Position numbers and translations under genes: made by a program. From contig NC_135241.1 in NCBI RefSeq assembly GCF_947623445.1, positions 1,614,501 to 1,678,500 of the forward strand: a stretch of DNA of 64,000 nt, written 5' to 3'. Shown piece by piece: positions 1 through 64,000 of this stretch. Numbering within the stretch: position 1 is the stretch's first letter; every line of letters begins with the position of its first letter. The notes under the pieces were generated by a model. It saw only the letters and a program-made list of their open reading frames with translations, was not told where the DNA came from and did no database searches. This stretch comes from Clavelina lepadiformis. Lineage: Eukaryota; Chordata; Ascidiacea; Aplousobranchia; Clavelinidae.

Positions 1-90
1 CTTGAACTCGAAAACAAAAATCACTCAGCCTCACGTGAAGTTTCATTTAAAGAAATTTCCGACAAACGCCGACTCCATACGGAAGCAAGG

Positions 91-177
<87 letters not shown>

Positions 178-432
178 AGGGGGATATACTTCCTTACACG
201 TGGGAGCTAAACAGGAAAAGTTTTAGATGTAAAGTTGGTTGAAGATGAGGCTCAAGATGTTTCGCTTCTAGTTTAATATCATCCGGTTCATAAGTTGAAG
301 GGAAAATTGTTGTGGTTGGTTAGTCACTGGAAAGCGCGCAAAGTCAACTAATTCAGAATTGTCAGTCTACTGCGGTTTACTTGTGCTTGACGTCAACAAA
401 TACTTCAGCTTGAGATGGCGGTGATATCAATT
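1..432. repeat. Left arm of long inverted repeat flanking receptor gene 1
   Basis: The reverse complement of this stretch matches 4827-5137, most clearly over 245-430. Shared blocks include TTTGCGC next to CTTTCCAGTGACTA, the stretch CAAGCACAAGTAAACCGCAG, and GATATCACCGC at the inner end. The match continues past the TG repeat to the first bases of the window, so this arm probably extends beyond the left edge. Confidence 0.8.
91..176. repeat. (TG)n microsatellite
   Basis: An almost uninterrupted TG/GT dinucleotide run of about 85 bp with one early GC variant. The open frame across it (runs of Val-Cys) is an artefact of the repeat. The run sits inside the left arm of a long inverted repeat, and the right arm at 4.8-5.1 kb lacks it, so it expanded after the arms separated. 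Confidence 0.97.
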
Positions 433-1308
433 TAATTAATTTTGATGAGAATAAGCTTTTGTGGCCTAAATGCAACACGATCGGTGAATCATAAAACCCA
501 AAGATTTTCCTTCCGTTACTTCCTTAAGAAAACCCTTCCTTACTTTTATGAAATGTTAATGAAAATAGAAGTGGCATAATATGAAACAATCGCTTTGCTG
601 TAAAAATAGAAGTTCCGTATTTTCTCATTTCAAAGGTTATTCAGAAATTAATTTTGGAAAGGTCAATGCATGAGATAAGGGCGTTTTAGGGGAATCACCG
701 GCAAGAAAACTATGAAACTGCGTCAATCAAAAGGCAGAAATAATTCCGGTACTTTTACCCATCCATAAAACAGTAGCAATCGAGCGTAAAGTGCGGACTT
801 TGTCACACACAGCACGGAAATAAACACACGTGTTGTTTCGAGTTAAAATTACGTGATATATTACGCATGAAATATTCCAGAGCAAAACAACCACTCAGTT
901 GACGTTATAGAAACGGATGCTATCAGAGATTTAACGGAAATAGGGTCACCGTTGATTGACAGCTGCTACCAAATGAGATGCGTTTTATCACGTGTCTTAC
1001 GTCATCAGCGACGTTAGGTCAACTGAGTACACGGCGGTTCATTGAAAGCATTTGACAAATATTGAAACATCTTTATAAGCAGGAAGTAAAAACTGTGGCT
1101 ATATGTTACAATCAAATACTATTTTCATAGCAAAATACAATTTGTAATGTTCACAACTGTTTAGCCACCATATGGTAGACATTTTAACGCCCTGTTGAAC
1201 GACACCAACGTGTTTTCGGGAAAAGTTCGCTGACCCCACGCGTCTGTTTTCAGTTTTCAGATTTTTAAGACTTTGCTCGGCAACAAGTGTGCTAAGAACA
1301 CATAATAA

Positions 1309-3503
1309 ATGCTGATGGACAACGTTGGGAAAATTAATTTTGCTGAAATTCCTGCCACGGATCCGGTAAACAACGACAGGTGAGTCAGTTTACGATGTCT
1401 ATGGAATATTCTTGAAGTCGCTGTACATGCGCTCTATGACGTACAAGCTTGAAGTACGTTTACAAACTCTATTATCGCGTCATAGTCCGGCGGTGGTTGC
1501 TTTGATTTATGCGTCATAATTTTGGACTTTGCAGCGTAGTGGCAAACAGCACAGAAATTATCCCCCTCCAAAACCAAAAGTGGACCAACAAATGGAACAC
1601 GTTTTGTTCGTACGAGACTGACCAAGTTTGTGCAGATATTCCACTCAATCAATGTCCTACATGCAGGTGGGTGGTGCGTTGAAGTTGATTTTGAAGCATA
1701 ATCGCTGTTTATATGACAACTACAGTATATACGTAGTTGATTTTTCATACAAAAACATGGTGGATTTAAAATTGTGTGTGTGGATTGTGTAAATTCAACA
1801 GGTTGTGAATTTACTGTAATTTGGATTTAATAATTTGACGATATGATTTTACGTCAATCATAAATGATGACCGACCGTAAAAAATGACTTTTTTACAGCC
1901 AATACTCATTTTGGATCTTCTTCGCTTTAATTGGTTTTCTTGCAATCTGGATTCTTTGCTCCAACTCCTTCGTCATCGCTTTCGTCATCAACGGAAAGAG
2001 GGAGCATAGAACGAGTTTGAAGTATCTAAAGGGGTCACTTGCGGTCACCGACCTTCTCACAGGTACAAGGTCAACAATAAACCCAGGTTACTTGAGGTGA
2101 TAATGTTTCGTTTTGAAAGTTCAATTCGTCATTGCAGGAGTCTTATTAGTGTGTGTCGCGTTGCCTAACATCGTTTGGACGACCCAAGTCACGTCGGAGG
2201 AATTATATTTCGAGACTCGCAAGAGGGCGGAAACAATTGTCGCCATCTTAGGTTCATCTTACTTCATGCTTGTGCTCACGTCCACCCTATACCACCTCGT
2301 GCTGATGAGTTATAACCGTTTTGCCGCCATCAAGTGGCCATCGCCTCAAAACAAACCCAAGAAGTTGAAGAGAAAATTGATGGTTTTGTGGATTCTTGCG
2401 ATCGTCGCTGCTTCCTATCCAGGTGAAAAACGACCCTTTTCGTTGCTAAAATGGGACCTTTTCGCTGCAAAAGCATGATATGTCGTTTAAAGAAATTTTC
2501 AAAAATCTCCAATGCATCGTGTATGGAAAAAACAAAATCCGGAAACTTTACAGGAAAGACGCCTCGTGGTTCTAGAAAAGAAATTTTAGTCATCAATGTG
2601 TCAATGTTTTCTTTCTTTTACAGCCTGGTTTACCGGCTCCTTCCACTTTTATTACATGTATTTTACTTTCCTCTATCTGCCAAACATCACCATAAAATCA
2701 CCGAACCAACTTCTTCAAGCGTTTGGGCTTTTTATGATCATTGCGCTTCCATATTTGGTCATGGTATGTATATAAGCTATAATGCAGAGAAACTTTAAAT
2801 GCGATAACGTTTAACATAAGATTCGTTCAATGAAGCAAATCTGTAAGGATTTCAGGTGGCTCTTGGTAAATTTATGCTTTTCCTTTGCAGACCAGCTTCA
2901 CAATAGCGACGGCGATATTGATACGACGCGCCAACCGAAACGCTCGAGAACATTTGAGCGAATCGATCCGGGTTCGAAACCAGATAATTCACAGAGAAAA
3001 AGCAGCTTACAAGACCCTGGCTATTATGGAACTCGGGTTCACAGTTACTTTGCGTAAGTTAACCGTTAAGATTATTTTTTTAGGGCTAGCAGACGTGTGT
3101 AACTTTCCCCGGCAGTTAAAGTTCTTGTCAAATTCTTCATCATTGATATCTTTCTAAATATATTTTTTTGCAGTTCCAGGCCTAATAGTACTCGCCCTAA
3201 CATATACCGGTCATGGACATTCAATTGCTTACATATTCATGACGTATAGTGCTCTGTGCAACAGGTGAGTTGGTCATTTTGATGATTACGTGCTTTAACC
3301 ACATGTAAAATTAGTAAATTAAAATTACAATTTTCTTCCAATGCCATTGATCTTACTTTTTATCTTTCAGCGCCATCAACGTCCTGATATACAGAGCCAG
3401 AGACCAAGAGTTTCAGAAGTTCATGAAACAAGTCTCGGAGAAATCTAAACGAACCATAAGATCTTCCTTTCATAAACAGAATGGATCCCCCGTGGTTGTC
3501 TGA
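1309..3503 (+). CDS. Orphan seven-transmembrane receptor, paralogue 1
   Basis: Eight exons at 1309-1379, 1535-1666, 1899-2062, 2138-2422, 2624-2763, 2891-3053, 3174-3264 and 3371-3503. All junctions are GT-AG and in frame, giving 392 aa. No signal peptide is evident. The extracellular N-terminus (about 1-68) ends in C48-x7-C56-x7-C64-x2-C67 just before TM1. Class A traits are LKGSLAVTDLL in TM2, an NRF triplet (182-184) where DRY is expected, the W of TM4, and NVLIY (352-356) in place of NPxxY. There is no Cys at the start of TM3 or in ECL2, and no CWxP in TM6. The likely role is a plasma-membrane chemoreceptor or peptide receptor; the ligand is unknown. It is the divergent, oppositely oriented relative of the two genes at 6.7-11.8 kb. 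The start is the first Met of an exon whose phase fits exon 2, and the paralogues begin with a similar short exon. Confidence 0.88.
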
Positions 3504-4826
3504 CGTAATCACATAAGTGAAAGCATAGACATCTTAACATGATTTAAATCATATTATGCGACATATTTTGTGATCTTTACCGGTTTGCTTGATTTTGTCC
3601 GGGTGCGAGAAGTATGTTGTGATCTTTATGTGTGCAAGTTCTTTCATTCACTGTTCCATGATTTGGTGCAATATTCTTACCACACATTAATAACAGTCAA
3701 TTAAACTTAAAACGTATTTTACTTTCTCAAATTAAATTTCAATTCTCAAATGAAAAAAAAAACTATTTCACCCGAGCTCTTCACTTTGTACCTGTTCTTC
3801 ATTCTACCAAATCTTCAATACTGAACTACGATGTGCTGCTGTCAGTGTTTTACAAACTACCTGCTGTGAATTTCGCTATTTCACATTTGCTGTGTCATTG
3901 CATTTGTCAACCGGTTGCTGTGTCTGAGAAAAGCAATTTTAAGCTATTTATTGCAGCTGAAAATTAAGGAAAATACATAGAATTTTGCTAAATATTTAAA
4001 CTGTAGTTGTATCATCCTTAGTGGTTAAGGTGAATCTTTGCAAAATATTGATTTCTTGGTTTGATTGCCCGATGGCGACACCTTGCGGCAGGAAAAATGA
4101 TTCTCATACTGTATAATGATGATATGGACGCGGTTTAGAAAAGTATTCGTAATAGTCCTTTTATCATAGCTAACATTGTGTAGTATCAGGTAAATTTTAA
4201 AAAAAATGTTTGCATTTTAAAACTAGAATAACAAGTAGTAACTGGTAACTGAGTTATAAACAGTAACTGCCAACTGGTAATCTGGTAATTGTGTTAGTAA
4301 CTAGGGCACCGGTAAAGAACTCCACATCGGTATACAAGTCATAATATTAAAAAAGATAATCAACCATCCTCCTGTTATGATGGAATAATTTGTTTGGTAT
4401 GACGTCACAGAATAACAGATAATGAACACCAGAGCTTGAAACATCTTTCAAGCGTGACCGGCTGACGGAGTTTCAGGTCGAACAAACTTCACGCAACTTC
4501 ACATGAAGCTTCCTTAAGCGTTTTATTAACTTTTGTCTGATTTGTGCGTGTGATGTGCATTCATCAATTTGTACGCTTTTCTTATCAATCATTCTTACGC
4601 CTCAGCTGTCACCTGTAGCCTACATAAGCCTTGTTTGTGGCAGTCACCGAGACAGAAGATTTCTGCTTCAAATCAAAGATTCAAACCTGCTTTGTTCGAT
4701 AGGGAATTTCACTGTAAAAGAGCAACCGACCAGGCAGGAACGGATGTGATTCCACCAGCAATGGTGGAGCCTTTTTTATACCGGGTGGGCTCACTAGCGT
4801 ATTTAGGATTGCTTTGATGGGGGCCC
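3504..4826. other. Intergenic stretch, no gene seen
   Basis: AT-rich sequence between receptor 1 and the right inverted-repeat arm. It has short CTGGTAACT-type tandem variants near 4.23-4.30 kb. The block ATCTTTCAAGCGTGAC (4446-4461) recurs inverted near 5135-5150. The small open frames around 4.55-4.82 kb lack splice or homology support. Confidence 0.6.
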
Positions 4827-5137
4827 AATTTGATATCACCGCTATCTCAAACTGAAGTATTTGCTGACGTCAAGCACAAGTAAACCGCAGTAGACTGAAA
4901 ATTCTGAATTAGTTGACTTTGCGCTTTCCAGTGACTATCCAATCACAACAATTTTCCCTTGAACGTCTAAGCAACTAATGAACCGGATGTTATTGAACCT
5001 TAAGCGAAACTTCTTGACGAGATTTATTGAATATTTTCCTCTCTAGCTACCGAAACTAAGAATTTATGTCTCATTATGAATTTTTTTATGGAAACTTTAG
5101 ATTTAGAGTGATTTTTTTCGAGTTTAAGCGCCGTCAC
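4827..5137. repeat. Right arm of long inverted repeat flanking receptor gene 1
   Basis: Inverted counterpart of 1-432. The alignment is gapped but continuous from GATATCACCGC (about 4830) to TTTCGAGTTTAAG (about 5128). The two arms enclose about 4.4 kb that contains receptor gene 1 alone. They may be terminal repeats of a large element, or two opposite insertions of one repeat. Confidence 0.8.
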
Positions 5138-6509
5138 GCTTGAAAGATTTTTTTTAACCAATAACATTTGTTTTTGTGGTTTTGTGTGACGCCATAAAGG
5201 CAAACAAATGCGTCATCGCATCAGGAGGTTTGATTATTTTCTACAAAGCTTTAGCAACTCGTAATTACATGCGTAGTAAAAAATGAAAACGCCAGTTTCC
5301 ATAGACTTGGTTTAAGACTTTGCAATTAATTCCCCAAATAAAATCTATGTTGTTTTCAACCACTTCTCAAACCATACGATTTGTGAATTGGTACAATGCA
5401 TGAAAAGTTTTTGAATTTTTCCGTAAATGCGCTGTCTGTTTTTAATTATGACGTCATACTTAATCGAAATCGATCACGAAAACTATACTTGACCAACCAA
5501 AGGAAATGCTTTTCGTTAGCCTCAAGTACGGACCAACTCCATTGACAACACAAGGCGACACAATCTAGGTTGGCACACAATGTCTGCTAGCTCGATAACT
5601 AGCAGACTTGTAAATTGGCAGACAACTTTCTGGGGAAATTAATTGGGAAGAAATATTTTTAAAGAAAAATATCACGAAGACATTCAAATGCAATAAACAA
5701 AATAATAGAAAATGCAGAAACTCGCCACTGGGTTCGTAAAAGGTTTACTTCGCACAATGTTGGATCTCACCATTTAAAGCCAAAGCCTATGTTCGGATCA
5801 ACAATGACAAATGAGGTAATAATTCTAAAAAAGGGATTTTTCCAATTTTCATTGAGTTTGTTGCCTAATTTGGTCATTGTACCCTAACATTGTCCTCTAC
5901 TTTAAATTTTTTTATCATTGCATGACGTGAGGCAACTTTTTAAGCTTCAAACGCTGTTGGTCTATTTTGTTGATTCAAACTTGTTTTGTATTTTCTACAT
6001 CACATAATATCAGTGAAAAACTACAACGAAACGAGCTAAACAGACAAGTAAACAAACAATTGTTATGTTACAGATTTTCTTCTGCTGGGTACATTTTCTA
6101 CCGCTTTCACGGCCAACTCAAAACCAAAGATCGTTGTGCAATGCAGCTGGATTGTATTCTCACGAGAAATTGAAAACTCATCTCCGATCGGGGCTTAAAG
6201 TCATAAACGGAGTTGAAAAATGAATTTATAAAATATAATAAAAACGGCAACAGCAGACCGAAGCAACCAAACTAAGACAGGTCCTCCTGCTGCACCCAAA
6301 CAAGTCGAATCTGGTAAATAATACTAATAAATACAGGTCAATCAGGTCAATCGGAAAAAGACACCTAATGGTTAATTCAAACATATCGAATTACTGAGGC
6401 GTTAAACAAAATTAAATAACAAAGTGGGCGAAGGAAATCAGCGTGGTATAACAAAAGTAACACTAACAAAATAAACAAAATGTGAGAAGACACATGTGAA
6501 AGCAAGAAA
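5138..6509. other. Intergenic stretch, no gene seen
   Basis: AT-rich sequence between the inverted-repeat arm and the tandem receptor array. I found no splice-supported coding segment. The 68-codon frame at 5967-6173 resembles nothing I recognise. Confidence 0.6.
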
Positions 6510-6733
6510 CAATCAATCGTGCAAGTATAATCTTGCCACACTTACAAACATAAACTTTAAAAAAATTTGAAAAAACGCAGATGTATACACATATTCTTCA
6601 TATAAGTTTAGAATTCAATACTAGAAAAGGTGACAGCATAGCCTACAAACATTTAAAAACTGTTCCAAAATAAACAATTTAAAAAAAAAATTTGTATTAA
6701 CAAAAACTCTATTTTTGTTAACTACAGAAACTT

Positions 6734-8936
6734 TCACACAGCTGACGTAACCCTGTTATTGGATGGATTGGGTGATCTCATGGTTGATCTCCATCTGAAG
6801 TTCCTCCCTAAAACGTTTGTCACAAAATCCTTGAAATCTTGGTCCTTGGCCCGATATATCAAGACGTTGATTGCACTAAAGAAAAAACGTAATTCTTTAT
6901 TTGGAATCGTGCAGTAAGCTTAAGTTCTAAATAATCCTACTTTGGCTGTAAATACTGTAACTCACCTGTTGCAAAGGGCACAGTAGGACATGAAGATAAG
7001 TGCTATTGGATGACTGATTCCAATAAAACTTAATCCGAGGACTATTATGGTTGGCACTGAAAATAACGATATATTTTTTGACAATATTGAAGATAAGCTG
7101 GAAAATAAATGGCAATTTTCAAAAGTTTCCTGCAATTTTAACTGTTTTCTGAACTTCTTCACCAATGCTTACCATGAGTGATTGTGAATCCGATCTTCAT
7201 CGTCGCCAGAGTTGTTAGAACTGTTTTCTCTCTTCTTATAATCTGCTCTTGGACCCGGGAAGATTCGCTCAATTGTTCTCGGGCTTTTCTGTTGCCTCGA
7301 AGTATGAGAATCGCCGTCGCAGACAAAATAACCATCTGAAAAAATAAAATCAAACTCGTTGAATAATAAGATGTCTCTGTTGGAATTGGACTTACACTTC
7401 TAAAGAATTACTTCTCTTTCATCTTAAAAAACTTGCATAATCACCATGGCCAAATATGGCAAAACAATCAAAAGGAAGAAACCAACAGCTTGACCCAACT
7501 CGACGCTGGAGTGTATTAAAATGTTTGGCAGAAAGAGAAATGTGAAATACGTGTAATAAAAATGGAAGAATCCAGGAAACCAGGCTGTAAGGAATAGTAT
7601 TCAATAAAATATTTCTAAAGTTTAATCAGATTTGCAAACTCCCGAAAAAATTTACGAAACCATAAACATAACCACAGCTACCTGGATAGGAGGCAGCCGC
7701 CAAGGCAAGAAGCCACAAAAGCAACAAATTGATTCTTGTCCTCTTGACTGTTTGAGACGCCAATGGCCACTTGATGGCAGCAAAGCGGTTGTAGCTCATG
7801 AGGACAAGATGATAGAGGGTTGAATATATAAGAAGCAAGTAAAGAGTGGCAGAGACGATGGCAACTCGAGTGTCTGCCAACTTGCGGGTTTCAACGTACA
7901 ACTGTCTTGAGGTTAATGGTGTTGTCCAAGCAATGTTGGGCAATGCGGTGGTGAACAATAAGATTCCTGCATAGAGTCAAATATTCATAAATTTATTGAA
8001 ATAAAAACATAATTCAAAGTTTTTTTCACTTTGTGTCGTCACATTTTAATAATTCGTCATCACAAATACTATTTGTCGTGTCTTGTATCATGCTGGAGGT
8101 CTTGAGTACAATTCTCGGTGAAGATAACTGCTTTGTTGTTGTTGGCTTATTATTTTTATAATGGTACCTGTAAGAAGGTCAGTGACCGCAAGTGACCCCT
8201 TAAGCAGGTCCAGGCTGGTTCGAAGCGATCTTTTTCTTTTGATGATGTAAGCAATGACAAAGGAATTCGCCAAAAGAATCCAGACCGCCAGAAGAAAGAT
8301 CAAAGTAAAAAATAACCAAAACGAGTAATGTCTGCAAGAACAAAAGCGCGCCTTGTCATTGTGACACAATAAGCTATTTTTATTTTATTTTGTCTTCTTT
8401 CAAGTCTATTTTAAGAAGCATTTATGTAGAAGAAATTTGCATTTTAAAGTAAAATTTACAGAATGTCCAAATATTAACTCTTACACAAAGTCAGTCGCAT
8501 TTTTAACAATCAATTACTTCGACTCGCCACCCACCAACCTACAACCCATCACCTACCTGCAGGTAGGGCATTGATTGAGTGGAATATCTGCACAGACTTG
8601 GTCAGTCTCGTGCGAACAAAACGAGTTCCATTTGTTGGTCCAATTTTGGTTTTGATGAGCAACTATTTCCGTGCCGTTTATATTTCTGCTGAAAAATGCT
8701 TTTCAATTAAATCTGCAACTCGTAGACCATACGTAGCTATCAATATGGCTTGATCTTATGTCAGTTTAGACTTTACATTCACAATGTTAAATACAACAAC
8801 GCCTTAATTAACGTGATCATGACCATATATTGGTTGATTCACCTGAAACATTTTGCATAGTTTGATCAACTTACCTCGTGTTTAGTATCTCTGTCGCTGT
8901 AAAATCTCTAAATATAACTTCATTTCCCTGCGTCAT
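6734..8936 (-). CDS. Orphan seven-transmembrane receptor, paralogue 2
   Basis: Exons from the 5' end are 8936-8875, 8688-8557, 8331-8168, 7966-7682, 7584-7445, 7335-7173, 7056-6966 and 6875-6734. Exons 2 to 7 have exactly the lengths of receptor 1 (132, 164, 285, 140, 163, 91), and the total again encodes 392 aa. The N-terminus starts MTQGNEVIFRDF and ends in the C-x7-C-x7-C-x2-C motif before TM1. TM3 ends in YNRF, TM7 contains INVLIY, and the tail is short and basic and ends TSAV. N-x-T sequons in the ectodomain suggest glycosylation. It is a near copy of receptor 3. A TATATAAG box lies about 210 bp upstream of the ATG and is conserved in the duplicate. Ligand and G-protein coupling cannot be read from the sequence. 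Confidence 0.9.
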
Positions 8937-9144
8937 TGTGCTTTGAAAACTTATCTCTCTTTTATGTTATTTTATGTTTGTTTTATATTTTCATTTCTTT
9001 GAGTAAGTCTTAAAAGTCTGCAAGATGCAATTTCTACAATTTAAATTGATCAACTTCAAATTCAACATTCCCACTGAATGGTATTCAGTTCATGCTGTTG
9101 AGTACTCTTAACTTTAAACTGGGCTGGATATGAAAGCCTTTATC

Positions 9145-9153
9145 TTATATACC
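9145..9153 (-). promoter_or_regulatory. Candidate TATA box of receptor 2
   Basis: On the minus strand the sequence reads GGTATATAAGATAAAGG. The same string lies upstream of receptor 3, inside a longer conserved block that includes CCAAACACGACGAAAGGAAAA on the plus strand. It lies about 210 bp from the start codon. Promoter function is inferred from the TATA match and from conservation. Confidence 0.5.
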
Positions 9154-9582
9154 AGCAGCTATCTTGCAACATATCACGTAAGTTGAAGTGAGACCAAACA
9201 CGACGAAAGGAAAAGTTTTTCATGTATTTCTTCATGAATTGACTCAGTTATATTTTGGCGTCCGTTTTGTCATTTATGTCATTTTGGTTTTAGTTTTCTA
9301 AAGTACTTTATATGGTTATTTCCTTAAGAGCCGATTGCATTAACAAAAGGAAACGAGCTGAACATGCAGAAAAATACTGCAAACAAATAATTTTTACAAA
9401 CATAAACTTTAAAAATGTTTTATAAAAAAGCAAATGTACACATATACTTAATTTAAGTTTACCACTACATGCGAGAAAATATGAAACCAAAGAATACAAA
9501 CATTAAAAAACTGTACTAAAATAAACAAATTTTAAAACAAGTTTGTTTTAAGAAAAACTTGTTTTTGTTAACTGAAAGAACT

Positions 9583-11760
9583 TTAAACAACTGGCGTAAC
9601 TCTGGTATTGGATGGGCTTGATGATCTCATGGTTAATCTCCTTCTAAAAGGCTTCTCAAAAACTTCTGTCAAAAAATTCTTAAAATCTTGGTCATTGGCC
9701 CGATATATCAGGACGTTGATTGCACTGAAAAAGAAAGATTATTTACGAGTTTAATATCTGTCTTGTAAATAACTCCTAACTTGAATATAAAGACTAAAAC
9801 TCACCTGTTACATAGCGCACAGTAGGACATGAAGATAAATGCAATTGGATGAACAATTCCATCAAAACTTAGTCCGAGGACTATTATGGTTGGCACTGAA
9901 AGAAAATATTTATGTATTGTTTGAAAACTTGGGAAGAAATAACAAGTTTACAAGATTGCCAATATTTTTTGTTGGTTTACGAACTTTGTCACAAAATCTT
10001 ACCTTGAGTGAGAGTGAATCCGAGCTTCATGATCGTCACTGTTCTTAGAACTGCTTTCTCTCTTCGTATTATCTGCTCTTGGGCTCGGGAAGATTCGCTC
10101 AAATGTTGTCGGGCTTTTTGGTTGGCTCGCAGTATGAGTATCGCCGTCGCAGATGTAATACCACTCTTAAACACAAAATAAAACCGGTTGATTAACAAGA
10201 TGTCTCTGTTCAAATTGGACCTGTACTTAACTATTTCAAGACATAGGCTACAATTTTGTCTTCTAACAAGCTTGCATAATCACCATGGCCAAATATGGCA
10301 AAGCGAGTAAAATGAAGAGACCAACAGCTTGACCCAATTCAACACTGGTGTGTAAAGAAATGTTTGGCAGAAAGAGAAATGTGAAATACATGTAGTGAAA
10401 ATGGAAGGATTCAGGAAACCAGGCTGTAAGGAATACAAGTTTACTGGTGACAATTTCCACAGTTTGATCAAGTTTTAAGTTTACGTTTTGGAATGCTATG
10501 ACCAAAACTCCAGCTATATACCTGGATAGGAGGCAGCCGCCAAGGCGAGAAGCCACAAAAGCAACAAATTGATCTTTGTCTTCTTGACTGTTTGAGGCGC
10601 CAATGGCCACTTGATGGCAGCAAAGCGGTTGTAGCTCATGAGGACAAGATGGTAGAGAGTTGAATATATAAAAAGCAAGTAAAGAGTGGCGGAGACGATG
10701 GCAACTGGAGTGTCTGCCAACTTGCGGGTTTCGACGTACAACTGTCTTGAGGTTAATCGTGTTGTCCAAGCAATGTTGGGCAATGCGGTGGTAAACAATA
10801 AGAACCCTGCATAAAGACAAAGATTCATAAATTCATTGAAATAAAAACATATTTCAATTTTTTTTCATTGTGTGTCGTCACGTTTTAATAATTCGTCATC
10901 ACAAATACTATCTGTCGTGTCTTGTATCATGCTGGAGGTCTAGAATTCAATTCTCAGTAAAGATAACTACTTTGTTGTTGTTGGCTTATTATTTTTAAAA
11001 AGGTACCTGTAAGAAGGTCAGTGACCGCAAGTGATCCCTTAAGCAGGTCCAGGCTGGTTCGAAGCGATCTTTTTCTTTTGATGATGTAAGCAATGACGAA
11101 GGAATTCGCCAAAAGAATCCAGACCGCCAGAAGAAAGATCAAAGTAAAAAATAACCAAAACGAGTAATGTCTGCAAGAACAAAAGCGCGTCTTGTCATTG
11201 TGACGCAATAAGCTATTTTTATTTTATTCTGTCTTCTTTCAAGTCTATTTTAAGAAGCATTTATGTAGAAGAAAATTGCAATTTAAATTAAAATTTACAA
11301 AATGCCAAAACATTAATTCTTACACCAAGTCAGTCGTATTTTTAACGATGAATTATTTTAACCTACAACCCACCACCTACCTGCAGGTAGGGCATTGATT
11401 GAGTGGAATATCTGCACAGACTTGGTCAGTCTCGAACGAACAAAACGTGTTCCAGTTGTTGGTCCACGTTAGGTTTTGAGGGGGGATAATTTCCGCGCCC
11501 TTTGTATTTTTGCTGAAAAGTTCTTTTCAATTAAACCTGCAGCTTGTAGACCATACGTAGCTATCAATATGGCTAGATCTTATGTCAGTTTAAACTTTAC
11601 AGTCACAATGTTAAATACAACAACGTCTTAATTAACGTGACCATGACCATATATTGGTTGATTCACCTGAAACATTTTGCATAGTTTGATCAACTTACCT
11701 CGTTTTTAGTGTCTCTGTCGCTGTAAAATCTCTAAATATAACTTTATTTCCCTGCGTCAT
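9583..11760 (-). CDS. Orphan seven-transmembrane receptor, paralogue 3
   Basis: Exons are 11760-11699, 11512-11381, 11170-11007, 10806-10522, 10423-10284, 10165-10003, 9895-9805 and 9724-9583. All are in frame and encode 392 aa. The gene has the same plan as receptor 2: N-terminal exon MTQGNKVIFRDF, the four-Cys motif before TM1, YNRF after TM3, and INVLIY in TM7. Differences from receptor 2 cluster in the ectodomain (for example RNING becomes KNTKG), ECL2 and the C-terminal tail. Such a pattern would suit changing ligand preference, but I have not measured substitution rates. Nothing breaks the frame, so both tandem copies look functional. Confidence 0.9.
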
Positions 11761-12055
11761 TGTGCTTTGAAAATTTATCTCTTTTATGCTATTTTATATT
11801 TAACTTATACTCTCATTTCTTTGAATATGTTCTTAAAAATCTGCAAACTCTTAAATAGATCAACTTTAATTTCAACACTTCTCTGATTATCCAGAATTGT
11901 ATTCAGTTCGATGCCTCGCATTGCTAGAATATTTACAAAAAAATCATTTTTAAAAGTTTTTATGTTGTTGTGGAAAGTTACTCAGGTGCATCAAATTCAT
12001 GGCTTGCTGTGGAGTATTCTTAACTTTTACTTGGGTTGAATATAAAAACCTTTAT

Positions 12056-12064
12056 CTTATATAC
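12056..12064 (-). promoter_or_regulatory. Candidate TATA box of receptor 3
   Basis: Duplicate of the receptor 2 box (GGTATATAAGATAAAGG on the minus strand), about 300 bp upstream of the ATG. The greater distance comes from inserted sequence in the 5' leader region. Confidence 0.5.
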
Positions 12065-12262
12065 CAGCAGCTGTCTTGCAACAAATCACGTAACTTGAAG
12101 TAAGGCCAAACACGACGAAAGGAAAAAGTTTTTTATGGATTTCTTCATGATTTGACTAAAATATATTTTGGCGTCCGTTTTGTCATTTATGTCATGTTGG
12201 TTTTAGTTTTTCCAAAAAACTTTATACGGTTATTTCCTTAAGCGCCGATTGCATAAACGTGA

Positions 12263-13878
12263 ACAATAATTTTAAAACCATTAAACTCTGCTCCGTCATA
12301 TTATTACATTTTGGACAAGTGCAAGATATACAATGTATGCAGTATGATGCATGGAGAGTATGATGTAGACAGTATGTCTGTATGAGATTTATTCTAAAAA
12401 TCAAAACAATAACAATTTATTAAAAGATGTATTATGAAAACGTAAAACATCGAATGACGGCAGACAGCGTGACTTGGAAAGCACATTTAATGGCCGTCGT
12501 TTGCAAGAAATGACAAAACAACAAGCCTGACGTGAAGTCACAACACAATGAGACAATAGACAATACCCACATACAATGCCTAATACGAAATCAACCACAA
12601 CACCAAGTTAAAGTTTATGAGTAACTGACCACAAAACCATTTTAGTTCGTACTTAAATTGTAGTTTAAACGCATGTAATATTTTCATTTTTTTAATGGAA
12701 TAATTCTATTTTTGTTCAATAGCTAATTTATCGAGCATATAAGTTGCCAAAATGCTTGTTAAGTATTGCAACTGATAAATTGTGCAACGAAACAAACACA
12801 TCAATGCGTCATAAATGTATCATTTTGATAGCAAAAATGATGCGGGTATAAGCGTTGACGCACCCTGCCTTATCCAATCGATCGCAAGATAAAGCCTTGT
12901 TATAATCATCTTTTCAGAAGAACTAAAAGGTACAACAAAACAAAGTCCAACAAATGCGTATAACCTACTGCTTATACGTAATTTGACCTGAAAACAGACA
13001 TGTTAACGTTCAGAAAATTCTTGATTTTCTCGGTCATGAATTGCCTTAAATAAAACATAGAAACTATTTGAATGAAAGCTGAAATACAGCAAGAAAGCTA
13101 TAACCAAATATCAAAAAACGTCCCAGAAGTGTCTTTTAATCCTTCTGCACCTTTCATTCACAGATTTATCTGAAGATCAGTTGAATACGAAATGCGCAAG
13201 ATGGCTTCAATGAATCTTGATGATAATAATTAATCGCTGACACATTTGACTTCTAATAGCTGGTGCTTGGTATAGTGAATATTCACAAAATTTTATTCTT
13301 CATCACGTAATGCTGAGTAGTGGGTTACAATTTTGACAGTTTCAATTTGACTGAATATCAAATGAAATTAACCGCAGTGGTTAACAGCTTATCAATCCTG
13401 CAACAAGCTTAAAGCACAGATTCTCGGAAGCAGCAAAGCGCAAACTTTACGAAAACAAATTATGTAACGACTTTCTCCTATAAAAGGTTCTATTCCTGAT
13501 CGAATTTCCACAAATCCTTTCTATTACAAGGTTCAGTGGCAACAGACACGTTTGATGTGGTTTCGTTAATGCCAAGTGTGTAAGTTTCATAATGCACTTC
13601 GCCTAATTAAAATCCACATTTTATCATAGTGTAGTGGATTATAAATGGATTTTCTCATAATATCTTCCGCGAAAACAGGAAACCATTGTCTACGTAAGAG
13701 GTTTAAACTCGTCAAAACAACGTTTTACGAAGAAACAGGAGAAAAGCACCTGAAGCATTATAAAACCAGCTATAGATGGAAGAGCAGTCAGACACAATTG
13801 ACTTGTCATTGCGGAAAGAACAACAGATTCAAGATAAGTCGATTTATTCAAGAAAACAACCAAAATTCAACCGCGATT
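12263..13878. other. Intergenic stretch, no gene seen
   Basis: AT-rich sequence between the receptor array and the ficolin-like gene. A small degenerate repeat of GTATGATG and GCAGTATG units lies near 12.33-12.38 kb. The frame of the ficolin gene is open upstream to 13645, but that extension has no signal peptide or domain and is treated as 5' leader. Confidence 0.6.
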
Positions 13879-15538
13879 ATGAAGATCCTGGTTCTTCTCT
13901 TGCTCACTACATCATTGGCGGCTTTGGCAATGACGCAACAATGTCGTGAGGTCACTCGCCAAGTCATGGTTTGTGATGATGACGCAAGCATCCGTGGAGG
14001 AAAAGGAGATAAAGGTGATGTCGGATCCAACGGAAAAGCAGGTCCTCCTGGAATCAAGGGATCAAAAGGAGATCTTGGAGGATCCGGCGAGAAAGGAGAT
14101 CAAGGAGAATCGTGCGCTCTTGGATCGTTTGAAACGGAAATGCGGAACAGGATGAATCGTAAGATCATAAAAAGCGGCAAAGAATCTAGTACTACAACTT
14201 AACAATTGTATGTTCAATCCAGGCTTAGAAACAATCCTAACCCAACCGACGTCGTGCTTGACGTCATTGGACTTTGGACAACAAACTCTTCGCTCTGGAC
14301 TTGAAGTGTTTTGTGACGGAGGATGGACAGTAAGTGAATAATTGTTTCCAATTTTGTTGTGAATTAAATTTGAATAAGTCAAACGTAAAAAGCTGCGTTT
14401 TTTCTACAATATGTAATGGCCAATACAAGGTATTCCAGCGACGTTTTGACGGAAGCCAAGATTTTCAGCAAAACTGGAACAGCTATAAATTAGGCTTCGG
14501 TGACCTGAGTGGAGAGTTCTGGCTCGGTAATGTATTGCTGTGTAACAGCTTCTTGTTTTTCCTTTGTAATAATTGTTTTTAAATATCTATTATATATATG
14601 TTATCACAAATATTCGTAATATTTTTGAGCAGGTTTGGAAAATATTTATCAGTTGACCAAACAAAGAGGATGCAAACTCCGTGTAGATCTATGGAGCTAT
14701 GATGGAGATCACGTCTTCGCTCAATATAGGTAGGACTTTATCATGCTCTGTGACACAAAGTGAATTTCGAACATTATTGAGAAATAAAACTTATCCTTTC
14801 AGTGATTTTTCATTGGAAGGTGAAGAAGACAAATACAGATTACATGTTAGGGGATACAGTGGTACTGCAGGGGACAGTCTTACACCAAGCGGCACCACTG
14901 ACATCAATGACAACAGCCGTTTTTCAGCATATGACCAAGACTTTGATCATTGGAGGTAAAACACGAAACGAAACCAAATTTTTCAGTGACTTTTCGTCGG
15001 AAGGAGGACAAACGAAATGCTGGTCACCCTTCATGTCAGAAAACATAATGGTACAGCAGGGTACAGTCTTATATCTAGCTGTGCCACTAAAGTCAACGAC
15101 AGCATCCGGTTTACAACCTACTACCAGAAACACGATAACTAGGGGTCTAAGATTGAAAATTTAGAACATATGCTTTTTCAGGATTAAAGGAATAGTCTAC
15201 ACTCTATAATAATAAAGCGACATAATCTCAGACGTTTAAGAAATGCATTCACAATTCTTGTTTATTTCTCGGTTTAAAATTATTTCTCAACTTTAACGAA
15301 GAATCTAAATCAACAAAAGTAAATGAATTTTTTGTGTCCCACTTAATACAGCGGCAGCAATTGTGCCATCGACCAGGCGGGCCATCTAGGCGGATGGTGG
15401 TTCAACACCTGCGGACATTCTCGCCTAAACGCTCAGTGGGGACCTTCACGAGGTGCTTGGTCTGGGATTGTGTGGAATTCATGGAAGGGCAGCGGTGAAA
15501 CTCTCAAACAAACTACGATGAAGCTGAGATGTGATTAG
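13879..15538 (+). CDS. Ficolin-like collagen/fibrinogen-domain secreted lectin
   Basis: Exons 13879-14158, 14223-14329, 14430-14526, 14633-14729, 14803-14955 and 15352-15538 join in frame to 306 aa. The start is the Met of a clear signal peptide ([17 protein letters not shown]). A short Cys-containing segment (C22, C32) follows, then 13 Gly-X-Y triplets (residues 40-78). A fibrinogen C-terminal domain occupies the rest, with [48 protein letters not shown] and a final KLRCD. This is the ficolin layout: collagen stalk for trimer formation and partner binding, FBG head for acetylated sugars. Ficolins act as secreted pattern receptors of the lectin complement pathway. With about 13 triplets the stalk is short. 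The upstream in-frame Met at 13645 would bury the signal peptide and was not chosen. A decayed duplicate of exon 5 lies in the last intron. Confidence 0.92.
14987..15142 (+). pseudogene. Decayed tandem copy of ficolin exon 5
   Basis: It follows a good acceptor (TTTTTCAG) and aligns along its length with exon 5 (14803-14955): SDFSSEGG against SDFSLEGE, then [14 protein letters not shown] against [14 protein letters not shown]. The two similarity blocks are in different frames. It ends in an in-frame TAG where exon 5 has its donor, and the GT donor has become GG. It should be skipped, with exon 5 splicing straight to the exon at 15352. If included it would truncate the FBG domain. Confidence 0.8.
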
Positions 15539-16639
15539 CTGATCCCTGCCCATACAGCCCATTTTTATCTTGAATACGCGCTTATAATACAACCTACAAC
15601 GTGTTTATGATTTGATCAGGCGAAAATCATGTAATCATATGATCGTATCGAACGGCGCCGTGTATTCAGCTTCAATTTGGTTGAATAGAGATTTAATTAA
15701 AGACAAAACACAAATATTGGCATCTGATTTATTTCCTGTTCATTGGGTTTTTATTGCGTGAACGATTTTTTGCATACCGAAAGTTCAAAATGAATAATTA
15801 TAAAAACATGACGGCTGCAACAGCAATTTCTGTTGTGTAGAAAGTTGACCAAAACATCAGACATCAAAGCTATTTCTATATTTGGTGCAGGTCATAAACT
15901 AGAAAAATTAAAAAACTGTAAGCCTATGCTGATTTAAAAATCTCGTTGTGAGCTGATTGTAATAGAAATTCATATTCACACGGCAAATACCGGTAAATGC
16001 ACTGGCCATGTTAGATTTGTGGTAATTTTTCAATAAAACAAAAGATTGAATTAAGTTAGCTAGTTATATAAAACGCTAAACAGCACAACACCACTGTCAC
16101 AACAATAAACAATCAGTCGACTCTATGTTGACAAAGTATCTTAGCAACCAAACTTGACACTAAAAGACGCAAAAGTGCAAACACAAGAACATCATATATA
16201 AGTACACAAACCATAGACATATCATTTAGAATATTATGCACAGACTGTACAGAACGACAAAAAACATTCAGCCAATGATTAAAGTTTAAATTTTATCCGG
16301 ACACGCATCTAGTTTGCTTTGGAACAACAGGAATTGTGTGTAATTAGGTATCAAAGCTCTTTATGTTGTAAATTATAAAATGCAAACCAATGTACTTACA
16401 GATTGAAATACGATATACCGCAGCAGTTAACTTACTGCAAATCAACCACTGCAAAACAAATGCATGGCGTCCATGTTTTTACAAATAAGCCTAAACTAAA
16501 AACTCTATCGTAGAAAAACAATTATGTGGCCTACGCTTGAGACAAACAATTTAGATGCTTTTGATATTGTTTAAGGGTTATGCAGATTAAGTTAAGATTA
16601 ATCGTAGTGAATGGCACGATCCCACGAAAGTTCCGTGAA

Positions 16640-16757
16640 GGAGACAACCCACAAAACAAAACATGTTAGAGCATACAGTGGTACAGCAGGAGACAGCAAT
16701 AGCAACAACATGCGATTCCCGGCGTACGATCAGGACTTCCATGGCTGGAGTTAGGCC
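16640..16757 (+). pseudogene. Fibrinogen-domain exon fragment
   Basis: It encodes [11 protein letters not shown] and FPAYDQDFHGW, matching ficolin exon 5 ([11 protein letters not shown] and [11 protein letters not shown]). The middle segment is shortened and a stop follows the Trp. No other FBG exon sits at the proper distance. It is a relic of a second ficolin-like gene downstream of the intact one. Confidence 0.75.
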
Positions 16758-17454
16758 TACAGCGGCAAAATAGCCTAATTTTCCAATAAAGCTTGATGTT
16801 TGACGAATAGGCTGGAAAAACCTTCAGGTACATAAACTTATTATGGTGAACTCGTCAACAATTTACTTCATAGAATTGAGTGGGGTTAGGATTCTAAAAT
16901 TGTCGATCCAAGACACGCTTCATTTTACAACGTTTATTGATTTAAGCCTGTAGTTGAAAAGAAAAAAAAATCAAACTAATTGAACTTACAACGATAAGTT
17001 AACAAACAAATAAAGAGAGATGGAAAGACTTGATTTGAGTCACCATCCACGTATTAATTTAAGTCGTCATAACACTTCCTTCAAAACTCATTATACATTT
17101 TACTGGATGTGTAAAAACGTCATTAATGGTTGAAAGTAAATGTCATGCGTATAATGACGTCACGAGTATTTAGACTACCATTTGGTTTAAAGGTGCAGCG
17201 TAAACAGTGGCTTGATTTTGACTTGGTCTACTTGAACGTGATGAGCCTGACTGAATCGACTTCAGAGTGTGATTAAAATGGATCGACTTGACTTGCGTCG
17301 TGACTGACTTGGCTTGTGTCACAACCAAGACTTCTTTCTATATAACTGCATACAAGACGTTGTCTAGTTTCATACACAAAAGAAAGCTTTTTACAAAAGC
17401 CTGCTCTTTGAAAGCTTAATAACTGAAGCATTCTAATTGCGGTTATGAAGGTTC

Positions 17455-17558
17455 AGTGCATCACCTTCACGAAGTGATGGACTGGAATCGTGTGGAATTC
17501 GTGGAAGGTAAGAGATGAAATTCTCAAAGCAACTGCGATGAAGCTGAGATGTGATTAG
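17455..17558 (+). pseudogene. Fibrinogen-domain last-exon fragment
   Basis: It matches the 3' part of the ficolin last exon, including CCTTCACGA, GTGTGGAATTC and GATGAAGCTGAGATGTGATT with the same stop. The beginning of the exon (SNCAIDQ through WFNTC) is missing and small deletions change the frame. It probably belongs to the same dead gene as the fragment at 16.65 kb. Confidence 0.75.
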
Positions 17559-18079
17559 TCAGTAAAGTGCTGAGTGTGCTCGTTAACTGTCGTTTGTTTA
17601 TCTTCATTCACCGCTTTCCTGTTGCTACGAACTCACACAAATATTACAGACTTGGCAAGGCAATGGCCATCATTTACTTCAAGTTTAGGTTCACCAAAGA
17701 CTTCCACTGAAGAAAGTGAAAACTATCCTATTAATGTTAATCTTCAATATAATATGTTAATTAATATTAATATTCGTGATTATAAAAACCGATGCAAACG
17801 ATAACCACATTCATTTTCAAGGATTCCGTAACACGAAAAAAAACCGTTAGGACGTTTAATAAATAACATAAAAATGGTCACAAGCTTGCTGCCATTTGCA
17901 AGAAAAGACAATGGTAGACAGATCTACCTCTTATCTTAATAATGCAGGCTGTAACAATTCCCTGACATGGCTTCAGTAACTGAACAAACTGATTTCTGAA
18001 CTGTACTCAATATTCCAACTTCATCGTTAAACTTTTCAATACTCTAGCTTTCCCCACAATGCAAGCACCGGTACCTTGC

Positions 18080-21000
18080 TCATCTCTCTTGGTTAGCTGC
18101 ACTGAATGTCCCTGAAACAGAGTTGAATATAACTGGACACGATAGGAATTAGATAATATATTTTTGAAAAAAAATATTCCATATTTGAAAACATACAGGA
18201 AAGAAATCACAGTGAGGACTCGTGGAAAGATGACAGGTAAATGCATCGCGGTGCTTGGTATTTGCCCGAGTGAAGAAAGGTGGTAAAAGTAAAAAGCAAT
18301 TCGACATTTAAATTTTATCGCGGTCAAGCTGGAGTCAAGCCGAATTTTTTCCAAGTGTAACCTCTTCGCTTTTTACCTTGCTGGCCATTATTCAATGGTT
18401 TAGGTCGTGGGTTGCTGGTAATTCGAGGACCGGTGTATTGAAGACTGTTTGGAAATCGAAATATTGTCTTCAGATCTTCAGTAACCTTCAGTATATGAGT
18501 TTCAACTAGTTATGCGGAAAAATTATTTCGATCCTTGACATTGAAATAATTCAATAAACGAAAAGTTTCCGCAATACGTTTCCGTCAATCACAGGTATCA
18601 GCTTTGTACCAGGTAAAAGTTAAGTGGCCTCAAATAATAGCTTGGGAGACCACTCTATCTGGAACCGAGTAACTGCACCGCGGTAACATGTAGCCTACCA
18701 AGGTATATAGTGAATGCATACACACGTTCATGTATTATGTCATTTAGCAACAGCTTTTATGCACATGCAATTTTTGCTTTCGGATGAGATGGTATCTTTG
18801 CATATAAGAATTACGTGCACAAAAATCGTGCAAAAAACAAACCGTGTTTCCACAACAAATCGAAAAAAGAAATGGAAACACTGTTGCACCCACCGATTTC
18901 TTCTCTCTGATGATTTCCTCATCAGTTGGCATCCGCCTCGCTCCCGGAGTTCTCGTTTCTGCTGTGGTGAGTCTATCATTCTGCTCAGCAACATTATCTG
19001 CTGCCATGACGTCACTTCCTGTTGCGAGGGCACCTGTCTTGGCCGACCTTGCGCTGTTTCGTGACTTTCGACGCGACTCAGCTCTAAATCACATAAAAGC
19101 AACTAACTGCACATGGTGGGAAAGGATTTTTCACAGTTGCACACCGTGTTAAGCATACAAGTTCACACTGCATGCTATCAAGCACTTTGACGGTAGAAAT
19201 CCAGACAGAATAGCAATAGCAGTGCAGTGGTTGACAAATGTCAGTGCTTGCTGGCAAACCGCGCTTTATCTAAAATCATAAACATACTTGGACACAACCG
19301 GTGGAAGTTTATGCCGTGAACCGACCATGACAGCTATCTGCTCCCTCGCAATCTCAGCTGCCTTGCTCTTCAGAACTTCATTCACAGATCGACCGGGAAA
19401 CAAGCGAGACACCAAAGGAATAATCTGAGAAAGTCAAATAACGGGAATGTAGGAGTATAAAATATAAATGTGATGTCGTAACAGCAGACATTAGTGATTA
19501 GTCCAAATGCTAATACAAAAAAATAAGAGATTGTACAAATGGAATCAGAAGTTTCAAAGATTACATTAATTCCCTTTCCAGCAATAATGTCATGTCATGT
19601 AATTGTAACCTGACCAATCATAATTATTCCGAAGACAATAGAAAGAGGAGGAATGAAACCAACCTCCTCATTATTAGGATCAAGATGGAGTGAGATGAGG
19701 ATGTCCTTCCTGGATGCATCAACATCCTGCATCATGTAATATGATCTTGCTCGATGCACATAGAACTGTCCGACCTTACCGTTGTGCTCAATCGCAGACG
19801 AGAATCGATCCAGAGCCTCCTGGTACTGTCTGATAAAAAGACGACTCTGTTAGACTTGAAGAACACTTTTGAAGGTGACTTAACAATTTGTGCAGAACGT
19901 TTCGCTTTTGCTCATCTACGGTCACGACCCTTCTGCGGTGGATTAAACTGGAAAGAAATAATAACTTCACGGCCAGATAAGCTTGAGAACTGACGATTGT
20001 GGGCCGAACTCCCGTTTTATTTAACAGACTACAATACAATAAGCTTATTTGTGGCACAGTGAAGCGGACCGGACAAACTAAGCTTGTGAGCCTGATTCTG
20101 CTCCTGGTTGGTGACCCCCAGTTGTCGACTGTGACCTCTGAACTTTATTGTCTTCAATGAACCCAATAACAAGGTATTTTCTATTGTGCTTGTATTGGAT
20201 CAGTGGATCGCAGCAAATCATGTATTTATCACAATAACCGAGGAAGAAGACGCAAACTGCCAACAATCAGAGCAGACTAAAAACTCTCCATCCAACAATA
20301 AACCAATGCAAAAAGCCCAAAGGCTGGAAACGGGCATGATGTTAAAAATCAATGGCGCTTTAAAGATAGTTAGTCAGCAGACAACAGACCCAACTGTGAT
20401 ATGATTTAAAAAGTAATGAAAAGAGACAAGGTATGTATAATTGTATATTGTATAATCATGCATAGATTGCGATTACCTTTCTTGATACGCTGTGATGCCA
20501 AACTCATTGTGAACGACAGCAACTCTGCATTTGATTTCCCAGCTGCCAGGGTCTATCTCCAATCCTTGCTGATAATCAGCCAACGCAAACCCAAGCTCAT
20601 TCAGTTTAAAGAAGCAATCTTAAAACAACATCTGTGTGAGAGCATAGTTCAACGGTTCCCAAACTTTCCTACTTGCGGACCCCTAGCTGCAATAATTCCA
20701 TCCTTGCGGACCCCGACTTCAAAATCGTTACTCAGTAGGCTATTTATGAGGAGTTAAAGTGTTACTCGCAGACCACCACATTTCTGGACCCCAGGCTGGG
20801 AACAGCTGCCAAATGTGATGGCTGACTTACGGAGGTTCACAGTCATAGCAAATTTTTCAAATGAGAAAAGTTTTTTTCTCAGAGACATTTGACGTTTTTG
20901 CTCATGTGCTGGTGGTTAATTTTCAGTTAAAGAAATTTTTACTACTAATCTCCACGCAGGGGATGAAGAAATCGGATGAGCACAAGGCGTTGAAAAATGT

Positions 21001-24000
21001 TTTGACCAACTTTTACAAAAGTATTCGTCAACCACCTACCTCCTCTGTTGATGTACAAGCCTTTTTCATTCTTCTCTCCTTTTATTGCTTTGTTTAAAAG
21101 AATTACAGCTTCTTCATAAAATCCCTTAACGAAATTGAACACATGATTCAGTTTACATTGCATTGTATGGTACACAGTATAGCATAAGTACACACGATGC
21201 TGACCAACAAAAACTATTTAAAGTTATAACAATGCAAATATTCAAATAGGTCGAGTAACATTACCAAAAGTTATTATCAAATAGCAACTAATGTATTTTA
21301 AGCTTTAAGCATAAACTATTATGGCAGAAACTAATTACGCTGGGCAGAAACTTTACCCTTTGATAGCAGTGGACTGCAAAGTCGTTGTAAGTGAGAAGTA
21401 ATTGTCTCTGTGCTCCCTGGTACACGGGATCCTGTTCATTGTGGTCTGCTTTATCCATCGCCAACAAGTAATCATCAATCGCTGTGTTGAAATTTTGCAA
21501 ACGACGATACAACGCACCCCTGTGGTGGTAAATGTTCATGATATCAATGTCTTCTTGTACGTTACTGACACGCTTTATGTGACACAAAAAAGGAAGTGTC
21601 GATTCCAATACTGGTAATTAATTGACCCTTCAAAGGTGTAACTGACATTGATATTCAACTTTTTCTTGACCAGTCATTAAAGATTTAAAAGCAAATGTGG
21701 ATCACCTCAAAACATGGTATTCTGACTTTGAGGGGTCTGTCTCGACTGCTGTTGTGATTTTGTTCAAAGCTTCCTGAAGCTTCCCCTTTTTAACAAAACA
21801 TTGGCATAAAAATTCAACTCAAATCTAGCAGAATTGATACAACCAAAGTAGAATATAAACTTGAAGCTTGGAAGAGCATAATGAATGACTAAACCTGGAT
21901 GGTGAGTGACATGGCATGTTGTTTGCTGTTCTCCGCTTTCTCTTGAATCTCCTTCATAAGTTGCACGGCTTGAGGTTGCTCGGAGTCAAGAGACAAAGCA
22001 TCACGGACATCGTAATAGCACAATGTCGTCTACATGAAAACATTTTCAGTATTTGCCGGTAGGAATGCAGTAAAACAAAAATTGAAAACAACTTTCAACT
22101 CCATATAACAAACCACATAACATTACACCGTTACAATCTCAAACCGCCATATGAGTATTGTAAAAACTACAAAGCACAGCATTAAAATAACTGGATCTAG
22201 CAAGATTCCTTGGGCTATTCTCTAATTGTGAGATAAATTTTTAAATTATGAACTAAATCAAACCACAAGTGCATGAACTTACAACTTTAAACTCACGTTT
22301 TGGAATAAAAGATGCAACCGTGCTCTCAAGACATAGAGTTCAGGATTTCCTGTTGTCTCTGCTTCCAGTCTACGAGTTACCAAAGCAAGACATTCCTGAT
22401 TTCGACCAAGGGAAGCTAGGCACGTTATCGCCCTCGTGTGGTAACCTGACGCAGACGGTTTCATTTCAGTGGCACGAGTGAAACATTCTAAAGCTTCAGC
22501 GTACAGACACTGGTCAAATAAGCATTGACCCTGTATAAAATGAAGTGAAACTTGGTAAAGCGAGTTTTCTCTATGTCATAAAGTGTGCGATAAGCAATAA
22601 GAGGGATTAGGGTGATAGAAAGATTAGTTCAAAATTGAGAGAGTCTGCAAATACACATCGCGTCCTATATAAAGTTTTCAATACAAAACAGTCATCCTAA
22701 ACACCGTGTATTACCGTTTCTCAAACAATTAAAATACCTGAAATACTTGCTAACATGTAATTTTTTAAATACTTCCACATTTGGTATATTATTACTACAG
22801 TATAATAGTTAGCATAGAAACAAATCATTTAATTCTTAATCTACGTAATAATATTAACCTCAAGGTAACATATGAAAGCAAGTTTGTCAAAAATATGTGG
22901 GTTGTGTGGTTCCAGTGCATACGCTTTCTTGTAGTTGAGATGAGCAGAACGAAAATCACACATCTGCATGTAGGCTTCAGCACGCTCGATATAGCAGGAC
23001 ACGTCACAAGGTTGAAGGTTTATTGCTTTGCTGAAACTGGTTACAGCCGCCTCAAACTGGCCTTGATTCGCTTGGGCTATGCCACGGTTGTAGCTGTATA
23101 ACAAATTGTCAATTTTCATAACAGACTTTGAAGATGAAATAAATAAAATGACAACTTGTATCCAGCTTACGAAGCAATCAGACGCTACCAGGTAGATCAA
23201 AAAGTATTATGTCGTCACCGAATGAATGTTATAAGGCAATGTTCCTATAGATGGTATAAAATCAGTAAACAGTTGTTATGAATTTTAAAGCATACATATG
23301 GAGAATTACTTACTGCTCGAGAACTTTCTCGTCAATCACTTGCTGCATGGTTAGTCGGACAGGAGGATTGTCAGGATCGTACATCCTTACTTCTTGCTCC
23401 AGCTTCCGGCGTTGCTGGCGTCGGCGGGCTTCATCCATTTCCTCTTCTGGAATCGATGTTGAAAACGTTTCACTTCCAGTCTGCAGGAGAGATGTACGGT
23501 ATTCGGTTTAGTATTTAAAATAAAAAATTATCCGGTAATTACCGTTATTATAACGGTAAAGAATTGAAAGTTTTATTCCAACTTGGGGAGCGGGACACTT
23601 CAGCTTTTAAAAAATATGTTTGACCCCTCACTTCAGAATTATATGCCTTAACATTTAAGCTTAAACTTTCGCCAGCTCAAACTAATAAAAGATGTGATCA
23701 TCAAACAAACCTGCGTCTTCTGCAGATCTTCATCAGTTATTGGTGGTGGAGTTGCAAGTGTTTCTCTCAATTGCTATGGAAAACAAACAATAAAATTCAT
23801 TACCATGGGTACCACAAATGAAAAATAATTTAGCAATTACAAGTATTAAAAATTCTGAAATGGTCTATGTCCTTATCAATGGGGAAGCGTTACTATCCAA
23901 GGAACGCACAGTGAGGGTAGTACTGCTGACACCAATTGTGACTTTGTCACCAACGCATCGCCATACCTTCTGGTAATGGTGGGTGCAATTTCTGAATGGT

Positions 24001-25551
24001 CCCTTCCTACTTTGAAGTGGGCTTAAGTGAGTAATAACTGTTCTTACACATAACATCCCAATCAAAATGCTTTCCTTCTCAGCAAAAGTTTACAGTTACA
24101 ACCTTTATATAATATTTCAATGTTGTATCTTACTTGAATAATTAATTCAGTTTCAGAATCTGTGCGCTCTGGGTAGGCGCCTTTCAGGTGGGCATCGAAA
24201 GCTACCAGGTTCCGGGTGTTTATCACCTCGCGCAACTCGGGCTCTGCAGGAGATGCAACTGTAAAAAATGAAAAGTCAAATATAACCGGAAGCAAAATAG
24301 TACCAGTAAAATAAGTTTAACAGTCGGCATGAATTACAAACGCATTGATTTTTCAAAACGTTTTATCATTTTGCATTTCGTTTACTTAAGCGTAGAACAT
24401 TTTCTAGGAAAAGCAAAACTTTCCACGACTATTTCATAATTCTGATAAAATTGTGTTTAAACAGTCAACAGTCATCAACCCAAAATCATTTGCAAAGTTC
24501 AAAAACGTTTTGATGCACTTTTATGATTACAAAAAAAATACGGAAGTACAACATCATAAAATATCAACGCGAAGGCTGAGTTTAAGCTAAAATCTTTCAA
24601 AAGCTGTTTTATAAAACACAAATGCATAAAGTCGTTGGTATAACTGAGGAGCAAGCATTATATGCGCAAAAATACAAATGTTTGATTCATTACAAAACCC
24701 CATTTATTTCTACTGCCATACCATCACTGGGTAATTGAGGAGGAGTTCTTTGTCTTCCTGCAGATGTTGGCCTCTCTGGAGGTGGAGCTGGAACTAGGGC
24801 ATCTCTCTCTTCGCCTTCTGGAGCCAACCTCTGCTCGCTTTCAACATACAGGGATGACTGACTTGACTTTTTACTTGGATTCTGAAAAAGTAAGCCGCGG
24901 AATAATTGCCACGTTTCATATCATTAATAATTATTAATTATCTTTGCCTTGGTTTGATTCATTCAAATTACTAAAATGATGCAAAATAATTTAAACGATA
25001 ATATTGTTATCTCCTTATAAACCTAAATGCTGAGCAATTTATAAGCAGAAGAGGAAACAACTAATGATACATAAGTGAGCATTGGTGCAGGGAGTGGTTG
25101 TGTGGAAGGAGCGTCCACTCCACCACAACAGAATATACAAGCCTAATTTTCGTAATAATCATTGTTGTCAAAAAACTATAACTTTTGCGTTGCATCGACG
25201 ATGAAAATAATCTGATCACAGCAAACTCAAAGTGAGCTATGACGTCACAATAAAAAAGGAAATGATTTTAAATAAAAAAGCAAACAAGAATTTATGTATA
25301 CATATATGTACTGTATATAAAGTCTAAGATATACTCACACTTCGAGATTTAAGCAAGTCATTTCCTTCTTCTGAAGAAGTACAGCTAACAGCATTGGTAT
25401 TGTCATTGTTGCTTTCTGCCTCTATTTGGGTATCTGATAGTGTGAGCGCACTTATTTCATGAGCACTGATTGAAGTGTTTCCGCTTTCCAAACTTACATT
25501 TGCTGAATCGTCTTTGTTTTCTTCCGAAACTGACTCAGTTTTGTCATCCAT
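18080..25551 (-). CDS. TTC16: TTC16-like tetratricopeptide repeat protein
   Basis: About 17 exons, running from MDDKTESVSEENK (25551) to a stop at 18080-18082. Exons lie near 25339-25551, 24722-24881, 24135-24261, 23712-23773, 23316-23481, 22860-23102, 22300-22531, 21893-22031, 21706-21810, 21356-21540, 21028-21122, 20480-20622, 19658-19830, 19292-19425, 18887-19092, 18374-18443 and 18080-18111. The first five give a low-complexity acidic and Pro-rich head. TPR units then fill the body: YNRGIAQANQGQFEAAV, QRQLLLTYNDFAVHCYQ, LLNKAI, EKGLYINRGDCFFKL, ADYQQGLEIDP and FYVHRARSYYMMQDV. Order and wording follow vertebrate TTC16 as I remember it, including the LFPGRSVNEVL segment after the last repeat. 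TPRs are protein-binding scaffolds, and TTC16 has no firmly known function. The last three exons are the least certain. Confidence 0.85.
20641..20812. mobile_element. Degenerate hAT-type short element in TTC16 intron
   Basis: It starts CAACGGTTCCCAAACTTTCC and ends GGCTGGGAACAGCTG, imperfect terminal inverted repeats of the CAGxGGTTCCCAAAC type seen in hAT elements. GCGGACCCC and GGACCCC motifs lie inside. I see no clear 8-bp target duplication, so it is old or its ends are slightly misplaced. Confidence 0.5.
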
Positions 25552-28087
25552 TTAACGTCAAACTAGCTAATTTTACAAATTTCTCAACTTTTCTGCAATG
25601 GGAACAATTCCACAAATGTCAATTCATCAAATTTATACATATACCACATGTAACAAGTTTAGCAAGGATTTAGCATATAGTTAGCATGACCTTTCAACCC
25701 AGACTTAAGTTTTCATAGATTTTAATGTGAACTTAATAAGCAATACAGTTGCGGTAAGACAAACAGCAAAAGCGATACAGTTAACATACACTAGCCACTC
25801 GATCTTATTCAATTATATATATATTTATTCATGGGGATAAAAACCATTGTAGAAAGTGTGACACACACATACTACCAGACTTGCACACCAAACGTTTTTA
25901 AGCTCGGACAATTTCAAGATTTAGATTATCAACTTGGATTACGTTCAGTGGTCCTTAGGTTCTGTTGAACAGTTTTAAATTCGAGTAGTCTAAAACCACA
26001 AAATAGGCTAACTTAAAAACCAGATAAAAATGCATTTTTCATCTGCATACAGACAAGCTCGATGGCGGATGACCAAGGCTCCAAAGTGAAACATGGCACA
26101 AGTGAGAATTATACCAACGTGGACACCAAACTATTTCAAATTCACAAAATCACATGAATTAATAATAAATAAGGCAAAATCAGTTTTTTGAACAGAAATT
26201 TATGATAAATTAACAAAACATTTAGGCTTATAGCCTTAGTGGATGTTGTCATGGCATAATGCACAACTTGTATCTTTACACGTTATGGTAGTCCAGGTTG
26301 TTGAGTTTGGCATAGGCACACTCAATACTAAGCTTCAGTGCTGCACTTAAGGTGAGTTTTTTTGCACTTAATGACTTTGACAAAACTTCTGTGGATTCAA
26401 TTTTCAATTGATTTAAGGCTTGAATAAGTCAAACTATGTGCACTATTGTGTAATTCCATAGCTAAGTGCACACTTCCAAAGAATCTGAGCATTTTTGCAA
26501 ACTGCAATTGTCATTTTTGGTTGTTTGGCGCACCCAAGATCTTGCTGAAAACGGGCAAACTTTGCAGTCTGGATGGTAGTCAATGGTATAGTGGTAAGTG
26601 TGGTAACTGTACGGCGAAATTTTCATCTTAAAAAAGTCGATTTAGGCTACAATACAGAAACAAGGAATCTTTAGCTGTTTTAACGCCAATTTATAATAAA
26701 TAAACAAATAACCGAAGATTCCGTGCAAGGAAAATATTTGTCTTCACAGACTTTACAAGCACGATTTACTTCGCAAACAGCAATATAGGCTACTTTGTAC
26801 TGCAATAATCTGGGATAAAAAAGAAGCAGCCCATATAAACCAGGCTAACCATTGTCGTAGCCTATGGCTGTACAGCTGTATGGGTAGATAAGCTAGCCTA
26901 TTTATTACAGTATTACCCAGGCATTACCGCAATAACCAATAGGCTAATACCAATAATCATCATCTGACAAAAAAAGGTCTAATCCTATCAACTTGGGCTA
27001 TTTAAACTTTCCACAATAACTCCAAAATACAAACGTAATGACAAACACAATACAAACAAGAGAGGTAAGGTGCAAAAATCAAAAACACTCTGCGCTTCCT
27101 TCCGGAAACTACAACGGTATCAAATCTAGAGCAATCCTTAACTTCTTGTTGCTAACCAGTTGGCAAATCTATTTGTTTGGGGTAAAGTAATGTCTCCAAA
27201 ACATTGTAATGAAAATTAGGCAATGTCACATATCTTTATATGTCACATTTTTACTAAAATGTTGTATTGATGTATTATGAAAATTTTGCTGCATTTAAGA
27301 GTTTAATCATGTAAAATTTTGCAAACTAACTTTAAAAGCTCTTACGTTTAAGGTTAAAATAAGTTTACAATCTTATATATTTTACAGTGATACAAAAATC
27401 TTGGATAATCATGCTCTTCAGCAATAAAGTGGAAAAAAAAGTTGCATTTGTGAAAATAAGAAGTTATTTTGTAATATGTAGGAATGAGTTACTATTCCAA
27501 AATAAATTTCTATTTTCTACAGAAAAATTATGGCGGTTATTCCATCTATGACTATGTTTTTTGACGTCATACAAAACAATAATGATTTGTATTAACTCAG
27601 TTTATTTACAGATGATTTCTAAGGCCAATTTATCAAACTATGGCACATATCAATTTCTTACGGTTACAAAACAAATTGGTTAGCTTATTCTAACCGGTAA
27701 TAAAAAGGTTTTACCGTCAATTAGATGGACGATAATAACCACGTCTATTGTGGACTACTTTCAGGAAAATGTGCTGTCCATTCAGCTCGCGGAAGTAAAT
27801 ATTTGTGTCTTTATTAAATTCCATTTACTGCAAAATCGAAAAATCGTTGTTTTATAAATCGATATCATTAACGTTTTGCCTATTATGTTATTTGAAGTTG
27901 CTAAGAAAGCAAAAGAAAGGCGCCCACAACCAAAAAACGAATGAACAAAACGTTGGAATAAGTTTATACCAGCTCAGTGTAATGCGGTCAGAGTTACAGT
28001 AGCCTACCACTGGCTATAGATGCTGTTGTAAGCCAAAGCAAACTATATTTTAATTAGTAAGCTATAGCTTAAAGTTTGAGGAAGGCA
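25552..28087. other. Intergenic stretch with repeat-like segments
   Basis: AT-rich sequence between divergently transcribed TTC16-like and receptor 4 genes; their promoters must lie here. Around 26.68-26.79 kb it has a segment similar to 57.90-58.00 kb. I found no splice-supported coding sequence. Confidence 0.6.
26685..26790 (+). repeat. Dispersed repeat segment (copy 1)
   Basis: GCCAATTTATAATAAATAAAC and the following bases, then GCACGATTT about 75 bp later, resemble 57.90-58.00 kb in the same order and orientation. Family and full length are unknown. Confidence 0.4.
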
Positions 28088-31000
28088 ATGCGAAATTTCA
28101 GCTTCTTTTACTTGCTCTTGGATAGAGAGCCCTCGTCTGCGTAAGTATAAACTGTGTTTTGAATTAGCGTGCTTTAAAGTACGCATTTGTGCATTAAAAA
28201 TGTTTTGAAGTATTTTCTTTTCACAAATCTTAGTCTACTTCAAAAAATTTTAAAATCATTAAAAATCAATAGGTCGAAGAACTGGTTAAAAAATATGTTA
28301 ATAAATACAAGATAGGTCTATTGCCTACAGTTTACTAACCTACTACTTACTCCTAACTTACTTCCTTCGAAAAAAGATTAAGCTAGGATTAGTTAAAGTT
28401 ATAGTTAAGAATAAGTTATCTAAAAACATTTAAATAATTATTGCTTTAGGCCTACTTGTATTATCATCACTTGCCCGTCCTTAATTTAACTTCAATCGTT
28501 TAAAAGGTAAAAGTATAAAAGTAAATTTGATATCGCTTTGACTTGGAATCTGTTTTTGATTTTAGCAACAACTTTCATCAAGATGATGAAAAGGAGCCGA
28601 CGAAAATCTTCGCAAACTTATCTGACAATAATCATTTAATAAACACAACTATGTGTGGATTTCCTGCTTTATGCTCTGCCGACGCCCACCGGGAATGCTT
28701 CGACACCCCCCTATATGCATGCGACGCGTGTGGGTGAGTCGCTTTATTTTATTTTGAAATATATCTCTCTACTAATTTGTAAATGTAGGCCTAATGCTGC
28801 TTTACCTTGGTTTTACTACTTGATTGTCGTATAAAACATTTAATTTATGATTTTGCCAATGAGGCGACGGAACACAATATGAACATTAAACACTCTGCAG
28901 TTTGTGGTAGGAAACTACAAAATAAAATTATGAATCGATTTATCCAGCTAGCTTATTATTAAATAAGCTAAATTATTTTATGCAAAAGCTATTTCTTGTT
29001 GTCTGACATTAACTAACTTAAATCTAAATTATTTTTCAGACACGCCAGGACAGGAATTTTTATATTTGTTATAACAATAACTGCAATCCTTATTCTGATC
29101 TGCAATTTTCTGGTCATCTTGTCGGTTTATTTGACAAACAAACAAAGAAGAAAACACATCGAATACCTGAAAGGTTCGCTTGCAGTGGCGGATATGATGA
29201 ACGGTTCGTATGGCGACGCAAGGAATTCAGTTTGACCAATTTGTACACTTGCTCTGCTTGAGCTGTTATGGTATATTATTTCATCAAGCTTACAAATTTT
29301 TTGGTCAAAATTTAGGCATTCAGATTATGTTTGTGACGTTACCAAATGTCGTTTGGTCTCTTCGACTCAGTTCATCGGAAATAGACAGAATTCAATTCGC
29401 TTTACGCGGAAGCGTAAAGGCCACAATCGGCGGCATCTTCTTCACTTTGATCTACTCCTCGTCAATTTACCATCTGCTCCTGCTCAGCCTGCAGCGCTTT
29501 GCTGCCATCAGATGGCCGATTTGGTACAAAACTAAAGGAATGCAGCACATGCCGCTTATGATTGCCATCGTGTGGGCAACTGCAATTCTGGCAGCCAGCG
29601 TTCCAAGTCAGTTATAGACTCATAGAACTATTATTATCAAATCAGATGGTTGAGAGCTGAAAAGGGTTCTGTGCTTGTTTCTTCCTGCGGAAAACTAGGC
29701 CTGTCAATGTCTTAGTCGGAAAACTAGGCCTGTCAATCGTAACACTCCTAATGTATTTGCGAGAATAAAATTTAGGTATTTATATATTTTATATATATAT
29801 AAGTTAGTTAGACTCGCCTTCACAATTTAGCTTATATCATTTTAAATATAAGCCTAATTTCAAAATAAATAAAAAAGCAAGTAACGGTTTTTGTTTTAGC
29901 TTGGTTTCCTGATAGCTTTGTGTTTGCTTATTCTGCCTCTGTATTCTTGTTTGTACCGGCTTTTGACAGCTTGGATGCCCTTTTTACATCGGGTCTACAG
30001 GTTATTAGCGGATTTTTTCTACTGCCGTACCTCATGATGGTAAGTTGAGCACGGATTTAAACGTTTTAAGCATGAACAAAATAATTTGAATTTTTAAAGG
30101 TTTACATTTACAACTACCTCATACTAACTAATTATAAATCATTATAATATCTCACCTAAATAAAAGTTCTAAAATTAAAAAATAAAGTTACAACCAAGCA
30201 GTGGTAAAAAAATTTCAGCTTAACCAATGTCAATGGCAAAGACGCCAAAATGCTGCTTTTGTAACGAATATAGTGTTTCTTAGAGCGCGTTGACAGTGGC
30301 TACAGGTCTGATCGTCCGGAACACGATGGAAAGATCGAGAAAACTGAGTGGATTTCATCACAAAAAGACAAGTTTTAACAAAGAAACAAGAGTTTTGATA
30401 ACCTTGACATGCATGGAGATAGGATTTACAGTAACATTACGTACGAGAGAAAAAGTCTTAACAGCATGTTTACAGTTAGAAGTTACTAAACATATAAAAG
30501 TAAATGTTTTACCGCGAAAGCACGGAGGTTCATTTCATTATTAAATTTTGATTTTGCATTTAAAAAAACTAAAGATAAACTAAAAATTCAAATAAATCAA
30601 ATCGTCATAAAATTATTATTATTGCTATTAACTATTATTAACTTACTGTTTCCGCAGTTCCTAACACAATTGTAGTTCTCATGTTTTACTTCGGACAATT
30701 GGATTGTGATTCCTTCTCCATACCCTATCTCATATCATTCTACCTTTCAACATTAAACAGGTAACATTGGAATTTGATATGAATTGAGATAAACGGTGTC
30801 TCATGCCAGACGTGCAACTCGTAATTTAGCATGTTAATTTCTAAGTTACTTTATTTATTAAATTATAACGTTTTCTTGTATGGAGTATATATAGTTGTAG
30901 GTGTGTGAATCACTTATAATACAGTATCTTTATATATAATTACAAAACAGCATATGACATAGTTACAGCTACATACGCATATTTTTGGAATTTTTCAGCT

Positions 31001-31293
31001 TGGTGAACGTGGCGATCTACAGTTTTCGCGATGAAACGTTTCGGAAAAATATTTTGAAAGTTTTCGAAAATCTATTTTCCTGCTGCAAAAAAAAGAAAAA
31101 AGACTTTCAAGAATTTGGTAAAAAATATGTCATCTAAAAAGTGTGACGTTCTATTGTTCCTACGTGGACATGGGTCATCATGACCTCATTCTATTTTTCA
31201 GGCGAAACTCCAGCTCAAAGTCCACCCACCCCGAGAGTATCTCTCTCCACTTTGATCTCAATTTCTTTTCTTTTTGACAAGAGCAAACAATAA
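28088..31293 (+). CDS. Orphan seven-transmembrane receptor, diverged paralogue 4
   Basis: Exons are 28088-28140, 28566-28733, 29040-29203, 29316-29606, 29900-30039, 30284-30440, 30658-30760 and 30999-31137 (404 aa). Alternatively the last exon is cut at 31117 and joined to 31202-31293 (428 aa). Phases match receptors 1-3 at every junction, and exons 3 and 5 have identical lengths (164 and 140). The N-terminal exon begins MRNFSFFYLLLDREPSS. The ectodomain carries the same C-x7-C-x7-C-x2-C spacing (C-SADAHRE-C-FDTPLYA-C-DA-C) before TM1. TM2 has LKGSLAVADMMNG. TM3 ends LLLLSLQRFAAIRWP, so DRY is replaced by QRF. TM7 has NVAIYSFRDETF. The tail is Lys-rich with adjacent cysteines (possible palmitoylation). 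Its divergence from the 0-12 kb cluster, with TTC16 and ficolin genes between, implies an old split. Confidence 0.88.
29690..29740 (+). repeat. Two-copy tandem repeat, 29-bp period
   Basis: GGAAAACTAGGCCTGTCAAT occurs twice with its start positions 29 bp apart, inside intron 4 of receptor 4. I see no function. Confidence 0.8.
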
Positions 31294-31873
31294 AAGGATA
31301 TGTGATGTCACAATGGAAGTTAATTGTTTATACTTTTCGTATCGTGTCTTTCAAAACGTTTTACAGTGCTTGTAGCTATTTTTGGTGTGGTATCTATAAT
31401 TAATGTCGTGATGCTTAAATATTTCATTCAAATAATAAACACTACCGTATCTTAAAAGCCTTTGACGAATGTTTTGAAGAGCAGCCTAACACACTAAAAT
31501 CCTAAGAAAAGAAAAAACTGAAAACATTTGACTTTACAACAGCTGTGAAAAAAGTCATAAAAATGATATATTTATCACAAATTATTTATTTAAATTATAG
31601 GCTATATAGATATAGCCAAATATGATCTACTATTTAAGTGCTACTAAGACAAAAAAAGCCTTTTCTTAAAAACAAAATTGCCCGTATAGGCTACTAAAGC
31701 ATAAATGCAAGAATATTATTTGAAACATGTTTGCTATAGGTCAAACTTGTCTGCTATAGCAAAGGTTTGATCTCAAAGACTAAGACTAACAGAAAGATTT
31801 TCACAAACAAGTCCATTCTAAACATTTTTTTCTAACTTATTAAAATAACTAACTTTCATTACTTTTCATGTAG
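31294..31873. other. Gap between receptor 4 and its broken relative
   Basis: AT-rich sequence with AATAAA near 31.43 kb that may end the receptor 4 transcript. No homologue of receptor exons 1-4 is visible here, so the pseudogene downstream lacks its 5' half. Confidence 0.55.
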
Positions 31874-32690
31874 TATGGATGCCAGAATTTTACTACACTT
31901 ATTCCCATATCACCATGCTTTACGTCCCCGTGTTTCGTGGGCTAGAGGAAAATCGCAGAGCAAGTTTGATTTGGATTTTTTTCTTGTTTGTATTGCCTTA
32001 TATTGCGTGGTGAGATTGCCGGCAGCTTTAGTTTACTGCTATAATAAATAATTTTTAAAGAATCTTTGCAGTACGTACAATTGAAAAATAATTGTTTACC
32101 TTCCAGACCACGATGACCATCGCGACGGCTTTGATTATTATGAGCACTTGGAGGCGCTTGCGACATTTAAGCGAGAGATAAAACTTAGGCAACAGCCATG
32201 AACTCGAAAGAAAAATGCTGAAACTTTTGATTTTGATGGAAATTGGATTCACTATGACCTTAGGCAGGTCATATTTATGATGACGTTGTAGTCAACTAAG
32301 CCTAACTTACCGATCTCCTCTTTAGCCGCCCTAAATGTTATCGTGAAAATCTTTTTCTCTTTTGCAGTTCCTATTGCTGTCGTAGGAATTATTGACTACG
32401 TTGGTGAAATAGATTGCAACAAAATCACCTTTCCCTATTTCATTTGCTTTTATCTGGCAACCATAAACGGGTTAGGCTTTGAATTATGCAGCAAGTTACT
32501 ATACTTACGATTGCATCAAAATCATCACATGGTTTTAATCAGTTTCTGTCGTTGTCTTTTGCAGTTTAGTAAACGTGGCAGTTTAGAACCTGCGAGACAA
32601 AGATTTTCTTCAACTGATTCGACACTCTCCGATGAGAAATTGCCTAAGTTGCAAGCGCGATCTGAAGGAAGAAAGCGGATGATTGTTTAA
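31874..32690 (+). pseudogene. 5'-truncated receptor pseudogene (paralogue 5)
   Basis: Homologues of receptor exons 5 to 8 occur in order. Near 31874-32010 the sequence reads YGWMPEF-like ECL2 plus TM5 ending VLPYIAW. At 32107-32267 it reads TTMTIATALIIM and MLKLLILMEIGFTMTL. At 32368-32480 it reads PIAVVGIIDYVGEIDC. From 32565 it reads LVNVAV. Exons 1-4 are absent. Exon 6 has an in-frame TAA after LRHLSER, and the TM7 exon has TAG where NVAIYS should continue. Spacing follows receptor 4, the closest relative, suggesting an inactive tandem copy. A short expressed fragment cannot be excluded. Confidence 0.8.
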
Positions 32691-33229
32691 GGCTTTGATT
32701 TTGTCCATCTCGTTAATGATGAGAACTGAAAAAAGGTTGAAGAATCCAACATAAGAAAAGGCCGGATAGTAATACGTGGCAAAATGCATATGCACGTCCT
32801 TTCACGCATTGTAATAGATTTCAAAGAGTGTTTCAACATTGTATGAATACAGTAGCCTTATACTTATAGGCCTAAGCTAAACGTTGTTAAGCCATTGATG
32901 GTGATTACGTCACGTATTACGATGGTTAACACAAGAGCCGAACTTAAAACAACAAAACACTGGTGAGTTGAACCAACGACAGCCGAACACCTGCTAAGGA
33001 ACATATGCACAATATACTATACACGTGGTATATTTAACTGCAGGTGGTTGTAGTTTTGAAACAGACATCGAGATTTCCAAAAAAATATTATTGACTTTGC
33101 CACAGACTACAGAGTTATTGTGATAAAAAGTAGAATTGCTGGATAAATGCCGAATTAGGTCAGAATTTCTGAAGATTGAACAAAAACAGATTTCAGTCAG
33201 ATAAAACATTCACAAACTATTCTTGCAAA

Positions 33230-34826
33230 ATGAAAGTCGCTTTGAATCTGCTTTTTCTCATCGCAGTAGGAATGAGGACAAATGCTTTTCAGCCGGATTT
33301 AATGGTCACATCAACGGTAGGAAGCACGCACAAAAGTAAAGCTATATAAACCCATGTTTCAAGTAAAATGTGAATCGAATTCTGTAATCACTGCAAATTA
33401 ATTCAATAGTTTTCTGTTGCATTTTTCGCGGTCAAAGGTTTACCTGGAAGTATCGATCAACGGAAAAATTCTTCCTGAAAAAATTGTCATCGGTCTATTT
33501 GATCAGGTCGTTCCGACAACCGCTGAGAATTTTCGCGAACTTTGCACGGGAGAAGTAAGTCGGAGTTATCGGTAGATAGGCGATGTGCAATGTAGTTTAG
33601 GCTAGCCTACCGAGCTAGTCGTACCTGTGATAACATTTAAACACGATAAGCCCATACTCATGCTACAAGTACCGTATTTTCTTGAATAGAAGCCGCACGA
33701 TTTGATTAAAACTAAACAATAGAAGCCGCCCTCGAATAGAAGCAGCAGAAGAAAATGCTGAAATCGCTTCGGTGTAATATAAAGGCTGTCATTGAGAACT
33801 TGCACATGCGAAAAACAGCAATCGTCACATTACAGTAGTGATCGGATAGTAATAGAATAAAACCTTTTTGTCAAAAGAGAGCGCAGAATTTTATTGTCAC
33901 CTAATCAACACAACCGGTACTTCATGTAATAAAAATAGAAGCCGCACAAAACGTTCAAAAATAAGAAATAGTAGCCGCGGTTTCTATTCAAGAAAATACG
34001 GTAGCCTACATAGCATTGCTGTATGCAAGGCTTTTTTTATTTTTTGCATTCTCTTGCATGAAGCACGGCTTTGGTTACAAAGGATGTAGATTTCATCGCG
34101 TCATCAAGAATTTTATGATCCAGGCTGGAGATTGGGAAAATGGGGATGGATCGGGAGGTGTCTGTATTATTACGTCATAACACTCCTAATTGTTACCACG
34201 GCTTAAAAAGTGATTGTTAGATTTTAGCCAACATGCTAAAATCTTCTATCACTCAGCTTAAGTTACATATTAAAGAATACACCTGACCGTCAAACTTTAA
34301 ATATGTTTTGTTACAGGCACCAGCGTGTTCAAGACAAAGGAAGGCAGAAAACGATACTTCCGGGACGAGAATTTCAAATTGAAGCATTACGGGCCAGGCT
34401 GGGTGAGCATGGCCAACTCCGGGCGCAACACAAACGGCGCCCAGTTCTTCATAACTCTCGTTAAAGCCGACTGGTTGGACGGGGGCCACGTTGTATTTGG
34501 CAAAGTCCTTCAGGGAATGGTAAGTGTGTACCAGCGTGGAACAAACGTTTAGATGTGTGAGTTTGTTGGCGCGCCGATATGAGTTACCAGTCACAGTTAT
34601 TGAGATGTCGCGTACTTTTGAACTTCTAACAAACCGTTCAATGCAAATGTCTCAAAAACCTCTCTCACTGCTGCAGAACACCGTGCTCAGGATAGGAGAG
34701 GAACCGGTGCAGAGTCACGCTCTGCCTCTCAACAAGATTGTAATCGAATCTTGCGGTAGATTGAAACTTGATAAATGGATCAAAGTGGATAGGAAAGGAA
34801 CTCCGGTGAAACGTGACGAGTTGTAA
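33230..34826 (+). CDS. PPIB: ER-lumenal cyclophilin (peptidyl-prolyl isomerase B-like)
   Basis: Five exons, 33230-33316, 33438-33554, 34064-34157, 34317-34519 and 34677-34826, join in frame to 216 aa. A signal peptide ([19 protein letters not shown]) leads into a full cyclophilin fold: [38 protein letters not shown], the PPIB-like block [27 protein letters not shown] and [12 protein letters not shown]. The catalytic and cyclosporin-binding residues (R-F-M-Q of [11 protein letters not shown], then A-Q-F-F, W and H) are all present. The protein should catalyse proline cis-trans isomerisation during secretory protein folding. It ends KRDEL, a KDEL-type ER retrieval signal, whereas vertebrate PPIB ends without KDEL. 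An insertion ([10 protein letters not shown]) replaces the short GERF-type loop. The long second intron hosts a MITE. Confidence 0.93.
33670..34003. mobile_element. Foldback MITE with TA ends in PPIB intron 2
   Basis: The left end TACCGTATTTTCTTGAATAG and the right end CTATTCAAGAAAATACGGTA are perfect inverted repeats of at least 22 bp, bounded by TA. GAAGCCGC units recur just inside both ends, so the repeats extend imperfectly inward. It is about 334 bp and has no coding capacity. TA at the ends suggests a Tc1/mariner or pogo-like origin, but the family is not certain. Confidence 0.88.
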
Positions 34827-34920
34827 AAAGTCGTAAATTTTGTTTGAAAGTGTCATTTGTGCAATTCGGAATTTGTGATAAAGATAAAGTGTTTCAAGAT
34901 GGTACGCGAAAGACTTGACA

Positions 34921-34926
34921 AATAAA
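34921..34926 (+). terminator. Poly(A) signal of the cyclophilin gene
   Basis: AATAAA lies about 95 bp after the PPIB-like stop codon in an otherwise featureless 3' flank, a typical position for the polyadenylation signal. Confidence 0.7.
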
Positions 34927-36284
34927 ATCAATTTTACCAGTTTTTAAATCAATTTCGGCTGAAAGTCTGCCGCTGATTTTACTCTAAACCTGCCCGAAGA
35001 CAAACACTACGCGGCCTTTGACAAAGTAGAACTTTTCGAAAATAACTCGATCAGTAATATACAGGCACATTTCAACAATTCATATTAATAATCATCTTCC
35101 ACCAAACAAAATATATTAAGAACTTCAGAAAAAGTTTTTAGACAAAGGGTTCAACTATGCAAAGAATGGAACTGTAAGTACACAGTAGCTATACAAAATT
35201 GAACTATATCAGTACCGCATAGCACGACACACTGCAGGACATTGGTTCAGTGCAACTACATCCAAATAATTTTGATGAAAAGTAAAAATATCTGTGCAAG
35301 GAAACTGATTCGCAACCTACAACGTGTACATAGGTTCGACAGACATCCATGGCTTATAATGTTTGTATAGACTTGAAATGAACAAATTGCAATTATTACA
35401 CTAATAACCCGGGTATAGGGCTCTTTGCTATGCGCCATCTACGAAATAAACTACGCGCAACAAAAGAAGTTGTATGGTGAATGAGCTCGTTGAAGCTGAC
35501 ACCTCAGTACATCTCCTGCTCCTCGCAATTCTCTGTCCAATGACCGAACTCTGCAATTATAACGTCATAATTGAGAATGGTAGTCGTAACAAGGGCTTAA
35601 CACTTAGCTACTTTATTAAGATAGAAGCTGTTGATTTTAGTTCGAAATGAAGTTCTACAAATCCAAATAAGTTTAGATTTTTGGGTTAAAGCGATTTTGA
35701 AAAAAGTTTACGAAGTTTCGAGTGAAACAGCTTTAAAAGTAATGACTTTAAAATTTCAAAGTCAACGACATTTAGTTAAAGTAAGTTGGTCCCGTTAAAA
35801 TCGTTATGAATTAAATGTTATTCCGTTAATCACCAAACATAAGCCCAAGTGGTGAAAAACAGAACTTTATTTTTCTTTCGATGTTTCATTAACCCATTCG
35901 GGTAAACTTCATCAGGGAAATGATTGGCATTGAAATATTGCCTTGATGAAGTTAACTTCATCAGGGTTAATGAAACGTCGACAAAAATCTAAAGTTCTGT
36001 TTTTCACCAGTTGTGCTTTACATTGGATGATTATTATGCCTGGTGGCAACCATAGTGCGTTAATCTGTTAATTTTATTCAACAAACAAACACACACTCAG
36101 ATTTCAGGACTTCACTTAAACGCAACATCCTTACAACACTTCACGCAGAGAGGTTATTGCAAAAATTAGTGTCTAAAGTTAAAATTTTAATATATCTATT
36201 GTAAAATTGTTCCTTAATACAAAAGGTTGTGTGTTGAAACGCAAGCCAAGTATTCCACACACATAGACAAAACATCAAACAGGT
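34927..36284. other. Intergenic stretch between convergent genes
   Basis: The 3' flanks of the cyclophilin (+) and CLIP1 (-) genes meet here. Apart from the hairpin element at 35.85-36.02 kb I see no structure. TTTATT near 36.07 kb could be the CLIP1 poly(A) signal on the minus strand. Confidence 0.6.
35846..36018. repeat. Hairpin (foldback) element, about 170 bp
   Basis: Left arm GTGGTGAAAAACAGAACTTT through GTTTCATTAACCC pairs with the right-arm GGGTTAATGAAAC through AAAGTTCTGTTTTTCACCA. The arms are about 60-70 bp with a short loop that itself contains TGATGAAGTTAACTTCATCA. It is probably a small foldback MITE. No target duplication is obvious. Confidence 0.75.
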
Positions 36285-39200
36285 TTAAACATTACTTATA
36301 GCATCGTTGCTGGCAACTTGCATGCATGTGTAGGATGTGTGGCCAAATACTGCAAGAAAGGAGAAGTTTATTTTGAAAACAAGCTCATATATTTATGTCA
36401 CCGCACTTTACATCCCACTCTTGTTAACCTTAAACCTTTTGTTGACCTTTGTACCGAATTTAGCCCTAAACTACGCTAACCGAAAGGCAGACTATGTGTA
36501 CATACATTTAAACAGCATTGAAGCCACATAGGCTACGTAAAGTTATCAAGTCGTCGTATTTCATACCGACGAAATAAGCAAATACAAAAGTAAAATTAGC
36601 CTGACAACTAACCTTCGCAATCGTCGCAATATGCTCTCTCCTGCCCTCTAGTGTAGTGGTGGTCCGCTCCGTGGTCCATCTCGGTGCTTCCCATTGACTG
36701 CGTCGGACAATCCTCGGTGTCGTGTTGATCGAATACGTCACAGATGTCGCAGAATAAGCGAGGGGCGGGACGCTTGTGTTCACTGGGAGTTGATGGCATT
36801 GAATAAATATTCCATACATAATGCCTCGATTTATTAATTATTTTCATTTCCATTACAGTATTATCAGTCTAAACGTTTCAGGCTTAAAACTACAGGCAAC
36901 ACAAATATATCACTGCGCTATTTACGAAGAGTACTTGCACAAAATGCACATCCTATATTGACAAAACTTGACTAAATGTATGATGCACGCTGCATAATTT
37001 TGCGTTAAGTTTCCAAGACAAAACAGACCCTTCATCATAAGTATCGTCCAACTCGTCATCTCCGTTCAACGCCATGTTCTCAAGCTCGGTTATTCTTTTG
37101 TGCAGGGTCTCCATCTTCAGCTGTTGATCGAATATCACCTTGTTGAGGAAATCGACCTGGCTGCCGTCAGCGGGTTCACTTGCAGCGGTGTTGACATTTG
37201 CTTCGATATAATGATATCGTGATTAAAAGACGGTTCTTAAAGTGTATGAGATGAATTCTTTTTCCATGAAAATTGGCATTTCGTCTAAGCGCAACTATTA
37301 TAAGATATTAATAACCGGTGAAACAATGCATCTTACCTTGAGTTGGTTTGCTCATAGCAAGTTCATTTTCAGTTCGTTGAAGTCTCTCACTCAGCTTGAG
37401 TTTCTCCGCCTCAAGTTGGGTGACACTCGATTTAAGACTCGCCAGCATGACCTGCTCACCTTTCAAATAAGTGATCTGGCCAAGAGCAAACGGTAAATGT
37501 GTTCAGCCAAGAAATTGTGATCTAACTAACACTTTATGACGTCACAAACCTCATTTCTACAAGCTTCCATTTCTTTGTTCTTTTCTTCCACCAAAGAGGT
37601 CGTAATGTCCAAAGATTTTTGAAGAGAGTTTCGTTCGGCTGCAAATTCCTTCTTCAGAGCATTTTCTCTGCGTGTTTAAGATATTTTGAGACAATGCAGC
37701 TTGCAAAAATATCTCATCATTAAACAACCTTTGAAGGAATGAAAAACTAAAAAGCTTTCTTTGCAACTTGGCATGTTAAACAAAATAAAAGCACCAAGTT
37801 GCAATAAGCATGCCATCTGCAGTACAATGGGCCATTCCACACTTGTAACTTTTCATTTGTAAGTTCAAGTTCGAGTTCTCTATAAGCCTTGACGCTTTAA
37901 CCTTCAGCAAACAACCCAATAAACAAAAATTCAATATAGTAATCTCAAATCCAACACATGCTGATTGCTGAAACTGCCAACATGCAACTTCCGTGACCAC
38001 ATGCAAGCCGTAAGAATCTCTGGGATAACATGCAAATGTATATTCAACATAATTACAAAAGGAACAGTTATAATGCCTAACAAAAACTTCGTATCTTTCA
38101 TGCAACTGAGCACAGGGATGCACCTTCAAAACATATCATGCAAGTACCTTGCTTCCAAACTGGGTGTGCTGAAACAGAAGAATTTATTCACTGTATAGTA
38201 CATGGCATATTAAATTTGTTTAAAAATGAAATGGCTTTTTGGATGTAAACGCAAAATAGTTGTAGTATGACAAGAGAAATCGTGCAATGGAACGCATGTG
38301 GGGCATGAACACTAACTATTAAACCTACACATATCTGTCAGTTTGTCTCACTCTATCATATAAAAATTTATGATAGAGAGAGAAATAGAACAACATACTA
38401 CAGGACTCATTGATATATAAAAACTAAATAACAGTAATCTGCATCAGCATTTAATGTGAAGTCAAGAAACACTGCACAGATCACAGAATACTGCATTTAA
38501 GTTAAACAAAAGTACTGTACAAAACATTATAATTAGTTGTGACTGGAATTAATTAATGTCTTAAACAGATATAAATTTTATTTACCTAACTACCAACTAC
38601 GCCTAATAATAATTGGTCACTTTATCAAGAGGTGGCAATTAACTCAACTAATACTACTTCTTGTCGACAGGAAAATCATCAAATCAAAATTAAAGTTAAC
38701 CAATGCTAGTTGTGTTTTGCATTGCTAAGATAAAGCCGTAGGGTACTAAATTAAACATCATGTGTAATTGAGTATTGCTGGTGAAATATTGCAACAAAAA
38801 ACCTTAAAACCCACCTTTTTTCCATCTTTGACAACTTTGCCCACAGTGCTTCTTTTTCAGACGAGAGCTACAAAAATGTTTTCGTATAAAATAAAAGAAG
38901 CCATTTAGACAGTTAGTCTATCTTATTAAAATTTAACAAACGTTTTTCTTTTCTTCTTCCAAAATCGAGATGTGTTCTGAATGTGACCTTTCATCACCAT
39001 TGAGACGTTTCATGTCTTCTTGCAGACTCAGAAATTTCTACCAATATAATTTTACAATGTTATTGGGATAAGACTTCAAGGAGTCTGTTTATCAACAATT
39101 AGTGAAATAAGTACATTATTCAGCAGTTGCTCATTGAAATCTGATGTTATACTTATCAATTACAATTAACATTTCTTGCAATTTAACGTGTATTAAGATA

Positions 39201-42200
39201 AGAATTAAAATTATATTGGACAGTTTTCAGAAATAAAATTGACACACACTATTAAAACGATTATGGGAAGATTAATTAACTACGTGCAAATCGATTAGTT
39301 AAAAATGAGTAAGTTACTATATACTTATAAATCGTGTTAAGAAAAATAACAAACAAAAGTTTAACCAATTAATCATAAGTGCCAGTATTAAAAATCTCCT
39401 AATCGTTTCATTATAATTAGCAAACTAACTCAAACTCAATATACAAAATAATAACAGCATTAAGCATAAAAACCTTTCAAAGAATCATAAGCAAGACAAG
39501 TGATCTCTACGTATGTTTAAATGCACATGCCAATTTGAAACAAAATGACACGTAGGCAACAGGAACAAGAACAACTTCAACAAAACACTTAATGGTACAA
39601 ATCCAAATGTACAATACAATGAGTTAACTGTAAGTTATCTGTCACAACACATATGGTACCATATATGTAATAAGATATAGGTAATCAATAATTAATCATA
39701 AATATTAACTTATTTTATTAAAATGTATCCTGTAGATTACATAGATTGCATTGATTACATTGAAATCTTCAATAAACGATAGTTTTAATTATATCACATA
39801 TATTTTATGTTTATATTATATCTCCATGGCACCTGGTTAGCAAGAGAAAGCTCTTTTGAAGTCTTCTCCAATTCTGTTGAAACTTTGTTTTTATCGGCAG
39901 ACAGGGCCACATGCTCCTAAAAACATAGAATAACAACTACCGGTACTACAATAGAAAATATAAATTAAGGAAAATGGTGCCACATGGGAAGGTTGTTGCT
40001 CATTGTGATGTTCTACGAAGAAAATAAAAAATAAAACGCAGAGACTTTAATTGACCAAAGTAACCTCGTCTCTAATTTTCAACTGAGCAGTGAGTTCTTT
40101 TAGGTCATCTTCAAATTTCTTTTTTTCCGACAAAACCTCATCTCTCTCTTTTAACAAACTCTCGATCTTAACTTGGCTGTCGGAGTCAGTCTGCAAAAAA
40201 TAGATAATAGAAATCAATGTGTCGACATCTATATCACTACTGGAATAACGAGTTCCGTGACAATTCAACCTTTGACATTTTAGCCAAATATTCATTAAGC
40301 CTGGATTATGGGGTTGAATTAAACAGAGTCGAATAAATTAAACAATCACCAAATAAAGCAATAACCTTGACATTGGTAGAGCGTAGTAGTTCCATCTCAA
40401 CTTTGAGTGTTTTATTTTCTTCATTTAAGTCTGTGCTCAAGGTTGACTTTTCCATTTGAACCTAAAAGTTATTAACACTCATAAGCTAGTCCAGCACAGT
40501 ATAATGTACTGTACATAATTACACATACTATCACGTTATTCATGTATGAATGTATGTATGTTATTCATTCATTTATGTAGAATATATTAATACAAGTATA
40601 TTTGTATAAAATAATGTCGCATACAAACCCAAATGATTTATTGTGAATCGATACCAGCCACTAACCTGTTTTAATTCATTGTTTATTTTTTCAAGTTCCA
40701 TCGATAGCTTTTCCTTTTCTTCTTCGCTTACTTTTATAATTTCATTTATTCTGTGAAGGGGTCAGCAAAAGATATTTCAGATACAAACACACACGAGGAT
40801 TTTATTTGCCACACAACAATTGTCACTACAACTTTATCTTTATCTGAGTTCATTTTAACAAAACTACTTTACTTTATCTCCTTTTCTTTTATGGCTACTT
40901 CTAGCTCTTCATTCTTCGAAGAGAAATTTGCTCTCTCAGTTTTCAATTCTTGCAATTCTGCTTCTTTCAAACTGAGACCTTCCTGAAGCTTGATAAGTTC
41001 GGTTCGAAGAAAATTTTTCTCATCGTCAAGTTTGATGCGATGTTGTTCTGCTTCTGTGAGCTGATCCTGAGCATCCACATGACCTTGCTTTTCCACTTCA
41101 AGGTCAGACTGGAGGGATGTTATCTGGGAAGAAAGTTGGACTTTTTCCGCTTGAGCTTGCTCCAGCTGTTGCTGCAAGGAGTTGACTTGGCCACTAAAAT
41201 ATCAAACAAAATGTTTAGTTTCAACCAGTGACCGCAGATAATTTGCCACATGCAGATTGATCTATCAAAGATGTTCTTTGTTTTCAAGTTCATATGGGTT
41301 GATACGAATTGCTTAAATTTGTATAGTGTTTAGACCAGTGATTCCCAAACTGTGTGCCGTGGCACACTAATGTGCCGCCACAAATTCTCAGGTGTGCCGC
41401 GAATCTTTATGGAATTTTGGAAAGGACTGTATAAATATTTAAAATAAGGCATGCAGACAAGCATATGCAACTTAAAAGCTTTCTAACTGCTTCAATAGCT
41501 GATAAATAAGCACATGTGATGATGAAACCAATTATGGCATTGCCGATAGAGTAGGGTAATTTTTTAAAGCAACTTTTCTTCTCTTGTAAGTGTGCCGCGA
41601 GCGTTTTATAATTTTTCTAGTGTGCCCCAAGCTGAAAAAGTTTGGGAACCACTGGTTTAGACTGACAAGTAATACACTTAAATATGAAGTAACCCACAAA
41701 GAATGGGTGAAAGCTGTAGAACCTGAGTGCCTGGGTCTGAACATCGGCAGATCCTTTGGAGGTCTCCAAGTCTTTCAACAATCGTTGATGATTTTCTTCT
41801 AACGCTGATTTGGCAGTTTCAATATTGCACAAGGTTTGCTTTGCAGTGTCAAGTTCACTGATCACTTGGTCTCGAGCTTTGGTAATTTCTTCTATGTTAG
41901 ATTGCAAACGTGTTTCTTTATTTTTGCTATCGTTAAGTGCATTTTCCATGGATTCAATAGTTTTCTTGAAATGTGAAATTTCAGTTTTTAATGTTGATAA
42001 TTCTTCTTCAAGCGAGATGTTCATCGATTTTGTAGCATCAAGGTCGGATGAATGAGTGCGACATAATTCAGTCGATTCGGTTAACTTTTGGGAAAGGGCT
42101 TCTTTCTCACTAGAGGCAGTAAGTAGTTCAGAGGTAAGTGCGTCATGGGCAGTTTTTAGGGCAGTGAATTCGGTCGATAAATCTTGCAATTTTGAGTCGG

Positions 42201-45200
42201 CAGTTGCTAATTCAGTCTGAAAATTTTCATTGTCAACTGATAGAGTGGAAAACCTGATGTGAAGTTCACCATACTCGGACGTTTTACTCTGTAACAAATT
42301 ATCCACAAATTCCTTATCACTTCTGAGTTTGCTTAAATCAGCTCGAAGTTGCTCAGATGACGCTGTCACCGTACTCAGTTCGGATTTAACGGCATCTATC
42401 TCTGCGGTTAATTTGTCACAATTTGATTTCAGTTCAACTTTTTCTTCGGATATCCGAGCCATCTCTTTCTGCAGATCCTCTCCGTTCATTTGCATTTTTG
42501 CTACGAGTTCTGTGTTTTCGGACTTGACATGATTCAAATTTTGATTTAAAGTTTCATTTTCTTTCATGTAGGATTCCAACTTCACTTGTGTCTCCTGCAA
42601 CATGGTTTTCAACCCATCCAGGTTGGTTTGAAGATTTTCTTTCTCATTGACAAGGGCTTTGAATTCTTCATTTCTGTCGCTTAAATCTTTGTCCAGTTTT
42701 TCTGCAGTTCGAGACTTTTCTTCACAGATCTCTTTCAGGTGAAGAATTTCTTCGTTTTGTTTTTGCTGCCGCTCAGTACGGCCTGTAATTTCATTCTGCA
42801 AATTGCTGATATCTTGCAAGTGTTTTGAGACATTTTCACCCAGTTCCGTGCAACGTTGTTCAGAATCCTTCAGTTTGCTCATGAGGGAATCCATGTCGTC
42901 TATCTGTAATTTCAACGTGTTTTCATCCGCTTCAGATTTCTGTGAAAAGTGGAAAATGCACATAAAATTATGGTTTTGTTATACAATTTATTGCACTTAC
43001 AGAACAGGAAAAAATCGCGAAAGCACATAAAGCATTGATCTTTATTTTGTGTCAGGCATCTAACCTGTTTTAAAGTGTCAAAAGCCTCCACATTCTTTTT
43101 TATTTCGTTCTGCAACTCGTTTTCACGGTCTTCCATTTCTTTAACTTTATTTCTATGCAAAGTTTCAGTACTTAACTTCTCCTGATGGGCGTTATCAAGG
43201 GTGGTTTCCAAATCACGGCATTTTGCCAGCAGTTTGTCTCTCTCACTGCAGAGCATGGTTAAGCACGGTAATTTGCCAAGTAGATTAGAAGCGCCATGTC
43301 AGCTTGTGCATTTATTTACTTGGTTACAAAAGGTAACCGGGAAACTTTATCTAAGTTATTAAAAGTATACATATAAATAGAAATGTTAAAAATATAACTG
43401 TAGCTTGCACGTAAATTACACATGTTACACCACCCAGTTTGTACATTCATTCAGCTAAGTTACAAAACCTTACTTGAAAATTTCATCGAAAATAGTTTGT
43501 AATTTCTGGTAAGCATCAACTTGTAACTCAATATCGGAGCTAAGTTGGCCGTTGGCTTTTTCAAGAGTTTGGATTTTGTCCAAATATTGAAATGATTTCT
43601 ACCAAAGTGCAAACACCATTAAGTACAAATTAGCACCAGAAGTAATACAAAGTCGTTTTAAAGAGTGCGAAAAGTCAACTTATGACAGATCAAAAAGAGC
43701 AAAAAGTTTCCATTAAACGTTAATTTTGAAATCATTTAGCGATGACGACTGATTCACCTGCTCAACACTTCCTTGCTGCTCAGTGATGCTCTTCAATTTC
43801 TCCTCCAGTGTCCGCTTCTCCGTCTCGATGTTGCGAAGAGCGTTTACACTCTCCACAGCTCTCTGATTTCTCGCTTCACTCTCCGCTACAGACGCTTCAA
43901 GTTTCTCTCTCATTGAGGACATGTCAGCATTCAAGTGAGCAACCTGTAGCAGAGATTGATAAGAAATTAATATCAAGTTAAATTCGCTTTGTACGAGACT
44001 ATTATATTTGTATTTGTCTTGGAAAAGACCCTTTGAACCTGATGCATCACTAAATGATGATCTCAGTGCACTGTGTGGTCACCTTTTCATTTAGTCTCTC
44101 CTGTTCATTAGATTTTAGGTCAAGCTGCTGCTGCAAATTGTGAGCTTGTTCGCTCTTTTCATGAAGATTCTCCTTTATCTTCACCAACTCTGCATCCTTT
44201 GTTGAGTTTTCTTCCACAAGAGAAGCGACTTTATCACTGGAGGAAATCAGACTTTCATTCAGTTTTGTTGATTCTATCGTAAGTAAATCTTTTTCCTTCT
44301 CCAATGCTTGAATGATCTGAAGGTTAATATAAAGTTTCCAAGTAAAGATTTTGCGATAACGCTCTGGTACAACCTGTGGTGTACATTGTCAATCAACTGA
44401 GGCTTTAAATGAGAATAAATCGTGTACGCCATATTTTACAACAACACAAACAATCAACAGATTGTCGTTAGCAGTGCGCTGAACAAAAAGGATCAGTACC
44501 TTGGCTTTCTCCTCAACGTCGTCATTTGATTCAACAAGTTTGCAATTGAGGCCAGCACAGTTCGCTTCAACTAGTGCAAGAGATGCTTCGAGTGAGTTAC
44601 GAGCAACCTCGCTATCATCAAGCGTTGTCTGCAGGCTGTTCACTTTCTGTGTAATGGGAATTATCTTCATTTACAAGTTAATGGGAACAATGTAAATATA
44701 AATGCTTTAAATACACACCAGGATACTGAAAGTTATTGGTGCACCAACGATTTTGTTAAAACCGCATTGTTATTTTTTTCCAAAGTTCGGTAAAAACAGT
44801 AGTAATTTTACCCATTCCAAGAGCAACATAATGTTTTGAATTCACAGTGTTATGCAGTTATATGTTAAGTATTAATACACCTCCGAGAAATTCAAGAAAG
44901 AAAGTGTAGGTTCCCATACCAAGCAAACACAGAAACACCCTCAAGCTTCCGTTACCGAGTCTTAAATGAGGTTAGTTACAGTGGTGTGCGGTTAAACTAG
45001 AGCATTGCAGGTTTGTGCGGATGGTTAGAAGAAAAAAACTGTGACCCAGACACCAGTTATCTTGCCTTTGATGCTTCTGACAGTGACGATTTTGTTTGTT
45101 CCAGTTCATCTGTGACCTTCATCCTCTGCGCATCATCAGATTTTGAATTTTCCTCACTCTCAGTCAGGAGAGACTTTAACCGGTCTCTCTCCACTTTCAT

Positions 45201-48200
45201 TCGATGAAGATGATCTTCCTTTTCATGCAAACTTCCTGAGAGTTCCTGTAGTTGTCCGTTTATGACATCACAATTGGCTGTTGCTTCTTCAAAATTTTTC
45301 ACTGTTGATCTGTGTTCCTCCTCAACCTTAAGAAGATCTTGTTTCAGGTTTGAAATTTCAATGTGAGCTTCTGCAAGCTTCTTGGAAGATTCTTCCTCCC
45401 TTGAAGCGTTTTCTGCTTTTAAAGAGTCCACTTCCACATAAAACTGCTTTATTTGCTCAAGACTTGCCTGTAGTTTGTTTTCGGATTCACTTGACAATTC
45501 TGAGTATCTTGCCAAGTCATCCTGCAGACCAGATTTTGTCTTCTCCAAGGAGCCAAGAGATGTTTTAAGCTTAATAATCTCTGCAGTTTGTTCATCCTTG
45601 TTCTTTTTTAAAGCAGAAATGTCAGTTTCAAGCCCAGCAATATTCGTGTCCTTCTCTGTGATCAGAGCTTGAATTTCTTCAAGGTTTCGTGTCAAACTTG
45701 AATTGTTGTTCCTAAGTTCATCACACGATGTCAGTGCTGAGTCCAAGTTGTGTTTCAATGTTTGTATTTGATTCGTCAGTGATTCACTTTCCTTTTGAAG
45801 ATGTTCATATTTCTGTTCAAATTCATTTAAAGAGTTTGTAACATTCTGCAAATCATTGTTCTTCATTGTGATGTCATGTTCAAGATTCTGATTTTTATCC
45901 TTGGTGTTGTCCAGAGCAGTTTGGAGACCATCGGAAGCTTTAAACGCAGCGGTTTTATCCTCTTCAGCAATACTTAAACTTCTCCGCAGCTCAGCAATGT
46001 GTTGATCCTTGTCATTAGTTTCCTGCTTATGACGAACCAGTGCATCAGCAAGGTTGTGATCCAGGATGAGTTTAGCATCTTCTAGCTCTTTAATCTCATC
46101 CTCCTTCAACTAACATCCAAAATATGCTCTTGAGTCCTCCCCGCATGGATGCGCAGTGCATTTATTTATTAGTAGCGAAAGGGACAACTTTTGGTGAGAA
46201 AATTTGCAATTGTAATTGTCAATACCCATATAGTGATGTTATTTACATGAGGCCAATGTCGATGAAGCAAATAATTTACTTTTCGGCAAAACAAACACAT
46301 CTATGCAATACATACCTCACTGAACTGGGATAGTTTTGTTTCAGACTCCTCCAACTGTGAGTGCAACTTCAATTTTTCTTCTTTGATACTTGAACATATT
46401 CCTTCCAGCTCTGCTAAGCCCTGTTGCCATGGTAATAACACACACAAACATACAAGTGACGAGACAAACATGGAGTTAATGCAACGAATAAACACATGCC
46501 ACACAAGCTATGATAAATTAGGTGTTTTAAGTGACTACAACTACGTGCTAATTGAAGGGTCAAAAAAACGATTGAACTACCAGGTTAGGAACACTTTCAA
46601 TTGAGCAGTGCTTTGTGCAAGACTTACCCTCTGCGCAAAGTCTTTCTCCTGCTGCAATTCTTTGAGTTTCCTATTAGTTTCAGTCAACTCCTCTTGCGCA
46701 GTGTTTCTGTTTATACAATATCATTTTCAGTCTGTACTCATCGATAATGACTATGCAGTTTAATGATTGTACAATTGTTCCAACAGATGTTGCGTTTCCT
46801 GTCCACTCTGCTGACTCATATTCTCAAGCATTTGTTTCGTGTTGTTGTGGCTTTTGTGCAAGTCGGCCAATTGCTCACTCAACCTGACAATCTGGAGAAG
46901 AGCAAAATAAAAAAAGTGCAGATTACGTCAGAAGGCACATACGCAAGCATATGGGTAAAGACTACTTAAAGAACTTTGTGTGTGTTGAGAAATTTAGGTG
47001 ATAACTTCTGCTTAAGGTTTTCGTTAAAACAAAGACACGGGCCAAAACCTGTTTAAAATGCTCACCTGCTCTTCACTGCCGGACTGAAGTTTTACGGCTT
47101 CATCTTTCTCCTTTTCGAGGGAATCGAACCTTAATTTCCATTCATTTTCAGCTTCAGTGCTTTTCGACTTAATCTGCGAAAAAATATTGTATGACTCATT
47201 TTCATATTATGTCATGGTACAAGTTCAAAATGCTATAAAATCTCTGCATGAGCAATAAGACATTTGCATTATATGAACAGAGCTCATTCTTTGAGGCTTT
47301 GTTCAGTAACATTATTACCTCAGTAACTTCATTTTCAAAAACGGACGCTTTTGTTTCAAGTTCGCCGCACATTGCTTCAAATGTCCTCTTTTCATTTTCC
47401 AAATTAGTTAATTGTTCTTTATCTTGCTGAAGAGATGCAAGGAGCTCATTTTCTCGGTTATCTCTTTCGGACAACAACATTTTGTATTTCTCTTCAAAGT
47501 CCAAGTTCTTCTGCAGGAGTTCATCGATTTTACTCTCTGAAGATTTACTATCCGAAACATGTTTGTCATTTTCATTCTAAAAATGTTGAAACCAACAAAA
47601 ATTACGGTTTAGAAATAAAATTTTAACAAAAATAAAAAACAAAACAGCAAAAACTGTTGTACGGTATGTTGAAAATTGATTTACAATAATAAACTCATAA
47701 ATAGCTAATAAACGAATAAAACACTTGTCATGCTCTTAATACATAATTTTTTCGGCACATCCCACCTTTAAGGACTTTATTGCAGATGCTGATTCTTGCA
47801 GAAGGGACTGAAGCTCCAAAATTTTACTGATAGTGTCAAAAACAAAAAATATATTAACATAACATAGGCCTCCATAGAGCACTTATTCTTTGCAATGTGT
47901 TACCCATCTAGCAATGTTACTAGTAAGCCTAAAGCAGCTGGTACCTTTCTTTGGCGTGAAGTGTTTCACTCAAGCTTTTCACTTGAGCATTGCTGTCACC
48001 GGAACTTTGTAGAATCTCATCCAATTGTTGTTGTAACTGTGCGTTAGAGGAATTCAGTCCATCACACTACAAATGGGAAGAAAAACATTAAACTCAAAGA
48101 CTAACACATATATGGTCTTAGTAGGTACATTTTAATCAACCATGCTATGGGTAAACAAGCAATTAAACAGAGACTTGCCTTTTGCCTTGCATCTTCAAGG

Positions 48201-51200
48201 TCTTGCTCTAGTTTTCTGATTTGTTCAGCACCAGCTTCACTAGCTCTTGCTAACTCATCCATATCCGTCGCATTCGATTCCTATGAAAAGCAAATTAACA
48301 AAACATGCATCCTTCCTTGAAAAGAGTTCTGCAAACTTCAATTGCACAGGACTAGTGCATAAAATAAGATTTTGTTTGTGATAGTCTCTAGTACAATGAT
48401 ACTAATATCACAGCATAGATTAAATGAAGCGCTCTAAATCTAGATCTAGATCTAAGATCACTGTGATGTAAGTTTAACGATAAAACCAGTAGGAGCAACA
48501 AAATTTGTTACGAAAGATACATTTACCAAGCCGCTGGAGTTGTAAGTCAGTTCCAGTTTAAGTCATAAATTGTGAGGTGAAACCCCCAAACTGAAAATGT
48601 TTTTCGAAAACAACAACATACAAACAAACAAAACAACAACCAAAAACATTTCCTCCAAAAACAAGGTTGAAATTTTACCAAATCCTGAACCGCGTTGAGT
48701 AATTCTAATTTCTCTTCCTCAATTGACTTCAACTTCGCTTTCATCTTATCAATCGCATCCTCCTGCTCTTCAAGGCCTGCTCGAGCTTCAACGAGTTGCT
48801 CCTCCAACTCGAAGACGCGGGAATCATCTTCGGAAACCTGAAGATCCATCAGGGATGTCACAAAAGTTTTATTGTCAAAATGAACTGGCGCAAAGTGATG
48901 CTTCAAGTTATTTTTACAAATAAATGTTCCGAGTATGTTAAGGATTTGTAACAATGACGAGTAATTGGCACCCTTACTATTTCTCAAATACTAATAATAA
49001 TAATACATACCAAGGTGATATGGTGTTCTAAATTCTTAATCTTTCAGTGGTAATGTAAAATAACCATCTTACAAAAATATCAAATACAAAGAAACGTATT
49101 ACCTTAGGTTGCTCTTTCTGAGCTTCATTTAGCTGTAAAGATAGTTCTTCAATCTTTCCATTGGCTGCTTCAAGGCTTCGTTGTTGTTCATCTAATTCCG
49201 ACTTATCGCCAACTGTTGAGGCCTTTTATCAAAAGAAATAAAATGTACAAAAAGCTGAAGTTGTTTACCTTTGTAAGGTAAAGACCATCGTGCAATTTTA
49301 TTATTCCATGCATACTGAAAGCACACAACGTAAAGGATTCTATGGAACAATTTCGGCTTATGTTACATATTGTTAATGAACTGTTTATTCAACGCTCCAT
49401 ATGCAATAATGATATTGTAACCATAAGATTTACTGGAAAACATAACTAGTTGGTTAAAAAATGACCAGCCTTCATAAATACAGAACCATTTAAAACATGC
49501 AACAAGCTACTTTGTATGTTTCAACTCTCACACCAAGACAACACACCACATGCCAACTTACTTGAAAAGGTCAGCAAACAAGCATGCAAGCAAGTTATTA
49601 ATATTGGTTAACAAACAGGTTTTTGGACAAGAATCGTGAACCAGGAAATAATTTTGCATAAAAATGTTTCCACCCAAAGCAAATAGTGCACATCTTCAAA
49701 GCACCATGTTTGCCAAGAGGGAAAGTTTGACTGTGACGCAAACTTCACACACCACCATCACAACAATTAACCAAACTCTCCGGCCCTAGCTTATTTATTT
49801 ACCCTGGTTTCTTCCAGGCTGGTCTGTAAGCTGGTTGACCTGTTTCGTTCAATATGAAGACTGCTTCCCATCTCTTTGTATCGGCCTCGCAATTGCAACA
49901 GGTCAGACTGTTTTAGTCACGTTTAGTGGTCAATCACGATATGAACGGGCAGTAAGTTTTTTTGCAACGAAAATTGATGAAGTTAGTTATTGTGCAGAGA
50001 TACATGCGCGCATGCAGTACACAACATAAATGAAATACCGAGCCACTTTGACAGAAACAATAAGGTTTACAAACAATGATTGCAAGAATTTATTTAATCT
50101 ATAAAATCATTACCTCTAAATCATCTTTACAAATCTGCCCTTCCTCTACTTGAAACTGAAGATCTTCCACATTCCTCTTTGATTCTTCCAGCTCCTGGCT
50201 GAGTTGAACTTTATCCCGATCAGCTTCTTCGATGAGAGCTCGCAGCGAGTCCAATTCCTGCTCTTTTTCTTTCATGTACTGCAAGTCACGATGACATGAG
50301 CATTGAACATGATATGAAGACAGCACCACAAAATCTTTTTTGTATTGATGAGGAAAGAGTAATCTGACTCACTGCTACTTATATTGACATATAGATTGGC
50401 ACTGTACAGAGCTGTGTGAGTTATTTTTGTGATTTTTACGTTTTCGTGAGCTTCCTGAAGTTTAGACAACTGAGCGTGCTTCTCTGCTGCTGTGAGATTA
50501 ACTTCCATCATCTGATTTCGTTCCATGTCACGCTCAGCCATCAGAGATTCAACATGTTGCTGTTTTTCCTCAAGTGCTTCTTGCAATGCCTGGACCCCAG
50601 TGGCAGCCGTTTTTTGCTTGTATCGGGACGACACTTCAGTTCGAAGCTGAAATCAAAAGTCGACAAGTAAATTATATACAAATAGGAACTTACAAAAAGC
50701 ACGAAAGCCAGAAGATAAAAATTATGATAAGACCCTCAAGAAACTACAGCAGAAGTTCATTAAATCAAACAAACAAATAAATTACTTCGAGTAACTGAAA
50801 GCTGACATATCTATAACTGATTTCACTATTTTATACATCTTATATAGGCAGGTAGACATTTTTGCCAGAACCAGTTAAGCTGCTTTCAGTCATCAGGTAT
50901 TTTGAGAATTAAAGAGTAATTGTGTCAATGTGCTTGTGTATGTGCCTGTTCATGTAATTGCAATTTTGATTCGAAAAGTTCGTCATAATTGTGCAAATTA
51001 TTCTGCCAAACTAATCTCATTTATGACCATAATTTATATTTTTACCTTGGCAGGTCTTTTGCTTATGCTTGATATAGAGCTTATGCTGCTCACAGATGCA
51101 TTTGAACTCCCTGGTGACCTCACACCGGGTCTTTTCTTCACGGCACTGCCTACGGCAGCTTTTGTCCGACCTGTTTGAACAACACCAGTGCACCATTGTC

Positions 51201-53714
51201 GTGTGCTGAAGTATTGCCATATGTGGACTTTAACGTAGCACAAACATCACACAATGACAAGTCTCTGTTCAAAATCACTCGTTGACGAAATTTACAGTTT
51301 CTAACATAGAAATCAAAACTCACTTGGAGTTGTGGCGGGAAATCCAACTTTTTGAACTTTGTGAATTAGCGCAAAGAGTCCATGATTTAAGGTGCATGAG
51401 AAATACCTGATGCAAAAATAAAACTAGTTTTTGAAGGCACGCAGTACGCTTCAAAAACAATTCAATATCAGTATATTAGGAATGAAATAAACGAGTACCT
51501 CTTCCCAGCAACAGATCCATCATTCTTTCCCACAGGCTCATCCAATTCAATGCCAACCCAACATCCTTTAGCGAACTCAGTTTCGCCAATGAAACGAACA
51601 GCGCCTGGATAAAAAAAATTTAGAATTCAGTTTTCCTTCAAAACAAAGCTACTCCACAGGACAAATGGACACTCATTAACAAACCTACCTATCTTTGTTT
51701 CGCCCACCACAACTCTGTCACCGATTTTGATATCAGATGCACCGGTCTTAGGGGCAGCTCTGGTGCTGCTTGTTGTGCCTAATTTGAGGCTTCTTATTGA
51801 TGAAGCTGGACTTCGTATACCTGGGATCACATTTTGAAATGTCACATCTTTATTTAAACACAAATGACGACAGTTGAAAATTAAAGTAGTTATATCATTC
51901 TGGTGACATCTGCTAGGGCTGAGAAAAATGTCTAACCAACAGCCGTAACTGCTGCTAGCGGCTAAAAACTCTTAGTCACTAAACATTTTGTTAGCCATTA
52001 GGTGAAAACGTACATGTAAGAAAGACTCTGGAGCAAAATCTTTGGAACGTGCAATCAACTGGTGACTTGCAATTTAGGGTCTATGGCAGATAACCGCCGA
52101 TGCTATACTACAATGTCCAACAACAATCGGCTAAATTCCCAGTCTTAATATCTACATCGTTCAAGAGAAATTATGGATGTCGCTGTCTTACTTTTTAGAC
52201 AAGCCAATACCTGATTTTGGTCGCTCGCTTCCTCCAACCCCGGCCGCTTTCAAGTTTGCTGCTGTTAATGCGACGGCTTTCGGTGTTTTTGTCGTCGATG
52301 TTTTTGGTTTTGCAACGCTTGGTTTGTTGTTTTCAGGAGTTTTAGCTTTAATTCAAAAGTGACATTTAACACAAGGAACTTCGTATGAAATGCTGTTACC
52401 AGTTACTGTAAATACTTGATCAGTAAAATAATGAGAGGTTCCAACCTGGATTTCTAGTAATTAACTATTATTATCGTTGTCAATAATTTAACGATAAGTT
52501 TTGTATCTTATATTTTTAACAGCTGTAATGGTAATAAACTTAAAAATTTTTAAATTTGTTTTTGCATAAAAAACAGCCTTCAAAAACAGAGCAACTACAC
52601 AGTACTAACAGCATTTATCACTGCTTGTAACACATTGTGGCTTCAGGACACTTACCTGAGCCATTCTTTTGTGTGTCTTTGGCTTTCACCAATTTATTTG
52701 GTCGAGCAAATACACCATGTAGAGGCTCACACTAAACAAAGCACTATATTGTATTGTTTAATGCATGGATAGCATGGAATATCAATTGTAATTTTTATCC
52801 AAAATGAAAACCTAGACCCAGACTTAAAATAACATTAATTTCGAATGCTTTAAAAGGTTAAGAGTTGTTAGTCTTCAGACTGTAAGAATACAAGTTTATT
52901 GCAAGCACACAAGCCTTTTATGTGAACTGACCTGAAAATATCTAATGCCTCCAACACACCCATCGTTTTTGCCAACCGGTGAATCTAACACAACGCCAGC
53001 CCAATGACCCGGAGCAAATTGTGTCTCTCCGAGAAACGAAACTTGACCCGGCTTTGTCCCGCTCACTAGAACTCTATCACCTGATGAAAGAGCAATGTAT
53101 ATATATATGGGAAGTTTATTGCAAATTACAAAGTGACACTCTTGTTATTACATTTGGATGATTTTAAGTAAAACATCACATGAGCTTGAATGAGTCACCT
53201 ATTATGAAGTTATCTCCATCTTCTTGTGTGCCACTAGGAGCAGAAGCAGATTTGGCGGAACTGCTAGGTGGCTTTATTCCCGCTGCCAAAAGTAAAATGA
53301 GTTGAGGAATTTTACCCTGACAACCTCGGTTATTTGCTGGCAATGTACACATATACATATATACAAATAGTATATATAGGTTTATACAATGGGATCAACA
53401 TGTTATTAGCATTACATTTTTCTTAGCTGTACTACACTTCCACATAAACATGTCGTATATTGCAACAGTTGAATCACATACAATAAACCACACAATCATC
53501 TGAAATAGATTCAATGCTATCACACAACACAGGCGTGAGGTATACAGTACATGCACTTGATGAAACAGATGAGCTGACTTTTCCAAACCAAACTTTCTGT
53601 CAATTTTTCACCACATCAGCATGTGAGTGTTTCACTCTAAAAATACTCACATGATTTGGTGGCGAGTTTTGAAATTTTTGATGGCGCTTTTAGACCTGAA
53701 GGTTTCTCAGACAT
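36285..53714 (-). CDS. CLIP1: CLIP-170 family microtubule plus-end protein
   Basis: A gene of about 30 exons on the minus strand. It starts [17 protein letters not shown], the vertebrate CLIP1 opening. CAP-Gly 1 (about 52930-53215) has [26 protein letters not shown] and GKNDG, followed by [14 protein letters not shown]-Gly 2 (about 51330-51740) has [44 protein letters not shown] and [20 protein letters not shown] Ser-rich linker follows (near 51.1 kb), then a very long heptad-rich coiled coil (about 50.6-37.0 kb; largest exons about 41.73-42.95 and 45.07-46.11 kb). Two zinc knuckles close the protein: [16 protein letters not shown] (36.75 kb), and YCDDCE joined across the last intron to VFGHTSYTC (from 36356). 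The stop is at 36285-36287. CAP-Gly domains bind tubulin and EB C-terminal EEY motifs, and knuckles bind dynactin and LIS1. The tail ends SNDAISNV rather than the vertebrate DDETF. Confidence 0.94.
41336..41654. mobile_element. hAT-type MITE with intact 8-bp target duplication
   Basis: It begins CAGTGATTCCCAAACTGTGTG and ends with GTTTGGGAACCACTG, inverted repeats of the hAT CAGTGGTTCCCAAAC type. It is flanked on both sides by GTTTAGAC (41328-41335 and 41655-41662), a perfect 8-bp target duplication. It is 319 bp, non-coding, with GTGTGCCG repeats near both ends. It lies in a CLIP1 intron, outside the exon that ends near 41.73 kb. Confidence 0.93.
44655..45065 (-). other. CLIP1: Candidate GC-AG intron in CLIP1
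   Basis: The 1-kb coiled-coil exon ends EASK with the sequence AAAG then GCAAGATAA. Reading on meets TAA within two codons, and no phase-0 GT donor is nearby. A GC donor (AG followed by GCAAG) removes the stop. It joins in phase to the next exon after TTACACAG, which begins [13 protein letters not shown] and keeps the heptad pattern. Confidence 0.7.
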
Positions 53715-54938
53715 TTCTGTCGTAAGCACTGACCAAGACACATTCAACTTATTTAATACAACAAAATATATACACAAGCTTAACACAGCTTCATCTCTAG
53801 AAATATATAAATATTCACATTTAAAGGTACGCCGTATCACAGGACATAAGAGAGCAAAGATTTTTCAAAGTTTCAATAAAGAAAAAGGAGAAAAACCAAA
53901 AGCACGGACTGAAGAGTTCATTAACTTTTTAAATGAAGCATCAAAATAATGATAACTAATAATGCCGTGCATTATTGAAATGTAATACATTGGAAAAGTG
54001 GACATATGTAACACATTGGAACGAATCCATTTTAACAACACATTTACCGTCCGAAGAAAATTTCAATAAGCACATCTCATGTAACATTGATTGTCAAACT
54101 ACCAGGTAACTTAACTTGTGTCAACCAGTCAAGTTATTCAACTTATGGTATTTGACGTTGCAGGTGGAAGAAGTGACACAGGTATTCTATCCATGCTAAA
54201 AAGCCAAGCAGAGACAAACACATCACAATACATCAGCTCAGCCAGTATCTTGAAGATGTTACACAAACAAGATACGACAGTGTATATGAAAAATTTGCAA
54301 CTAAACAATAACAAAATAATGAATCAACATTATGGTTGAGGTGAACACAAGCTATAGGCAAAAAAATGTTACATTCGCAAATGTATTGCAATGTATTTCA
54401 CACATTTATCAATTTCTTGAATTCCATCAATTGTGCTCTGTTGTTGCATTGGAGCAAAAGCATGCATAAATCCCGACACAAAGTACAGTATCGTATTGCA
54501 ATATGGTAACGTCATTGCAATACAAGTACAGTATATATATATATAATTATACAACAAAAATGACTAAACACAATGAAATATGGACAACAAAAAATTAAAT
54601 CGTCAGAATAATGATGGAGAAATGATGATCATTGATTTAAAAATTGATTGCAATCCTGCAAATTTCAGCAACAATTCCTCAAGAAAGTCAATGTCAGTTA
54701 GAAATAGTGTATTTGTAAGGACGAAAACCACTAAAAAGTTAAATTATTACCAAATAACTTTGTGATGTTTTTGAGTGAAGCACAAAAGCAGCCAAGCACA
54801 CACGGGTCTATAGATATATATATATCGATAAAAACACAGGTAACACTTAGAAGTCAGCGCTAACCAAATCACAGATGCAATTAACAAAAAATATCCCCGT
54901 GGATATGTGGTCATGTAGTGGCAGTGAAGCAGTACATG

Positions 54939-56261
<1,323 letters not shown>

Positions 56262-56323
56262 TTAAGTTAATCTATACAAGGCAAAGTGTTATATATATTT
56301 TTTAAATAAACTCACTTATAACA

Positions 56324-57003
56324 TACAGTATATATATATCATATATATTCGAGTATAGGTCGACCTCTTGTATAGGTCAACTTCTACTTTTTCGCTGAAA
56401 ATTTGAGATCTTTTATTGTCTTGTGTATAAGTCGACTAGCTTATTCTCGGCACTACCATTCAGTGGTTCATCTAAGTACTGGCATCGACATACCGAAAGA
56501 AAATTTCAAGGATAGGTGAGAGTTCACCACTAAGTGACGCTAACTAAAATTTTTGTGTCATATACATTTCACTGACTGTACCTCAGTAACTTACCATCCC
56601 CCGTTCTTGATCTTCATTTCAAACCTGTCTTCGTGGTGGATTTTTTAGCCTAGCTTACCAGTACTCACGTAGCAATGGCGTAACTGTAAACTTCAGCAGC
56701 ACTTCTTTACGACAAGCCTATGAAGAACTCATGTGACGCAAGCAATTCATATTCGTCTCGTGCGTGCAAGTGTCACATGATATTTGTCTTGTGCAGGTGT
56801 GCGAGTTGTCGTGAAGTTATTTATACAAAATGGCCATTAAGCGCAATAAATTCATGGCAAATTTTAAGCTAACCGTTGTTGAATTTGCCGAAAAAACTTT
56901 ACTCTGAAAAAATTTTACTTTGGCTTGTCCCGTGTATACTCTGCTTTTTGAGGTGAAAATAAGTTGCGAAAATCTCGACCTATACTCGAGTATATACACG
57001 GTA
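56324..57003. mobile_element. pogo/Tigger-like non-autonomous element
   Basis: The ends are inverted repeats: left TTCGAGTATAGGTCGAC (from 56348) and, on the other strand, right CTCGAGTATAGGTCGAG, lying about 20 bp inside TACAGTATA and TATACACGGTA. At 56830-56907 the plus strand encodes MAIKRNKFMANFKLTVVEFAEKT then a stop. This resembles the start of the HTH domain of pogo/Tigger/CENP-B-type transposases (KR-x-F/Y-x-x-x-FKL-x-VVE-x-AE). The rest of the transposase is absent, so this is an internally deleted DNA transposon. Confidence 0.75.
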
Positions 57004-60000
57004 TATGGAATATGTAAGTCTGAGGATTGTCACAAAGACTATACAAATTATGTTTATTTCACCCAAACCTTCTTCCTTCTCATGAAAAAGCAATTAACAA
57101 AAACCTATGGATTCCATTAGGTCATTAACAGAGTTTGCTGCATAACCATACATAACATGTTGATGTAGAATTATGCATTTTAAACATAAAAATAAGTTTA
57201 AGTATATATATACACTATATTATATGCTTATATTTATAGTACTTTGACATGTTAATGAAAATTACAAAGGTATAGGCCTATGTATTCCACATTGGAAAGC
57301 TGGCAACGGATCTATCTGTTCCTGCACTCACATTTAGGAGCACAACCAAACCACAATGCTAAATCAAGGCTTTTCAACATTTTCCAGCCATGACCAAAAT
57401 TTCAAAGGTGGGCTTTCATCTATAAACACGAGCTTTTGCAAGTTTGAGCTTGCTTCCTCAGGAAAAACTATGTTAGCTACGTCTATATGTAGGTGCATAG
57501 GCATCGAGTTTTCGAAAGAAAATGAAAAAAATGGTGGGGGGGGCAACTGAAAGTTGAAGATTTCCCCAATGTGAGATTGTTAGATCTGCACAAAGCTATC
57601 GTTCTTCTGTGATCATGTAATGCATTATCACAATGCCTTTTGTGAAGTGACCCACTAAAGACGCTATGAAAGACAATTTGCAGACATATCTGAGAACATG
57701 GCAACTTACTTCGCAAAAATTCCCGGGCGCACATTGGAAAGTTTTATGTTTTTTGGGCAAGAAATCCTCACATAACAAGATGAAACAATAGCCGTTATAC
57801 GCACGGTAGTGGAAAGTGTGATATCAGCCTGCACAAGATTCATCAACATGCAAGCTGACTATTTTACTCAACACGCCCATTTATAATAAACAAAGAAAAC
57901 CTTGTTGCTTGAATGCCAATTTATGATAAATAAACAAAGAGTTGAGGCTTCAGTGACGACATAATTTGCATATTTGCTCGCACGATTTCTAGTCAAAAAC
58001 CACCAAACTCTCTAGTCGGGTATATGCACAGTTAATTTCTATCCCCTGCGCACTTAGCAAACTTTCCTGTCTGGACTCTGGTAAACCGGCTGATTTCCAG
58101 CTAATTGGTTTATAGACTGACGAGTCAGGAAAGCACTGGCAGTTTTCGACGACACGTCGGGATGCAGAACAGCCAAAATCAGGGTGACCGAGGGCAGAAC
58201 GAGTGAAATCGGGGTGCAAAATGGTGCATTTTGCAGTCTGCAATAAACAATGGCCTAAACACAAAGCCTGTGGGCCCTGTTTTTTTAGCGATATTCGGGT
58301 GCACCAAGCATAGTGTTGAAAAATTTATGTGCATTAGCCAAGCTTTTCACTATGGTAAACTTATAAAGCTTGTTTCCACCTTTATCCTACTGTAGATGCA
58401 ATTTTGTGAGTCAACATGCCATTAGGTATACTGGTTAGGCCTACTACGGTCAGACAATACTTTGCTGAACTCTCATAGTTTGACTAACTTATGTTAACCA
58501 GCAAGTGACTAAGTGAGATAAAATTAAAAACTGGATAAAATGCTTTGCCCGGCACTGTAAATGCATGTTGCTGATGTTTAGGTCAACGCCTTCAGCCTCG
58601 TTAAGCGTGTTGGCACAAGGCCATTTGTTTGCTTATTCAGTTTGCGTCGGTCTACAAGACTAGGACGCTGGGATGGTTTAAGACAGTGCTTAAAGTAAGT
58701 TTAAAATGGCATAATAGCGTATTTTGAACACTTTTACTTTAATTCGTTTAGTTATAAAGTAAGGATTTCAGTTTATTTTGTAGCATATAGCCTAAACACC
58801 GGTACTAAATTGTAACTTGTATAAGGATACCTTTCGCCACCGTAACTGGTCAGCCTAGCCTAATTGACAATTGCGTTAGCCTATGTACCAGTAAGGGGAC
58901 AAGTATATAATCATCAATCAATCATTTTATGTATTTAGGCTATGACAAAGCCGAAAAAACTGAAAACGTGCTCAAAAGAAATAAAGTTGATATTTGCTGG
59001 TAACAACTAGCTTGGCCACTAAACCTATAATTAGTTAAATCCATAAAACATAAGTAGAAAAAGCGAAAATTAAGCAGACAAGTGCACAAATAGATAACGT
59101 CACAATTTGTGTAGCTTGGTTCTAATATACCCTGTATATACAAAGGAATCCTGTGGTTGCTGTGCACTTGTGTAGCATATTTGCAGTAAGTAGGCTATGT
59201 ACCTATGTACTTACAAATCTACAAAACAATGGGTTTCCTTTACTTTTACACTCCCGATCAAGGTCGAGTAACTTTTGTTCTATTAACTAATAACTGCTTC
59301 CCAGTGTGGCTTTGACATACAGTGCAAAAGCACAATAGACCTCCAACATTCTGCCATTGTCTGATTGTACAAAAACCTGAGTGAAGCGAAGTTAGCAGAT
59401 ACATTTTGGCAGACACTATCTACCTGCTGGCTGACAAAACCAAGCTAGCACACAAATTGTTTTGCTGTGTAAACAAATGGGTACAAGCCAAATTGTGACA
59501 TAATACGCAAGTCGCAATTGGTAAATAAAATTTACCGAACATTTTGATCACTGAACTTGGTAAAATCAATTGTATGGTTAGCCGCAGTGTACGTTTTAGG
59601 CTTTTTAGATTTTTTTTGTCCCTTGACGCGATTTCACGAAAAATAAATTACTGATTTATTGATTCATTGTGTGGTTAACCTCTTTTTGAGGTAGAATGTT
59701 TTATTAAACTAGAAGTTAGTATTATTTGTTAAATTTTAGTTAAACGTTGACGCAGAACTAAGAATTGATATAATGCATTTGACGCTGAAGTGTGAAAGAT
59801 ATTCCATTTGGTTATCATAGAACAGTTTCAACGGAAACCTGGACAATTTTGGTTATGCATGTTCACTTTCGACAAGGCTTTTTCGCTGACAACGCAACGG
59901 ACAACCTAAGACACATTTCGCCATGCTATAAGCTGCACTAGTTTAGCTCAAAGTTTACATGAATCATTTCATTTCCTTCCCATATGGCTCATGTGAATCG

Positions 60001-60182
60001 TTCCATTCTTAGAACCAGTAGGCGAATGGGCCAAATTTCAAAGCTGAGAGGACTTCCTGTTCGTTGGCGCTTTTTATGACCACCAGTCTGCCATCTATTA
60101 TCTGTGGCTAGATAGGCCGTCGAGGCACAGAACCCAAATACCAGTCGGCCGCTTTATAACAACGGAGAAAGTGTAGAAGCTA
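57004..60182. other. Intergenic stretch, repeat fragments, no gene seen
   Basis: Between BTBD10 (-) and the class C receptor (+). GGCTTTTCAACATTTTCCAGCC near 57.37 kb resembles a hAT end. A dispersed repeat lies at 57.87-58.0 kb. A 91-codon minus-strand frame (57989-58264) has no splice or homology support. The receptor promoter should lie just before 60.18 kb. Confidence 0.55.
57868..58000 (+). repeat. Dispersed repeat segment (copy 2)
   Basis: It contains two adjacent related units (CCATTTATAATAAACAAAGA and GCCAATTTATGATAAATAAA) and resembles 26.69-26.79 kb in the same orientation, including the downstream GCACGATTT. Confidence 0.4.
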
Positions 60183-63100
60183 ATGGGGATGCTTTGGACG
60201 ACACTTTGCATAGTTGTAACAGTTTCTGTGTCTTTCATATCTTGCCAAAGTAAGTAGGAAAGTATTAAATAATATTTATGTATACGTGATGTGTAGGCTA
60301 TATCACACATGTTTACACAAAGTTCACAAAACTAGCATTTGATTGCGTGTTTTCCTTAGAACCGATTTCGGAAGAACTTCGATATTCCAGCACCTATGTG
60401 TCCCCTTATTCAACGCAATATGAGGTGAATAATAAGTAGACCGAAATGTAGGCTATGAAGGACATGTAAAACTTGTGGCCTGACAAAACATTTTATTGTG
60501 CGACGCAGAAAAGAAAAGGCTACATGGTGCAATATCAACCCGGTGACGTGCTGATTGGTGGAATGATCCCAATTCACTCCCGAGGTGACGAAGACACATG
60601 CGGTTTACCAACTGAGCAAGGAACCCAAGGCATAGAAATCTTCAATATAGTGCTTGATGAGGTGACACGGTGGAAGTTATATTTATACAGTGCAGAAAAA
60701 TTTCACTCAGCAAATTTTAAAATAAGTCTTATTACAAGTTAATAAACAAGCTAACAAATTAATTTGCACATACTATAAGCTTCGTGATTTGTTAATAAGA
60801 TCAATGTTTGTATCTTTAGTTGAATTCCAACCGAGGATTTTTACCAGGTGTTAAATTGGGTAGCCTTATTATTGACACTTGTGACGTTGACACCCACGCT
60901 GTGCAAAGGGTAAGAAAACGTGACCTGGTACTTCGGTAAGCGGGAACCTTGCAGCAAATCATACACATAGATATTTTCAGCGAACATAAATGTGTAGGTA
61001 GCAAACATTTTCCTTCCTTATTTAACGGGCACCGTGTCACACACTGAAACCAAGAAAACACTGTTTGCGGGTGTGTTGGGTGCGACTTCAAGTGCAGTTT
61101 CTATGCAAACCACAAGTCTCTTGCAAGTTTTCAACGTCCCACAGGTAACAGACAGCAATCGATTTGAACTTTATGCAATATTTCCGTGTCTACATAAATA
61201 GTTATTTTAAATTCTACAGGCTAGACCTTAGGCTATAGCATAACATTTTTTTGTAAAAACAATATAGGCTACATGTTGTATAAAAAAATAAACAAAATTA
61301 AAAATTCACTAAAATTCATTCATAAAATAAGTAGAGCCCGGTAAGATCATGATGTGCAGGTTAGTCCGAGATCGACTCATCCCGATCTCAGCAACAAGGA
61401 TCGTTTTCCCTACTTCTTCCGGACTGTTCCTTCAGATGCTCCTCAGGCCAGGGCGATTGTAGAATTCGTCGCGTCTCGAGGTTGGAATTATATTTCGGTT
61501 GTGTACGAGGACGATGCTTACGGCATTAGAGGACATCGAGGTAATCGCCAACATTATACGCTATAAAATGGGAAGATTTCAATGGAATAAAATGAAGTCT
61601 AAACTATGACTTTTCCTGGTGGTTTCAGAAATCGTTAATGCCGGAGTTTTGCAAGATGTTTGCGTTGCAGTCGGTCTTGTTATTCCAAGAAACCCGAATA
61701 AAGAAGACATGGAGGAAATTTTGCAAGGGCTGATAGATGCAAAAAGCGCTCAAGGTAAAACACATACAAGGAGAGTGTAGGCCTACTTTAACCATGAGCG
61801 TAATTTCATGCACGTCACTCACTTATAAACAGGACTGTTTGCCTTCGCAGCTGTGGTAATTTTTGCCAAATGGGACGACGCTGAAAACCTAATTGCTACT
61901 GCCAATTTGAATCCCATATCTCGAGGATATTTTCTTTGGATTGCAACGGAAGCATACCCTCAGGCCTGCTTGACGACGACTACCAAGAATCGTTACATGG
62001 TGAAAACCGGAACAAAATATAAATTAACCCTACCTTAATAGTTCACCAAAAAGCTTTATCATAAAACAGATTCGTTTTCTACTGTACATTTTATGGAATA
62101 GCGATTACAAGACTTTGCTGTGTCACGAATCACAATTACAGGAGCACTGTCTTCTCTGTGATCTTCTTTACTTCTTTGAAAGAAGTTCGCAACATTAAGA
62201 CTGAATTTTGAAATTTTGTGATTATATACAGGTGCCATTGGATTTACTGTTAATAACGAGGTGATACCGTCGCTCAAACCACGCATGCTCAATTTAACGT
62301 TTGGTGAATATCTTTCTAAAAATGGAACTCTTAACCAAAGAAATCCGTGGTTTCCGGAATATCTTGCGTCCCGCATAGGTTGCACCTTTAAAAGTCAGTA
62401 AAGAATAAAAACATATTTGAAATGCTAAAGCGCCTTACGTTTTCCAATAATGTAAAAGTGATTGATTGTAAACGACGACTGTTTGCAAACTATTACTTTA
62501 TAAACTTAAACTTTGGGTAACAGACGTCGTAAACGTTTCTTCCGGAAAAACTAATCTCTGCAAACCGGAAGATCGACTGAACGAAAACGAGTTTTTTACT
62601 TTGTCTTACATGCAGGTAAGTATGACGTCCACCTTAGTATTAGATATGATAGACTGACAAAAGATACATTCACCCAGTAGGCTATACCAAAGAATGATTT
62701 TCGCTTAATCTATTACATTTTAATCTCTGTTTACTTTTACACATATATGTACTGTATATATACGGCAGGTTGGTTTCAGCAACTCTATAAACTCAAGAAA
62801 TGACATGATGTGAATTCCATTTTTGTCATCATACAATAAAAATGTAGATGGTGTGTTTAGAACTACGCCGACGCTGTGCTGGCGATCGCCACAGCTTTGC
62901 AAAAATATCTGAAAAAAACTTGTGGAGATTTTACCGGACTGTGCCCGAAGGTCAAAGATGCATTAAACGGCATCGACCTAGCAAATGGAGTGTTTGAAAT
63001 TTTGAAAAACATATCGTTCCCAGGTGAAACTAAACACTAATCAAATGAAAACACTTACAGTATAGGCTAGTGGTTTATAATTATCTAAACGCGTTTAATC

Positions 63101-63802
63101 TAGGCTACTCAGCTTATATCAAACACTATAGATAGGTTTAGTTCGGATAGCACTAAATTTAAGGTTGAATTTGACAGGGATTAATAAACAAAACTTTACA
63201 TTCGACCAAAACCAGGACGGGTCTGCTGTGTACAAAATAAAAACTTTCGTAAAACGAGACCCATCGGAAGGCGCGCCGATTAATAACTGGGAAACTGCTG
63301 GGTTGTTCCGATCAGGAGGTTAAACATTTGCATTAAGATTATTATTAGCAATTTCGCCAAAATAATGTTCGTTTATGGGCCTATCAACGTATTTCAAAAG
63401 AAAACTTAATCCAGTTTCACATAGAAATCACCTGGTATGAGGAGCCCCGGAGCTTAGAAGAAATAAATTCGGTTTGCAGCTCTCCGTGTGAAGTTGGTTT
63501 TGCAAAAAAAATAGAAACACAGGTACAGCGACATAAAGTGGAGTGGTTTGTTCCTCCTCGATTAATGTCTCTAATACGTTTTATATTTTATAAACAATCA
63601 CGTGTAACCTTTTTCAAAGAATATCTGTTCCACCAACAACTTAAAACGTATTTTTTGCTGGATAACTACAGATGTGCTGTTGGCAATGCCAGGCCTGCCT
63701 GCCTCAGCAATACGTTGGTTTTAACGGCACCGAATGCTTGGAGTGCCCGCGTGGGAATTCACCGACATTAGACAGAAAGGATTGTCGAACAAATGAAATG
63801 AG
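60183..63802 (+). CDS. Class C receptor, metabotropic glutamate-like (5' part)
   Basis: Fourteen exons: 60183-60249, 60360-60424, 60509-60661, 60820-60909, 60998-61144, 61360-61540, 61629-61754, 61851 to about 61991, 62232-62393, 62524-62615, 62861-63022, 63178-63318, 63425-63522 and 63672-63802. A signal peptide (MGMLWTTLCIVVTVSVSFISC) precedes a Venus-flytrap domain with GDVLIGGMIPIH, GVLGATSSAVSMQ, FRTVPSDAPQARAIVEFV, WNYISVVYEDDAYG and RNPWFPEYL. A Cys-rich domain follows (CSSPCEVGFAKK, CCWQCQAC, CLECP and a final DC). The order matches mGluRs. By alignment from memory, the Ser, Thr, Asp and Tyr that hold the amino-acid backbone are kept, but the distal Arg (mGluR1 R78) reads Ile. The exon 8/9 junction is unresolved: the best donor (after 61999) breaks the frame, while a weaker one after 61991 keeps it. 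The seven-helix part is not found before the right edge. Confidence 0.85.
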
Positions 63803-64000
63803 GTCATCGACAGAAAGTTTAAATATACTCTGATTGTCCACATCTTACGGCAGCAACACATCGATACTTTTTCTGTTATTATTAACGTGATTTATACCGG
63901 TCAACATCAAAATGGTAAGAACTTTACCTTGATGTGAAATATTTCATGTTGAATTTTAGCCGCGTGAGGTACAGTGACCCATACAGCATCGCTTCACTCA

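Follow-up and report, generated by a model that had tools for sequence, protein, structure and literature searches.

The stretch of DNA analysed here (the window, 64,000 nt in length) contains four class A receptor genes, g1 to g4, each intact and made up of eight exons, and a broken fifth, as judged from spliced models (Table 1). All four models have GT-AG introns, continuous frames and a common series of intron phases (2,2,1,1,0,1,2). The products of g2 and g3 are identical at 325 of 392 residues. The broken receptor (31866-32690) was searched for a Cys exon, and none turned up.

Table 1. Receptor genes and cysteine-bearing features of the window; positions are counted from the first nucleotide of the window
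Feature	Position	Strand	Description
Window	NC_135241.1:1,614,501-1,678,500	forward	64,000 nt; Clavelina lepadiformis GCF_947623445.1, chromosome 2
g1 (receptor gene 1)	1309-3503	+	8 exons: 1309-1379, 1535-1666, 1899-2062, 2138-2422, 2624-2763, 2891-3053, 3174-3264, 3371-3503; 392 aa; spliced frame open; Pfam 7tm_1 E 1.5e-16
g1 Cys cap	1605-1664	+	C48-x7-C56-x7-C64-x2-C67; no fifth Cys
g2 (receptor gene 2)	6734-8936	-	8 exons: 8875-8936, 8557-8688, 8168-8331, 7682-7966, 7445-7584, 7173-7335, 6966-7056, 6734-6875; 392 aa; Pfam 7tm_1 E 1.1e-16
g2 Cys cap	8559-8618	-	C45/C53/C61/C64
g3 (receptor gene 3)	9583-11760	-	8 exons: 11699-11760, 11381-11512, 11007-11170, 10522-10806, 10284-10423, 10003-10165, 9805-9895, 9583-9724; 392 aa
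g3 Cys cap	11383-11442	-	C45/C53/C61/C64
g4 (receptor gene 4)	28088-31137	+	8 exons: 28088-28140, 28566-28733, 29040-29203, 29316-29606, 29900-30039, 30284-30440, 30658-30760, 30999-31137; 404 aa; Pfam 7tm_1 E 4.9e-21
g4 Cys cap with fifth Cys	28654-28731 (C-x7-C-x7-C-x2-C part 28672-28731)	+	C48-x5-C54-x7-C62-x7-C70-x2-C73
g4 exon 7	30658-30760	+	ECL3 cysteine C341, 21 residues before N7.49; predicted partner of C48
Broken fifth receptor	31866-32690 (ends approximate)	+	remnants of exons 5-8; disrupted frames; ECL3 Cys present

Exon 2 of all four intact receptors closes with the pattern C-x7-C-x7-C-x2-C, as the original prediction had it; these four exon ends are the only six-frame matches in the whole window, and shuffling it in two-base blocks yields none in any of 20 rounds. 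The cysteines that had been numbered C48, C56, C64 and C67 in g1 are the same residues in the spliced model, while the exon proposed to carry them (1606-1664) proves to be the Cys end of a longer one (1535-1666). The cap residues do diverge between g1-g3 and g4, as had been claimed, with 8 of 20 positions identical, four of which are the cysteines. Among g1-g3 every pair shares 19 of 20 cap residues, far above the remaining N-terminus. Two features had previously gone unnoticed: g4 carries a fifth N-terminal cysteine (C48) and one in ECL3 (C341), and in all four receptors both ECL2 and TM3 position 3.25 are devoid of cysteine.

The joining of the separate Cys exon to TM1, until now a matter of splice-aware reading, can be followed in related loci across the genome. 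Cap and TM1 lie within one open frame in 41 of the 50 loci where both were located by profile; in the window genes and five other loci, exons 2 and 3 are separate. The last cap cysteine (C4) lies 23 residues before N1.50 in every one of 32 distinct single-frame segments, and the four window genes keep the same distance. Because this register is constant, spliced or single-frame, the splice is supported without recourse to RNA; together with the equal intron phases, it bears out the earlier reading, and the assignment of the Cys exon to the receptor is supported.

Related TM3 exons occur at 62 places in the C. lepadiformis genome. All 54 loci that have both TM1 and TM3 exons possess the Cys exon, and 49 of these have a complete cap, that is, four cysteines with the spacing C2-x7-C3-x2-C4. 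The motif of the family as a whole is C0-x5-C1-x(7, 8 or 10)-C2-x7-C3-x2-C4. The C1-C2 spacing is x10 in 36 complete caps, x7 in 12 and x8 in one, so that the x7 form once thought to define the family is merely a subtype; both the length of this loop and the surface residues differ between the subfamilies. The C2-C3 loop harbours an N-glycosylation sequon in 30 of the 49 complete caps under a strict rule (a looser, earlier tally gave 34 of 54), a finding consistent with the secretory lumen. The four window caps all lack a sequon there. Compared on its own with Pfam and PDB sequences, the cap has no family match above chance level, in agreement with the initial impression that it corresponds to no ectodomain known by name, and a search of open-licence papers found no description or name for the cap-bearing family.

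On sequence criteria the family is one of class A (rhodopsin family) seven-helix receptors. Pfam 7tm_1 scores above the cut-off in all three window proteins scanned (g1, g2 and g4) and matches 12 of 12 family members, with E values up to 0.01. R3.50 is present in 44 of 45 loci; rough patterns recover D2.50 in 44, P5.50 in 44 and P6.50 in all 45, and N1.50 in 41, the asparagine being visible by eye in the other four. W4.50 is found in 34 of 45 by a narrow pattern, and in 44 some tryptophan occupies the corresponding part of exon 4. The usual miss in these counts is C2:1984448, a degenerate locus. Several features typical of class A, if not universal, are nevertheless missing. Residue 3.25 is alanine in 43 of 44 cases and serine in one, hence the C3.25-ECL2 pair is absent. 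No conserved pair of cysteines was found in ECL2: among the 34 residues that open exon 5, nine of 45 members have any cysteine, and the first residue of the exon is the only column of that stretch with cysteine in at least 4 of 42 distinct rows. The final six residues at the 6.48 side of exon 6 are free of tryptophan in all 45 members, and N-[V/F/I]-x-x-Y opens exon 8 in 44 of 45 (the remaining one is cut), which leaves no P7.50. The family members read thus lack all three of C3.25-ECL2 pair, W6.48 and P7.50.

The fifth cysteine, C0, is closely associated with a cysteine in ECL3: among 48 scored loci, three of them read by eye in weak matches, 33 have both, 15 have neither and none is mixed. 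One odd locus, C2:5971416, was left unscored. It has the ECL3 cysteine, no cysteine six residues before C1, an extra N-terminal cysteine 16 residues before C1 and a cap that ends in C-x3-C; under a strict rule it is an exception to the co-occurrence. On a tree built without the two exons that carry these residues, each of the two traits changes five times, and they go together in all four independent pairs on well supported branches (sign test, p 0.125, significance being out of reach with so few events). A test of dependent evolution gives a likelihood ratio of 30.8 (p 3e-6), although tests of this kind overstate cases with few events. The correlation (phi 0.95) is the highest among 120 pairs of variable cysteine columns. 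This co-occurrence predicts a disulfide between N-terminus and ECL3, present in g4 and absent in g1-g3. Since g1-g3 have no extracellular cysteine besides the four of the cap, a pure two-disulfide cap would fit these three, and most of the family, g4 included, is expected to have a third bond in addition, linking the cap with ECL3.

In four gene clusters dN/dS lies between 0.13 and 0.42 for all exon sets yielding a value, and no whole exon exceeds 0.42. The Cys exon falls at 0.28-0.36, and positive selection on it was looked for in these clusters and not found. Between g2 and g3 the stretch before the cap has a dN of 0.239 against a divergence of 5-9% in introns 1 and 2, a contrast that may reflect conversion. 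The identity of g1 to g2 and g3 is likewise patchy, 83-86% in exon 2 vs 61-73% in the other exons, which points to gene conversion and makes exon 2 unsuited as the sole basis for trees. An environmental or chemosensory role is suggested by gene arrangement only, namely tandem arrays and recent copies.

The explanation that probably accounts best for the whole is a class A family in which a cap knot covers the helical bundle in place of the TM3-ECL2 lock, with a tether from C0 to ECL3 in most members. The four cap cysteines would form two internal disulfides and thereby a small knot atop the bundle that substitutes for the missing lock. C0 would, in most members, bond to ECL3 near TM7 and close the TM1-TM7 side; g1-g3 would do without this third bond. 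One locus, C2:15404050, has lost C2 and C3 together and retains C0, C1 and C4, a pattern that would suit C1-C4 and C2-C3 bonds, but a single locus is not enough to claim this pairing. An AlphaFold model of the cap exon in isolation (mean pLDDT 52.6, pTM 0.25) is uninformative on fold and cysteine pairing. With lower confidence, the cap may shape the entrance of the pocket, such that ligand specificity would arise from the cap and ECL1-3 combined. Coupling to G proteins is expected since R3.50 is kept, and activation would have to run without W6.48 and P7.50. A bolder and rather doubtful proposal is that the receptors constitute a main chemosensory family of this ascidian with a new ectodomain, in which a disulfide knot fixed to TM1 replaced the TM3-ECL2 lock and the optional ECL3 bond is a switch by which evolution leaves the cap open or tethers it. 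If true, a changed activation path would be needed in receptors that lack the C3.25 bond, W6.48 and P7.50 all at once.

The cap could instead be mainly a folding and trafficking device that stabilises an ectodomain devoid of the TM3-ECL2 bond and contributes neither to ligand binding nor to gating. The superior conservation of the g1-g3 caps and the scaffold-like dN/dS of the Cys exon would suit such a device, but the variable C1-C2 loop and surface residues fit a role in specificity at least equally well, and we regard this reading as possible if somewhat unlikely. An improbable origin for the cap would be as the worn remnant of an LDLa or LRR-hinge ectodomain, the family then being a truncated LGR/RXFP-like branch. 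Kamesh et al. (PMC2396169) do describe LDLa-repeat receptors in Ciona, along with receptors of short N-terminus termed 'unclassified LGR-like', and the next genome matches outside the family include single-frame receptors of about 840 residues. Two of these were read, L063 and L064; Pfam Ldl_recept_a matches both (E 3.3e-22 and 1.1e-16, respectively), yet each keeps the cysteine atop TM3, and its frame is free of C-x7-C-x2-C throughout. With a cap-to-TM4 query in tblastn, L063 gives no match and the L064 alignment begins in TM1, outside the cap. The LDLa scan, which covered 22 caps, 12 members from exon 2 on and three whole window proteins, found no LDLa match in the caps or the 12 members; some members have longer N-termini upstream of exon 2. 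The 840-residue receptors had also been considered as cap carriers, as matches began inside the cap (query residues 7-11); the two read show LDLa repeats and no cap.

That the cysteines hold a metal, in a zinc-knuckle-like fold, rather than disulfides is quite improbable. C-x2-C pairs such as the one that ends the cap are common in zinc sites, and single members of the cap alignment have weak zinc-finger matches in Pfam (best E 0.017, one of 22); these matches are, however, at chance level, the position before TM1 places the cap outside the cell, many caps have a sequon between C2 and C3, and the fifth cysteine accompanies one in ECL3. Least credible of all, and already largely refuted by the shared frames, the 23-residue register and the agreement of intron phases, is the notion that splice sites were read too eagerly and a Cys exon foreign to the receptors was thereby attached to TM1, for which the separate exon 2 of the window genes and five further loci might speak.

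The family can be set beside several known systems. g4 matches the nematode Srx chemoreceptors (Pfam PF10328, 32.7 bits against a cut-off of 23.8), as do 3 of 12 family members, but the g4 match covers only part of the seven-helix region and 7tm_1 scores far higher (75.8 bits). The family resembles the Ciona LDLa-repeat GPCRs (PMC2396169) and L063/L064 in combining a Cys-containing ectodomain with expansion in ascidians, and it differs from L063/L064 in their LDLa repeats, single long frame, retained TM3 cysteine and lack of a cap. Two ascidian surveys arrive at 169 GPCRs for Ciona, with a rhodopsin-type share of about 68% (PMC2396169), and at 204 for Styela clava, of which 152 are class A (PMC9138782); a cap-bearing family with 62 TM3-exon places would be a large part of such an ascidian repertoire. 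S1P1, S1P3, LPA1, CB1 and CB2 also do without the TM3-ECL2 disulfide, and in S1P1 an N-terminal helix packs against the extracellular loops, with disulfides inside ECL2 and inside ECL3 (PMC8779880). The family is like these lysophospholipid and cannabinoid receptors in the missing pair, and unlike S1P1 its conserved cysteines lie in the N-terminus, with no Cys pair inside ECL2. The melanocortin receptor MC4R is not known to have the TM3-ECL2 bond either. A putative disulfide joins its N-terminal Cys40 to ECL3, akin to the bond predicted here, and a four-Cys cap goes unmentioned in the passage concerned (PMC7471746). In chemokine receptors an N-terminal cysteine (1x22) is bonded to Cys 7x24, both are missing in CXCR6, and a cysteine in ECL2 (45x50) is conserved (PMC12435897). 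Their pre-TM1 and ECL3/TM7 cysteines resemble those of the family, and the joint absence in CXCR6 parallels the 15 loci that lack both, the evidence here being co-occurrence only; unlike chemokine receptors, the family has no TM3-ECL2 cysteines and has four further ones in the cap. As g4 has the predicted bond and its neighbours g1-g3 lack it, the window offers a natural experiment in which the role of an N-terminus-ECL3 disulfide becomes testable in receptors without the TM3-ECL2 bond.

Across its six reading frames, the window contains the pattern C-x7-C-x7-C-x2-C four times, always closing exon 2 of one of the four intact eight-exon class A receptor genes (g1 to g4); 20 two-base-block shuffles of the window contain none. 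The original prediction that this motif precedes TM1 in the four intact receptors holds; its further claim that the motif defines the family is not supported as stated, the motif being one subtype of a broader cap, C0-x5-C1-x(7, 8 or 10)-C2-x7-C3-x2-C4, in which C0 is optional. The caps share 19 of 20 residues in every pair among g1 to g3, and 8 of 20 between these genes and g4. Intron phases (2,2,1,1,0,1,2) are common to all four gene models, and Pfam 7tm_1 was matched by all three proteins scanned (g1, E 1.5e-16; g2, 1.1e-16; g4, 4.9e-21). A long GT repeat (92-175) lies upstream of g1.

Features of the window (positions in window coordinates)
Feature	Position	Strand	Basis or remark
Receptor gene g1	1309-3503	+	exon-by-exon model, eight exons
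Receptor gene g2	6734-8936	-	exon-by-exon model, eight exons
Receptor gene g3	9583-11760	-	exon-by-exon model, eight exons
Ficolin-like gene	13645-15500	+	by parts: a collagen region (Pfam Collagen E 1e-5, slightly short of the cut-off), then Fibrinogen_C exons (E 2.6e-14, 3.1e-9)
Tetratricopeptide-repeat gene	19595-23206	-	exon 22844-23206, TPR_2 E 2.7e-12; further frames by eye
Receptor gene g4	28088-31137	+	exon-by-exon model, eight exons
Fifth receptor copy, broken	about 31866-32690		beside g4; remains of exons 5-8, ECL3 Cys kept
Cyclophilin-type peptidyl-prolyl isomerase-like exons	33220-34830	+	by eye
Long coiled-coil frames	40047-51971	-	exon 51630-51971: CAP-Gly-like start by eye, no Pfam match
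Single-frame 440-residue protein	54942-56261	-	BTB_3 domain, E 1e-44

Genome searches with g4, part of g1 and part of a member of the C1 cluster (C1 to C8 followed by a colon or a megabase range denoting contigs) found related TM3 exons at no fewer than 62 places plus two partial ones, a hand count over three search lists that is a lower bound. They form arrays on C1 (25.5-25.7 Mb), C2 (1.60-1.72, 1.98-2.13, 5.97 and 15.4 Mb), C6 and C8, and isolated ones lie elsewhere; the window itself corresponds to C2:1614501-1678500. The sequence read covers all except seven of the 62 places (five at C2:1.69-1.71 Mb, two copies at C2:2.009 and 2.025 Mb). Profiles built up from the window genes served to locate the exons, yielding 60 entries, of which some are fragments. 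A Cys exon lies upstream in exactly the 54 entries that have both TM1 and TM3 exons; most were found with a profile seeded from the window Cys exons, so that their likeness is partly by selection; TM1 exons came from a profile of their own, and a few outliers were identified by eye. Of the 54 Cys exons, 49 fit C-x(7,8,10)-C-x7-C-x2-C, with a C1-C2 spacing of x10 in 36, x7 in 12 and x8 in one; the five exceptions have lost C3 (one) or C2 and C3 (one), are frame-broken (two) or read x7-x7-x3 (one). In all exon sets yielding a value, drawn from four clusters, dN/dS is 0.13-0.42, which indicates purifying selection, and as a group the genes therefore look functional.

Recent duplication is evident at C2:1993000-2044600, where segments repeated at distances of about 15.5 and 16.4 kb hold the copies C2:1996143, 2011687 and 2028114, identical across the exons compared, and where two copies of another gene have a frame-broken Cys exon. 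Among g1 to g3, exon 2 (1535-1666, 8557-8688 and 11381-11512) is 83-86% identical between g1 and g2 or g3, against 61-73% for the other exons; between g2 and g3, identity is 87% in exon 2, 95% and 91% in introns 1 and 2 and 99% in exon 3. Because exon 2 of g1 is unusually like those of g2 and g3, and theirs are less alike than introns 1 and 2, these comparisons suggest that exon 2 has been exchanged between the copies by gene conversion.

Cap and TM1 share one open frame at 41 of the 50 loci having both exons by profile, the remaining nine including g1 to g4. From C4 to N1.50 (class A position numbering) there are 23 residues in all 32 distinct single-frame segments, which were pattern-matched, and in all four spliced models of g1 to g4. 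In place of RNA evidence, this shared frame and fixed register give the strongest support at hand for the join.

A fifth cysteine, C0, stands six residues before C1 in most members, g4 included (C48), and a cysteine of extracellular loop 3 (ECL3) lies within residues 12-20 of exon 7 (in g4 C341, 21 residues before N7.49). Across the 48 loci scorable for both, three of which rest on reading by eye (C2:1715750, C7:15293301 and C4:6294868), both are present in 33, neither in 15, and no locus is mixed. Outside this set, C2:1984448, which has lost C3, has neither; two frame-broken copies seem mixed in the automatic alignment, C0 lying there in another frame; and C2:5971416, whose cap ends C-x3-C, has the ECL3 cysteine, no cysteine at the C0 place and an extra one 16 residues before C1, which under a strict rule makes it an exception. 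The pair has the highest phi (0.95) of 120 pairs of variable cysteine columns (42 distinct rows). A tree was built with exons 3, 4, 5, 6 and 8, omitting both exons that bear these residues; on it each cysteine changes five times, and the two go together in four of four independent pairs on well supported branches, fewer than the sign test needs (p 0.125). Model comparison favours dependent evolution (LR 30.8, p 3e-6, 47 tips), by a test that can overstate few events. Genes g1 to g3 belong to a seven-locus clade (C2:1.60-1.72 Mb) that lacks both cysteines; g4 sits on another deep branch, its exact place unsure given long branches.

The class A features are kept in part. Of 45 loci, among them one degenerate locus and some identical copies, 44 retain R3.50 (in ERF, ERL, NRF and the like) and 44 have N-[V/F/I]-x-x-Y in TM7, without the proline; all 45 lack tryptophan in the final six residues of exon 6, where 6.48 lies, and nine have a cysteine anywhere within the opening 34 residues of exon 5, on the ECL2 side. 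Position 3.25 is Ala in 43 of 44 loci and Ser in the other.

The cap itself resembles nothing convincingly: a profile of 22 caps reached a best E of 2.7 against PDB sequences, and against Pfam the same caps scored no better than chance (best E 0.017). With a profile of 12 members, many class A structures are hit, the beta-2 adrenergic receptor most strongly (E 1.4e-15); among the 60 matches listed of 260, the best-matching stretch always begins after the cap. AlphaFold models of the four window Cys exons (mean pLDDT 52.6, pTM 0.25) were uninformative on pairing. In g1 to g3 the four cap cysteines are the sole ones outside the helices, as placed by sequence, and would therefore pair among themselves if oxidised within one chain; a sequon in the C2-C3 loop of 30 of the 49 complete caps, and of none of the four in the window, fits an extracellular, oxidising location. 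The cap is a real and well bounded feature, wider than the motif originally proposed, and its anatomy, its register before TM1, the joint C0 and ECL3 cysteines and the absent TM3-ECL2 cysteines are shown by sequence. It probably holds two internal disulfides, with a third from C0 to ECL3 in members having C0, and could serve as a lid and scaffold where the ligand enters; the tandem arrays and recent copies suggest a possible sensory role.

The genome holds a second expanded receptor family with LDLa repeats, represented by two single-frame receptors of about 840 residues, L063 (C4:23020800-23024400) and L064 (C7:2569500-2573000), with nine more candidate places that have frames of 740-874 residues; L063 and L064 have another ectodomain and keep the TM3 cysteine, like the LDLa-repeat receptors described in Ciona (PMC2396169). 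By the tests made, the cap family is class A and lies outside the chemokine, lysophospholipid/cannabinoid and MC4R groups. It resembles chemokine receptors, in which a cysteine pair joins the N-terminus to ECL3/TM7 (CXCR6 having neither; PMC12435897), in matching an N-terminal with an ECL3 cysteine, the bond here being predicted; for MC4R a bond between Cys40 and ECL3 has been proposed (PMC7471746). The family is without TM3-ECL2 cysteines, and S1P1, S1P3, LPA1, CB1 and CB2 are likewise without the TM3-ECL2 bond, the N-terminal helix of S1P1 being packed onto the loops (PMC8779880). To all of these the Clavelina receptors add a four-cysteine cap, which the available portions of those descriptions do not mention.
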